This document shows positions 1 through 64,000 of a DNA stretch of 64,000 bases, piece after piece (the first letter of the stretch is position 1; each line of letters begins with the position of its first letter). The stretch lies in the NCBI GenBank assembly GCA_947044365.1, contig OX345637.1:3458501-3522500 (forward strand), in the 5' to 3' direction. The notes beneath the pieces were generated by a model that saw only the letters and a program-made list of their open reading frames with translations, was not told the DNA's origin and made no database searches. A program made the position numbers and the translations under genes. This stretch comes from Petrosia ficiformis (taxonomy: Eukaryota; Porifera; Demospongiae; Haplosclerida; Petrosiidae).

Positions 1-189
1 ATCCCAGTTTAAAGCAAGCGGCCCAAGGGCATGTAGTCCTCGAGGATCAATTACTTTAAATTGGATATGATCCTGAGCATGAGGGATTTCTGTCATTCGA
101 TCACTGTTTAGGGACATAAACATAACAACTGCATGATGTCAAGGGCATTAATTAGCCACCCTGTCTAAAATTACAGAAACCATAGGATA
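1..189. other. Non-coding sequence, nothing recognised
   Basis: No exon, repeat or RNA is recognisable here. It probably belongs to an intron or upstream region of the ankyrin/GTPase/Death gene whose first visible exon starts at 865. Confidence 0.4.
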
Positions 190-745
190 AAACCACATTG
201 ATATAACTAAAACCTCCCTGATATAACTAAAACCACCATGATATAACTAAAGCCACCATGATATAACTGAAACCATCATGATATAACTAAAACCACCATG
301 ATATACATTGTAACTAAAACTACCATGATATAACTAAAAGCACAGGGATATAACTAAAACCACAAGGATATAACTAAAACCACCATGATATAACTAACCA
401 CCCTGATATAACTAAAACCACAGGGATATAACTAAAACCACAGGGATATAACTAAAGCCACCATGATATGACTAAAACCACCATGATATAACTAAAACCA
501 CCATGATATAACTAAAACCACCATGATATAACTAAAACCACCATGATATAACTAAAATCACAGGGATATAATTAAAACCACAGGGATACAACTAAAGCCA
601 CCATGATATGACTAAAACCACCATGATATAACTAAAGCCACCATGATATAACTTAAACCACTATGATATAACTAAAACCACCATGATATAACTAAAACCA
701 CCATGATATAACTAAAACCACCATGATATAACTAAATCCACCATG
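190..745. repeat. Minisatellite, unit about 20 bp
   Basis: Tandem copies of a unit close to ccaccatgatataactaaaa. Variants have agggatata in place of catgatata, and one copy is lengthened by 'tacattg' near 303-310. It lies just upstream of the first visible ankyrin exon. It carries no plausible coding capacity and its unit does not resemble the neighbouring splice site. Confidence 0.9.
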
Positions 746-864
746 CTTTATCTGATTTGTAGCACTAGCAGTTTCTTTGATGTGTATCAACATAATAATT
801 ATATTGACACAATAATTATTATGAATTAAGTATACAATAACTATTTTTGTGATCATTCTTGTAG

Positions 865-3121
865 GATGGAAATACACCTATGCACATAGCTGCATACCGG
901 GGTTATAAAAGTACTGTGGAATTGCTGATAAAATCAGGTGGAAATATACATTCTCCCAACAATGTGAGTATGAAATGATGTGTCATATTTAATACACACA
1001 TTAAGTTTTATTATACTCTTGTAGTTATTGTAATACAAAAATTGATATTACATTATAAATTACAAACTACAGTAACATGTATTTTAAAATATAAATACAG
1101 TTGTAGTGATTGTCATATTAATCCGAAATAGTTCCATTAAGATGTATATTAATGTAACCAGATGAACTAGGATGGATTTTCACATTTTACTGATTCTACT
1201 TTCTTTCTTAATTATAATCTATTATAATCTATTATTATCATCATTCTATCTCGAAGACAAACATCCAAAGTATGATAATTAATAATAGCTTTAGTAAATA
1301 ACTGTTTATTATCAATTTACATCATTCTTTGTTCACGTTGCTCATATTGTACAAAAATTAGTATTTCATATAGCATGCTTTAAGAGTGAGTTAATATGTA
1401 AGTATTTACCCTTAGAGGACTGATGCATATGTCGCATATCTGCAACATTTGACCCCTATAGTTTGGAGTGCATTCCTAGCATGAAAAAGCAGTCGGAATG
1501 TTTGTAATTGGTTTCAGTGATAAGCACATGAAAATGACTAAACACTGTTTTTCCATTGACTTTGACCTAAATCAGAGAGTACAGTAGTACTCTCTATGTA
1601 GGGATGGCAGCACGGAAAAAAAATGCCCGCCATACATTTCAATTGCAAGTAATGACCTGAAATCTCTGGTAATATATACAGATAAGTTTTAATACACACA
1701 TACCTATTCATATCTAGTGCTTTTATGACTACCAACACCTTCTAGATGGCCAAAAAGTGTCGTTAAGGTAGAGAACCGGCGAGTGGCAAAACTGGCAAAA
1801 TCTTCATCATATTATTATTAACATTAATATTATTTTTCAGACAAATCATTTTTTTGTTTGTTGAACTATCACAATGATTCTAGCACCATTCCAGTCGCAT
1901 TCATAGTAAAATTCTGGTCTTAAAGTAGCGAGATGATATCTTCAGATACTATGAAAGAAGACAGTCTCAATGACGGTAAAGATTTGATCTCGAATTGGAC
2001 GCCATTTTTACATTAATTTACCCACGTGGAATTAATTGCGCGTTCGCATTTTGTCCTCGTGGCTCAGGACTTAAAAGCTGTTTACTGAAACTGCCTGATA
2101 CGTAGTATGTATTATCTCTGGTTGGAATCATAAGCATAGTAATATAGTTTGTGAGCAAATACATTCTTAAAATAATGAGCATAATAATTATTAATATTAA
2201 AACCATGGTGTACTGATAATATAATATATATTATATACTATGATAAGCACTGGAATGCCAAATGAGACTAGCACTACTTCTTGTGGCAATGCTGTAAATG
2301 CAGTAAAAAAACAGCGGGCGTCATCTGTAAGTGAAATGAGAATGATAATCAATTCATAAATAATGGATATAATTATATAAAAGTCTGACCTTCAATAATG
2401 AACAATCCTTATAGCAATCTACATAAAATATTCATAAATCATCTACCATTCAGAAAAATACAATGGAAACAAGAATAATAAAAACATTTTCAATAAAAAT
2501 GAAGGAAGATGTAGGGACGTCAAAACCCTAAAAGCATGCAAACAAGGTTGGGAGGTTAACGTAGGACCTAAAATTAAACAAACCACTTCCATATAACTCT
2601 ACATAAGTACGTACTTACACTGCTATAAAGCAAAATACAAAAAGAAGAGCTGTACTTATGTAGGGTTATATGGAAGTGGTTTGTTTAATTTTAGGTCCTA
2701 CGTTAACCTCCCAACCTTGTTTGCATGCTTTTAGGGTTTTGACGTCCCTACATCTTCCTGCATTTTTATTGAAAATGTTTTTATTATTCTTGTATATATA
2801 GGGTCATTTTGTTTGCCCAAGTTGCTGTCAAAATAGGTAGAGCACTGCGTTTGACTTAGTGTTACAAAGCACTTGGGAACATTCGAGTTCGAGTATTATG
2901 CAAAATAGTTACATTTCAAAAAGTATCTTCATTATGTAATACTGTATACTATGTGTTAATTTATTTGCAGCATGGGAAAACACCAGCACATTTTTCAAAA
3001 GATGTTAGAACTGTGCAAAAAAACAATTGTAAGTTAATTCCTGTTTCCTTCACTACATTGTATGATTTCATTACCTTCTTTAAGGATTTACAAGTGAAAG
3101 AAGAAGAAAAGCAAAAGAAAG
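865..3121 (+). CDS. Ankyrin exons of the GTPase/Death gene
   Basis: Exon 865-963 is exactly 33 codons, one ankyrin repeat: it reads DGNTPMHIAAYRG, then VELLIKSGGNIHSPNN, with the TPxHxAA and LL..G signatures. It ends at gtgagt. Exon 2971-3028 begins HGKTPAHFSKD, the start of a second, truncated repeat. Exon 3095-3121 (LKEEEKQKK) is a charged microexon. Its acceptor (ttacaag) is weak, but it is the only way I found to join phase 1 to phase 1 without a stop; the stronger-looking ag at 3083-3084 gives an immediate TGA. More ankyrin exons probably lie upstream. Confidence 0.75.
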
Positions 3122-6100
3122 GTATTTAATCACACATTTACATATAATCATAATGTTTATAAAAATTATTTTTATTGTTCAGAAAGATATCCACATTACT
3201 TTTTTAGTGTTGCTGTCTCATTGTTATCCTAATTTTCTACATAATGTAAACAAAATATATAGAGAAAAAAGTATCCCTATGACTGCTTTGTGGTGTCCAG
3301 CATTCAGTAATCATGGCTGACTTAATCATGCCTGAAACACAACAGCCTACTATAATAATTTTTTCGATTATCTACTCTCCTTACCTTTTAAGGACCTTGT
3401 AGAACTTTAGAAATATATTTCAGGAAGAATAGCCAGCTATTAGTTCCAGTTTCTACATAAGCTAGTAAAGCTACAAGCAGCTTTCTTACTCTGTACTAGA
3501 CTGTAGAGCTCAAGTGCGCATTAACTTCTATTATGTGCCACACCTATTAATTGACCAAGCCCCCAGGAATGACGTAACTTCCTTAACTACGTATACAACG
3601 CATACTCGCGTAAGTGACACAAGAATATATGTAATACATATAACATGGCTTCTCGGGCTGCTATCGAGGGGTGAAGGGCTGATATTGCTGATACACACCG
3701 AGAAGCCATGCTATATATAATATATTCTTTACCTAACATGTACATCAATGTTACCTGACATCTACGGCTCTACGCTCCTTTCTCCCAACTCTTTTCAATT
3801 TACAACTTGACTGCTCATGCTCAGACTGATGCAATCTATTATGAATATCATTATAGGTCTTATATCAGCCCTGTGGTTTCATATCCACCTGTGGTTGGGT
3901 GCCATTTTTCTAAGTGGAATTTAATTACGCATGCGCAATTTGTATACTCGGAACAGGGAAGCTGAAAAGGTGGAAGTGCTTGGAATTATAATAACATTTG
4001 TGAGCAAATACATTCTTATAGTATTGAATATTTAATATTAAAGCCATTGTATAATAATATTTTATAAGCATTGGAATACTGAATGGTTGACACAGTTACT
4101 GACACTACTTCTTGTAGGACTGCAGACAGTGCTGTAAGTAAAATAGAGAATATACATTATCTGTCAGTGAAAGAGAATGATAATCATTACATTAATACAA
4201 AAGACTGACCTTCATTGGTGAACAGATTTTAATGCATTTATGATTGCATAAGAAAATGTGTGAGCAAATAATAATGAATATAATTATTAGGCCATTGTAT
4301 AGTAATATTATATACTATGATAACATTGGAATGCCATTTGGTTGATATAGTGACTGACACTACTTCTTGTAGTGCTGTAAGTGAAATAGTAGGCATCATC
4401 TGTAAGTGAAAGAGAATGATAATCAATTCATAAATAATTGGTATATACAAAAGACTGACCTTCATTGATAAACAAACTTTAATGCATTTATGATTGAATG
4501 ATTTCATATGATATATAACTTACACCAGTATTTCTTCAATGTACAAAAAATATTCACACCATTCAGTAAAAAAAAGCAATGGAAACAAGAATAATAAAAA
4601 ACATTTCCAATAAAAATGAAAGAAGATGTAGGGATGTCAAAACCCAAAAAGCATGCGAACAAGGTTAGGTGGGACCCAAAATTAAACAAACCACTTCCAT
4701 ATAACCCTACATAAGTACAGCTCTTTGTATTTTGCTTTGTAGTTGTGTAGGTACTTGTGTAGGGTTATATGGAAGTGGTTTGTTTAATTTTGGGTCCCAC
4801 CTAACCTTGTTCGCATGCTTTTTGGGTTTTGACATCCCTACATCTTCTTTCATTTTTATTGGAAATGTTTTTTATTATTCTTGTTATGAATATCATTATA
4901 GGTCTTATATCAGCCCTGTGGTTTCATATCCACCTGTGGTTGGGTGTATATCGCGTATATAACACCTGTCGTTAACTTTGATGTGGCTGTTAGCTATGGT
5001 ATATATATATATATAGACATACATCGAACCCGTGGGAAAGCAATCATAGAGATGTCCCTACGGGCCATAAAAAACAATAAATGTTAATTCAAGATGTTAC
5101 ATATTACATAATTTAATTCTGTAGAAGATATGAAAAAATTCATGACTGCATGTGAAAACAATGGAGTTATCAATATTAAACCACTCAAGTGTGTACTGAC
5201 AGGTCCACCACGTGTGGGCAAAACGTCATTCCTTTATAGAGTCCAGAAGAAGAATATCACACAAATAGATTCCCAAGGTCAGCACATGAAGATGATTCCT
5301 AGTTCAGGATTCGAATGTCCTGTTACCATCAACATCAAAGAAATTACCGTTAATATTAAGGAAGAAGCTACGACTATTACTGCAGCAGCCGTCAACAAGG
5401 GTCAATGGGTGACTGCTAAAGATATTGTAGAACAGGGCCATCTCTTACTGCAGCAGTCTGTCAAACATCCAGTCCAGTTTAATGAAGAACCTACAAACGT
5501 TTTGTCATCACAGCATCAACAGCTGTCCAGCATACCAAAGTCTACTCAACCAAAACCAAAGCCTTCCATCAGTCCCCTAGATCGATTGACCCAGATCTTT
5601 CATTCGAAATCAAAGAAGCTTGAGCCAACACGTCAATTCATGCAGAAAGTGTTAAACAGTAGTGGAAAACAAAAGCTGGAGGACTTAGAAGAAATGACTA
5701 CTGTTTACTTTATGGATACCGGTGGACAACCAGAATTCCATGAGTTACTCCCTTCACTTTTACATGGTCCAGCACTACATTTGATTTTCTTTAATGCATC
5801 TCATGATCTTAATCGTCCAGTTAAAGTGTGGTTTTGTCACGAAGATGAAAACTCAGCTTCAGTTGAATACGAAAGTAGTTCCTCCTCCATTGAGATGATT
5901 CACCAATTACTCTCTAGCTTTTACTGCCTAAGTCTCGAGAATAATTATAAGCAAACAGTGTCTGTGCTTTTGGGAAGCTATATTGATCAACTCAGTCCAA
6001 ATAGAGCAGAAAGATCAAAGCAGATCATGGACGTCAGCAGTGTTGTCCTGGAACACATTGGTAAAACAGAGTTCTACAAAAATGGTTTTGTTACATTTCC

Positions 6101-8084
6101 AAGGATTGAAGATGAGCATAACCCCATTTTTTTACCACTAGATAATGCAACAGCAGCCAAAGATGAGATAGAGGGTATTCAAACTTTCCTATTCCAGATC
6201 ATAAAGGATAACTTCCCATCTGTACCCCTCCCTGTTACATGGGCAGTTTTTCATTTGATTCTTCGCTACAAATATGAAGAATCACCTGGTGTGTGCACAC
6301 TAGCAGAGTGTACAAACCTTGCTGTTGATTGTGGTATTCAAGCTGAAGATATCACTGCCATTTTGAGGTGGTTCCACGAGAATCTTGGAACTGTTCTATA
6401 CTATGAGGAAGTTGAGAGCCTTAAAGAATTTGTCATATGCAATCCAGATGTGCTTTTTAGTGGTATATCTCGACTCGTCACAATTTCATTTGCCACTTCT
6501 GGTGACAGACATACAGCTGCAGAAGAAATTAGGAAAACAGGGGAAATTCTAGAGCATGTACTTCCAAAAGCCACACCCCTCACCAGAAATTGTCCTCTTA
6601 ATAATCAGCACCTTATTGATCTTCTTACACATTTCAAGCTCATCACTCAATTTGGTGATGATGCTAAGCCTTCCCTCTTCATGCCTTGTCTGCTACTTCC
6701 AGACCCAAATGTTCTCTACTCTCTTACAAGTGAAAATGTGGCCAATATTTTTCCTCCTCCACTTCTGCTATCCTTTAAAGGGGCATTTATACCAGTTGGT
6801 GTTTTTTCTGCACTCATGGTTGAGTTGTCCAAAAAGTGGAAATTAGATCCGGCAAATCGTTATCGTAATCGGGTAACATTTTTTGGGGGGTTGTCCCACA
6901 TCGAGATTCGCTCTTGCCTTGCTTTCATCGAAGTTCGCCTTACAGGCTCTCATGCCATCACTAAGATTTGCACATCAGTCCGTAAATCTGTCATCGATTG
7001 TTTAAATGCTGTTTTGAGAGTCCAGCCACACATTTCTGTTTCCACTGTAAAATTTTTTATAGGCTTTTATTGTCCTGGTTGTTTTTTACCTTGTACTCCT
7101 GCGGCTCTCCATCCTTGTGAGTGTCTATGTGAAGATGATGATTTCAATAGAACTCTTTTATGTAATAATGAGCCACAATGTGAGAGTTTTAACGCAGCCT
7201 TTCAAGTATCCCCTGAGCAGAATGTTTGGTTTCAGGTAATGATTCATGATCATAATAGCATCAATAAACTTTATTCCTATTCTTTGTCAATGTAGGATAG
7301 TTCATCATCTACAAGTCATACTATTGTCAACACTGATCTCACAGGCATCAAACCAGGTAATGGTTATATACAACTTACTGGATACTAAATTAAAATGCAT
7401 ACAAACAATATCTGCCTGCATGATGTCCTTTGCTTTTAGTATTTCAGACACTGACACTTTACTGCTCAAACAGTCAATAATAATTATTACCATGCATTAT
7501 AAAAATTCACATTTTGCATGATGTGTGTTTGCTATGCATCTTATCATCACTCAAGTCTTCTCCGGTTACAATACCCCATACCATGGACTGTATTAATGAT
7601 GGCATACTAACAGTATATTGGTTGTATTTGCAAAACTGTTTCAACTTTGATTCCCTATGAGGCAAAGGCATTATCTTACTTAATAGTTTGTTGAAATATT
7701 ACATTATTATTGTGTTTTTTTTTACTGTGTTTAGGTGTAACATATTGTTCACTTGAGCAGAAACCACCAGAAGTAACAGACATTTTTCATTTGATCAAAG
7801 ATGATATCTCAGCCTCATGGTTTGATGTTGGGGAAGAACTTGGGATATCTTTGAACGATCTTCAGACTCTAAGGAGAGATGTCAGCCTATCCGATAATAA
7901 TAGACTGGAAAGTCTTCTCGCCATCTGGGTTCAGCAGGAAAAAAAAGATGTGAAATGGGTGGTTATTCTGGAAGCACTAAAAGCTCTTCAAAGAAAAGAT
8001 CTCATCAAAAAGGTTATCATGTTCTTGGAAGAACCTGAAACTTACAGCAAATACAGTGCAATGGATGACTTTTCTCCATTATAA
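865..8084 (+). CDS. Ankyrin-repeat / Roc-like GTPase / Death-domain protein, 5'-incomplete
   Basis: Six exons can be joined: 865-963, 2971-3028, 3095-3121, 5125-7235, 7296-7356 and 7735-8084. They total 2706 nt (901 residues plus stop) with all phases agreeing. Order of parts: ankyrin repeats, a Ras/Roc-like G domain with P-loop GPPRVGKTS and G3 motif DTGGQPE, a COR-like or winged-helix region, a Cys-rich segment, and a C-terminal Death domain. DAPK1 and other Roco proteins combine ankyrin, Roc-COR and Death modules, but no kinase is visible here. The architecture suggests a nucleotide-switched scaffold in innate immune or cell-death signalling; that role is inferred. The 5' end lies outside the window, or in exons I could not see. 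The 27-nt third exon is the weakest call. Confidence 0.85.
1984..2440. repeat. Interspersed repeat, copy 1 (left part of composite unit)
   Basis: Shares gtgagcaaatacattctta, ggaatgcc, actacttcttgt, gtaagtgaaa.gagaatgataatca and agtctgaccttca.t with copies at 3990-4250 and 4255-4510. Each set is followed by a copy of the long palindrome, so this part and the palindrome seem to form one unit of about 800 bp. Confidence 0.75.
2470..2792. mobile_element. Long-palindrome foldback MITE, copy 1
   Basis: The left arm beginning caagaataataaaaacattt is the reverse complement of the right arm ending at 2792, with arms near 140 bp and a short AT-rich centre around 2600-2650. There is no coding capacity. 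A second copy is at 4586-4883 and a decayed one at 23100-23345. Confidence 0.9.
2825..2912 (+). repeat. Decayed tRNA-like (SINE head) sequence
   Basis: Contains aataggtagagcactgc (A-box-like) and, about 45 bases later, gagttcgagtatt (B-box-like, core GTTCGA). It does not fold as an intact tRNA. Best read as a tRNA-derived SINE remnant. Confidence 0.4.
3252..3720. repeat. Interspersed repeats with a short hairpin
   Basis: agaaaaaagtatccctatga recurs at 57518. The stretch 3530-3630 (gtgccacacctattaattga, aatgacgtaactt, gtaagtgacacaagaata) recurs at 20745, 25265, 38826 and, inverted, at 57047-57140. At 3642-3711 the arms acatggcttctcgg and ccgagaagccatgc form a hairpin with a loop of about 40 nt. 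Confidence 0.7.
3836..4946. repeat. Composite repeat block bounded by a 62-bp direct repeat
   Basis: The stretch tatgaatatcattataggtc through ccacctgtggttgggtg occurs at about 3841-3901 and again at 4885-4945. Between them lie repeat copies 2 (3990-4250) and 3 (4255-4510) and palindrome copy 2 (4586-4883). This suggests a tandem duplication or a nested insertion with long flanking repeats. Confidence 0.7.
4586..4883. mobile_element. Long-palindrome foldback MITE, copy 2
   Basis: Arms begin caagaataataaaaaac and end with its complement. They are nearly identical to each other, and the whole is close to the 2470-2792 copy, differing by small indels. The open reading frames called on both strands (about 60-76 codons) are two readings of the same palindrome and are not genes. 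Confidence 0.9.
5125..7235 (+). CDS. Large GTPase / COR-like exon
   Basis: One 2111-nt exon. The P-loop GPPRVGKTS is near 5202, the G3 motif DTGGQPEFHELLP near 5715, and a G4-like strand LLGSYIDQL near 5970. The usual NKxD or THxD is reduced to SYID, so guanine specificity is uncertain. Between G1 and G3 sits a long insert rich in Q, K, S and P (about 5400-5650). After the G domain, residues from 'VPLPVTWAVFHLIL' onward look like the helical/winged-helix COR-type region found after Roc domains. The last about 60 residues hold a cluster of Cys (CPGCFLPC, CECLCEDDD) that could bind metal. The exon ends in phase 0 at a gtaatg donor. Confidence 0.85.
7735..8084 (+). CDS. Death-domain terminal exon
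   Basis: It joins after a short Ser/Thr linker exon (7296-7356) through a strong pyrimidine-tract acceptor. The product reads VTDIFHLIKDDISASWFDVG, then EELGISLNDLQTL, LESLLAIWVQQ and VVILEALKALQRKDLIKKVI. This is the six-helix pattern of a Death domain (W..lg..LGi....l, L..W, L..AL......a). It would mediate homotypic adaptor binding. The stop is TAA at 8082-8084. Confidence 0.85.
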
Positions 8085-9533
8085 GTCTGAAGTACTCTTT
8101 AAGTTACAAAAGACTTTATGTTTTTTTTTTGTTTTTGTAGAATAACAATCATTGCCAATGGCCTCAAGTGAAAGTGATGTCCCCAAATCCATGATTAGGT
8201 TTTGGTTATATTAAGTTTGTACACTCCTCGGTCGCTTAGACTAAGTGGAGGGTTACTTAATTATTACATGCATGATTGTTTTAAAATTAATTATTCTTCT
8301 GAAAATAATTTTGCTGTTTTCTATAATGTATGGAACTATTATAAATAATTAACATTATAATTATGTTGTAAGTGACTTTGTAATAGTTACTTTTCCTTAT
8401 TTTTATAATTTAACTGCTATACAAATTTCAATTGAGGTGGCATTACAGTGGTAATACTAGTTAAGGGCATAGTTCAGGTTCATTTATAGTCCAGACCAGA
8501 AACAACTCCTATATACAATGCAATGCACAATTGGACCATGCTTCTATATAGCCCTCCTAGTGGTGTTATAACGTTTATTGTTGCATTGTGTGTGCATGTT
8601 CAAAAATGGTGAAAATATATACAAATGTATATACGTATTTTAGATCAATTTGGATGGCAAGGATCATAGCCTGTATGTATCTTTGGGGGAACACAGCAAA
8701 GCTACTATCTGCAAAGCATGGCCAATTCTCTTTTTACCCATATCTGGACATCCTATTCTCTGACTACATATACATAATTGTTGCATATGTCAGTATACCA
8801 TATTACTAAGTTGGGCTGTTATATAATCATATATATCATATTGCAGAACCATCCTCAACATACGTATGGTTTGCTGTGAAATTGCCATAATGAATGATTA
8901 GGATTGATATGATATTAATGGTGTATGTATTTCTGTTATGCAAGTTGTTTTCTCCATTGAGTAGATTTATTGAAAATATAGTATACTAAACTCATGTAAC
9001 AAAAACAACATCCCTGGAAAACTACTGTTTAAGTAATGTATATAATTATATCAATAATTGTTGTACTGTAACATAAAATACAATAACTAAAGGTTATTCA
9101 TTCATCTTAATTTTGAGGTCATCATGAATGTGAACAGACTTTAACTTTGTGTATAATAGTTACAGTATTGTTTTGGTTACACAAAATGAAGGACTCTCAA
9201 ATCAAACAATCACTTACAACAAAAAAGACATACGTATACTTACTGTCAACAGTGGCATAACTGAGTGTTTAGTGATGGCAGGGCCAACAAATTGAGAGTG
9301 GTAAAACAGGGTGTTAGGTGTGGGTGGGGTGCAGCCACCCAGAAGTTAAAGGGTTTTTCAGAGTTAAATAGACCAAAACGAGGAGAAATTTATGGCTGGG
9401 GCCGGCTTGTTGCTTTATTCTGTTATATTACACTGGTAGAAAGAGTGCTCAAAAGCAGAGTACAAACACTGAGATTGTGTTACCCAGGCCCGAGTTCAGT
9501 TACACCACTGATTGTCAATAAGTCCAATAACAG
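8085..9533. other. Intergenic region downstream of the Death-domain gene
   Basis: 3' flank of the GTPase gene, AT-rich. At 8224-8262 there is a decayed piece of the CTCGG...GGAGGGTTA repeat family also seen at 15638, 17051 and 25924. No exon with a supported splice site was found. Confidence 0.5.
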
Positions 9534-10160
9534 TTGTTAAGGTGGTACTAGGGAGTGGGCGGATGCGACTCCAATCAGTTTCAAAATAGAATATTATATA
9601 ATATGACTCTAACCTGGTGTAGTAGCAACCTTCATATCTTCTAATCACCTTTATAGGGTCCTGGAATTGATAAAAACATATATAAAATGTCCATTTTTGC
9701 AATCTCAATAAGTACAAAACCGAGAAAGCCACGCCCACCAATCATGGCGTGCACCAAGTACAATGCATTTACAGAAAACAAATAGAGCCGTTTTCTGGAA
9801 ATTCATTTTACTTTTATAGTTACAAGAGGCTGAAGAAAGCTGAATTCTGTAGCTTTTCACTGAAACCATAAAATCTACCTTTCTAGGCACTATGAAACTC
9901 CGATCTTTCTCAGAGAGCAACTACAGTTACCCGCCATTGTTTCACACCCACCGCCCCCTCCACCACCCGTGGGGTGTGTTTAGCTTTGTTTCTGAAAATA
10001 AACTATCAGTCAAAACATTTAGGCCCAATAATTATACCCCCGGGTGGGTGTGGCTTCCAAAAAATACAGAATGGAACCAGATTGTATGCAGCAAGAAGCT
10101 TGCAAGACTAGAAACTGATTGGAGTAGCATCCGCCCACAGAAAAGACTACAACCTTAACA
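9534..10160. mobile_element. TTAA-flanked MITE, about 620 bp
   Basis: Left end TTAAGGTGGTA followed by gtgggcggatgcgactccaa. Right end, inverted, reads TTAAGGTTGTA followed by gtgggcggatgctactccaa. The terminal inverted repeat is about 45 bp with mismatches. TTAA at both boundaries fits piggyBac or Kolobok-type integration. No transposase; internal GC is higher than in the surroundings. Confidence 0.75.
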
Positions 10161-12127
10161 CTATTGTATTAGTATAGAATAGTGTTAACCTCATACACCA
10201 TTAGTATGCATGTTTATAGTAAAGTAAATATGAGAATGATAGACAATTATTATGGAGAAAAAGTATCCCTATAATTAAATTGTATGTATGATTGTTTGCT
10301 ATGTGTTATCTACATTTTTTTAAAATCATTGATAGACATTTACATTTCTGAAACCCAACAAACTATAGATAATTGTTTTTCCATTCTCTTATTTGTACTG
10401 GCTCTTGTATACTGTATTTCAGCTAATACTGTATGCAAGACTATTAACAGAACATGAATATACTTCAACATGAAATAGAGATTTCCCACTTCCTATTGTG
10501 AGAGAAATAATATCTTTACATAAAATGAAACTCTCCCCACACATTTGATTGAATTTGTGAAACATCTGTCTGACTGCATGTCTGGTAGAGATCATGAAAT
10601 ATGGCTTTACCCACCAAAAAAAGGAAAGAAATGGCCGGTAACTAACTCAGCTACTGTGAAGAAGTTACCTGAAAAGGTAATAAGAAGACTTCATTGCAAC
10701 CATTTCCTTCTCTTCAGATCAGCTTGTAAATTGTGGAATGCAGATACCAAACTTGCACTGAGCAGTTAAATCTTACCAACTCCAAAGCAAGCACTCATTT
10801 TCTGTTATAGTAGCTTGGACACAATACCATGTTCCCAAACAGCACTTCTAAGAATAGTAACAGACAGATAGTGTGACCAATTCAACGTGTGTCCGCCGCT
10901 CCTCTTCTATCACTCTGTCATTATGAAAGGGCACCTGGTGGAATATAGCGGACGTATAATTACTATAATTATATAAATATATAATAATGACATAAATATA
11001 AATTATCATATTTATTATATATATATTTGTAATTTTATATAGATGTTATAACACTCTATGTGTGCTATATATATTATAGAAGACAAAAAGAATACTGATC
11101 CTAAGTAGTGTTTTAGTTATATATATAACTAAGACCCTGCTTTTAGCTCTATATGGCTATAACAAACTAAATTGGCCGCCGACTATGCCAACGCGCCAGT
11201 ACTGATTCAAAATCATATAATTATCACTGTTACGGCGCGCACACGGCAAAGCAATTCGCGACATCGTCAGTAGCCGGTGTCATAAAATTCTGGGTTAATA
11301 ATTATGCCACACCCATTGATTGCCTCGCCTATATAGCAGATAAGTCAGAGGACCTATTTCTGAATCTTGTGAGTATAGTTAATTAATACTGATATGATAC
11401 TTTTAAATATGTTGTATGTTACAACAACACCAATCTCGCCTATATAGCAGATAAGTCAGAGGATACCCTTGGGACAAATATCCCTTAACTGTGTGTTCTC
11501 TTGTACTACGTATTAGTCATCATTAAATCAGACCTATGCCTGGGCCTGTTAGTTGTTCCTCGATATTATATTATAGTATAGTTTTACATAATATGGCATA
11601 TAGCCAACCCTTCACTTCTATGATTATGTATTGATGGCACCTTTACTGTAAATACCAGAATGATAGGATTGATTAGACGCTGACATGAGCAAAAACTTTA
11701 TCGTCTAATAATCTACCTCTCGACTGCTTTTGGAGAGAGTTGCTTGCTTTGATATTGACTACAGTGAAAACCCCTCTATTGAGGACACCCCTGCATTAAG
11801 GACACCCCTGCATTAAGGACATTTACAAATGGTTTTAAAATACAAATTTACCTCTGAAACAAGGGCACTTATATTTGTCCCAAGGGTATCCAGAATAGAG
11901 GGCATACCTAACTGTTATTGTAATTACATTGTCTATATAATAAAATATGATTTACTCAACTAGTAGTAATCCAGAAACTAAAACTCTTTCATTAACTGCA
12001 TTGTTACAGACATTTCTGTGAATATATAAATTGATAGTAGAAAATAGCATTAAAGAATTGAGCACTATTATATATACAAAGAACAGTATACTGAAATGGA
12101 TTAATATTAATTGTCAAAATAGGGAAC
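10161..12127. other. Intergenic region upstream of the E-Syt-like gene
   Basis: No convincing exon. A 27-bp direct repeat, tcgcctatatagcagataag plus tcagagga, occurs near 11326 and 11428. The 21-bp sequence starting ggatacccttgggacaaata (11458) recurs inverted at 11871-11891. At 11760-11830 a piece with tacagtgaaaacccctctat and a doubled gacacccctgcattaag resembles a Tc1/mariner-type MITE end. Some of this may be promoter or 5' UTR of the downstream gene, but I cannot show it. Confidence 0.5.
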
Positions 12128-15100
12128 ATGGATACACCTGTTGAAGAACAAAGGCATCGACACCTTAATGTGAGGATTGGACACCAGACAACGCCATGGT
12201 CCTTATTAGCCAACAGGTTTGGTTCATATATAGTGTACTTGTAGCTGTACTTGTACTTACATACAGTGTACCTTTACTTGTACCTGCACTGTGCCTGTAC
12301 CGACATTTAAACTCATATACATTATATAGTGTGCATACCTATACTTGTACTTGAGCTCATACCTCTACTTATACTTCAGCTCATACCTCTACTTGTACTT
12401 GAACTCACCTGTACACACAAATGTACACCTACAGAATAGTGTAAATGTACTTGTACTGAGCTCACCTGTACACTTACATAATGTACATATGTACCTGTAT
12501 TTGAACTCATTTACAATGTACATATACACTCATATACAGTGTTGTGTACTTGTGCTGTACTCATATACAGTCTACATGTACTCGTAGTAATAAAACTACA
12601 TTATTGCTATCAGAGCCTTGTCATTTTTACTTGCATGAGTGGTAATTTTTATAGCTTATTTGTCTCTATACTGTTAATTCTTCCTATTGTTATGTTTTTT
12701 CTCTATCCATAGACCTACTGATGTAGAAGGTGTATCAAATCAAACTAACCAATCAGATCCAACTGATCCAAGACTTACTCAAAGACAGGCTATAAAAACA
12801 TTTCTTCATCAAAAGCCTCATAGAGTCCACCAGATGGTTTTAATACGAAGAATACTTTATGTCATTGTGACATCAGCAGCTATGATATTAGCATGGGCTA
12901 TAGGTTAGTATATTGATATTAGCATGGGCTATAGGTTAGTATATTGATATTAGGATGGGCTATAGGTTAGTATATCGATATTAGCATGGGCTATAGGTTA
13001 GTATATTGATATTAGCATGGGCTATAGGTGAGTACATGTATATCGATATTAGCATGGGCTATAGGCGATATTAGCATGGGCTATAGGTTAGTATATCGAT
13101 ATTAGCATGGGCTATAGGCGATATTAGCATGGGCTATAGGTTAGTATATCGATATTAGCATGGGCTATAGGTTAGTACATGTATATCGATATTAGCATGG
13201 GCTATAGGCGATATTAGCATGGGCTATAGGTTAGTATATCGATATTAGCATGGGGTATAGGTTAGTATATTGATATTTGCATGGGCTATAGGCGATATTA
13301 GCATGGGCTATAGGTTAGTATATTGATATTAGCATGGGCTATAGGTTAGTATATCGATATTAGCATGGGCTATAGGTTAGTATATTGATATTAGCATGGG
13401 CTATAGGTTAGTATATTGATATCAGCATGGGCTATAGGTTAGTATATCGATATTAGCATGGGCTATAGGTTAGTATATTGATATTAGCATGGGCTATAGG
13501 TTAGTATATCGATATTAGCATGGGCTATAGGTTAGTATATTGATATTAGCATGGGCTATAGGTTAGTATATAGATATTAGCATGGGCTATAGGTTAGTAC
13601 ATGTATATCGATATTAGCATGGGCTATAGGCGATATTAGCATGGGCTATAGGTTAGTATATCGATATTAGCATGGGCTATAGGTTAGTATATTGATATTA
13701 GCATGGGCTATAGGTTAGTATATAGATATTAGCATGGGCTATAGGTTAGTATATAGATATTAGCATGGGCTATAGGTTAGTATATAGATATTAGCATGGG
13801 CTATAGGTTAGTATATAGATATTAGCATGGGCTATAGGTTAGTATATTGATATTAGGATGGGCTATAGGTTAGTATATCGATATTAGCATGGGCTATAGG
13901 TTAGTATGTCGATATTAGCATGGGCTATAGGTTAGTATATAGATATTAGCATGGGCTATAGGTTAGTATATCGATATTAGCATGGGCTATAGGTTAGTAT
14001 ATTGATATTAGCATGGGCTATAGGTTAGTATATCGATATTAGCATGGGCTATAGGTTAGTATATCGATATTAGCATGGGCTATAGGTTAGTATATAGATA
14101 TTAGCATGGGCTATAGGTTAGTATATAGATATTAGCATGGGCTATAGGTTAGTATAGGCTTATGAAATCAATAAAGTGGTGTACATGTAGGTTGATCTCA
14201 CTAATTAATAATATTATGACTATCAGTAGTAATCATGATAACAAGATACCTGATCAATATCTGATTAATAATATCCCATTACCAATCAAAATATCATCAT
14301 TCTGGCCAAATTTTTGCCATTTAGCTGAAATGTGAGCTTATGAGCACTGTAAAGTGGTGCAAAGGAGTGTCAAACTTCAGAATATTTTGCAAAACCATCT
14401 GTTGTTGAATCACACCTGTGCAAACCACCTTATATGGAAAACCATAAGTAGGTGTGATAAGTGTTTATAAAAATTATTATTAATTGACTATTGTGTGTGT
14501 CTGACAAGATAAGATGAGTCTGTATAATCCCCCACTTCTTTCCAGACAGAAACAATACTAGGTGCTACCAAACTCTGTAACAAAAGTGTCAAAGTACTGT
14601 CAGTGTGTTGATTCTACAGGGTGTACAAAAGGACTATTAATAGACAACAACAAAAGCAATATCTCTAATGAAATAAGCACATTATGATTAGTTTGTTACC
14701 TGGAGCAGGATGGGCTATAGGCTATAGAAACCACCTCGTATTCAAGCTTACTTCTCGAGATTCTTCTTGGCTTGTAGAACTTGCATGTCGGGCTTTAGTT
14801 AGTTTGAAGTGTCCTGTTTGAAATGTTCCATCCCAGAAATCTGTGCATTGGTTCCTTTGATCGCAATTTCGTCTCTACTAAACAACGAATCTGCTTTGGA
14901 TTGGGCTCGACTGTTCTTCTGCACAAGTTTTTTTGACATTGTTTTCTTGACTAGATTCTAACAATTGCCCACCCACTCCGGAATACTTATCTTAAACCCA
15001 TCCTTTTGACCGTATTTGGGGTTTTGCTGAAAGTGTAATTCAACAACAAATGGTTAGTGCAGTTTGACACCCATTCGTGGTCCTCATAAGCTCCTGGCAA

Positions 15101-16679
15101 TACATATTAAATTATTGAAATATCGATATTTTCATTCAATATCGTGATAGCTTTTAGGTGTATCAATACACTAGTATGGGCAGTTTAGTAAACCTGTTTT
15201 TTTTTCTAATTTGCCTAATTTTATACCTACAGTACATATACCTAACTTTATTAAGTTTAAATACTATTATGGGAGCTGCACTTTAATAAGGTGATATAGT
15301 CAACTGTACTGCTAAGTAGTACTATAGTACTACATGTACTTTGTACTGTAATCATAGTAATGTGTAAATTCCCTCTACATTTGTATGTGATAGCATAAGC
15401 ATAGTACTAAGGTGTAATACTGTACTGTAATACATTTGAAGTACAGTATACTTCGCTCAGAATGTTCACTGTTGTCAATGGAAGTACAGTGATGGTATGT
15501 AAACTTAATAATGTCAGGTAATGTACATGTAAAATCAAGTTAGTGTGGATAATTTGATTGTTAACATTTCTTGCAACTACAAACAAACAGGACATTTATT
15601 TACATTAATGTTTATAAACATTTCAATTATTATTAACCTGAGCGCGTAGGCGGAGGGTTATAGTAATCGGTTTGTGTGTTGTGTCTGTGTGTCTGTGTGT
15701 GTGTTACCACATAATCTTTGCAAATACCTGATGTTACTGGTTCATTGACACTGCTTTCCAAACGCTATAGTCTGATAATTCCGACATTTAAAGGATTTGT
15801 TCTGAACTCATCTTGTTGCAGAGAAACAGCCATGTAAATTCTCGTCGATCTGTCACCATCTTGAAATGTTTTCGTTTTTACTGATGTCAGCAGAAAACAT
15901 TGAACCACTAACTTTTGTCTCTTTGAAGCTTTGTTTCTTGAGCTTTGTCTATTGTCCTAACGAGTGTTTATACAGCTATTTGTGAAGTTTTGTCCAGAAA
16001 TTCACTAGTTCTCAAGAGATCTGATGGCCATGCTGTTCCCATTATTTGCATATTCATGATGTACTACTGACTTCTTAGTGTTGATACGAATGGTGTGTTC
16101 CTGGCTGTTGCAATATGTTACTTAGGCAAAGCTGTTCTAAAGCCATGCTGTTTAGCAGTAGCTAGCGAGGGTTCTGCACTTTAGTGCATTCATTTTTAAT
16201 ATTGTGATACCGTATTGTATTGTAATAATTTTGTCAGCATTACACAATACAATTTTATAGCCACATCTCACATCCCTATTGAAAATACAATACCACTATC
16301 ACAACCTTAGTATATGTACATATACACGGAGTCAACTGAGTCTAAATGCTAGAAAGAATAGACCAAATAGTGTGGAAAATGTTTTATCATATTACCTCGT
16401 GCAGTATGCCGTGCAAGGGGTTAAGTGATTGGTTCTGTCCGTCTGTCTATCTGTCTGTCTGTGTAGTCACATGTTTACTGTATGCATATATACAGGTTAC
16501 TACAAGATGTCTGTATTGGCATTAGTTGTTGTCATTATAGTGATAATAGTAGTATGGATTGATCAATCAAAGAAACTAGCATTAATTACTGAACAAGAAA
16601 TTGAAATGAAACTGAGGAGAAAGAAAACTGTACAAGTGTCAGAGACAGCTGAATGGGTCAACTTAGCAATCAATAGATG
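12128..16679 (+). CDS. ESYT: E-Syt-like exons 1-3: N-terminus and membrane hairpin
   Basis: Exon 1 (12128-12216) starts [20 protein letters not shown] and joins in phase 2 to exon 2. Its donor (gtttgg) is weak, but the reading frame and phase fit, and the next upstream frame gives no better start. Exon 2 (12713-12903) ends with the first hydrophobic stretch [19 protein letters not shown]. Exon 3 (16496-16679) gives the second, [18 protein letters not shown], separated by only YYK. This is the short hairpin typical of E-Syts. Exon 3 then enters the SMP domain at [13 protein letters not shown]. Confidence 0.88.
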
Positions 16680-19600
16680 GTAAGATCAAATAGTCTTTCT
16701 ATATTAATTTATGTATAATATATACATGTACAATTAACCACTTACGAAAAATGTTCATATTCAGTTTGGAATGATTAACAACATTTTCCTGCACTATTTG
16801 AATTAAATTCTATTGTACATGTACACATACATGTACATGTACATGTATGTGTACATGTATGTGGGCGTGTTTGTCTAATGAAATTTCACTTGTTAATTCT
16901 CGTATTCTAATTGATTTCTTATCTGTTCCAGGTGGATGACATGTAGTGATTCTGTTATTGGATTCATGAAAGATTATATTGAACCATTATTACAAGAAGT
17001 TGTACCTGTTGGTATAGGTAAGCTATATTATATGTTAAGTAAAATATATTAACCCTTGCCTGCATAGGCGGAGCAGAGGGTTACTGTAATGGTTTTGTCT
17101 GTCTGTTGGCAAAATTCCAACGAACCTACGAACATTAGCATTTAAAAATACTACTAGCAGACATCAAATCATACAAGGATCAAAAGTAACAATAGGCTTT
17201 TGCTAAAACCTTTCTGTTTTATATTAATGTGTACTTCAGTGTTTTATTTATACATTGTACATCACTTGACAAAATTATTATTACTTTACTGTGGAAACTA
17301 CATGTAGTATGGTGTTGTTTTAGTTTGACAAGACTGACCACTTTAGTTATAGTTGTAGTATTAATTTATCACAATATTACTTATAGTTATACATGTAGTT
17401 AATTAACTAACACAACTTTAGGTTTACTAAAAGGGTTTAAGTTTTACATGTACATGTAGTTCACTAACTAAAAATGCCCATTATTAGCCATTATCAATTT
17501 GCATTTTAGTTAGTTATAGTTATTACAGTAGACCTGTAATTTAGTTATAGTTTAGGTAACTAAAAGTCATATTGCCTTACTAAAAGGAGTTTTAGTTATA
17601 ATTAACTAAATTAACAATAATATAGTACATGTACTGTTGATTCAGTGAACTCACAGTGTTTAGTTTATTAACTTCCTTATCACAGATAGTCTGGAGTTAC
17701 TGGACTTTGACTTGGCTAATCAAACTCCATTTGTCAAAAACATTCAGATATTTGATCCTCCTGTATTAGCATCTCCGGGTAGTGAATTCATTTCTCCTTC
17801 CTCAACCAAAGCAATCATAGCAGCTAATATGGATATTGGACTGCTGGCTCCAGATAGTAAATTAACAATGAAAGTTCGTGTTGGAGGAAGAAAGTAAGTG
17901 ATATCTAACATACATGTACATTTACACCTCTAAACACCAGCAGGTGGTGCTTATATACCAACTAGCCATGGTTTATATAATATCGGGGAGCCCATAATGA
18001 TATCTACACCTTGAAGATCGCCAAGGTGAGCTAGTACATTCTGGATTTATCAGGAAAGTGAGAGCATGCTTTGGAAAAGGCGAGAAACAACCGTTTAGTT
18101 CTATTCAAAAGTGTTTAACATCATTTCAAGAGCTGACTTACAAAGAACACAAAGGAGATATTTCTACTTTATTAATGGCTTCACTAGCAACATCTTCAAA
18201 ATCTACATGAGCTACATGTAGATTATTGCCCAATTGTTTTCTCTGTTTTACAGTAAGCTTAGTCAATGTACTAGTACATGTAGCTGTTCGTTTTCTAGAA
18301 GCCATAATTCTAACGAAGGCCCGTGGGTTCTAAAAATAGTAACAGATGGTCAGACAGATACATGTACATGTACGTGTAGTTTGATCAATTTAATTAAATG
18401 TGTGGTCGTCTGCCGCTCCTACTCTTCCGCTTCTGGTCAACGTCATTATGGGCTCCTGATATTATATACATTGTGTACACATGTACATGTACATGTACAA
18501 TGTACTACATGTGTATATGATTTAATCATTGAATTCTTGATTAGGTGTTCATGCAAAGTATAAACTTTACCACATAAAATAGTTGCCATAATATACACAT
18601 AATTATATATAATATTTATACTGTACTTACTGTATTCTGAACTATCAGATCGCAGAATTCAAGGTATAATTATGATGGAACAGATTTCCCTACCACCAAA
18701 AGGCAATGGAACAAACCAATCAGATCCATTTTCATCACTGCTATTAGGCAAGCATTGTTGCTAAGCAACAGTTTTTTGCTGGTACTGCACTGTGTCAGAG
18801 AGAGTAATAGTGTTAGAATTCAGTTTTGGTATAGCTATTTAGTGTGGTAGATTGTGTAATTTGTTAGATTACCGTCAGCTGTTATTCCTCATCTTACTAT
18901 GGCAGAGCATAGTTTCACTTCCCATTAAAGAAGAAAAGATACATCATTATACTTGTTTCAAGTTGCTTGTATATGTTATATTATTATTCTACATATAGTA
19001 TTGGATATGACACTCTTGTACATGTTATATTATTATCCTACATATAGGATTGGATATGACACTCTTGTACATACTATATTATTATCCTACATATAGGATT
19101 GGATATGACACTCTTGTACATTTTATACAATCCTACATATAGGATTGGATATGACACTCTTGTACATACTATATTATTATCCTACATATAGGATTGGATA
19201 TGACACTCTTGTACATTTTATACAATCCTACATATAGGATTGGATATGACACTCTTGTACATACTATATTATTATCCTACATATAGGATTGGATATGACA
19301 CTCTTGTACATTTTATACAATCCTACATATAGGATTGGATATGACACTCTTGTACATACTATATTATTATCCTACATATAGGATTGGATATGACACTCTT
19401 GTACATTTTATACAATCCTACATATAGGATTGGATATGACACTCTTGTACATACTATATTATTATCCTACATATAGGATTGGATATGACACTCTTGTACA
19501 TTTTATACAATCCTACATATAGGATTGGATATGACACTCTTGTACATACTATATTATTATCCTACATATAGGATTGGATATGACACTCTTGTACATTTTA

Positions 19601-22600
19601 TACAATCCTACATATAGGATTGGATATGACACTCTTGTACATACTATATTATTATCCTACATATAGGATTGGATATGACACTCTTGTACATGTACATACT
19701 ACATGTTATATTATTATCCTACATGTACATATAGGTTCGGATATGACACTCTGGTATATATAGAGGGTCTGCATCTATCTGGTAGTATGCAAGCTATTAT
19801 TCATATTGATTATGAGGCTCCATTTCCTCATATTGCCTGTATATCTGCTACATTTGTGAGAAAGTAAGTAACTGATATATACAGTGTACATGTATGTATA
19901 CTCTATCACAAATGTGTCTGTGTATGAGAACATTAGTCACTTCTCCTGTGTGAAGCCCAACAACTAGGGTTGAGCGCTAATATCATCTTATCGATTATCG
20001 CGATAATTTTTAGCGATTGCGATGACATTTATAACAAATTTTGTATTGCAATAATTACCACATGTGTCAGCGAAAGTACTGTTATGATTTTGATAGTTTT
20101 CATTGAAAGCATCTTTAAGCTTAACAGTCACTATAGCTTTTCTAGATAAAGCTATGTCTGCATCTCTACTAATCTGCTTCAGACTGTGTGGCTTACTTTT
20201 CTTTTGCATGAACACTTTTGTCTTGACTATGATTCTAATAGTTGAGCACTCCCTTCCCACTAACTACATGTACATGTACATGTATCTTAAACCCGGCCTT
20301 TTTGCTGAAAATGTGATTGTACAACAGATAGGTACTGCAGTTTAATGCTCCTTTGCAGCACTTTGTGGTGCTCATAACCTTCCTGATAGTATGCATATGA
20401 CATTATCTCGATATTATCGTTATTGCAATAATTTGGCAATTACAATTATGAATGGTGACATGATAATATACCAATATCGCTCAGCCTTACTAACATACAT
20501 GTACATGTACATATGTACATGTAATTAATAATTATTATAGTTACTTTTTCCTATTTTGTAACAGTGCTTGTATAAGTGTATTCAACTACATTTTTATAAG
20601 CCATTGTAGCTACTTGTTTGTTTGTTGTGTTTGTTTGTTAATTGTTTCTATACCTATTGCTAGCATGCTAGACACATCAATTTTCATGTATAACAGCTAG
20701 TAATTACAGTGTCCTGCTTGTCTGCTGTAGCTCAACTGTGCTTTTGTTTATGTGCCACACCCATTAATTGACCAAGCCCCTGAAATCATGCAATGTTTAT
20801 GTGACATGAGAATATAAATATACATGTACATGTACATGTATTAGTATTCAATGCCATTGGGATGGCCCTGTAGGCCATAAACATCTTGTTTTAACTAACC
20901 ATCTCTATGATCTTCTTACATGCTGTATATGCTTGTGTGATAAACACACATGTACATGTAGTAGTGTTGTGGATATGACAAATAGGACAACTTTTAGTTA
21001 TAGTTCCGTAAATTTTAATTTTAATCCCTATGATTGCTTTCTAATTTCTATGTGTTTGATGTGTACAATATATTTACATAATTATTTGCTTGTGTTACAT
21101 ATTGGTTACATATCAAAAGTCACATTATTCCATGAGGGGATGTAAAGAATGCATAATGAAACTCTAAAGTCTGTCAGAAAGCAAACTGCTTGTAGCTTAT
21201 ATAGAAAATCAATACTGTTATAGGTGTAATAAATTGTATGTTCCAAAAGTTCTACAAGAATAAACAAGAATAAGTAAGAAGTAAATGTGAATACTATAAC
21301 TGTTATACAATGTACATGTACATAGGTTATTATTGTCAGGTTTTATAACTACAAATTATTTGTTTTTATGATTAGGCCTGACCTTTGGTATTCAGTTAGA
21401 GTTTGTAAAGGATTAAGAATCACTGATATTCCTTTAGTCAAGAGTTGGGTACACTCCTTCATCATGAGTATATTTCAGTCCTGTAAGTTACATGTATTAT
21501 AAGTAATATTATATCTATTATGAACATTTTGATGTTTAAAAACATGAGAATAATGAATATACCCATAGTATAGAGCCCTTACTACAAGTGTGTAATTGTA
21601 ATGATACTGGTATCAGTTATCAATATATACATGTACATGTAAACCCATCATCAGTTCATAATAATAATTATTGTGTTCATGTGTAATTATTTTTCATTAG
21701 TATTGGTTGATCCTGGTCGACTTGAAATTGATTTGATGTCATCCAATCCTCAAAGTATTGCTGATCCTCATAGTTCCAGTGAGTTATGTACATATACACA
21801 TGTACATACATGTATACATGTACATGTACATGTACATGTACATGTATATTTACTGTACATTGATATGACGGACGGCACTTCATTTGTTGTATATTTTATT
21901 TTAATTCAAATGTAGGACACATGTAATGTGTGTCTCTACATTGTTATACTACCCATGTGCTGTTCTTAGTCACTGTCTCCTCACAAACAGTTTATAGTCC
22001 TCTTGTATATACCATTGTGAATTCCTATTGTAACTTGTAAGTGTTATTGAATTTTCTTTGTATATCTCTTCCAATAGTTAATTGCTGTTAGAGTTTTGTT
22101 TCTTAGCTGTGAAAATACTGAACTCATTGAAATAAAATTATTTGAGAAATACATGCACATGTAATGAAGTCTAAAAAACTGAAACTCAATGAAAGCTTTT
22201 ATGAAAATTTCCAGCCTAAGATATTTTATTATTAATTTTACTTCAGTTGATAATAGTAATTACATGTACATGTACATGTACATTTCTACTTAGGACGTGC
22301 AAGAGGAGTGTTAACAATTACTTTTAGTGGGAATCCAACAGAACATCCATCAAAATATGAAGGTACATGTAACATGTACGAACATGTACATACATTTGTA
22401 GATTATTGTTATATATACATGTATGTATATGTATTCACTTGTGTTCTATGTACATAGATTGTACCTGTAGTTCTTTAATCTTACTTTTCCAGTAAGATTT
22501 CACACATGTTCATGTACATTATAGTTGTACATCATTGATATATATATGTTCCACGCAATCTGGGAATTTGCGCAAATTCCCAGATTGTGCGGAACTGTAT

Positions 22601-25600
22601 ATATATCCATGTACAGTACATTAATGCATAGTGAGATATTCATCACTTTTCTCACTGATTATCAATTTATCAGAGAGTACGGCAGTACTCTCTATTTTTT
22701 TTTTTATTTAGGCCTTGCTTTTGATGTCCCAGAAGGCTTGTAGCTCATGATGTTAGTAATAAACTTGTTGCTGTCATGATAGCTAATATTGAGTATTATT
22801 AAACTGTGGGAATTTGGGAGAGAACTTGCTATAAAAATAAAAAGTATAAATATTTTCATTCTAGATGATCCTCGTCGGTGGGTGACATTTCGTCTTGGTG
22901 AACAGAAATATCAAGTGCAGTTACCAACAGGAAGAGAGAGTTGGAGGGCTACATATTCCTTTCTTGTGTATGACCTCAAAGAAGACATGGTAAGCCAGTA
23001 ATAATGAAATAATTATAAGTACTTTACATGTACATGTATACGGTGTGTGTGTGTGTGCAGGTGCTCCACAGTAACTTTATGAACATTTGACTTGCTAGAA
23101 TCCAAAATTAAACTAACCACTTCCATATAACTCTTTGTATTTTGCTTTGTAGTATTGTAGCTACTTACATGTACATGTACATGTATATAGTGTTATATGG
23201 AAGTGGTCCTGTGCTAATCTCCTATGCTAGTACCGTCCCAATATTGTTCACATATATACATTCTTGAGATTTGGTGTCACTATATGAGTACTATATGTAC
23301 ATCTTCTGTCTTTTGTTTATTGAAAATGATATTTATTATTACATGTAATTACTCATTCCTAATAGAGATATAGACATAATTAAAACAATTAGACTTTTTT
23401 ATTGTCTCACTATATTATGTAGTTATTAATAAAGATAAAACATAGGAGAGTGATGTACACTATGGTATTAGCATCACATATAGTTCCATTGTCTTCACTG
23501 GATTTACTACAGGAAGGTGGAGGAGAAGTAGAAGGAACCAGGTATGTTATTAATGTACATGTACTTTGTCAGGACCTGTGATGTACATGTACATGTAGGT
23601 GTACATATATACAGTGTATCAGTGACTTATGTATTACTAGGAACCATTTAGTGTATATGACTGAAATATGATGACACATGCTAACTGATTATTTTTGAAC
23701 AGTATTAAAAAACTGACCATTTTGTATTGTTTTTTTTAGCATCTAGGTTTGATTTTGTTTATAGGGGATTGGGAATAACTGTCACAAATACAGTTCTGTA
23801 TTATCCAACTTACATGTATCAAAATTTGTAGGAAATACACCTGTATTACACTATGTACATTCATGCTGAATATTAGAGATGGGGTCATCCCCCTCTTTAC
23901 ATCAATGACCTATTACCTTTATCTCTCTTTGTAGATGTCTTTATGTACACAATACTGAAGCTAATATTGGTATTGATATGGAATATTCTCTTCTTCCTCC
24001 ATTTTCTCTTAATTCACCTTCATCAGACCCAATAACCAAACAAGGTATTTATATAATGTACATGTGTGTTGTTCTGAATACATGTACATGTACTTCTATA
24101 ATACATGTACACATGTACATGTACATGTATTTCTATATTACATGTACATGTATCTAAATGCATATACAGATGTGCAGGTGGCTCAATACATACATACGTA
24201 CATGTAGTCCAGACATAGGGTCAATTACAATGTAATATATTACTATTACTATTACCTTAAAAATCAGTATTTTACTACCACCTACATGTAAGTCAGTGAT
24301 GCTATTGTGGATTACTATAGTATTGAGGTTCCTTTGAAACTCTTTCATGTTTTAAACTAAATGATCATTGAATTTAATGTTCATGAGTTTCTCAAAATCA
24401 GTAAGTCTGCACCTTTCTGGCCGAAAACATTTCCTCCATTACAATCTCAACTACTTAAAGTCAATTACAATTACAATTACAATTACTATTACACATGTAC
24501 ATGTACCTCAACATTGAGATTGTATATTACTATTACTAATACTGTTACTGGACTGTCTATTACAGTATTACTTTTTAAATTATCTATTACTATTATTACC
24601 TTGAAATATGTAATCTTCACTACTATTACTATTACCCCATATCTGACATGTACATGTATACAGTATTATACCACACATATACGTAGTCTGTTCACCACCT
24701 AATATTTGTTGGTTGCTGGTGTCCTACATGTACAGTACACACATACATGTACATTTGTATGATCCACACATTTAATTACGTGTAGTACACACATTATGAA
24801 TCATATATTTCTTATATTAGTTGCTGGTGTCCTTTATATACATGTGCATTCTGCTTCTGGACTAAGCAGTGGTGATGCTGATGGATTAAGTGATCCTTAT
24901 TGTGTTGTACTAACTAACAAAATTAAGGTAATCTTGTTACTCAACACCAGACAAACAAATTAGATATTACAGTGTATATAATACATGTATGTGACATATT
25001 TCCCGCAAAAGAAATTTGATCAAACATTTATAGTTTTTATATATACATGTAAGTTCTTTCAATTGCTGGCCATTTGTACAAGAATTCAATGAAATTTAGT
25101 ATCCAGGAAGAGCTATTGTTAATCTTAGATACCAAATTTCATTAATTTCCAGTACAATCTGGGCAAGTGATATTGAAGGTACATACACTGTATAAGTGTT
25201 TGATCAAAATTATTTGTGGGAAAATGTCTCTTCCTGAGTCTTTCTGCTTGTCTGTAGCTCGAGCATGCATTCTTTTACATGCCACGCCCATATGTAACCT
25301 ACATGTACATATACATGTACAATGCATACTCATGTAAGTGACACAAACAGATATACATGTGTACATTAAACCCCTTGGAAAGCAGATGGTCCTATGTGCC
25401 ATAAAAATCAATTATTTGAAGCACAGTGCTCCTTAGGGTTGTCTTGAGGTATGCTATCACAGGAATGATTTAAAATTTAGCCCTTGAGGTTGCTTCTGGT
25501 GGCGTATAGTGCTTGTAACTCATGATGTTGTTATTGGAAATATCTATATACAGTGTACTTGCACTTGTTATTACTACTGTCATGATACATAATATTTCTA

Positions 25601-25972
25601 ATAATTCTTGGGGGGACTTGCTGTGAAGGGGGATACTCATCTACATCACTGGTTGTATTGTCTACAGGTACTTACTACACACTATATACTGGATACCTTA
25701 GAACCTAAATGGGAAAGAGGTGTGGAAATCTTTGTTCAGGACTTCACTCGGGTTTCACTGACATTTGTTGTATATGACTGGGATGGACCATTAGTTGGAG
25801 ATGATTTCTTAGGGGCTTGTAAACTGAACTTAATGATAGTATGTGATATATTAATTAATGAACATGTAATTGGTTAGTTGATATGTAATACTAATACCAA
25901 CTACATGTACATGTACATGTATTATTAACCCTCGCCCGCATAGGCAGAGCGGAGGGTTACTGTAATCTGGTA

Positions 25973-26032
<60 letters not shown>

Positions 26033-29000
26033 AGAAAAAAGAGATAGTGTTTGTCAGATCCTCAGGCCTTCAACTGAACGAACAGGCCGCCCTCGGGGAC
26101 TGACTCCCAACTGAATGACAGACCTCTCTCTGATCAGGAGGTAACTTCTCCCCTGAAGCTTCAGTGCTACGAATATCTGACATTTACTCCATTTTATTAA
26201 CACAAGCTAGAATATTAGTTTTAGAGACATGCTATACATGTACATAGTTAATGATAAATTAGTTTTTTTATAATTTAGTGCTTGGTACCTATATAGTTTT
26301 ATACGTCGATTCTTAATTCTGGTCATCAGGGGAGTTCCCAATCCGGTCATTACTAGGTCAACAGGCTTCGGTTCCTTTAATCTTCCAACCTGTTGTTAGC
26401 TACAGAAAGGGCGGAACCACTCCCAAGCAGGAGTCCAGAGCGGTGGAACATGTGTCAACGTATAGAGTAATGTTTATTTCTACCACGTGTTATTATTTTA
26501 TTTTATTTTATTTTATTTTTTAATTTTTTTATTTTTTTTTTTGTTTCCATTTATATTGAACGTTCATATATAGGTCTGGGCCACTCTGGGGTATATTAAC
26601 AACTCTCTTACTGTATTTGAATAGATCCAGAAATACATAATAGATATATACTAAATATACATTATAGATAATTTTAAACAATTTGTATTTAACAATATTT
26701 AGCAATATATTATTAGGATGCAAGTAGATACACATACCTGACAAATCTTCTAGACAGATATATACCATGTGTGTGTGTGTGTGTGTGTGTGTGAACCAAA
26801 TTTCTGGACAACTAGCAATGTTGGGACTTCCATTAAGCTACAAACCGACTTGAAATTATACAAGAATCAAAATAAAGACAGGCTTTTTCTAAAATCTTTT
26901 GGTTATAAATCAATTCTTATAGCTCATGATTGCCATTTCTGAAGACTTGCTTGAAGTCTATCGCTATTGAGTACAGTTTAAAAGAAACACATCGTAAAAA
27001 TCAAGTAGAAAACTGTTTTGTGGCTTCAATCATGTTGCATGAAATAAAATAGTTGAAGCTAGACAGTGACTATCATGGCAAAAAGCTTAAAGCCAGCTTG
27101 ATATTGCAGCCACTACTTCAATTGCACTTGATTGCAAGCTGTGATTCTTGCCTCTTGGTAGAACTTGGACTATACAGTAATTATGTAACACACACACACA
27201 CATAATATAATTTCTATATCATAATAATATTATATTCAAGTATTGTCTGCAATTATTTTATTTTCGATAATCATTCCTGTTTCCCAATTACACTTGTGGC
27301 AAGGGTTCTGCACTGTGAGTGCATTCATTAAACTTTTGTATTAATTTCAGGGGGTGGGTGGACCTCCATTTTCATGATTTCTTCCATTTTTTCATGTCTT
27401 GTTTAATTACACTGCACTGAAATTGAATAAGCTCATGAAAACTACCATAGAAATACAATGTACACAAATAAGGCTTCTTGTAAGTACATGTATGTGTAAT
27501 GCATGCAATTACTTCAAAGCGAAACACAAGAAGCTACATGTATTCTTGCATGTACACATGTATGTAGTCTAGCTGCTAGTTATATGGAAGTACTAGTATA
27601 ATCTTGTTGCATCCCAATATGGAAGTACATGTGCATGTGTTAGTATAATCTTGCATTGCAAGGTGTACTAGTGGTCTATTGGCTAAAGTGCTGGCCTGAA
27701 GGTTGCAGGTTCAAGCCCCATTAGGTGCAGGCTTTTTTCACCTACCCTCAAAATGAGGTGTTTGTTACTGCATCCTTCGGTGGGGATGTAAAGCCTTGCA
27801 CCTACCCTCAAAATGAGGAGGTGTTTGTTACTGCATCCTTCGGAGGGGATGTAAAGCCTTGCACCTACCCTCAAAATGAGGAGGTGTTTGTTACTGCATC
27901 CTTCGGAGGGGATGTAAAGCCTTGCACCTACCCTCAAAATGAGGAGGTGTTTGTTACTGCATCCTTCAGAGGGGATGTAAAGCCTTGAATATTAGCAACT
28001 TGTGCTATTCCAGCTTCCTTGTTAGCCACATTCGGTAAAACACTTGTAGCAAAAAAAATCCCAATGTTGTTGTTTGTGTGTTTTTGATACCTCTAGATGA
28101 TCTTTCATCATTTTTAAAAGATGTTTTTTTGTTATTCTTTACACAATTAATCACAGGATGAACCGAGAATACTTCAAAGACTTATTGAATTGGAGATAGA
28201 TGGTAGTACAAATAAGAAAGGAAGATCATTTGGACATGTTACTGTCTCTGTTGTATTCAGACCTGTGGATTCTGTAGCAAGAGCTGGTGAGTGAATTCAA
28301 GAGTCGATAGCAGACATTATGTGACCTGATTGTCAAAAAGGGACACTTTCTAATTTGAATTGAATGCTTACCTTCAATTGCTCATCATTTTAACATTTTC
28401 TATAGGAAATCAATGAAATTTGGTATCTAAGAAGCTTAATGATACATGTACATGTAACTCTTCCTGGTACCAAATTTCATTGACTTACTGCACAAAATGG
28501 CAGAATAGTGAATGATTGAATTTTGTGGGAAAGTGTGCATTTTCACATACACATAGATCACATTATGAATGAATTTAACCAGTAGTCAACTAATTAAGTG
28601 TAGTCATACTCCATAGTACCTAACTGTGAGAGCTACACATGTAGGACTGGTACCTTTAAAGATCTTTGATCCTTGAGAAACTCTCTCCACTGCATGCATG
28701 TTAAATTGGATCATGTATTAGAGTCTGTTATGAAGGGGATTTGTGGTTGCTTGTGGTTCAACAGTTTGCACTAATAGTATTGCGCAATCTGCAGATTGGG
28801 TGGATCTTCAGTTTGCGCAACGCAATATGCAGATTGTGCAAATTCCCACATTGCATGGATCATGTACATGTAGATTGGAATTCAAAAATGAATGTGAAGA
28901 ATATCCATACAATAGAAAGAATATGTAATAATTTGTGTGCTGTTTTCATAGAACTTCCAGGACTTGCAACAGTTTCACAACCTGATACTCTTGTGACTTC

Positions 29001-29748
29001 TTCACTTGATTCTACTTCTAAACGATCAAAAAAAGCTGTGAGTATTTTGTGAGGGAATGTGTATCTATCTCAATTATGCATGTGTACATGTACATGTACA
29101 GTTGTACATATGTGCATATGTACATGTACATACGTATGTACATATGTGCATATACGTATATATACTTATGCACATATACATGTACATGTACACATGCATA
29201 ATTAATTATACATACATGTATATATATATATATAATATACTGTACATGTATATAGATAATTATATGTAAATGTACATGTATGTATATACATAGATATATG
29301 TGTAATAATAAAACTAAGAATACGTATGCGCAGGACTGCCTCGCTCGCACTATATAAACTGCAGTCAATTAATATCCAGAACTGTGTGGTTTTAGTCACA
29401 CAATTGTATACTTATTTGTCTTTGACACTTATAATGGCAAGAAAGAAGAGAGAATTTAGTGACTTATCATCTTGTGATATTGTCTTGCCTCTTGTTCACT
29501 CTCATCTAGATCTCGCTGTTTCTGTTCTCTACCTCTTAATTTCTCCTCTGTCTTGGCCTCTTATGTAGCTCCCGTCTTTGCTTTCTTTCTCTCAGTGTAG
29601 CTAGGCGTGGAAGGCGTGCTGCAGATCCGTCACTTGTAGATTCCTCACTCGTCTCTACATTAGAGCGGTACGCCATCAAGGGTCTACGGATTAACGGCAC
29701 GTGCCTGTGGTCGTACGTTTAATTATTGCATTCCTAAGCGTGACAGAA

Positions 29749-29816
<68 letters not shown>

Positions 29817-29824
29817 ATATAATT

Positions 29825-29865
<41 letters not shown>

Positions 29866-32800
29866 AACTAAGGTCGAGATTTTACTACACTCCCGGATTA
29901 GTTGCCTTGGACTAAGGTGCTCGGCAATTATATTTATAATGACAGTAGTGAATGCAATTATAGATAAATAGAAAACTAAGAATTTTAGAGTAGCTTGTGC
30001 TGCAACTTCCATGCTGCACATGAAGAGATGTATTAATGTCTAATTATTTTACTTTTTTCCTTTTTGTTATAGTGGAAGAAATTACAATCATCTAGTGGAA
30101 TTCAACCCGGAGAAAGTAAGTGTAATATTGTGTATTGTTACTACACTACCATAAATTGTTATCATATACAACTACTGATTATATTAGTACTGATTACAAT
30201 GATTAAAGTCACTATACACTAGGAGACATTGTTGCCAGCAACATGAGGCAACAGTGTTGCTGCTAGTGTATGGTGCCTTTCATTTTTCTGTCAACCATGT
30301 TGCCAGAAATATGAACATGCTCTATTTTCTGTCAATATGTTGCCTGCAACAGGCAACATTTACACTGGGGAACAGCAACACTGTTGACTTACTACTTACG
30401 TTGCCTAGTGTATGACGGCCTTAAGTCATACAAACCATTAGCTGTCAGCTGACAAATTGACTATAGGAAGTTCAATAATTATGAGTTAGGTTTAGGTTGT
30501 TCATTTTACATGTACAAATGTATTTTTGCTAAACTCTATGAAAGATAATTTAGATCAGTGACTATATATCATATATAAACTTACTGAACTGTTCATTATA
30601 CATGTAGTTTGCTATAGCTATGGAATAATACATGTATTTTGCTTACTGTTTTAATATACATGTAAATTATGAACTGTAATTTTTAATGTCATGAACTATT
30701 TGTGACTGTGGATGCGAAAATCATTCATTAAGAATTTGTCAAACACTTAATATTCAAATGCTTATTATTCATTGATTTTGTACAAATACATATGAAATAT
30801 GGTATCCAAGAAGAGCAACTATTGGTCTACTTAAATTCCAAATTTAGTTAGTTTCCTGTGCAAAATGGCTGACTAACAAGCATTTAAATTTTAAGTGTTT
30901 GACAAAATTTGCATCCACAGTCACATGTTTTGATGTTTCATCAATTCACTTGTTGTAGTGCTGTTAATTAATGTTTGTGTGTATATTTGTACATTTAGAT
31001 TTTGGAGTCCTTGAGTTGTCAGTTAAAGAAGGAAGAGATTTGGTTGCTATGGACAGAAATGGTAATTACCTGTTTTCATAATTATACTTTACTATAATAA
31101 TATTAATAATTATTATAGATGAAAATTCATGTGGCTAGCATGCTAGCAATAGGCGTAGACAAACACACACAACAAACAAACAAGCAGCCACAATGGCTTC
31201 ATTAGACATTAGAGCAGCCACTTTGGCTTAGAAAAATAAGCAGCCACAATGGCTTACAAAATAATCAGCCACAATGGCTTAGAAAATAAGCATCCATAAT
31301 GGCTTAGAAAATAAGCATCCACAATGGCTTAGACGATAAGCATCCACAATGTCTTATTAAAATAAGCATCCACAATGGCTTAGAAAATAAGCATCCATAA
31401 TGGCTTAGAAAATAAGCATCCATAATGGCTTAGACGATAAGCAGCCACAATGGCTTAGAAAATAAGCATCCACAATGGCTTAGAAAATAAGCATCCACAA
31501 TGGCTTAGAAAATAAGCATCCACAATGGCTTAGACGATAAGCAGCCACAATGTCTTATTAAAATAAGGAAAAAGGAACACTGAATTCTCAGTCTTGAGAA
31601 CCGGGAATAGTGGGTTAAAGATTTTTGATGGCTATCCAACATGTACATGTACATCCTAAATGGCTGTTTGTACTTGAAGCTAATGATGTTTACAGAAATG
31701 GTTGATTCCAGTCATGTGAGCATTAAATTGAAGTAAATTCAATTAAAATGGACTATATTATATGTTACTCCATGTACATATCTTCAGGTTATAGTGATCC
31801 ATACATCATTGTAAAATATGGTGCACATGAGGTATATAGGACACCATCTATTAATAAAACACTGAATCCAAAGTGGAATTGTCAATGTACATTATCTGCA
31901 CCACCACCTGCTACTTCTATTGTGATAGTAAGTGTTTATATTTGATAGTCAGATAGTTCATCATTTAGAACATGTATTAATAACTTATACACAACACGTT
32001 ACAGTACTAAAGTCTGTTCACATTCACAATGACCTCAAAATTGTGATATTATGACTTACATGTAATATGTATACATGTAGTTTAATGTCATAAGTTTAAT
32101 ACATGATTATACTGTAACTCAAAATTACACAAAATTATATGAAAATGGTACAGGTGAAAAGATTGTTGGTCATTCAAAGCTAAAGTTAATTTTTCTGAGG
32201 TCATGATGAACATGATTGGCCTTTATAATAAACATTAAAATTATTTTGTGATTTTCTTCATATTAATACTTATTATTCAGGAATGTTGGGATAAAGATCA
32301 ATTCACAAATGATGATTTTATGGGTTCATTAGCTTACTCATCAGAAGAATTACACATATTTGAGGTAATATTACATACATGTATACACGTATGGGATATT
32401 GGTACACACTGTACATGTACAGTACATGTGTGGGATAATGGTACACACTGTACATGTACATGTATAGGATCTTGAATCTTCAAAGGGTTCCCTTCAGGCA
32501 CCTATTGTGGAAGACTTTCAATCTTCTAACTGTATCCTTCTTGGTTGTCCAGGTTTCAGAGCCATACAGAAGCACTCCGAGAACTACAGCCCTATACACG
32601 CTCCTCTTGGTCCTCAGAGACAGGTCACAGTCCCTGAAGATCGGCTCACATAGTGCACCAAAGGCTCTACTTCCTTTAGCAATCCTCTCTCCCACCTCCT
32701 GTGCTATCCCTCCTTTGGTTTCAACAATGGACCCCAAGTACATGTACTTAAACTCAGTCATGCACTCCACTTTACCACCATCCAATCTCAGTGGTCTTAT

Positions 32801-35789
32801 ATCATCAGCATCACTATCACCTGCCACGAGTAGCTTAGTCTTCACAGTACTCAAGGTCAGTCCCCACACCTTCAGAAGATCATCCAGTATAAGTCCTGCA
32901 CTCTCCATACTCTCCCTGCTTGTGCCAACTGCAGCTGCATCATCAGCAAATTGTAACACAGGGACTCTAGCAATGAAGGGCTTCCTCGTTCTCTCTACCA
33001 CCAACATCCCTCCACACTTGTACAGGACACTAACACCAAACTCCATGCATCTCTTTCACCACTGACCAAACACCAAATTGAAGTAAAGGTTGAAAAGCAT
33101 TGGAGCAAGCACACATCCTTGCCTCAATCCACTGCATACATCAAACTCCGAGCTACCTGACCATCCACTGTCACTTCAGCTTTCATACCATCATGGAGAG
33201 AGCGAATCATCAGCAGCATTGACTCAGGGATACCATACCAAACTTCCTAAACCCCTGAACCATAAAAGAGGCTTTTCTATCCACTGCCACTCCTCTACCA
33301 CCTTTCCTTGCCACTGCTGTCGCTATCGTGCCATCAGACTCTACCAGCGTCCTCATATTCCAGCAACCAAAACGCAACCTCTTGGCCTTCCTTTGGCCAC
33401 CAGCCATTTGCCCTTGCAAATTAACCATCTGTTCAACTTCTTGTGCTTACTTTGCTTTCTTTGAGTGTTGGTAGCACTGAGGGCTAGCAACACTGCTACA
33501 GTGCTTTTTTGGCATAAGCCTTCACCAAGCAACTTATAAAGTATCAACATGTATGGGATATTGGTACACACTGTACATGTACATGTGTAGGATATTGGTA
33601 CACACAGTACATGTACATGTGTACATCTCAAAGGACTCAGAACCTGAATACCCTAAATCAACTACTGGAAATTGTTTATTAAATACACAATGTAGATCTA
33701 CATACACTGATTGAAGATTGGTTTAGAAAATATCATTGTGTTCCTGATGATTACCACATGATACATGTACTTGTAGTTCATATCTGCAGTTCAAGAATGG
33801 GATACATACATGTAACTGATTCAGTTATTTATAAAATGGCATTACCATCTACATGTACATACTCATTGCATTCGTCTCACATTCCCATTTGCCTTTAATT
33901 GTAAATTCCACACTACAAAATGTAATAAGAAGCTAAATGCTGATGGTTGATATACATACACAGCCGTTGGTATTATGATATTTAATTAATAGCAGAGATC
34001 TGCAAGTACAAAGGAGTCTTCCCATTGAAGTACATGTATATGTGAAAAAGGACATCAGGAGACCGGGATATTGACTGACAATAATAATTATTATAGAGTT
34101 TTGATTCTTCACTGCTCTTAAAACACGTTTTGAAGATACACTGTACTTTCATGTTGTCTTTTGCACTTCACTCTTTTGTGTGTTTGACTACTATCACTCT
34201 CAGTAGAGTCGTACCAATTTGGCAAAGTGTTTTATCTTGAACATCACTGGGATCATGGTATTGCTTAAGATCAAAGGGCCAACAATGCCCACCAGCAGCA
34301 TATGGTACAACCATAGTAACCATGGTGCCACATTCAGCATATGGTACAACCATAGTAACCATGGTGCCACATTCAGGTGATACCATTCTAGAACTAATAG
34401 TCACCTTCTGTAGACTAATCCAAAAGTACAGGACAGGAATAGTCCACATATATAATAAGGATACTTTTATGCCATGCTAAAAAAACAGATACATGTATAG
34501 CATACCACCTTGTGCACACAGGATTGGCACTGTTGTGACGACATGCTCTTGTAGGTCCTCAAGCTATAAATCATTACATTGTCAATATATTCCATACTCA
34601 GAGATATCCTACATGTATATCTGTTACATGTAGTCTCTAAGCAGCCAAATATCAACTTTAATATTCCAATAATTACATGTATGTTCATTTAGAATGGATC
34701 AATATGGTGTAAGCTACAACATGTTGCATCTGGAGAAGTTCTGTTGGAATTGAGAAAACATGAACCAACTCAGGTGAATATAAATGAACTCATTGAGTTG
34801 TATCTGTAAGTACATGTATATACAATACCTGACATTATTAAGTTTACATACTATGATGAGAGCTACAGTTTAATAAGGTGATATTCAACTGTACTTCTAA
34901 GTACAATAGTACTATATACAATGTACTTTGTACTGTAATGATCATAATGTGTGAATATTTCCTTTACATTTGTACATGTATGTGATAGCATAGTACTAAG
35001 GTGTAATACTGTGTATTACATATTCAAAGTACAGCATACTTAACTCACAATGTACAATGTACACTGTAGTCAATCGATAGTACATGTATGTAAACTTGAT
35101 AGTGTCAGATACTGTAATAACATGAAACTTGCATTTGTATAAAAGATAATAATTATGCTGTGTGATCTTTTATTTCAATAATTTACTAAGTATTTAGCAT
35201 CTTATGGCTGTGGGCTGTGGGTTAAACTAGAAGATCCTAACTCCCTCCTGCTCTTAGGGAATCCCCTTCAGATCATAATTATTATAGTAATAGGTACATG
35301 TACTCATGTCAATGTACTATGGTATCAATATTGCCATACTATTAACTGTATTATGACTCAATATGTATACAATATATTCATTACATAGCAACAATCTCAA
35401 GACAGTTTATCATCTGGAGATATCTCGACATTAGATGAAGCATCAAAACATTTAATAGAGAGAGTAACAGATAGACACAGTATTGGAGGCAGTCTACCAG
35501 AAGAAGAGAGGAGAAGAACTGAACTGAATATACCTTTCATTACAACTACACCTTCTTCAAGAACGGAAAGTGAGAATAGTCAAGGGTTTCCTGTTATACA
35601 TCCTATGTCACACTCATACTATTCCTCTCCTAATTTGAATGCTCCTCTTGAATTTCATCCTCCTCTGATACCAACTACACAATCAGATCAGGAAATACAA
35701 GATGGTGATTTCACACTCAGTAAGTACATGTACTGTACATATATACCTGCATGTATTATACATGTATCTCTCTATTAATATAACACTGA

Positions 35790-35820
<31 letters not shown>

Positions 35821-38800
35821 TTATCTGTCTGTCTGCCTGTCTGTTCATCTAACTATCTGTATGTATGTCTGTCTGTCTGTGTGTCTGTTTATCTGTCTAT
35901 CTGTATGTACATGTGTGTCTGTTTATCTGTACATGTAGTTATACATGTATATGTTTATAAAAATGATACACATGACTCTAATAGTAATGAATTCATCTGT
36001 TGTTAATTTACCAGGGCAACGACATGTTTCCAATCCACACATTCATCGTCATTCTTGTTCACCATCACTTGGTAGTATAGACAGCAGCTTATCAGCTCAA
36101 AGTGGAATTCTATCAATGACTGTAGGAGGAACTAATGCAGAAGATTTTTATGCTGCAAAAAAAAGAAAAGAGAAAGGTATGTAGTACTATGTACCACAAT
36201 GGATTGGATGAATGCTTAACTGAGGTGGCACATTTGTCTTCATAATTAAAGGCCTCAGAAATAAATTGGGCAAACATATAATTAAATACTGGAAATCATC
36301 CATAGTGCATAAAAGTAATTGGGTATTCCCCACTACCAAATATGAAATATTTTTGATTCCTTTATCTGCTCCTAAAACACATTTTGAGAGTGTTTTCCTG
36401 TTAACCTCAGTGTATTACTGCTTTGTAGATTATACCACTTTACTTCTCAGCCCTTTGGACTAGTTGTTGAAGCTAAAAGAAAAAGGTTTTGTATGGAGCT
36501 TTTAATAGGCAGGGATTTTTCAGCAATATACCCAAGGTGGGGGCAACAACTGAGTTATATAGAGTACAACATAATGCAGATTACAGTGTGTGCATACCAC
36601 ATGCATCTAGGGGCATGTCCTCAGGAAACTTTGATTTAGTAAAAGGGCAAGATGACAAACCATGGAGTAAGTGTTCACATGTGTACATGATATTATGCCA
36701 CCACTCAATGTAGTGGGGAGATTTTAGAAAATGTGGAGCAAAGTTGTACACTCAACTAATACTCCATGCATGTCCAATGCATGTACATGTACATGTATAT
36801 GCATGGATGTTAACTCCATTAACAACTTGGAGTCTCCAGGGAGGAGGGTGGGGGGCAATGGTTCCTTTGTAAAAGAAAACCTGAATTAGTAATCACCAGG
36901 AGCTTATGAGCGCTGCAAAGCGGCAAAGCGGTGCTAAGGAGCGTCAAACTCCAATATGTTTTGCAAACCCATCTGTTGTCGAATCACACCTTTGCAAACT
37001 ACCTTATATGGAAAACCTATGTAAACTGCGTAAGTGATCTAAGTAGGTATGATAAGTGTTTTTTTTTTAAATAAAATAAAAATTATTAAAATTATTAAAA
37101 TTATTATAAATCGACTATCGTGTGCATCTGACAAGATGAGTCTATATAATCCCCCACTTCTTTCAAGACAGAAACGATACTAGTATAGTCAGCAAAGGAT
37201 ACATGTAGGTGCTACTAAAGTCTGTAGCAAAAGTGTCAAAGTGCTGTCAGTGTGTTAATTGCGTACAAAAGAACTATTAATAGACAACAACAAAAGCAAT
37301 ATCTCTAATGAAATAAGCACATGATGATTAGTTTGTTACCTGGAGCAGGATTTGAAATCGCCTTGTATTCAAGCTTTCTTCTCGAGTTTCTTCTTGGCTT
37401 GTAGAACTTGCGTTTCAAACTTCCAGTTAGTTTGAAGTGTCCCATTTGAAATGTTCCATCCCAGAAATCTGTGCATTGGTTCTTTTGATCGCTATTTCAT
37501 CTCTACTAAACAACGAATCTGCTTTGGCCTGACTGTTCTTCTGCACGAATTCGTTCGATATTGTTTTCTTGACTGGATTCTAATAATTGCCCATTCACTT
37601 TGGAACACTTATCTTAAACCCATCCTTTTGACCATATTTGGAGTTTTGCTGAAAGTGTGATTCGATAACAGATGGTACGGCAGTTTGACGCTCCTTCTCG
37701 CTGCTTCACGGCGCTCATAAGCTCCTGATTACACATATACATGCAAGTGACACATAGTCCCCCGACTTATGAAGGAATGATTTGAGACATAGTGATACAC
37801 ACTCCTGATTATCTAGCATCTGAAACCATCCTAACTCTACCAAACTGAATCGTGGTACCTTCCCATCGTGGTACCATTTTAAAGCAGCTTTTAGCTGATT
37901 GGTCCATTAATAAATAAACTAAACTAAACTAAAACCCCAAGATGTACTAGCTTGTAGCACTGTACAGTTCAGTTTTGTTCACCATATCATGTAAACATAA
38001 CAAACTGTTGTCATTGCCTGTGCTGGCACTGTTCCAAATCCTAGCGTGAACAAGATATTACTAAACCAACTGTTTAATTCATTTCTACCACAGTTTCAAT
38101 GTAGTTCAGTCCATTCATGTACTTGTCATGGAACTGTACCAAACTGTACCAACAACTATAGTGGGATGCTAGTGTGAATTACGTTACTAAAATTGCATTA
38201 AACTTGTAATTTAGTTATATAATTATATAGTTACCTATATCAATGTTACTACTTTCTCTCACTTCTCATATATCCAGATGTAATACCATTGTCTACTGAG
38301 AGACGTGGACTATATCTTGAAACATCTACTCAATCTCGCATGTCAGCATTTTACTATAATATCAATGGAGAAGTTATTGAAGCTGAAGGATTGAAAGGAA
38401 AATTAGGTAAATGATTTTAACTGTTCTATTGTGTAGTACATGTACATGTGTAATTTTGGATTGACTGGATTAATATTTGCCAAAATTGTTATGAAAATAC
38501 GAAGAAACAAGATATGGAGGTAAGATGTATCCCTATGATTGCTTTGCAGTTACTATGTATCAATCATTGCTGATTGCACAGTGTCTATACCTTTGTGTGT
38601 ACTCCGAAAATGAGGCCTGAAGAAGTAACTGTAACTGCAGCTAGTATAAGTACACACTGATACTGAATGATGAATCCTCATGTCTCAAACTATTGTACTT
38701 ACTTGTTAAAGATTCTTGCATCATCATCATCATAATATTTCTCTGCTATATATTACAACAGCTACATTGTGTATTAGTATTAGTTGCAGTTATACATTCT

Positions 38801-41800
38801 TCTTGCTAGATTGTAGTTTGAGTATACATTCTTTTACATGCCATGCCATTAATGATGCAACATCCTTACCTATGTGTACAATGCATACATATAGGGCGGC
38901 GTTACATACATGTACTATAAATAATCAAATATTGCTATTTTATAATTATTATCCTCTTTAGATCATTTGGAATTGTATATCAAAGTTAGATTGAACAGGT
39001 GAAGTTGTTGGAAGCACTGGGTGTGAATTTGGGGGTGGCTAATATTACCACTATACTTTATTATTCTGGGGAGAACCGTGCATATTGTTACAGTTTCTTT
39101 TATCAATACGTAGCTTCTAATTATCATCACCTATTACACAATATGCATACTACATCAGTCTACAACTCTACATGTTATAAAATTGGCAAACTGACTGGTA
39201 CTTTGGGTCTATATTCATACGGTTACATGATACTCAGTTTAATTTTTCATAACTACTGAAAGTTCATTTGCTGTCCCCATCATACTGCCTTATTAGATAC
39301 ATTTTGTACAGAAAAAGAACATACATGTACGTATCATGCACACTGTAATACACAGTACCTGACTTTATTAGGTTTACATACTATTATGGGAGCTACACTT
39401 AAATAAGGTGATATAGTCAACTATAGTTCTTAATAGTACAGTAATACTACTTTGTACTGTAATGATCATAATTTTGTGAATTCCCTTTACATTTGTATGT
39501 GATAGCATACATGTAGTACTAAGGTGTAATACTGTGTAGTACATTCCAAGTACTTTCAAAGTACACTGCAGTCAATGATAGTATGTAAATTAATGATGTC
39601 AGGTACTGTATAATTATAATTATACATGTATAATACAATTTAATATAGTATTGCCAAGCTAACACTCAAGCAACAATACTGAATACATGTACATGTATAT
39701 GGTAGAAAATATGAATATCAAAACGTTGCCACAAGTACAGGTATTATATGTAGAGGATGTTTGAGAGTTGAGTGTTATAGCAGAAGACTGTGCATAGGTG
39801 GATTACCCTAGATGGGTGTAGAGGTATTTTTAAATCTCTGTGAGGTTGCTTCTTGGCCCTGTCATTAACGATATTTCCACATTCAAAAACCACAATGTTT
39901 TATCTTTTGGAATCCCAGGGTGCCCCTCTCAGCCCTTTGTATAATCTTGTGCCCTCACATTCTTTATAAAATATTAATTTTCTCATAGTCATCCCAGTTA
40001 TATGAGAAGACAGAAGTTTGATCGTGGACCTGTACTCCACAAGACAAGAAAATTAAGAGGCAGTTCTTCATTACGATGGAGGGAGTCCTTCATGGTACAA
40101 TTAATTTAATATTTACATGACTTACAACAATATTGGCCTTTAAGAATAATATATTTAACTTAACTAAACTGTAACTAAATTACATGTACTGTATGTACAT
40201 GTATGTAGTCTGCATACATGTATGTACATGTACATGTATGTAGTCTGCATACTGATGTAATGCGACAACTACATGTATATACAACTGGATTTAAAGTTTT
40301 TAGACTGGCCAGTAATGGACAGTTCTATACTGACACTCTCTAATGTTAATGAACTCATTGTACATGTATACTGAAATATTGAAAACTAGGTATACTATAA
40401 CTGTAATTATTCATTATCATAATGAACTGTACTCTTAAGATTATGTGTAATTGAGCCTACACTTGATATATAGTACATATACATGATTGTATGTGTGTTA
40501 CACTTCAGCCTACACTTATAGTACATGTACATGTACATGTATGCATGTATTGTACAGTGTGTACTCGAGCTTACAGTTGATATGTACATGTACGTGTGTA
40601 CCATAGGCGCCAGAACCAGGGGGGCTGAGTAGGCTATAGCCCCCTCAAACATGAAGCAAGAAGGGCTAAGCCCCCTCAAGGCTAAAGCCTTGAGAACATG
40701 CTAAAAACACAAAAAGAGCAATTTACCACTCCCTAAATTTGCATTATTTCATCATGAAACGTTTGAAATGATGCCTGACCTTGTACTGCTACACTGGCCA
40801 ATGGCAGTAGCTGGAGCGAAGTAAGACACTATAGCCTGCCTACGTTCAGCCCCCCCTCCCCCCAATCCTACACTTCATATATACAGTGTGTAAATATATA
40901 TGTTTACTGCATAGTGTGTACTTGAGCCTACACTTGATATATACATATATGTGTGTACCGTATAGTGTGTACTTGAGCCTACACTTGATATATACATATA
41001 TGTGTGTACTTTTATAGTGTGTACTTGAGCCTACACTTGATATATACATACATATGTTTACTGCATAGTGTGTACTTGAGCCTACACTTGATATATACAT
41101 ATATGTGTTTACTGTATAGTGTATACTTAAGCCTACACTTGATATTTGATAATGTATTACAGTACCGTACATAAATAGTGTGGTATGGATACAATTTATG
41201 GCAGTTCTATCATTACTATATGTACATGTACTGTAGGCTAAGGAAAGTCCCATTCCTTCTGATTCACTCTTAACTATTGATCTAAAGAGTGGTAAAAATG
41301 TCACACTGGGAACACATGTCATCACATTGGACAAGTTTTTTGAAGGTAAGCTAAATTACATGTACAACACAGCCTACACAGGACATGTTTATGTAACATT
41401 CTTTATAATGCAATTAAACATCTTAATGTGACAGGAGGGCCCCCCCCCCACCAGGGTCAATATGGGTTGTGGTTAAGTAATACACGAGTGGCATTATCTA
41501 ATTGAGAGCTTTATTTGGCCCACCTGAATATTGATTTGGTGTCTATCACTTTAATTTCTATAAATTTGGTCACATATTCACAGGTAACTGTCCATTAAGT
41601 AATTCTTAAGTATGCATTACGCTGTTTAAAATGTGATCAGGTGACTAGTATATGAAAATACGATTGACTACGAAAGAACCTTGACAGTTTGGTCTGTCAT
41701 AACCACACCCTAGACTTGGAATCACCAGACCAATCACAGCTTGCATGATTATGATTACAAGTTGTGATTACACTCTGATGATTAAGATTACGATTATGAA

Positions 41801-43807
41801 ACATAGTGTATCAATTGTAATCAACACTAGGCCTACATGTAGCTTCCCCATACCATCCTCCTCCAACCAAAGAGTGTGGCTAGGTAATTAGCATATTTGC
41901 TCTGGTATCATACATAAATCCATATTCTCTATATATAGCTCTGAGATTTTAAATACCAATATGGGATACACTTAACAATAGGGTATCACTAAGACCCATG
42001 AAATGCTGTACGTGTATGTATATCTTTGATGTGACTATTGATATTGAAATTCAGGTCTATAGCCAATGGTGTGGAAACAGCCAGTCATGCAGGACATTGT
42101 CCGATAAATCTAGTGAATGTCTGGTAAATTGAAACTAAACTGTATACAAAGTATATGGGACACAGGACAAGACAAGTCAAATTTCAATACTGATATTCCA
42201 ATACACAAGGGTGTGGAAACATTGATCCAACTACCAGACATTTGAATTCTCTTGTCCTGTGCCCGATATACTTTGTATACAGTTTAGTTTCAATTTCAAC
42301 ACTATACAAATGTAGAGTGTAGTATGTATAGAAAGCAACCAAACACCAATACATAATATTATAGATAATAATACTTTTAAATTCAGTCATTTAGTAAAGG
42401 AAATGATGTTATCAGTCCTAAGTACATTGTAAGTATTGTCTTACTAAAATATAGTTTAATGACTAAATACTGTATAACCCTAAATGTTCACGGGCTATAA
42501 ATTTCACGTTTTTCGTGAAAACTGACAGACTGCGAAAATTCTCTCAATAATGGTCACATGCACCTGCCACATGTGGGGTGGGGAATGTGTCACAAAATAG
42601 TTGAATATTGTCAAACACAAAATTTTACCGGCAAAAATTTAGAGCTATCATTAGTTGAGCAAGCATTTCATCAATATTAATTTGCAGCATTTGAAATCAG
42701 AAGTTTAATGAAAATCAAGATGAAGAGTACATACATATGCAGTGTACATACACACTCTTGTCAGAACTGTCAACTATTATGATATAATTACACATCATCA
42801 TAATCTGAATTTATTCTTCTTCTTACAGGAAATTTGAGTGGTACAAAGTGGTTAGAGTTAGGAAATGGTAATCTAATATATAGATTGATAAATGGATATT
42901 GAAGGAAGGATTGATTGATTGACATGCTAGATTTAATAGCCAGCTTTATCACATCTAACCTCAAGCTACTTATACATGTACATTGTCATGTCTGTAGTCT
43001 CTTCAAAGTCAAGGAAGTATAATTATATATAGTAGAATTATGTGTGCTTCTGATATGAGGTGAAGTAATCTAGAAAGGCTGTAAACTGCTTGTGTAGTTG
43101 AGCAGGTGGATATGCTTTGAGCACACGCTGCAGCACGTTGAAGGTGCTTCAAGCATAATTCTAAGCAGTTTGTTTTTACATTCAATGATATAACTGTGAA
43201 TTCCATGTAATAACCACACTCTGATGATGTAATTTCCACTATGAGCAGAGGGGTTGAGCACATGTCAATGCATATCATCATGGAATTTAATCAATACTGA
43301 TGGTATGATTAGTGATTCAGCAGTTAAACAGTTGAGTCAGCATGTAGTGTATAATTGTGCACAACCTCCTCTATACTAACATGAAGGGATGACCCCAGTT
43401 CATTAAGTGATAATTAGAATGAGTGTGGCTATGGAATATTGATACCATAGTCGGGTGGACCCATACTGGTTCTGGGTCTATCTATTATTAGTTTTGTCCC
43501 CAGACTACCACACCCTATGGGTGAAAGACGGTCTGGCACAGTTGCTTCAAATTTTTAGTCCAAGTAGAAAGGATGCTTGAACCAACAATTTCTCCAGACT
43601 ATCTTTTGCCCCTAGTGTGTATCAGTCTAGAGACGAGACTGATCTATCGTTATTATGATGGATGAAAATACAAATGAAGGGTACCATACGTGTAGGATAT
43701 ATAATTGCACTCTTCCTATTATTTTAGACATGCGAATCAGGATTCAGATGTCACGACAACCACCTCATGGACACAGCTTGGACCTGACAAAACTGAAAAA
43801 TAAGTGA
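12128..43807 (+). CDS. ESYT: Extended-synaptotagmin-like protein (SMP + four C2 domains), complete
   Basis: 29 exons rebuilt: 12128-12216, 12713-12903, 16496-16679, 16932-17017, 17686-17893, 19735-19863, 21376-21482, 21701-21778, 22294-22362, 22865-22989, 23423-23541, 23935-24044, 24821-24927, 25668-25838, 28157-28286, 28952-29037, 30073-30115, 30999-31061, 31788-31927, 32281-32364, 34693-34773, 35389-35719, 36015-36176, 38278-38406, 38962-38998, 39989-40094, 41237-41345, 42829-42867, 43728-43807. The sum is 3393 nt, 1130 residues, with all phases agreeing. E-Syts are ER membrane proteins that tether ER to plasma membrane and move lipid through the SMP domain; C2 domains supply Ca2+ and lipid binding. 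Parts in order: membrane hairpin (about 76-115), SMP (about 143-350), divergent C2A, Ca2+-type C2B, Ca2+-type C2C, a Ser-rich linker (about 800-985) and C2D. Introns hold most of the window's repeats. No transcript data support the model. Confidence 0.9.
12217..12712. repeat. Intron 1 with degenerate TACTTGTA-rich repeats
   Basis: Loose repeats of cttgtacttgaactcac, cctgtacac and catatacagtgt fill 12230-12580. The open frame called here has a low-complexity product (Tyr/Leu/Ser) and is not a gene. Confidence 0.6.
12883..14157 (+). repeat. Minisatellite made of the exon-2 splice donor (about 43 copies)
   Basis: The 30-bp unit is gatattagcatgggctatag followed by gttagtatat. The first copy is the true end of exon 2 (GATATTAGCATGGGCTATAG) plus the first bases of intron 2, and the array then continues through the intron. 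Some units are shortened to about 21-24 bp (ataggcgatattagc) and three are lengthened by exactly 6 bp (tacatg at 13033, 13176 and 13598). Every decoy donor lies downstream of an in-frame TAG (GGT TAG) created at the first junction, so only the first donor gives full-length protein. Confidence 0.95.
14333..15098. mobile_element. Non-autonomous DNA transposon, family with GAGCTTATGAGC ends, copy 1
   Basis: Left end gagcttatgagcactgtaaa, right end ctcataagctcctgg. Internal stretches (ttgttgaatcacacctgtgc, aatcccccacttcttt, aatgttccatcccagaaatc, gtgcattggttc) are shared with the copies at 36897-37728 and, inverted, 55731-56382. No transposase. Confidence 0.85.
15232..15524. mobile_element. CAGTACCTGAC-type MITE, copy 1
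   Basis: Shares actttattaagttta, ggagctgcactttaataagg, tgatagcat..agtactaagg and aatgtcaggta with copies at 34822-35116, 39353-39608 and, inverted, 62040-62312. The ends are inverted (CAGTACCTGAC / GTCAGGTACTG, best kept in the 39353 copy), as in Tc1/mariner-type MITEs. Confidence 0.8.
15638..16199. repeat. Interspersed element with GGAGGGTT head and TGCACT..AGTGCA tail
   Basis: Begins attaacctgagcgcgtaggc then ggagggttatagtaatc, followed by a TG-rich stretch. Ends gcgagggttctgcacttta plus gtgcattcat, a small hairpin. Related heads are at 16393, 17051 and 25924; a related tail is at 27299. Family not identified. Confidence 0.6.
16393..16495. repeat. Short repeat piece with CTGT tract before exon 3
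   Basis: A fragment like the GGAGGGTT-headed family (cctcgtgcagtatgccgtgc, aaggggtta) followed by ctgtctatctgtctgtctgt, ending at the exon 3 acceptor. Confidence 0.5.
16932..21778 (+). CDS. ESYT: E-Syt-like exons 4-8: SMP domain
   Basis: Exons 16932-17017, 17686-17893, 19735-19863, 21376-21482 and 21701-21778 read on from exon 3. Key stretches are [29 protein letters not shown], the strand pair [13 protein letters not shown], and [20 protein letters not shown] ending in [15 protein letters not shown]. The pattern WxN, an early helix, long beta strands and a terminal helix before the C2 domains matches synaptotagmin-like mitochondrial-lipid-binding (SMP/TULIP) domains that dimerise to carry glycerophospholipids. 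Exon 6 follows directly after a decoy acceptor array. Confidence 0.88.
17018..17685. repeat. Intron 4: repeat head fragment and TTAGTTA-rich stretch
   Basis: 17051-17100 is another head of the GGAGGGTT family (cccttgcctgcataggcgga). 17330-17640 is dominated by variants of ttagttatagtt and ttaactaa on both strands. No coding signal. Confidence 0.55.
17894..18974. other. Intron 5, proximal part
   Basis: Contains scattered TACATGTA tracts (18358-18372, 18478-18500), and nothing else recognised except AT-rich sequence. Confidence 0.5.
18975..19734 (+). repeat. Minisatellite made of the exon-6 splice acceptor (about 16 copies)
   Basis: Alternating 49-bp and 46-bp units, both ending cctacatatag and beginning gattggatatgacactcttg; a pair makes a 95-bp higher-order repeat. 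The unit matches the real exon 6 junction (acatatag | gttcggatatgacactctgg). Using any upstream decoy acceptor keeps the reading frame through IGYDTLVH but then meets TAG, because the next unit's acceptor (ATA TAG) is in frame. Only the last, real junction is productive. The last unit carries extra tacatg insertions. Confidence 0.95.
19962..20395. mobile_element. Diverged relative of the GAGCTTATGAGC transposon family
   Basis: 20150-20395 aligns with the right half of the 14333 and 36897 copies: 'catctctactaatctgcttc', 'cttgactatgattctaatag', 'ttgctgaaaatgtgatt', and the end 'gtgctcataaccttcctgat'. The left part (cgattatcgcgataattttt) is different and nearly palindromic with 20406-20440. No coding capacity. 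Confidence 0.6.
20745..20885. repeat. GCCACACCCATTAATTGACC interspersed repeat
   Basis: Starts gtgccacacccattaattga, ends gccctgtaggccataaaca. Related copies: 3530-3630 with 5028-5075, 25255-25410, 38826-38900 and, inverted, 57047-57140. A tacatgtacatgtacatgta tract interrupts it at 20821-20840. Confidence 0.65.
21783..21848. repeat. (TACATG)n tract immediately after exon 8
   Basis: The donor after exon 8 (gtgagt, 21779) is followed within a few bases by an almost continuous run of tacatg units. The open frames called on both strands here are translations of this tract. Confidence 0.85.
22294..24044 (+). CDS. ESYT: E-Syt-like exons 9-12: divergent C2A
   Basis: Exons 22294-22362, 22865-22989, 23423-23541 and 23935-24044. 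They read [14 protein letters not shown], then [32 protein letters not shown] and [12 protein letters not shown]. The fold pattern is C2, but the Asp pairs that hold Ca2+ in loops 1 and 3 are missing, so this C2 probably does not bind Ca2+. For exon 11 I chose the acceptor after ctcactatattatgtag (23422), because acceptors at 23447 or 23450 put the exon in a frame that does not join exon 12. Confidence 0.8.
22539..22604. repeat. Palindrome, 32-bp perfect core
   Basis: 22556-22587 (caatctgggaatttgc and its complement) is a perfect palindrome centred on TGCGCA. It extends imperfectly to both sides (tatatgttccacg / tgcggaactgtatat). Probable foldback element or decayed MITE in intron 9. Fragments with gcgcaatctgcagattgggt occur near 28782. 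Confidence 0.8.
23100..23345. mobile_element. Decayed third copy of the long-palindrome MITE
   Basis: Keeps aactaaccacttccatataa, ttgtattttgctttgtagta, gttatatggaagtggt and ttattgaaaatgatatttat. At 23168-23185 it has an 18-bp insert (three TACATG units) compared with the 2470 and 4586 copies. Confidence 0.75.
24228..24660. repeat. TATTAC-rich low-complexity stretch in intron 12
   Basis: Runs of attactattactattacc at 24238-24260 and 24490-24640 with caattacaattacaattac at 24462-24483. No coding signal on either strand. Confidence 0.6.
24821..28286 (+). CDS. ESYT: E-Syt-like exons 13-15: Ca2+-type C2B
   Basis: Exons 24821-24927, 25668-25838 and 28157-28286. They read [16 protein letters not shown], then [12 protein letters not shown] (loop 1 Asp residues), [11 protein letters not shown], and [20 protein letters not shown] (loop 3 Asp residues). 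Both Asp clusters are intact, so Ca2+-dependent membrane binding is likely. Exon 15 closes the domain with [11 protein letters not shown]. The 2.3-kb intron between exons 14 and 15 holds a SINE and a large repeat. Confidence 0.9.
24995..25225. mobile_element. MITE with TTTCCC..GGGAAA ends, copy 1
   Basis: The left end (tttcccgcaaaagaaatttg, atcaaacattt) is inverted relative to the right end (gtgtttgatcaaaat, tttgtgggaaa). It shares tcaatgaaattt.gtatcca with copies at 28335-28550, 30701-30925 and 47848-48040. Confidence 0.7.
25255..25410. repeat. GCCACACCCATTAATTGACC interspersed repeat, longer copy
   Basis: catgccacgcccatatgtaa, caatgcatactcatgtaag, tgacacaaacagatata, and the end ccccttggaaagcagatggt with atgtgccataaa, matching 3530-3630 plus 5028-5075. 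Confidence 0.65.
25924..27335. repeat. Long member of the GGAGGGTT-headed family with nested sequence
   Basis: Head ttaaccctcgcccgcatagg then cagagcggagggtta, followed by a (GT)n run to 26031. Tail ggcaagggttctgcactgtg, agtgcattcat. Inside are 26040-26450 (two GC-richer blocks resembling nothing else here), a TTTTA run (26490-26540) and a second TG run (26769-26793). It may be an element that received later insertions. Confidence 0.5.
27660..27990 (+). repeat. tRNA-derived SINE with tandemly amplified tail unit
   Basis: 27670-27725 has a pol III A box (tggtctattgg) and B box (ggttcaagcc), about 34 bp apart, in a tRNA-like arrangement (gctaaagtgctggcctgaag between them). It is followed by four copies of a unit of about 63 bp starting cacctaccctcaaaatgagg and ending tcggaggggatgtaaagcc. 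The 63-bp unit is a multiple of three and therefore reads open in several frames on both strands; these frames are not genes. Confidence 0.8.
28335..28550. mobile_element. MITE with TTTCCC..GGGAAA ends, copy 2
   Basis: Shares aatcaatgaaatttggtatc, taagaagc and tcttcctggtaccaaatttc with the other copies. A tacatgtacatgta insert interrupts it at 28443. Confidence 0.65.
28952..34773 (+). CDS. ESYT: E-Syt-like exons 16-21: linker and C2C
   Basis: Exons 28952-29037 and 30073-30115 encode a Ser/Thr/Lys linker. Exons 30999-31061, 31788-31927, 32281-32364 and 34693-34773 encode [40 protein letters not shown], then [17 protein letters not shown], and end with [17 protein letters not shown]. Loop Asp residues are kept (DRNGYSDP and DKD..TNDD), so this C2 also looks Ca2+-competent. 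Confidence 0.9.
29085..29300. repeat. TACATG/TATA-rich simple sequence in intron 16
   Basis: Dense tacatg, catatg and tatacg steps with local palindromes. Open frames called here on both strands are simple-sequence artefacts. Confidence 0.8.
29747..29861. repeat. (AT)n microsatellite
   Basis: Two long AT runs (29753-29808 and 29831-29861) separated by a segment with acatgtatatataattatac. Confidence 0.95.
30200..30428. mobile_element. GCAACA-rich MITE with inverted ends
   Basis: Left gattaaagtcactatacact then aggagacattgttgcc; the right end inverted reads gacttaaggccgtcatacac then taggcaac. The inside is rich in ttgcc.gcaacatg and its complement, giving several hairpins. Confidence 0.75.
30701..30925. 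mobile_element. MITE with TTTCCC..GGGAAA-type family, copy 3 (TGTGACTGTGGATGC ends)
   Basis: The left end tgtgactgtggatgcgaaaa and the right end tttgcatccacagtcaca are inverted, as are gtcaaacacttaa and ttaagtgtttgac. The inside matches the other copies (gaaatatggtatccaagaag). Confidence 0.8.
31190..31570. repeat. Minisatellite, unit about 26 bp
   Basis: Tandem copies of aaataagcatccacaatggc plus ttagaa, with variants agcagccacaatg and ttagacgat. It lies in intron 18 and is not related to the flanking splice sites. Confidence 0.9.
32380..32470. repeat. Short tandem repeat at LINE fragment, left side
   Basis: Units like tatgggatattggtacacac followed by tgtacatgtac. The same unit resumes at 33548-33625, so the LINE fragment appears to sit inside this array. 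Confidence 0.7.
32467..33545 (-). pseudogene. Non-LTR retrotransposon (LINE) fragment: endonuclease start and RT, rearranged
   Basis: Read on the minus strand. 33428-33210 gives [11 protein letters not shown], a typical first strand of an APE-type LINE endonuclease. About 33150-33050 gives the RT motif [18 protein letters not shown] in a shifted frame. 33046-32480 then gives [11 protein letters not shown] (the F/YADD catalytic box), [12 protein letters not shown], and the C-terminal [13 protein letters not shown] and HNRCL motifs. Most of the endonuclease and the N-terminal half of RT are missing, and frameshifts separate the pieces. It is a dead copy, antisense in intron 20 of the E-Syt-like gene. 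The usual FKYLGS motif appears as FKYMYLGS because of a 6-bp insertion. Confidence 0.9.
33546..34692. other. Rest of intron 20
   Basis: 33548-33625 repeats the tatgggatattggtacac unit. 34290-34372 holds two copies of a 38-bp unit (gcatatggtacaaccatagt, aaccatggtgccacattc). Otherwise nothing recognised. Confidence 0.5.
34822..35116. mobile_element. CAGTACCTGAC-type MITE, copy 2
   Basis: tgacattattaagtttacat at the left, gtgtcagatactgta at the right, with the same interior as the 39353 copy. It differs from the other copies by TACATG inserts at 34974 and 35090. Confidence 0.8.
35389..43807 (+). CDS. ESYT: E-Syt-like exons 22-29: Ser-rich linker and C-terminal C2D
   Basis: Exons 35389-35719 and 36015-36176 encode a low-complexity, Ser/Pro/His-rich linker likely to be phosphorylated. 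Exons 38278-38406, 38962-38998, 39989-40094, 41237-41345, 42829-42867 and 43728-43807 encode a C2 lacking full Asp clusters: [51 protein letters not shown] and WLELGN. Basic residues dominate, as in the PIP2-binding C-terminal C2 of E-Syts. Exon 28 also reads through to a TGA at 42903-42905 if its gtaatc donor is not used. The spliced end, [13 protein letters not shown]..., restores a typical last C2 strand. Confidence 0.8.
35790..35935. repeat. (CTGT)n microsatellite
   Basis: Long run of tctgtctgtctg with tatctgt variants in intron 22. Open frames called here (Cys-Leu-Ser-Val repeats) are simple-sequence artefacts. Confidence 0.95.
36177..36896. other. Intron 23, proximal part
   Basis: No recognisable element apart from isolated TACATG tracts (36781). 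The short open frames carry no recognised domain. Confidence 0.4.
36897..37728. mobile_element. Non-autonomous DNA transposon, CAGGAGCTTATGAGCGC ends, best copy
   Basis: Terminal inverted repeats caggagcttatgagcgc and gcgctcataagctcctg, extending imperfectly to aaggagcgtcaaact. 832 bp, no transposase. Related copies: 14333-15098 and, inverted, 55731-56382. The CAG start and a 7-bp direct repeat at the 55731 copy suggest a hAT-like or related cut-and-paste family. Confidence 0.85.
38826..38900. repeat. GCCACACCCATTAATTGACC interspersed repeat, fragment
   Basis: cattcttttacatgccatgc, cattaatgatgcaacatcct and gtacaatgcatac match the 25255 and 57047 copies. Confidence 0.55.
39353..39608. mobile_element. 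CAGTACCTGAC-type MITE, copy 3 (best ends)
   Basis: Left cagtacctgactttatta, right gatgtcaggtactg, an inverted pair followed by ta. 256 bp, no coding capacity. A TACATG insert is at 39509. Confidence 0.85.
40430..41150. repeat. Minisatellite (gtgtgtacttgagcctacac unit), split by a MITE
   Basis: Units of about 54 bp: gtgtgtacttgagcctacac then ttgatatatacatatatgtg. They run at 40430-40600 and 40862-41150. The long minus-strand open frame (SSVGSSTHY repeats) is a translation of this array and not a gene. Confidence 0.9.
40603..40866. mobile_element. Short MITE inside the minisatellite
   Basis: Left ggggggctgagtaggctata, right ctatagcctgcctacgttca then gcccccc; the ends are imperfectly inverted. 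The minisatellite resumes on the right, so this is an insertion. GC-rich relative to flanks. Confidence 0.6.
41346..42828. other. Intron 27
   Basis: 1.5 kb, including an inverted pair around 42135-42175 and 42255-42298 (gtatacaaagtatatgggac / gatatactttgtatac, aaactgtatac / gtatacagttt), which suggests a small foldback element of about 180 bp. No exon seen. Confidence 0.5.
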
Positions 43808-44075
43808 TATAAATATTATATTTGGTATTGTAAATACATTTTCAAACTTTCTGTCTGATGTGTATAAATCTACAGTTTTGTTTTGTTTCATTACATAATT
43901 ATTAATAATTTTTTATTATCAAGTAATTATTATTAAATTGCTTGAGATTTTTCATGTGTATGTATGTTGACATGACTACAATGACTGAGTTAGGAGTGGA
44001 AACTAAGGACATACACTGATCTTTCCAAATGGACTATGATAACCTTAGTAAAATGATTATTATATCATGATATCA
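43808..44075. other. 3' flank of the E-Syt-like gene
   Basis: AT-rich sequence immediately after the TGA at 43805-43807, presumably 3' UTR. No unambiguous polyadenylation signal could be assigned. Confidence 0.4.
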
Positions 44076-44084
44076 TGATATGGA

Positions 44085-44390
44085 CTTTACCATACCCTGA
44101 TATGGACTACCTTAATGATTACCATACCATGATATGGACTACCTTAATGATTACCATACCATGATATGGACTACCTTAATGATGATATGGACTACCTTAA
44201 TGATGATATGGACTACCTTAATGATTACCATACCCTGATACGGACTACCTTAATGATTACCATACCCTGATACGGACTACCTTAATGATTACCATACCCT
44301 GATACGGACTACCTTAATGATTACCATACCATGATATGGACTACCTTAATGATTACCATACCCTGATATGGACTACCTTGATTAGCATAA
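44085..44390. repeat. Minisatellite between convergent genes
   Basis: Units ccatgatatggactacctta plus atgattac, 27-28 bp, with shortened 18-bp units (44183-44220). It lies between the 3' ends of the E-Syt-like and hnRNP U-like genes. Confidence 0.9.
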
Positions 44391-45155
44391 TTTTAAATTA
44401 CCCTTCTACTTATTAAGATAGTAGTAACACAACAATGATACGATATTACCACTTATATAATATAGCTACAGACAATTATTATGTTAAGACTAATAATCAT
44501 CAGAAGTACCCGTCAGTTGTGTCTCAATCATATAACAAATTATATTAATCAGCAACACAATTTCAATTATCTAATAAGAACCACACCCCTCCCCCAACTT
44601 CACTCGACTAGCATACATGAAGACAATCAACAGTTTTCTTGAGCTCCATTGCCAGTATGGATATCACAAGATACATTGTACTTCACCAGGCAGCAATATA
44701 GAAGAGTCAATAATACATTAGTGACATTTAATTGACCACTTCTTTCGGAAATAATTAATTAGACAAAACGAGACACTGCAAAGCAAAATAGAAAGATGAC
44801 AAACATAAAATGAAAGTGTCTATCTCTTCCTTTACCACATTACATAAAATATCATGTTCCCCTAACCTTTCCCACCTCTGGGGGGTTCTGACCACATCAT
44901 TGTAGCCAATACAGTTCTAAGTACTGTGTATATAACAATACAGAACATGACAATTCTTTCTAAAATGATTTCAAAAAATCATACAGAAATAGTTAAGTAC
45001 AGTATTACAATGTGAGGAAAAAAAGAAAACAAATTTGTCGAAAAAATATTTTAACAACCACTCAGATTAGGATAATTTGTGTCAGTACTACTGCTTACAT
45101 AAACATTGTACATTATAGTGTATCAAATGGGGCATTAATAGAAATGTTGACGCAG

Positions 45156-46488
45156 TTAATATCTTCCATAGTAACCTCCTCCACGTGAGGAATAATATCC
45201 ACCACCACCACCACGAGGGCTTCCGTAACGAGGTGCAGGAGGGGGTAGATATCGACCTCTTGGGTGTCCAAAATGATGATGAGGAGGAGGGGGAGGAGGA
45301 GGGTAATATCCACTTCTGTATGGTTGTGGTCCATAACCATAACGAGAGTGAGGAGGAGGTGGAGGAGGAGGAGGATGATAAGGACGCCTAGAAAGAGGAA
45401 AATACATCAAAATGGATTAACCCTTTGAGCGCGATGTGCATATATATATGCTTAGCTTTCCCTTTAATTAAACGTGACGCGCATATATATATGCGCATAA
45501 AGTTTAGCGACTTCAAACAAGCCTTAAAGTATTTTAGAACTGTTTCAAACTTTCCATACATCTGTATCTGGCTTATAACTAAGTACCTACCAAGTTTAAA
45601 CAACTGTGTTACTTCCATGAAAGACTGTGAGCAGACAGACTCGACGAAGGAGACGGTCAACGCCCACCTTTCTAGAAAGTGAACGCTTGTCCTGACTTGC
45701 CTGCTGGGAATAGCTAGCTATAACTTACACTGTAGCTGGAGGAGACATCTAGCTTCTGTAGAATCACTTCATTTGGGGCGTGCATACAACTGTGTAGATA
45801 CAAAAGCCAAATCTCGAGCAACAACAAAAACGGTAAAGATTACGAAGGAATTGAGATGAAGCCATCTGATAATATTGTGGGTTTTTTAATCCAAACTTCC
45901 TGTTCTATAATTAGATTTCGTTTATTTATAGAATTGATAGCCATAACAACAATACAGAGCTAATAAAGCTTATGAATAAGTCATTATTACACCATCCGCG
46001 TTTAGTACATAGTAACATTAATAAACTAACGCGTTCAAATGGTTAATCAATCAATCAATGAAGTACATGTAGGCTCATGATGCATGTAAACACATGAAAT
46101 AAAATAACATACATGTGTATGGTTATACTATGATTACACAATTGAGCACATGAAAAAAACATACATGTAGCCTACATGTACATAAATACCTCACAGGATA
46201 TCACATAATGTAAAGAAATTGTCATTTCAACTTACCCATAAGGACCTCCTTTTGGACCATGATAAGAATGTCCTCCACCGTATCCATAGGAACCACCACC
46301 ACCGCCATAACCATAGGAACGATGTGAATCATAACGACTCCTCTTATTAGAAGGTATGAAATTACTTGATAATCCAAGGGCGTCATCTTTGTACTGTCTC
46401 ACTATCTTTTCAGCAGCATGGCCATATATTTCACTGAACATAATATTATCAAATACTTCATCCTCAGGTTGAGGTATATGGAAGTTGG
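45156..46488 (-). CDS. HNRNPU: hnRNP U-like: C-terminal tail exons
   Basis: Exon 46488-46236 reads ANFHIPQPEDEVFDNIMFSE, then AAEKIVRQYKDDALG, SNKRSRYD and repeats of GYGGGGGSYGYGGG. The last exon, 45387-45156, reads RPYHPPPPPPPPHSRYGYG, then a second poly-Pro run and a GSPRGGGGGYYSSRGGGYYG end. The tail is low-complexity and aromatic, of the kind that promotes phase separation; this is inference. The 0.85-kb intron between the two exons is largely one piggyBac-type MITE. Confidence 0.9.
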
Positions 46489-49400
46489 CTAATCAAAAAG
46501 AAAATAGCAATATTTAAATCATTTTTGTGCCACAACAACATGACATTAATGATAAAAATCACATTAATGATAAAAATGTACATGTAGTTGTCAATACATG
46601 ATTTTATCCAGTAAGTACATGTAGATTGAGAAAACAAAGCATTACATATACATGTATGTATGTTATCAAGTCACTTGAAGCATAATTATATAGTCCCTGC
46701 ATGTATACATGTACATGGCAGTATGACATTATGTCATTAGATGTACATGTATTACTGTACAATTAACTATAATACAGTGTATCAATTATAGTACAGCCCT
46801 ACTGGATAAAACCTACATGCAAGTACATGCAGTAAACATGTTAAGTACTTTGCTGTTCAATTAGTGATGCACTGATAATTGAATCTGCAGTTTTGTTGTA
46901 AAGGTACAATGTACCATCCCAAACTTGTTTGTGCATTTTATCAGTTTTAATATCCATACACATTCTTATATTTTTCATAATTTTTTAAAATGTAGTTAGC
47001 TATTGGTTAGTTTTGAGTAACAACTATTGTAACCTTTTTGTCAGTCATGATCGCTAGGGAAAAACGCATGTTCATTGAATGAACAGAATATCATATTGGT
47101 ATCAGTTATTGGCATACATTAAGTTCTACATCAGTGCACCATTAATTCCAATACTAGCGGTAATTTTCATGCACAATAACACACCATTCCGAATTCAAAG
47201 CATTTATCATTCATGAATGCTCTGCTTGCGCTACATTTTGGGTATACTCAAGCCTGGAATTTTTTTAGCTCTCAATTATATTTTTACCTCAAGGGGATAA
47301 TGAGGCAGGAAATACATACATTATTATATAGTTTAAAGAAAGGGGCAGAGCATACCACACTGACTACCATGAGAGAGTAACTGGTCCGTCCATCAGCTTC
47401 CAGTACCCAGAGAGAACTAAGAAACCGTTTAGCACACTATATACAAATTCAAAATCTGACTGGATTTTGAATTGAATGACTCTGTACATAATTGCATACA
47501 CATGCTATATGGTTTTGATGTACAATGCTTACGTGCACATATACAATGTACATGTACTGTACATGTATGTATATTCTCATGTGCAGGTATATTCAACAAT
47601 GCTATTGAGGTACAGTACTCAAAAAGCTCCATTTAAGTGCACTGTACACACATAATTGCCTGTACAAGTATTACTTGTGAGTATGTTGAGCTCTTTAAAG
47701 CACAGGAGATATTCAATGTGTGTTCATTATAGAGTCTGATTAATGCTAGATTATTAATAATAAAACTGTATATCAGGAGCTAAGAGCGACAAAGCCATGC
47801 ATTCTTCTCACATGTACACATACGTCTGGAGTTACATGTAACATAGACAATTTCCCAAAAATTACCCTTTTATTGCTTTCCATTCCACCATTTTGTACCA
47901 TTCAGTAAGAATAATAATAGTAGCTCTTCCTGGATACCAAATTGTATTGCCTTCCTGTACACAATGGTGGAAAGGTGAGCAGTTGAAGGTAAGCATTTGA
48001 TCAAAATTATGTTTTGGGAAAGTGTCCTTTTTCAAAAATGGCTAGTTTTTGAAAAAAAAAATATCATGGTGATACACAATACAGTTGGATACTATTTTGC
48101 CACTCACACGCTTCTGGCATGATATATTTAATAGACCAAAAAAATTCAAAACTGGAATTATCTCAACAAGTTTCCACCAGACGCAAATCATATAATATGA
48201 ATCTAAAGACACATGTAATTACAATGGCACATTTTTTTTCATAAATAGAAGCATACAAATATCCATTTAATTCTGAAATTAGATTACAGGTGTACATGAA
48301 TATACTATGAATCTAAAGACTACATGGTTTAGGCAAAACTGAAAACAAGATTTGAAAATTTTAGTGAGTGACTTGTGGTGTTATTTGTTTTGCAGATATG
48401 CTAATGACGACTCCTAATCATACCAAGTGTTGCCATCAGGTTACTGGAGCAAAGATGAAGAATGCCGAATGAACTACATCTAACAAAACAATGTCTAAAT
48501 GACATTCACAGACAAATGATTATGCTTTTTAATTCAGCTTAAAAAAGCCTTCAAGTTGTAATTCTTCTATCGAAAAAGTCATGACAAATAAACATGTGAG
48601 AACTAAGTAAGTGATGCTCAGGAGTACCAAAATGTTCCTATGAAACACAAGCAATTAAATTACTTGCTTCCCCACACCTTATAATTAACATGGAAGTGTA
48701 ACAATGGCTGTTCTATTATGGCAATTGAAGCCATAATAATTAATATCACAGCACTACATTATTAGTTTTATAGCGCTATATGTTAATTATTTTGTCCTGT
48801 ATGGGTATGTGACTTGGTCCTTCTAGCATTCAATACTTACTGTTTTTCTTAAGCACATGTACATAATACAATGCAGATGTAAAATAGTTTAGTGGTCATT
48901 ATGACAATATTTAACTACTAGTCATGATCTTGAACTAGTGAAGTACTTGTAAGCTTCACCTCTAGGGCCCGACTTGACCTGCACCAAGACAGTTCTTGCA
49001 TGTACATGTAAGCACATAGTCTAGCGCCATATTCTTATAATCTAAATTTGTGCTTGTCATTTATATGGTCTGAAGGATTGACCATACTATGCATCTGTAG
49101 TGCTAAAACAAATACTGCTTCTTGGCATTCGCTTTCCTTAACGAATGAATACTCGAATATTCGCTTGCTTACTCATCATAAATTGTTTCTTGTAAAATGT
49201 TAACTATTAGCTCACCATTTTGCTGTAAGTGATGTTTATAACAGCAACCACTGTGTTTTTATTGTTCATTCTCTGATCTACAAGCCTAGAAGACTAGTAA
49301 CACGAAGCAAGAAATTTCGCCACCCCCCTTTAATTTCCTTAATAATTGCACATGGTTTGTTTCTGCACATGTGCAAACATTAAATGAATAATCAAATACC

Positions 49401-52400
49401 AAAAAATACACTCAAATACCAATTAATGAACGAATATCCGAATATTTCAATATTCATTTCAACACTAATCTACAGGTATTTGCTTTGACGATCACATACA
49501 GTGTACATACATTGTGATTTGTATGCAGTTACGTCGTAATGGGAGTCAATTATTCCATGACACACTCACCACAAGAATTACCAATAAGAATCCAAAGAAA
49601 GCAGATAGTAGAAACTACTATTAATCATTAAATACAGTATAGGAGGCAACTTACATGTACATATACATGTAGGAATAAGCTCAGAAAGTCATATATTATT
49701 ACTGTAAGCTCAAACCAGAATATTATTTATATACATGTACATGTACATGTACGTACTTGCAGAACTCTTTTGAGATAAAGCTTGATTGAATATTTATCTG
49801 TGTATATGTCCATGCACATCTGTGTTCAAACAGACATACATATATATGTACATGAACACATACACATGTATACGAAGGCAATAAGGCTGAATCTTGTTTA
49901 AAGCGATTGATTGATTGATCTTGTTATACAATACAATAGGTATTATCTCCTGGATGAGCCAAACTGCTTCATTTACATGTATCAGAACCTGCTTTGATAC
50001 ATGAAATTCTCAGTATTTTAACCACCCAGGCTATCTACAAGTTTTCTCACTACAGCTGTATTCATGCTTGCGATAGTATTGCCACCTCAGACGTGTAGTT
50101 ACGGTTTAGGCTTGGATGTACTGCATCATATGCATAAACAAAGTAAAGTTGAAAACTTCCCATCAGAAATGACATAAAACATGTCAGTAGTGTCAACATG
50201 AATGTCTTCTCTCCTGATTCCTTCATCAGATATACAAGTATATTAACAATTTTCAAATCATAATACCTCACATACGCTTCAATGTGATAATTATGCCTTA
50301 TGTCCAACAATTTTGAAGTTAGCACACAGTAAAGCAGAATGCAACTTATGAATTGCCTAATATTGTAATAGGCTGGTTATATTGTTTCTAAATGTGACTA
50401 GACTATGATAGTCATTTGAAATATCCATTTAGTGAGCATACTATTATGTCAGCTATCCTATTTTGCATCAAACTTATAAGTACATGTAATTAAATGTACA
50501 AAACATGTGGACCACTGTCTAGATTCCCTTTCGTAATTGTGAGCTTAATGGCGAAACTGTTTTGACTCTATTACTTCATGTCAAACCAGATACTCCTGAA
50601 TGTACTGCAAAAACCAATGCAGACTTCAAATCTATGATGATGCAGAATACAACGAATATAAAGCCTGTATAATCAAGATAAAGCCAGGACAGTAGCAAAG
50701 CTATCGAATAGCATTATTCAATTGTAGACGTATGCAACCGAATGTGAATCAACGTAAGAGCTATATAACACAATGAACTCACAAACAAATACATACATGT
50801 ATAGTACTTGTGCAAGTACTATACATGTACTTGCACATGTATAGTACTTGCACATGTACATGTACATGTACACTGTACATGTACTTGCACATGTACATGT
50901 ACATGTATATTCATATGCAGCAGAGACATTGATTGCAAAATCAAACCAGGAATAACAATGGCAGCAATTGAGAAATATTATAAAAAGCTTTATTTCACAC
51001 ATACATGTACCAATAATAATCGTGTTATCAACAACTACATGTACATGTACATGTACATTCCTAGTAATACTTGTATATAATGCCACATGTAGAATGACGT
51101 TGAGTATAAACTGAGATCATTACAACTTCATAAAAATCACTATGGTGAAGTGGAATCATTTGGAATAGTAATGTTGTGTTCATGGTGGTGAATACATGTA
51201 TATACACAGTACATGTGTCAGTAAAGCTTATAATATTGGCACTGCATCAACAGCATTATTAACTCTTTGTTAACCTTTACCGACTATAATTGAAATAAGC
51301 GTTTTCGTTAATAACCTAAATTTAATTAGGAAATATTGTGGGGGCGGAGCCTTAAGATCTACATGTATATACATGTAGCTTTTTTCAACTCTATAACTCT
51401 CATATTTTATAAGACTCAACATTCTAACTTACTTTGTGGAAAGAAGAGTCTTTAACAAACTCATTGATGTAAAATGTATGCTTCGTTATCAGCAGGAAGA
51501 GGGAAAGGTAAACGTTTGTAAGTATAGCAGTCGATGGGCAACGCCCACCTTTTGTCTAGTCTGTATAACGCCTAAATTTTAAGCAACCATGACTTTTAAC
51601 TCACTTAGTCATACAGAAGACCTTATAAGAAAGCCATTGATACCAAAAACATGCTTCGTTAGCTGCAGGAAAGCAGCAAGACAAGTGTTTGAAAGTGTAG
51701 TAGTCAGCGGCGACGCCCATACTTAGCGTCTTTATCACTTTTTTTTGGCCTAGAACTTGACGTTTTTCCTAATTTAAACTAACTAAATGTCTTCTTCGTA
51801 GTGTGTGCTTGTTAGTTTCTTCTGTTTTAAAGATTCTATCATAAATTTGCCTTTGGCTATTTAGGTTGCAAATCTGCAACCTTCGTTAATTAATGCATTA
51901 TTCAAAAGTTGCATATTTGCAACATTCGTCGGTAAAGGGTTAATTGACTCAAGATGTATTCTCAACAGCGCACACACTAACCATTGTTGAGCCAATTTGG
52001 CCCGTGCTTCAAAACGCATCAAACTCTGATTGGTACATATTCATTACTACATGTACTACAAATATCACATACATGTATATACATACATATATCAGAAAGT
52101 GAGTTTGGCTTTGGTGGTTACACTACACATGTGTACAAGAAACTATATCGGCTGTTTCCACAGCAATTTTCATGAATTTATAATAAGCATGTATACAACA
52201 TTTAAAATGGCAATGCGTCCTCACTATGGCCTGACAGAAGTTCGAATTGACAAGATTCCTTGGAATGATACATGTACATGAACATACTTGTACAATGCAC
52301 TTAGCACATACATGTACTGTACATGCAAAGACATCCTTCACCACTAAGCACATACATGTACATACTAAGCACATACATGTACATACATGTACATGAGCTT

Positions 52401-55400
52401 GCAATTAGGGATAGGCATTAAAATTTTACACTACCATTGTCAAGTACATGTATAATTACATTGTGTATATTGTGTGTGAGAGGTTGATGATCAGTGAACA
52501 TCCAACTGTAAGGCCAGTATAAGACATACCCTCTGCCACAGCACACGAGAAGAATACGACAATTTACTTCATGATTCCAAAATAATTGCCCAACTCTAGT
52601 TTCTAGTGCATCAGGTACATATACATGCATCAATATTACTACATTAACTGTGAAGCCTTATACTACATGCACATGTATTCAACATACTAACTGCTAATTA
52701 GTTTGTTACATGTACATGTACATTGTACAAATATTTGCTTAAATCTACAATGTTCTGCCAAAGATGCATGTATTTAGAGTGGTGGTTGAATTCTAACTTG
52801 CATTTAGTGCTGTTTATCCAGTATATACTTAATACTGTCTCAGTAGCCTATATACATGTACATGTATACAATGTACATGTACATGTACATGTACATGTAT
52901 ATTATCTGAGCGATGGTTATTCCCGACCAGTGCCGATCAGTATAGGCAGAACACTGACTCTACAAAGCACATGTACAATTTCAGTTTTTGATTGCACTAT
53001 ACACAACACATATACATGTATATGTACTTAACAGGCTTACATGTACATGTATCTACAGATCAGACATACCTTTCATAGCATCAAGAACATCTAAAGGCAT
53101 TTCCACATAAGTGCCTTCCTTAATCTGCTCTGCTTTTCTCTTTCTCAACTCATGATGAGGTGGGATGCATACAATGCATTTGCAATCAAATCCTTCAAAC
53201 ACTTTAACTTTCCGTTTTTGAGAATCAAAGTAAACATTCACCTAATATATACATGTACATGTGCAATATACTTGTATATTATGAACACACACTAATATGA
53301 ATACAGAAATAATTACATGTATAGGACCTATTTACATGTACATGTAAGTCAAAATATAAACTGTTACATGTAACTAAGGAAAGAATAAGCATGTAATTAC
53401 ATGTACATGTAGCACTACAATGACTAAGTAAACTTGTACATCTACATATAAATCAGCACAAGTAAAGTAATTTGGCTACACTACTTTACATACACATGCA
53501 TGTACCGTAAATCCTTAAATAGAAGCCCAGGTGTCTAATTCTTTACAGAGGTTTTCAAGTACATGTACATGTACAAGTAGGTGTCTATTTAAGACAGGCA
53601 TTTACTCAAGACCGTAATCCTTTACATCTATAATTCTACCATGACTAGATTGAATTGACCAATCAGATTGCTTATAATGAGGTTTCTAAATGTGTTATCA
53701 AACCTCCCGGTCTTTACCGGGAGGTTTGATAACATGTTATTAAACCTCCCAGTAAAATTTTCCCGTCATTGATTGAAATGAAATTTAAGTTACATAGTTG
53801 TCAATTCCTTTATAATACTTCATAAATAATAATTATATATAATAATTGACATAAAACAACAATCATGATGACTATATATATACAACTGTAGCTATAATTA
53901 TTAGCTGTAATTCATAGTGATGCATGTTCTTTTTGAAAATCTGACACCAATTTGTATGCTTGTGATTGAGGTCTTTCAGACCTCTATTGCTTCTTCTTGT
54001 ATATATGAGATTCCAAAAGAGTTGGGTGGGGCTGTTCTTGCAGCGCTAGCTTCTTGATAGCGATCGATCGATATCGCTGGAAGACCACACCTTATACTGG
54101 AGTAGAGGAGGAGCCGGAAGTCTGCCACATGTAGAGCTCTTTTTTGTCATTTGCGATTCAACTGTTGATTAGTTACTTGTCTAAAGAGTCACAGAAACCC
54201 ACACTATAATTATCCATAGGTTAGTGAAATTATGTATACTGTTGCCACGCGCAAAGATTTGCTTAGTTACTGTATTTCGCGCGCGTTTCATGGTAGAAGA
54301 CGGTTATACACCTCGGTACGGTTTCTACTGATTTATCAAACCTCGTGCCTTCGGCCCTCGGTTTGATAAATCCAGTAGAAACCTTTACCTCGGTGTATAA
54401 CCTATACTTAATATGGGCATTGTTGTTTATTAGACTAAATTTAATTACCTTAAAATTATTATTATGTGTGGGCGGAGCACTTAATCTAACTCTCATATTT
54501 TATAACACTGAAGATTCTAACTTACTTTATTGGAAAGAAGAGTTGTTGAGAAAACTATTGATATAAAATTTATGCTTCGCTATCAGCAGGAAGACAGCAA
54601 GGCGAGTGCTTGAAAAAAAGTAGTTTCGTGAGCAATGCCCACTTTTATACTAGCCCATATATCTTCTGCATTTTTAACAGCAGTGACTTTAAACTCACTT
54701 AGTTAGACAGAAGACATTCTAAGAAAGCCATTGATACCAAAAACATGTTTCGTTAGCTGCTGGAAAGCAGCAAGGCGAGTGTTTGAAAGTGTAGTAGTGT
54801 GAATTCACAGAACACATGTTACCTTCTTAACCACACCCAGGCTTCAATTCAAGACTGGCGTCTAGTGTAGAATCTTGAAGAAACTCCATGTGTTTATTTA
54901 AGACCGGCTTTTATTCAAATGTGGCTTCTATTTAAGGATTTATGGTACCTGTATATACGAGTACATGTACAAGCATACATGTACAGTACATTGAAAAAGC
55001 CAAACATACATGTAGCAACACTGTGCTTAAATAAAATATTATTTCATGGTCCATTCAAAAAAAATTCGGAAAAAGGTTCAAAGGTTCGAACATTCATTTG
55101 TATGCTGCAAACTTGTACATGTACATGTAATTGTTCCTTACAAGCTTTGCTGCCATGCTCACACATTAATGTTTGCATATGCACACCTGTACACTATAAA
55201 TGTGTGGTTAATAATGTGGGCATATTCCAGAGGCTGTATTGCTGGCTGCTTCTGTCTCATTTCTCAGTCCAGCAATGCTAAATTCAAATACAAACATCAA
55301 CAGTAGTATATACTCAATAAAAATAATAATTGTTTTCTATAGCCAATCAAGGTGAGAGCAACATTGATAAAACAAGTGCAAACTTTCAAAGATTTTCTTT

Positions 55401-58400
55401 AATGAAGCCCTGAATATACATTTAATATTGAATATTCATCCAGTATTACTTATAATAGACTCACTTGATCAATTATATAATTCCTGTTTGTATTTATAGC
55501 AATAACAAACAACACGTTCAACATAGGTAATACAATCTCTTTTATCTCACTCCATTGAGTAAACTGTTTCATTCTGTCTGGTAAACCAGTAGCCTAAAGT
55601 GTGAATGTAGTTACACATTAGTGTACATGTACAATGTACATTGTGGCTGAACCTCTACACAGTACATTGTAGTATAATATACAATATACATGTACATGTA
55701 CTTGTATAAAGCAACATTGTATTTAATATAATCAGGAGTTTATGAGCGCCGTGAAGCAGCATCAAACTGCAGTATCCATCTGTTGTCGAATCACCAAAGA
55801 ACCAATGCACAGATTTCTGGGATGGAACATTTCAAATGGGACACTTCAAACTAACTGGAAGTCCGAAACGCAAGTTCTACAACCCAAGAAGAATCCCGAG
55901 AAGTACGTGTACATGCAAGCTTGATACAAGGCGATTTCAAATCCTGCTCCAGGTAACAAACTAATCCTCATGTGCTTATTTCATTAGAGATACATGTATT
56001 GCTTTTGTTGTTGTCTATTAATAGTCCTTTTGTACACCCTGTAGAATCAACACACTGACAGTACTTTGACACTTTTGCTACAGACTTTAGTAGCACCTAC
56101 ATTTGTACATGTATCCTTTGCTGACTATACTAGTATCGTTTCTGTCTGGAAAGAAGTGGGTGATTATAGAGACTCATCTCGTCAGACGCAAAGATAGTCA
56201 ATTTATAATAATTTTTAATTATTTTTTTATTTTAATAAACACTTATCATGCCTACTTAGATCGCTTACACAGTTTACAGAGGTTTCCCATATAAGGCAGT
56301 TTGCAAAGGTGTGATTCGACAACAGATGGTTTGCAAAACATATTGGAGTTTGATGCTCCTTCATGTCGCTCATATGCTCCTGATATAATGTACATGTACA
56401 AGAAAGGTTATCAGTCCACTGTAGTATACACTATACTTGTACATGTACATGTACCTTCATTCGATCCACCAACTGACTAACACCAAGCACAGTATATCTC
56501 TTCTCTGGATACTTAGCCATTTGTCTGCCAATCCAATTTGTCTTTCCTGAACCAGGTAAACCAACTGTGAAGATGACTTCACAGTCTCCTTTACTAGTAG
56601 GGGCAGTAACTGCATAATCCCTCTCCTCTTCTGCAGCTTCTTGTATGAAAGAGTAGCCTTCTTCTGGTGGAAATGATGACGGTTGACTTCCAAAGTTGAA
56701 AGATATTCGTATATTCTTTGTTGTGACATGAGGAAAGAAGAGTCTTTCCGTTGTGTCATCAATTACAAATGCTTGAGACATGTTCTCACCATTCTTAGTG
56801 AATGAAATGGTCTTAGAATCACTACTAAGATCCTGTATATAAGAATAAAATTATAATAATATTGTTTCATTTACAACATGTACCACACACACATGCAAGA
56901 ATGTTTCATTGAAATAAATGAATGAGGGCTGCTCAGGACCCTCGCATCAGGAAACAGTAAAGCACTAATGTCGTTTAATGGCCCAAAGAGTGATCGTTTC
57001 TTTTGGGTTTGATGTACATTTATATCTACATACATGTATATGTTTGTGTCACATACACATTGTATATGTTTGTGTCACATACACATTGTATACATAAAGA
57101 AGTTGCATCATTCCAGGGGGCTCATGTCAATTAATGGGTGTAGCAAGTATTAGAACACATGCTGAAGCTGCATGTTGGTTTGTGTAGACCAATAGCCATG
57201 TTGGGTGCAATACATTCCAAAAGATCCTTTCCAAAGTAAGGAGAGTAGATAATCAAATAATAACTACATGTACATGTATAATAGGCTGTAATTCATCTCA
57301 TCATTATTAAATTTCATTACAAATATTATCATAATTCAATTCCTGTCATTTTAATTACACATATGAGTTGTATATACATGTATTTCTTATCATTATGAGA
57401 CTAGCATAGTGTTAAATTCCATAGTAAATTGTATAATAATTGTTATATTAAATATTTTAGATACCTATCAAATTAGCAGGAGTACATGTACATGTATGCA
57501 AAAACTGAAAGAACAGAGAAAAAAGTATCCCTATGACTGCTTTATAGAACTTTAGGAATATATTGCAGGAAGAATCATCAACCATCAATCCAGTAAAGAC
57601 TTAAATCTTCAGATAATAAAGCCCTTCTTCTTAAGGGAAATAAGGATAAGCATTGATGAAGTATGCTATCAACAGCCAAGGAAGTAAATGGATACCATGG
57701 AAGACTTCAGTGACAATGATGATATACACTACAAGAGACAATATCTGCACAATAACCCGAAGTACACATGTACATGAGCTTAGTGGTGAGAACCAGATAA
57801 AGTGATGGATGTCCCCTCCTCCAGAGTGTCCAGAGCTCAATCCCATTGAAAATGTTTGGGGGAGTGTGAAGTAAGCTCTGAAACTTAAGTATAAACACAG
57901 GACTCTGCTACAACTGGAAGAAGCTATTTATTAAACACCACTGGCCAAAGAACTTAATCTAGCAGTGTGTACACAACACATTAACCATATTTACAATTGT
58001 TGAAGTTCATGATCAACCCTCTGGCTTCTACATGTAACACGTTTTGGGTTTTTGGTTCTTGTTTTCCATTATATACATGTACATGTAGATTTTTGAGACA
58101 CTCATTATAATACACAATGTACATGTAACTGTACTTTTAAAATTAGTATTATTATCTAAACACATTCCACATCATAAGTTCAATCAACACTCACAAGTGT
58201 AACACATTAATGAAATTCAATTCAATAAACAATATACCCCTATATATTAATAAACTACATGTACATGTATAAAGTTTGCATTTTTCGTTTGTTAGTGATA
58301 GCCAGGGTTTCATTCTTTGTATAAAGTCTACCAGTAGGTCATTCAATGTACATGTACCAACATTCTTATTATTTCCAGAAATTTTGCAAACAGACAGATA

Positions 58401-61400
58401 AACACCCAATTGTTTCGTGGAAAGGTAAATTATGTACAGTACATATTAAAAGAAACTTACGTTTCATGCATGTTTCACGAATGTTTCACGTGCGAGATGC
58501 GCAAATTATTTTAATTGCACCTCGAGTGCTAGTGAAACATAACACGCCTCTATACAATTGTGGTTTACTTAGCGCGTGAAATTTACTCGCATGAATAATT
58601 GTGGTTTTGTTTAAATAAACAGGGCGTATCCAAACAATAATTATTTTTATTATCAACAAAAAATAATAAAGAATATTAACAAATTATTAGAACAAAATAA
58701 ATATAATACTTTAATTTATCAATGAAACTCTAAATCAACTGATTCCCAAATGTCCCAGTTGTTTTCATAATCTTCAGCCAGATTTAATACAGCTTCTTCA
58801 TCTATTTGCTTTTGACGGGGTACTCTTCGACATGCTTCATCAATGCTTATGCGAATCTCCTTCATTATCAGCAATGTGTTATCTGAAGGTTTAGGTCTGT
58901 ATTGTCTAATACACGCTAATTTTATAGCTTTCAGTTTAGCTGGATCTAACTTACTTTTTCCTCTTACTCCACGGCAGTTACTCGTTTTTCGTTCCTTCTC
59001 ATTAAACAAACTCAAAGTCAACCTGCCAGCAAGATTTTTCCGGCTTCTACAGCCAACCATACATTTTTTTAGTAAACAGGAATCTATAGGGAATGGTTGA
59101 ATATTTTCCTTTCCTTGTGTCTGGAAGTGAAGGAATGGGGGTGTGAGTATCACATTGACCAAAAGGAGTATGTGAACGAAAAGAAGAAACAGGTGTTTCA
59201 ACAAGTGGTTGAACTGGTGGAGGCAATGGAGGAGGACTAGATGGTAGTTGTAGTACATTAGCAGATGATGGTACATTTTCCTGTGAAGACTGAGAGTGTA
59301 ATAATGACATAATTCCTCTTTTGATAATTAAAACTTCACTTCGAAGAGCAGTGATTTCCTATAGATTATTACAATACATGAATGTAAATACAATGTTATT
59401 ATATGTAAACTTACATCTGTCAGATTTAGTATCTGTTCTGTTTGTGTAGCCTTATTACTAGTCTCGACATATTTCTCTGTTTGAACTGAACAGTCAACTC
59501 GGAGAGGTGATGATGGTGGACTAAACAAGTCTTCAGAATAAACACTACTCACATCATCAATAATTACATCATTTCTCTCTTTGTCCAGGGATATTGGGAT
59601 AATAGCAGCAGGAGATCCCAGGGTGACTATAAATTCATCATCTTTATCTCTTCTATTTTCTTTGGGCCGTTTTGGTACCTGTAAATTATTATAAAATATT
59701 ATAAAATAATATATAACTACATGTGTATAAATATATTCCATAAATAATACGTAATTTTATTATAATCATGCTGTAATAAACAAATTACACTCACTTTGGT
59801 AGGTTCTTTTGTTTGCTTTCTCTTCTTTCCTTTGTCTGCAAGTTTCTCGCTTTCGCTCTCATCACCTAAATCTTCAACAATAGCGTTCCATATCTTCGCC
59901 CTACTCTGCTTTTTCTTTGTGAATTGAACCGTCACCTCCTGTCCAACTTTTAGAACCCCCTTGTTCTGAACGAACCTCCTGTCCACCTGATCGACTTTGT
60001 CTTTATATTTTCCCTCGTCGATCCATCTTAGTATGATTATATTATTTCCCGGCATCGTGGCTGTATAGTAGTAGGTGTAATATTACACAAGCTTTTATAG
60101 CTAACAACCAATGGATCTTCAAAGTCATGTTTGCTTGCTTCTGGTACAGGCGGTCTTCATCAATAAACGAGTCGACTCAGCAATTAATTATCGGGAAACT
60201 CCACCCTCTTACTGTCTTTAATGTTGTTGATCAAAGAGCCTTTTCATGATGATTATTTTTATAGATTAAAGAAACTTATAATTATTATAATTTATTATTA
60301 TCACATTAACAATATTTATTAATTTATAACAATTAGATGTATAACAGCACAAGAATGTATGTAGTATTATATGCACAATGATCAAAACCCAGATGCAGCT
60401 CCATTTTTTTCCTCAACAGCTTTCATAACTTTCTGGATATGATTGATATATCGAGTACACAGCTCTGGCGTCAAACCTTTCCAAAAATTTTTAATTCCTG
60501 CAACAAGCTCTTCTTCATTTTTGGGTTTAACCCTGTCCCGTAAGAATGTCTTCATGCTCCCCCAAATATTTTCTATTTGATTTAGATCGGGACTTTCTGG
60601 TGGGAGTACGCCACCAGTTTATAGCCCTCTCAGCAAAGAAATTTTTTGCGTAATTCGACGTATGCTTCGGGTCATTGTCCTGGTAGAATCTGTGACCACC
60701 GGGATAGGATTCCTTAATAAAAGGAAGAAGTGACTCTTCCAGGATTTTGGTGTACTTTGTTGCAATTAGTTTCCCTTTGAAAATTACAATTTTTGTTGCA
60801 CCTCTTTTAGATATCCCTGCCCAAACATGCACTTTTAACGGGTGCTTGGGTTTTGGTTTAAGCTTTCGAGGTTGCCCTTTTTTATGGTAGCAACGTCTGC
60901 TATTCCTCTCCACCTGAATAGTACTTTCATCCGAAAAAATTACGTCGTCAAACTGTTCTTTATCCTTAATTCTCTCCTTCACCCATTCCATTCTCTTTTC
61001 CATGTTTACTGTACGAATAAGTTGACAGTACCGCGGAGATGTCTTTGTCCAGCCTAGATCAGACCGTTGACGAGCTACTGTTGTTTGGGAGACTTTTAAT
61101 TCTGGATAATTTGCCCTTAAAAGGTCTGTAAGATCCCTAGTTGTTAATTCATCATTTTCTGCCATTTTTCGATCTATAAACTCTATATGTTCCTGAAGTA
61201 GTAACGAAAGACGTCCACTGCGTGGACGGTCCTCAAGAGATCCAGTTGAGAGCCACCTCTCAATTGTACTAGTCACAGTTTGCCTAATACAATAGTGTAT
61301 ATAGTTATAGGTAGTAGTATTATATATATATATTTATTATATATATAATTATATATATATATATATATATTAAAATTTTTTTTTGCTTACCTAGTTGTGT

Positions 61401-62573
61401 TAGTGCCTTCTTCAGCAAGAATTTGCTGTATACTTGATGCAGAAGCAGTTCTTCCTGATAACTCATAAATAGCTTTGATTCTTTCTCTCTCGTAGATTTC
61501 CAAAGGCATAATTATTATACTATTTCTAACTAGGTGTTGCTTTCTCTATCAGACTATCACGTGGAACTGCACATGCGCACGCACTGAATCACGTACGTGT
61601 AAATAACTGCACGCGCGTGCGCGTACGTGAACGCTTTCACGATCACGTCTACGTACACGCAAACGATCGCGAACGTGAACGTGAACGCGCTTGTTTCTTC
61701 TGCGTGTTGTGTTTCACTCTCGCGTTTTTTTTTCGCGAACGCGTAAGTTTCTTTTGTAACCCACTGTAATTACAGTACATTGCAAATGTACATGTAACTG
61801 CATGTACATGTAGGCTAGTTATTATAATTATCATACATTCAGTAATGCTCAAGTAATTTTTTGTTATCATTAATCGAAACATTAAGTAATGTACATGTCA
61901 GAAGGGTACAGCAGCTACAAACAGGGTTTTATCTGCGGGGAGGGTGGGAAATAACAAAAGATCTTACAAAGGGAATTATCATAGGGAGATGTGTGAGCCT
62001 TTTACACGTAGCTGATGATATTTAAAAGGTTCAAGATATATATACATGTACAGTCTGTACTTCCATTGACACTGTACCTCAAATGTACCACACAGCATTA
62101 CACATTATTACTATGCTATCACATACATGTACAAATGTAAAGGGTATTCACATATTACTATGATTACAGTACAAAGTAGTACTATAGTACTAACTCAGAA
62201 GTACAGCTAACTATCACCTTATTAAAGTGTACATGTACAATGTACATGTAGCTCCCATCATACATGTACATGTACATGCAGTATGTAAACTTCATAAAGT
62301 GAGGTACTGTAGAATACATTTACAATGTACATGTACATGTATATAATACAGTACTCAACTCACAATATAACATGTAATGATATCTCCTACAGTATATTCC
62401 TGCCCATAATCCTCTTTAGACTTTCCATTAACTTTCTTTCCTGAATTCTCATATCCAAAAGAAAATCTTTCTTCACCTACAACCATTGTTCCTTCAAGAG
62501 GGGACCAACCCACACGTACAAGATAAGGACACTCCTCGGTTTCTGGGAGATCAGTCGATAATTCTTCTTCTAT
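45156..62573 (-). CDS. HNRNPU: hnRNP U-like protein (SPRY + P-loop domain + Gly/Tyr- and Pro-rich tail), 5'-incomplete
   Basis: Six exons on the minus strand: 62573-62364, 56832-56455, 55593-55465, 53241-53070, 46488-46236 and 45387-45156. The sum is 1374 nt (457 residues plus stop) with all phases agreeing. hnRNP U / HNRNPUL proteins are nuclear RNA- and chromatin-binding factors with SAP, SPRY, a polynucleotide-kinase-like P-loop domain and a Gly-rich tail. Here the SAP region is missing and must lie upstream of the window. Visible parts: SPRY (about 1-120), Walker A GLPGSGKTNW (about 161), the conserved RNYIIDQ..VYFDSQKRK segment, then a GYGGGG / PPPPPPPP tail with few true RGG repeats. 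The gene converges on the E-Syt-like gene. Introns hold the BEN/Tc1 element and several MITEs. Confidence 0.9.
45417..46046. mobile_element. piggyBac-type MITE, copy 1 (TTAA, CCCTTTGA..CGCG ends)
   Basis: Left TTAACCCTTTGAGCGCG, right inverted TTAACCATTTGAACGCG, with TTAA at both boundaries. 630 bp, no transposase. Contains the palindromic step gcgcatatatatatgcgc. The same element is found inverted at 63218-63853. The open frames called on both strands are not genes. Confidence 0.9.
46489..51269. other. hnRNP U-like intron, distal part
   Basis: Mostly unrecognised AT-rich DNA with isolated TACATG tracts (46678, 47545, 49735-49753, 50800-50910, 51035-51055). It includes one MITE copy at 47848-48040 (gtagctcttcctggatacca, gtcctttttc). 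No exon was supported on either strand. Confidence 0.5.
47848..48040. mobile_element. MITE with TTTCCC..GGGAAA ends, copy 4
   Basis: Left gacaatttcccaaaaattac, right atttgatcaaaattatgttt then tgggaaagtgtcc; the ends are inverted. It shares the interior agctcttcctggataccaaa with the other copies. Confidence 0.65.
51270..51943. mobile_element. piggyBac-type MITE (TTAA, CCTTTACCGAC ends)
   Basis: Left TTAACCTTTACCGAC, right inverted TTAACCCTTTACCGAC, TTAA on both sides. 674 bp, no transposase. Internal stretches (gggcggagc, ttcgttatcagcaggaag, aaagccattgataccaaaaa) recur at 54440-54800 within another element. Confidence 0.85.
52270..53069. repeat. TACATG-rich intron sequence
   Basis: Dense tacatg tracts at 52270-52395, 52709-52723 and 52855-52900 are mixed with catactaagcacatacatgt units. 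No coding signal. Confidence 0.6.
53070..55593 (-). CDS. HNRNPU: hnRNP U-like: rest of P-loop domain
   Basis: Exon 55593-55465 reads ATGLPDRMKQFTQWSEIK, then VLFVIAINTNRNYIIDQ. Exon 53241-53070 reads VNVYFDSQKRKVKVFEGFDC, then CIVCIPPHHELRKRKAEQ and LDVLDAMK. The DQxNVY and VVxP..EL.KR patterns match the second half of the hnRNP U kinase-like fold. Whether it hydrolyses ATP cannot be told; hnRNP U itself binds ATP. Confidence 0.9.
53694..53733. repeat. Perfect 18-bp stem hairpin
   Basis: gttatcaaacctcccggt, loop cttt, then the exact complement. A single-base-different continuation, atgttattaaacctcccag, follows at once. Confidence 0.9.
54302..54403. repeat. Long hairpin, stem about 45 bp
   Basis: ggttatacacctcggtacgg tttctactgatttatcaaac pairs with gtttgataaatccagtagaa acctttacctcggtgtataa cc around a GC-rich loop (ctcgtgccttcggccctcg). 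A few mismatches. Confidence 0.85.
55731..56382. mobile_element. Non-autonomous DNA transposon, CAGGAG ends, inverted copy with target duplication
   Basis: caggagtttatgagcgccgt at the left, catatgctcctg at the right; it matches 36897-37728 in reverse. The 7-bp sequence atataat directly flanks both ends. Relative to the 36897 copy it has extra TACATG-type insertions (for example at 55991 and 55903-55914). Confidence 0.85.
56455..62573 (-). CDS. HNRNPU: hnRNP U-like: SPRY and P-loop exons
   Basis: Exon 62573-62364 reads ECPYLVRVGWSPLEGTMVVG, then FSFGYENSGKK and YGQEYTVGDIITCYI, the central SPRY strands. It is flanked by a good acceptor (tatttcag) and donor (gtgagt). Exon 56832-56455 continues with KTISFTKNGENMSQAF, RLFFPHVTTKNIRISFNFG and YSFIQEA, then CEVIFTVGLPGSGKTNW. 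That is the end of SPRY plus the Walker A loop of the kinase-like domain. The 5.5-kb intron between them holds the 58437-61766 transposon. Confidence 0.92.
57047..57200. repeat. GCCACACCCATTAATTGACC interspersed repeat, inverted copy
   Basis: Read on the minus strand: acacccattaattgacatga, gccccctggaatgatgcaac, ttctttatgtatacaatgtg and tatgtgacacaaac. It adds a duplicated 22-bp unit, tgtgtcacatacacattgta. Confidence 0.65.
57730..57970 (+). pseudogene. Decayed Tc1/mariner transposase, C-terminal end
   Basis: Plus-strand reading gives HNNPKYT near 57748 (from the usual DNDPKHT) and, about 34 codons on, PELNPIENVWGSVK near 57832. These are the second Asp and final Glu motifs of a DD34E transposase. 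It is followed by a recognisable but broken helical tail (TLLQLEEAI). Stops and a lost catalytic Asp make it dead. It is a different element from the one at 58437-61766, and in the opposite orientation. Confidence 0.75.
58719..60055 (-). CDS. BEN-domain protein gene inside the transposon
   Basis: Exons on the minus strand: 60055-59795 (87 codons), 59678-59415 (88 codons), 59357 to about 59203 or 59191, and 59120-58719 (ends TGA... H stop). Exon 1 starts MPGNNIIILRWIDEGKYKDK and forms a small basic domain ending KKRKQTKEPTK, an apparent nuclear signal. Exon 2 is acidic/Ser-rich. Exon 3 starts with a helix EITALRSEVLIIKRGIMSLL (likely coiled coil), then Pro-rich. The last exon has the BEN pattern LLKKCMVGCRSRKNLAGRL, TLSLFNEKER and LDPAKLKAIKLACIRQY. 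BEN domains bind DNA or chromatin. The frame change between exon 3 and the last exon needs either a 70-82-nt intron (good acceptor cttcacttccag, poor donor) or is a 1-nt indel; I cannot decide. Confidence 0.78.
60382..61509 (-). pseudogene. Tc1-type DD34E transposase, one intron, one frameshift
   Basis: Exon 1, 61509-61391, starts MPLEIYERERIKAIYELSGR; a 107-nt intron (61390-61284) holds a TA-rich run; exon 2 is 61283-60382. It encodes an N-terminal paired-type helix-turn-helix (ASSIQQILAEEG, then TVTSTIERWLSTGSLEDRPR with the linker SGR), a second HTH, and the catalytic motifs FSDES (near 60930), YQDNDPKHTS (near 60675) and IENIWG (near 60570). A one-base excess near 60605 throws out the frame before the final Glu. 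Ignoring that base the Asp-Glu spacing is 34 and the length about 339 residues, the normal size. As read, the protein is truncated, so this copy is probably inactive. Confidence 0.88.
61530..61766. promoter_or_regulatory. CpG-rich subterminal repeats of the transposon (right end)
   Basis: 61560-61745 is packed with cacgtg, acgtacgtg, cgcgcgtgcgcg and doubled gaacgtgaacgtgaacgcg, strikingly unlike the AT-rich surroundings. The left end (58460-58600) has gtttcacgaatgtttcacgt and gcgcgtgaaat, the same GTTTCACG/GTTCACG word. These are candidate binding sites for the transposase HTH or the BEN protein, and probably also the transposase promoter, which starts at 61509. Confidence 0.6.
62040..62312. 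mobile_element. CAGTACCTGAC-type MITE, copy 4 (inverted, heavily interrupted)
   Basis: Read on the minus strand it carries the same interior as 39353-39608 (cactttaataagg, gtactttgtactgtaat, tgatagcatag). It has long TACATG inserts at 62228-62250 and 62260-62280 that the other copies lack. Confidence 0.7.
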
Positions 62574-62817
62574 CTGAAATAGGAACAATATATGTTATAA
62601 GGATGTGTAGTCATGAAGACTTTAATCTCTATGTACTGAACAGAACATGACAATACATTTGTACACAAGTAACACAACAACAACACAATGGTAACATAAC
62701 CCTCAGATTCTATATGCATGTAAGACAGTATTAGCACAACACTGGAAATAAACCACATTGTTAAGATATGTGCAGAACTCAGTAATTACATGTTCATAAC
62801 AATCATGTATACATGTA

Positions 62818-62971
62818 CAGTAAATCTTTAAAAAAAACTTGCGAGTTTTGCGTGATAGCTTGAGAGAGCTGCTAATGAACGTTAATTGCATATATTGAGA
62901 ACATTTGCGTGTTACCGTTTAATTGCACGTGGTTCTCTCGTGAACTCGCAAGTTTTTTTTTAAATGTCCTG
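62818..62971. mobile_element. Small MITE with CAG...AAACTTGCGAGTT ends
   Basis: Left cagtaaatctttaaaaaaaa cttgcgagtt; right inverted caggacatttaaaaaaaaac ttgcgagtt. 154 bp, preceded by ta. Probably derived from a Tc1/mariner-type element. Confidence 0.75.
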
Positions 62972-63217
62972 TTTGTGTGTATGTACATGTATGTAACTTG
63001 TTATTATTCACACACTGTATTGCTTTGAAAATTTGAACAGCTACATGTACATGTCTTTAGGAGGAGTTCAATTTTTATTTCATAATTACATGTACATGTT
63101 GAGTCACAATACTGTACAATTTACTCAGTGGAAAGCTCATTTCAAAGCTCTTACAAGCTGTAAATTAAAATCAGACCATTTACTTTGTGATTAGGTGCTA
63201 TTTACCCTAATGCTACC

Positions 63218-63853
63218 TTAACCATTTGAACGCGTTAGTTTATTAATGTTACTATGCACTAAACGCGGATGGTGTAATAATGACTTATTCATAAGCTTTG
63301 TTAGCTCTGTATTGTATTGATTGCTATAAATTCTATAAATAAATGAAATCTATTTATAGAACAGGAAGTTTTCATTAAAAAACCCACAACATTATCAGAT
63401 GGCTTCCTCTCAATTCCTTCGTGATTTTTACCGTTTTTGTTGTAGCTCGAGATTTGGCTTTTGTATCTACACAGTTGTATGCTCGCCCCAAATGAAGTGA
63501 TTCTACAGAAGCTAGACGTCTCCTCCAGCTATAGTGTAAGTTATAGCTAGCTATTCCCAGCAGGTAAGTCAGGACAAGCGTTCACTTTCTAGAAAAGTGG
63601 GCGTCGACCGTCTCCTTCGTCGAGTCTGTCTGCTCACAGTATTTCATGGAAGTAACACAGTTGTTTAAACGTGGTAGGTACTTAGCTATAAGCCAGATAC
63701 AGATGTATGGAAAGTTTGAAACAGTTCTAAAATATTTTAAGGCTTGTTTGAAGTCGCTAAACATTATGCGCATATATATATGCGCATCGCGTTTAATTAA
63801 AGGGAAAGTTGCGCATATATACATGTATATGCGCATCGCGCTCAAAGGGTTAA
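63218..63853. mobile_element. piggyBac-type MITE, copy 2 (inverted relative to 45417-46046)
   Basis: TTAA at both ends, ccatttgaacgcg at the left and cgcgctcaaaggg at the right. It is close to the 45417 copy along its full length, with small indels and a TACATG insert at 63818. Open frames called here are not genes. Confidence 0.9.
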
Positions 63854-64000
63854 CGTTATACATGTACATGTGTATGTGTTGTATACATGTACACTGTATT
63901 TTATTCACAATAAACCAGTGTTTTCCCTAAAGCACGTCAAAATTCTGAAAACGGAAGCCGCACCTCTAATTAAGAAAGGACACGCCCATAATTAATTAAC
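63854..64000. other. Window end, nothing recognised
   Basis: AT-rich with one tacatgtacatgtg tract. The missing 5' exons (SAP region) of the hnRNP U-like gene are not visible here and should lie further right. Confidence 0.4.

Follow-up and report, generated by a model that had tools for sequence, protein, structure and literature searches.

How did the 64,000-nucleotide stretch of Petrosia ficiformis DNA analysed here (the window) come to be crowded with TACATGTA, both singly and in tracts of (TACATG)n? A sequence-only reading had proposed that these tracts are accumulated scars of Tc1-type transposon excision, each adding CATG and a duplicated TA at a TA dinucleotide. With corrections, this proposal was supported by polarised insertions at TA, a target-site motif and resident elements, and most copies of TACATGTA are very probably excision scars of Tc1/mariner-type elements with CA...TG ends, probably MITEs.

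Abundance of TACATGTA in the window and in the genome

The window contains 258 TACATGTA, compared to a mean of 5.43 (sd 2.05, maximum 11) in 100 dinucleotide shuffles. They form 199 tracts, of which 154 are single, 34 double, 9 triple, 1 quadruple and 1 quintuple. Twenty random loci of 10 kb (185,000 readable bases; three loci each hold 5 kb of N, and C1, a third of the genome, contributes only two of the 20) gave 174 TACATGTA against an order-1 expectation of 14.6, and 19 of them had more than twice the expected number. The genome-wide count of 278,911 includes satellite copies, such as those of a series on C1 with a period of roughly 438 bp. Since satellites inflate this count, the number of scars was taken from the random loci, and extrapolation from these 20 loci gives a scar excess of the order of 1.6 x 10^5 per haploid genome. 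As a control, the reversed pattern was also high genome-wide (173,257). In the random loci, ATGTACAT fell from 115 to 37 (expected 15.5) when TACATGTA was masked, which suggests that its excess is largely, though not entirely, due to TACATGTA; the reversed pattern is usable as a control only once TACATGTA is masked.

Other palindromes are enriched in the random loci as well (ATAATTAT 8.1-fold and TATATATA 7.8-fold), which would fit a sequence bias or a functional motif, e.g., a binding site, rather than insertion. However, unrelated repeats have gained exactly TACATG at a TA in polarised comparisons, and no other hexamer class exceeds two events in either of the sets described below. We give this explanation almost no credence.

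TACATG is gained at TA dinucleotides in repeat families

In mixed repeat families whose majority sequence is known, TACATG accounts for 11 of the 24 six-bp insertions, more than any other class (the runner-up has two). Three of these 11 events have the support of a single partner (17390, 19720 and 63820), and at six of them one to three partners also align gap-free at the site. In MITE family B, the 90 insertions with clean flanks include 26 of 6 bp, three of 5 bp and three of 7 bp, and TACATG makes up 21 of the 26 six-bp insertions, at 11 distinct sites. Poor flanks removed 44 of 134 MITE B insertions, with none of the 21 TACATG events among those removed. The 64 MITE B copies compared (39 of 40 scored places outside the window, 21 from the end-pattern list and four from the window) are a sample, the first look having given 1147 candidates, and the first 39 are biased toward resemblance to a scarred window copy. 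All 21 MITE B events and all 11 mixed-family events, six of which are common to both sets, change TA to TA-CATG-TA, and thus insertion is not equal at TA and non-TA sites. Together the two sets amount to 26 events, which lie at 16 sites. Copies that share a site (e.g., L051 and L053) may have inherited the scar, and it is therefore safer to count distinct sites.

Microsatellite slippage, by which (TACATG)n grows and shrinks in replication, with single copies as decayed or newly forming repeats, would fit the tracts of up to five units and the 44,606 dimer matches genome-wide. The sole +6 insertion in a gene-derived duplicate family (L116) duplicates an existing CATGTA and is also compatible with slippage. 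However, neither TACATG nor CATGTA lies within 12 bp of any of the 11 empty MITE B sites, and the MITE B majority sequence has no TACATG; new units are therefore not confined to the neighbourhood of existing ones, and slippage cannot explain these MITE B events. None of the 11 mixed-family events is tandem, and the known empty sites carry a target motif at -3/+3 (see below). In addition, the share of follow-on units rises with scar density, from 8.6% of 174 in the random loci to 22.9% of 258 in the window, which is not what a fixed slippage rate predicts. Taken together, these results contradict slippage as the origin of the polarised single scars, and we regard it as a very unlikely explanation of TACATGTA as a whole.

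The individual sites in the window are listed in Table 1. The flanks quoted in the sequence-only reading exist at 13033, 13176, 13598, 19720 and 55991, as do related copies without the insert; at three more sites the flanks were right and the positions had to be moved (34974 to 34973, 35090 to 35081 and 39509 to 39508). The three scars within the 31-bp array may be copies of a single event. The family A site of the 37200 scar was located by pattern in 15 of 20 fetched family A copies, which read A-TA-GG in 14, A-TG-GG in one and TACATGTA in none. The second window copy struck at this site reads TA-CATG-TA-CAAATG-TA in family orientation, that is, one scar and a CA-NN-TG variant. Repeat copies outside the window hold few scars; in family A, the 20 fetched copies (17,410 bp) have three, two of them inside the 50-bp flanks. 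The family G copy with the 63820 scar is 636 bp long, compared by length only to 630 bp for the query and 609-632 bp for the other listed full-length copies.

A +7 variant had been claimed at 19705, which is not clean: TACATGTTATATT is found at 19700 and recurs in a different unit of that array, at 19019, and therefore a mosaic of unit variants explains this look-alike. Longer variants do exist as polarised events in MITE B, as +7 (CAATG, two events) and +8 (CACATG and CATGTG).

Table 1. Probable scars, repeat families and transposon features in the window
Feature	Position	Strand	Details
Scar-dense region	12573..63891	.	all 258 window TACATGTA, 199 tracts of (TACATG)1-5 TA
Scar in 31-bp tandem array unit	13033..13040	.	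further copies 13176-13183, 13598-13605
Scar in MITE family B copy	15331..15338	.	consensus TA 95; same in L099, L110
TA-to-TACATGTA difference, unpolarised	17390..17397	.	against single partner L018
Scar in last unit of 95-bp array	19720..19727	.	CC-TA-CATATAG
Scar in MITE family B copy	34973..34980	.	consensus TA 142; also in copy 62083-62231
Scar in family A copy	37200..37207	.	compared with fetched family A copies
Scar in MITE family B copy	39508..39515	.	consensus TA 154
Scar in inverted family A copy	55991..55998	.	GAGA-TA-TTGC
Second window copy struck at family A site of 37200	56098..56113	.	+14
Scar in inverted MITE family B copy	62124..62131	.	consensus TA as at 34973
Scar in family G copy 63218-63853 (94%)	63820..63827	.	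against copy 45417-46046
Family B, Tc1/mariner-type MITE, majority 275 bp	34821..35116	+	TA-CAGTACCTGAC...GTCAGGTACTG-TA
Family B, other window copies	15239-15525, 39356-39610, 62083-62231		
Family A, about 800-bp repeat	36900..37697	+	CAGGAGCTTATG termini; scar-carrying bystander
Tc1-like element	58437..61766	-	TA-CAGTACATATTAAAAGAAACTTACG...CGTAAGTTTCTTTTGTAACCCACTG-TA; ends begin CAGT
Transposase ORF of the Tc1-like element	60527..61276	-	Pfam DDE_3, 2.8e-9, profile positions 1-114 of 146

Target-site motif of the probable scars

Scars more than 14 bp from any other scar were used for flank profiles. They are flanked by A at -3, a pyrimidine at -2 and a purine at -1. A at -3 occurs in 61% of the window scars (129 scars) and 66% of those in the random loci (133 scars), compared to a background of 32-34%, and this preference persists without CATG-phase flanks (154 scars) and without microsatellite-like ones (42 scars). 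On the known empty sites, 17 of the 21 events fell on the 20 TAs with A at -3 or T at +3 and four fell on the 23 without (p 0.0013); counted as distinct sites, nine of the 20 were hit compared to two of the 23 (p 0.012). The insertion sites of MITE B have A at -3 in 65%, T at -2 in 55% and a purine at -1 in 82%, compared to 63%, 50% and 74% for the scars, and 55 of the 67 distinct MITE B insertion flanks are TA. The target consensus published for Tc1 is CAYATATRTG (PMC9635669). The scar motif matches both the MITE B insertion sites and this consensus, and as independent evidence it supports the excision-scar reading.

When TA-X-TA sequences were classed by the ends of X, the target signature of CA..TG was the most significant one at lengths 4 and 5 and in the pooled lengths 5-9; CA..TG ranked second at length 6 and seventh at 7-9. 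Ranking by simple count ratios was uninformative because CATG itself lies mostly within scars. An unrelated end class, GT..GA at length 4, carries a target signature too (n 40, 0.47).

Resident elements with CA...TG ends

MITE B has CA...TG ends, which begin CAGT or CAAT, with 433 exact end matches. The Tc1-like element in the window, whose CA/TG ends had been recognised correctly, is a candidate for the type of source. Of 323 candidate places, 150 were scored, and every one of these passed the DDE_3 cut-off; among 12 fetched Tc1-like loci clear inverted repeats were found only in L066 and L071. L071 has TA-CA at both ends (CAGT or CAGC) and an open transposase frame of 343 aa. L066 (340 aa, with two further copies at 99%) ends in CC (CCGT) on one side and CA (CAGT) on the other, and the best PDB match of its transposase is Sleeping Beauty. 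The CA and TG kept in the scar are thus the terminal dinucleotides of MITE B, of L071 at both ends and of the window element, with L066 having CA at one end only. MITE B and L071 show the presence and spread of CA...TG-ended elements, on which the proposal depends, not excision itself. No single site appeared in all three forms (occupied, empty and scarred), and a joined-flank search for one MITE B insertion gave no clean empty site, the MITE being present in eight of ten copies and two matching one side only. A scan for TA-flanked inverted repeats was swamped by arrays, and its noise prevented any verdict on the presence of CATG-ended families.

The same +6 scar would arise from a TA-targeting element with CATG termini cut with a 4-nt stagger, whose palindromic CATG overhangs anneal and are ligated directly; a 4-nt stagger with such overhangs is a Minos-like geometry. 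The uniformity of the scar among the six-bp insertions of MITE B and the missing 2-nt (+4) outcome are in line with such an element. However, the examined ends of MITE B, L071, L066 and the window element start with CAGT, CAAT, CAGC or CCGT, and the CA-N-TG and CA-NN-TG variants fit 2-nt ends better. We consider this origin unlikely.

Worm-type and Sleeping Beauty-type footprints

On our reading of its mechanism, the worm +4 footprint would equate to TACATA/TATGTA. Neither this nor the Sleeping Beauty-type +5 footprint was above background after strict filtering, which only 37 CATG sites survived. Before filtering, the target signature was 0.33 for TACATA, 0.25 for TATATA and 0.36 for TACGTA; after filtering, TACATA-type sites were at background (8/110) and TACGTA had a weak signature (3/10, p 0.04). 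TACAGTA/TACTGTA had no target signature (4/60). Among four-bp insertions, X = CA or TG was found in 0/9 in MITE B and 2/42 in mixed families, one of them tandem; among five-bp insertions, TACAGTA/TACTGTA was found in 1/3 and 2/32, respectively, one of the latter tandem. The canonical worm Tc1 +4 footprint is not the main class in P. ficiformis, nor is the Sleeping Beauty +5 footprint; the outcome of repair therefore departs from the norm described.

Proposed mechanism and comparison with known systems

We propose that the element would insert at a TA, preferring A-Y-R-TA-Y-R-T, and duplicate it, as seen for site and TA in MITE B. Judging by the form of the scar and known Tc1/IS630 chemistry, the transposase would then cut 2 nt inward of each 5' end, so that one flank keeps CA and the other TG. 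End joining would retain both 2-nt ends and give TA-CA-TG-TA (+6), occasionally with one or two extra bases separating CA from TG; the scar itself is observed, and the route could be, e.g., NHEJ in which gaps across unmatched 3' overhangs are filled. The flank that the scar would then offer, ATG-TA-CAT, is the most favoured target in this analysis, so that later insertions would recur there and help build (TACATG)n, to which slippage would add a share. Both re-insertion and slippage may have contributed to tracts with more than one unit. The very high scar load could result from end joining, not homologous repair, in gamete-forming cells; sponge germ cells derive from stem-like somatic cells.

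Worm Tc1 has CA...TG ends. The sponge scars resemble C. elegans Tc1 in these ends, in the TA target and in the target consensus (PMC9635669). The sequence-only reading took TA-CATG-TA for the usual Tc1 footprint, which it is not: the typical somatic footprint in worms is described as +4 (78%), and germline breaks as mostly repaired by homology (PMC13148408). Unlike this footprint, the P. ficiformis scar is +6, keeps both 2-nt ends, is inherited and occurs in the order of 10^5 per genome. Sleeping Beauty and Frog Prince share the Tc1/mariner superfamily and the TA target, and L066 is linked to the former by its PDB match; their footprint, C(A/T)GTA (+5 for Sleeping Beauty; PMC3878927), differs from the sponge scar, TACAGTA/TACTGTA being without target signature here. 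Grass Stowaway/mariner MITEs also leave short footprints after excision (PMC4561436). In rice, perfect excisions are rare (8/94, all superfamilies) and most carry deletions or filler (PMC4423477), whereas one clean scar type dominates in P. ficiformis. The ISY100/IS630 family differs in being bacterial, with no genome-wide scar load described in the part of the literature available.

We suggest, tentatively, that almost every cut-and-paste move here leaves a heritable record: both 2-nt ends are kept, scars recreate the favourite target and seed more scars, and an apparent hexanucleotide microsatellite is born by transposition. Excision history usually goes unseen, as elements depart and few scars remain; if the excision-scar reading is right, it would be countable and datable across a whole animal genome, with per-site rates for insertion and excision combined, and the repair pathway acting on heritable breaks would be revealed. 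One kind of microsatellite would be explained by transposition, and in such genomes neither hexanucleotide repeats nor 6-bp indels could be put down to slippage by default. Among the matches listed, mostly outside subscription journals, we found no earlier report of a TACATGTA/TACATG scar load or of sponge Tc1 footprints.

The window as a hotspot of probable scars

The sequence-only reading described its E-Syt-like and hnRNP U-like exons as free of scars; an SMP-domain search that bears on these exons gave no match in the P. ficiformis genome and none in the control genomes either. Positions 1-12572 of the window hold no TACATGTA. Under a Poisson model with the mean rate of the random loci, a scar-free stretch of 12.5 kb has a p of about 8e-6, although individual loci range between 0 and 35 per 10 kb. 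With about 4x the random-locus mean, the window as a whole is a hotspot. Target content was rejected as the cause, the target score per 10 kb being 1456 at 12.5-64 kb compared to 1501 for the random loci and 1115 for the first 12.5 kb, which lacks scars.

Genome-wide excess of TACATGTA

In the window, which spans C2:3,458,501-3,522,500, the word TACATGTA, which is read as a scar with TACATG (+6) added at a TA (TA-CATG-TA), occurs 258 times compared to 5.4 times in dinucleotide shuffles, and every copy lies between 12,573 and 63,891. Twenty random 10-kb loci (185,000 readable bases) of the odPetFici3.1 genome (191.2 Mb; C1 63,279,122, C2 15,999,405, C3 11,427,112 and C4 9,942,894 bp, as given in PMC12648040) contained 174 copies versus 14.6 expected; 19 of the 20 exceeded twice the expected count, and densities across the 20 spanned 0-35 per 10 kb. 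Extrapolating from these loci gives an excess of ~165,000 copies per genome, and the raw genome-wide number is 278,911, satellite copies included; this count is swollen by a satellite close to the beginning of C1, in which TACATGTA recurs about every 438 bp. Since the random loci are also enriched and the window has ~4 times their mean density, the excess is spread genome-wide and the window is a hotspot. The random locus L017 lacks TACATGTA; most of the signal in the inverted-repeat scan came from its array of GTAGTCTCTACTGTCACA-like units.

Insertion of TACATG at TA

When the window and a set of fetched loci were compared all against all, 443 derived insertions of up to 20 bp emerged. TACATG made up 11 of the 24 six-bp insertions (the runner-up class had 2), and all 11 changed TA to TA-CATG-TA. 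Family A, an ~800-bp repeat, is a clear bystander of scar formation: at its site at 37200, fetched copies in which the site was found read A-TA-GG (14/15) or A-TG-GG (1/15) and never TACATGTA (0/15), while the same TA was altered in two window copies, to TACATGTA in one and to TACATGTACAAATGTA, the scar plus a CA-NN-TG variant, in the other. The strongest test of insertion is MITE family B, a Tc1/mariner-type MITE with CA...TG ends (64 copies with a median 96.4% identity to their majority sequence). Its 90 clean-flank insertions included 26 of six bp, 3 of five bp and 3 of seven bp; TACATG accounted for 21 of the 26, and all 21 yielded TACATGTA, at 11 distinct TAs. At none of these 11 did TACATG or CATGTA occur within 12 bp. 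Thus, in these repeats the units were added at TA, as the sequence-only reading had it, and not purely by slippage beside existing units; the TACATGTA excess is due to insertions, not sequence bias.

Target preference of the probable scars

Isolated single scars have A at position -3 from the target TA in 61% (window) and 66% (random loci) of cases, compared to a background of 32-34%, and are poor in T at -1 and rich in pyrimidine at -2. The A at -3 persists without CATG-phase flanks (54% vs 30%, 154 scars) and without any microsatellite-like flanks (55% vs 27%, 42 scars). Because scar flanks could be shaped afterwards, the known empty sites of MITE family B weigh more: the 20 TAs carrying A-3 or T+3 took 17 of the 21 events, and the 23 lacking both took the other 4 (p = 0.0013); counted as distinct sites, this is 9/20 versus 2/23 (p = 0.012). 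The MITE's own insertion sites (TA-CAGTACCTGAC...; TA in 55 of 67 distinct flanks) resemble the scar flanks, with a log-ratio correlation of 0.78 over -4 to -1, and of 0.71 after dropping MITE flanks with TACATG. The Tc1 target consensus is given as CAYATATRTG (PMC9635669).

Resident Tc1-like elements and footprint type

All 150 places that were scored, out of 323 candidates, passed the DDE_3 (Tc1-type) cut-off, many in open frames of >300 aa. Clear ends were found in 2 of 12 fetched Tc1-like loci, L071 and L066; L066 has two further copies at 99% and matches Sleeping Beauty in the PDB (2.9e-55). The window element has the CA...TG-type ends noted from the sequence alone, and its DDE_3 ORF spans positions 1-114 of 146.

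Tc1-like elements and other features (window coordinates unless C1 is stated)
Feature	Position (strand)	Ends	Description
L071		TA-CAGTGGCGATCAGCC and TA-CAGCGGCGATCAGCC	~1.98 kb, 343-aa frame from TTG; candidate source type
L066		TA-CAGTGGCGCCAGAAA and TA-CCGTGGCGCCAGAAA	~1.57 kb, 340 aa; candidate source type
Window Tc1-like element	58437-61766	TA-CAGT...ACTG-TA	Candidate source type
BEN-domain-like ORF	58719-59276 (-)		E 7e-4 (below curated cut-off); in the window element, next to the transposase ORF
Scar-free stretch	1-12572		Zero TACATGTA
ROCO-type ORF	5112-7295 (+)		Long ORF, COR-A match and weak Roc match; in the scar-free stretch
LINE-like fragment	32480-33046 (-)		Weak RVT_1 reverse-transcriptase match, 2.8e-4 (below cut-off)
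630-bp repeat	45417-46046 and 63218-63853		Young family; 40 scored of 256 candidates, 88-99% identical to window copy
Satellite	C1:17897-54309		TACATGTA series

The typical footprint of worm Tc1 is described as +4 (PMC13148408) and that of Sleeping Beauty as C(A/T)GTA (PMC3878927); superfamily footprints are put at 2-4 bp (PMC7913693). In contrast to worm Tc1 as described there, the main class here is +6 with both 2-nt ends kept and, unlike the described Sleeping Beauty footprint, TACAGTA-type sites show the target signature (A-3/T+3) at background under a strict filter (4/60), as do TACATA-type sites (8/110). Under this filter, TA-CATG-TA has the signature in 13/37 (base 0.111, p = 1e-4), and TACGTA retains a weak excess (3/10). 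Without it, TACATA, TATATA and TACGTA also bear the signature, an effect that we attribute to repeats of TA and of TACATA-like units. Of the TA-X-TA end classes, CA..TG ranks first in significance at lengths 4 and 5 and for 5-9 pooled. It comes second at length 6 and seventh at 7-9; because of this drop, longer variants form a small class. Polarised +7 (CAATG, 2) and +8 (CACATG, CATGTG) events are present in MITE family B. The second end class at length 4 with the signature is GT..GA; TA-GTGA-TA/TA-TCAC-TA in the window and random loci (n = 40, 0.47) is possibly one repeat motif.

In the simplest chemistry, a transposase would cut with a 2-nt stagger, and end joining would then retain both 2-nt overhangs, leaving TA-CATG-TA. 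Such a stagger was demonstrated for ISY100 (PMC2170065) and is given as 2 or 3 for the superfamily (PMC3878927). Taken together, the polarised TA insertions, the target motif and the resident Tc1-like elements support the earlier view of (TACATG)n as excision scars in the main, and the TACATGTA load very likely preserves a dense history of Tc1/mariner-type excision. Two traits set it apart from the footprints in these sources: the predominant product keeps both 2-nt ends, and its scale is genome-wide.

Growth of tracts

ATG is the top flank trinucleotide at MITE family B insertion sites (5.0-fold), and each scar presents ATG-TA on both sides. TACATG directly adjoins 6 of 55 distinct TA-flanked MITE ends compared to 0.9% of TAs in random loci (p = 1e-5); alternatively, the TA of the MITE itself may have been scarred later. 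Of the 174 units in random loci 8.6% are follow-on units, compared to 22.9% of the 258 in the window, so that their share grows with scar density as re-insertion predicts. Slippage may also contribute to tracts, and the paralogue event at L116 is best labelled slippage-compatible.

L116 belongs to a duplicated segment on C1 and C5 (L116-L118, L125-L131) with a coding-like stretch and a MITE family B copy at one TACATG-TA; the MITE and both flanks are present in 8 of 10 copies read. In the single haplotype of Petrosia ficiformis alone, occupied, empty and scarred states were not seen for any one site. Three C1 loci (L113-L115) have near-identical flanks around MITE family B, with more MITE-B-like sequence past the right end.

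Scar density and a possible effect of age

Target content accounts for neither the hotspot nor the scar-free first 12.5 kb of the window, where it is just about a quarter below that of the rest. The stretch holds repeats matched up to 9 times inside the small sample. Sequence marked as recurring in the sample had fewer scars per 10 kb than other sequence, both in random loci (3.4 vs 10.4) and in the window (30.5 vs 54.0), which is expected if scars build up with age.
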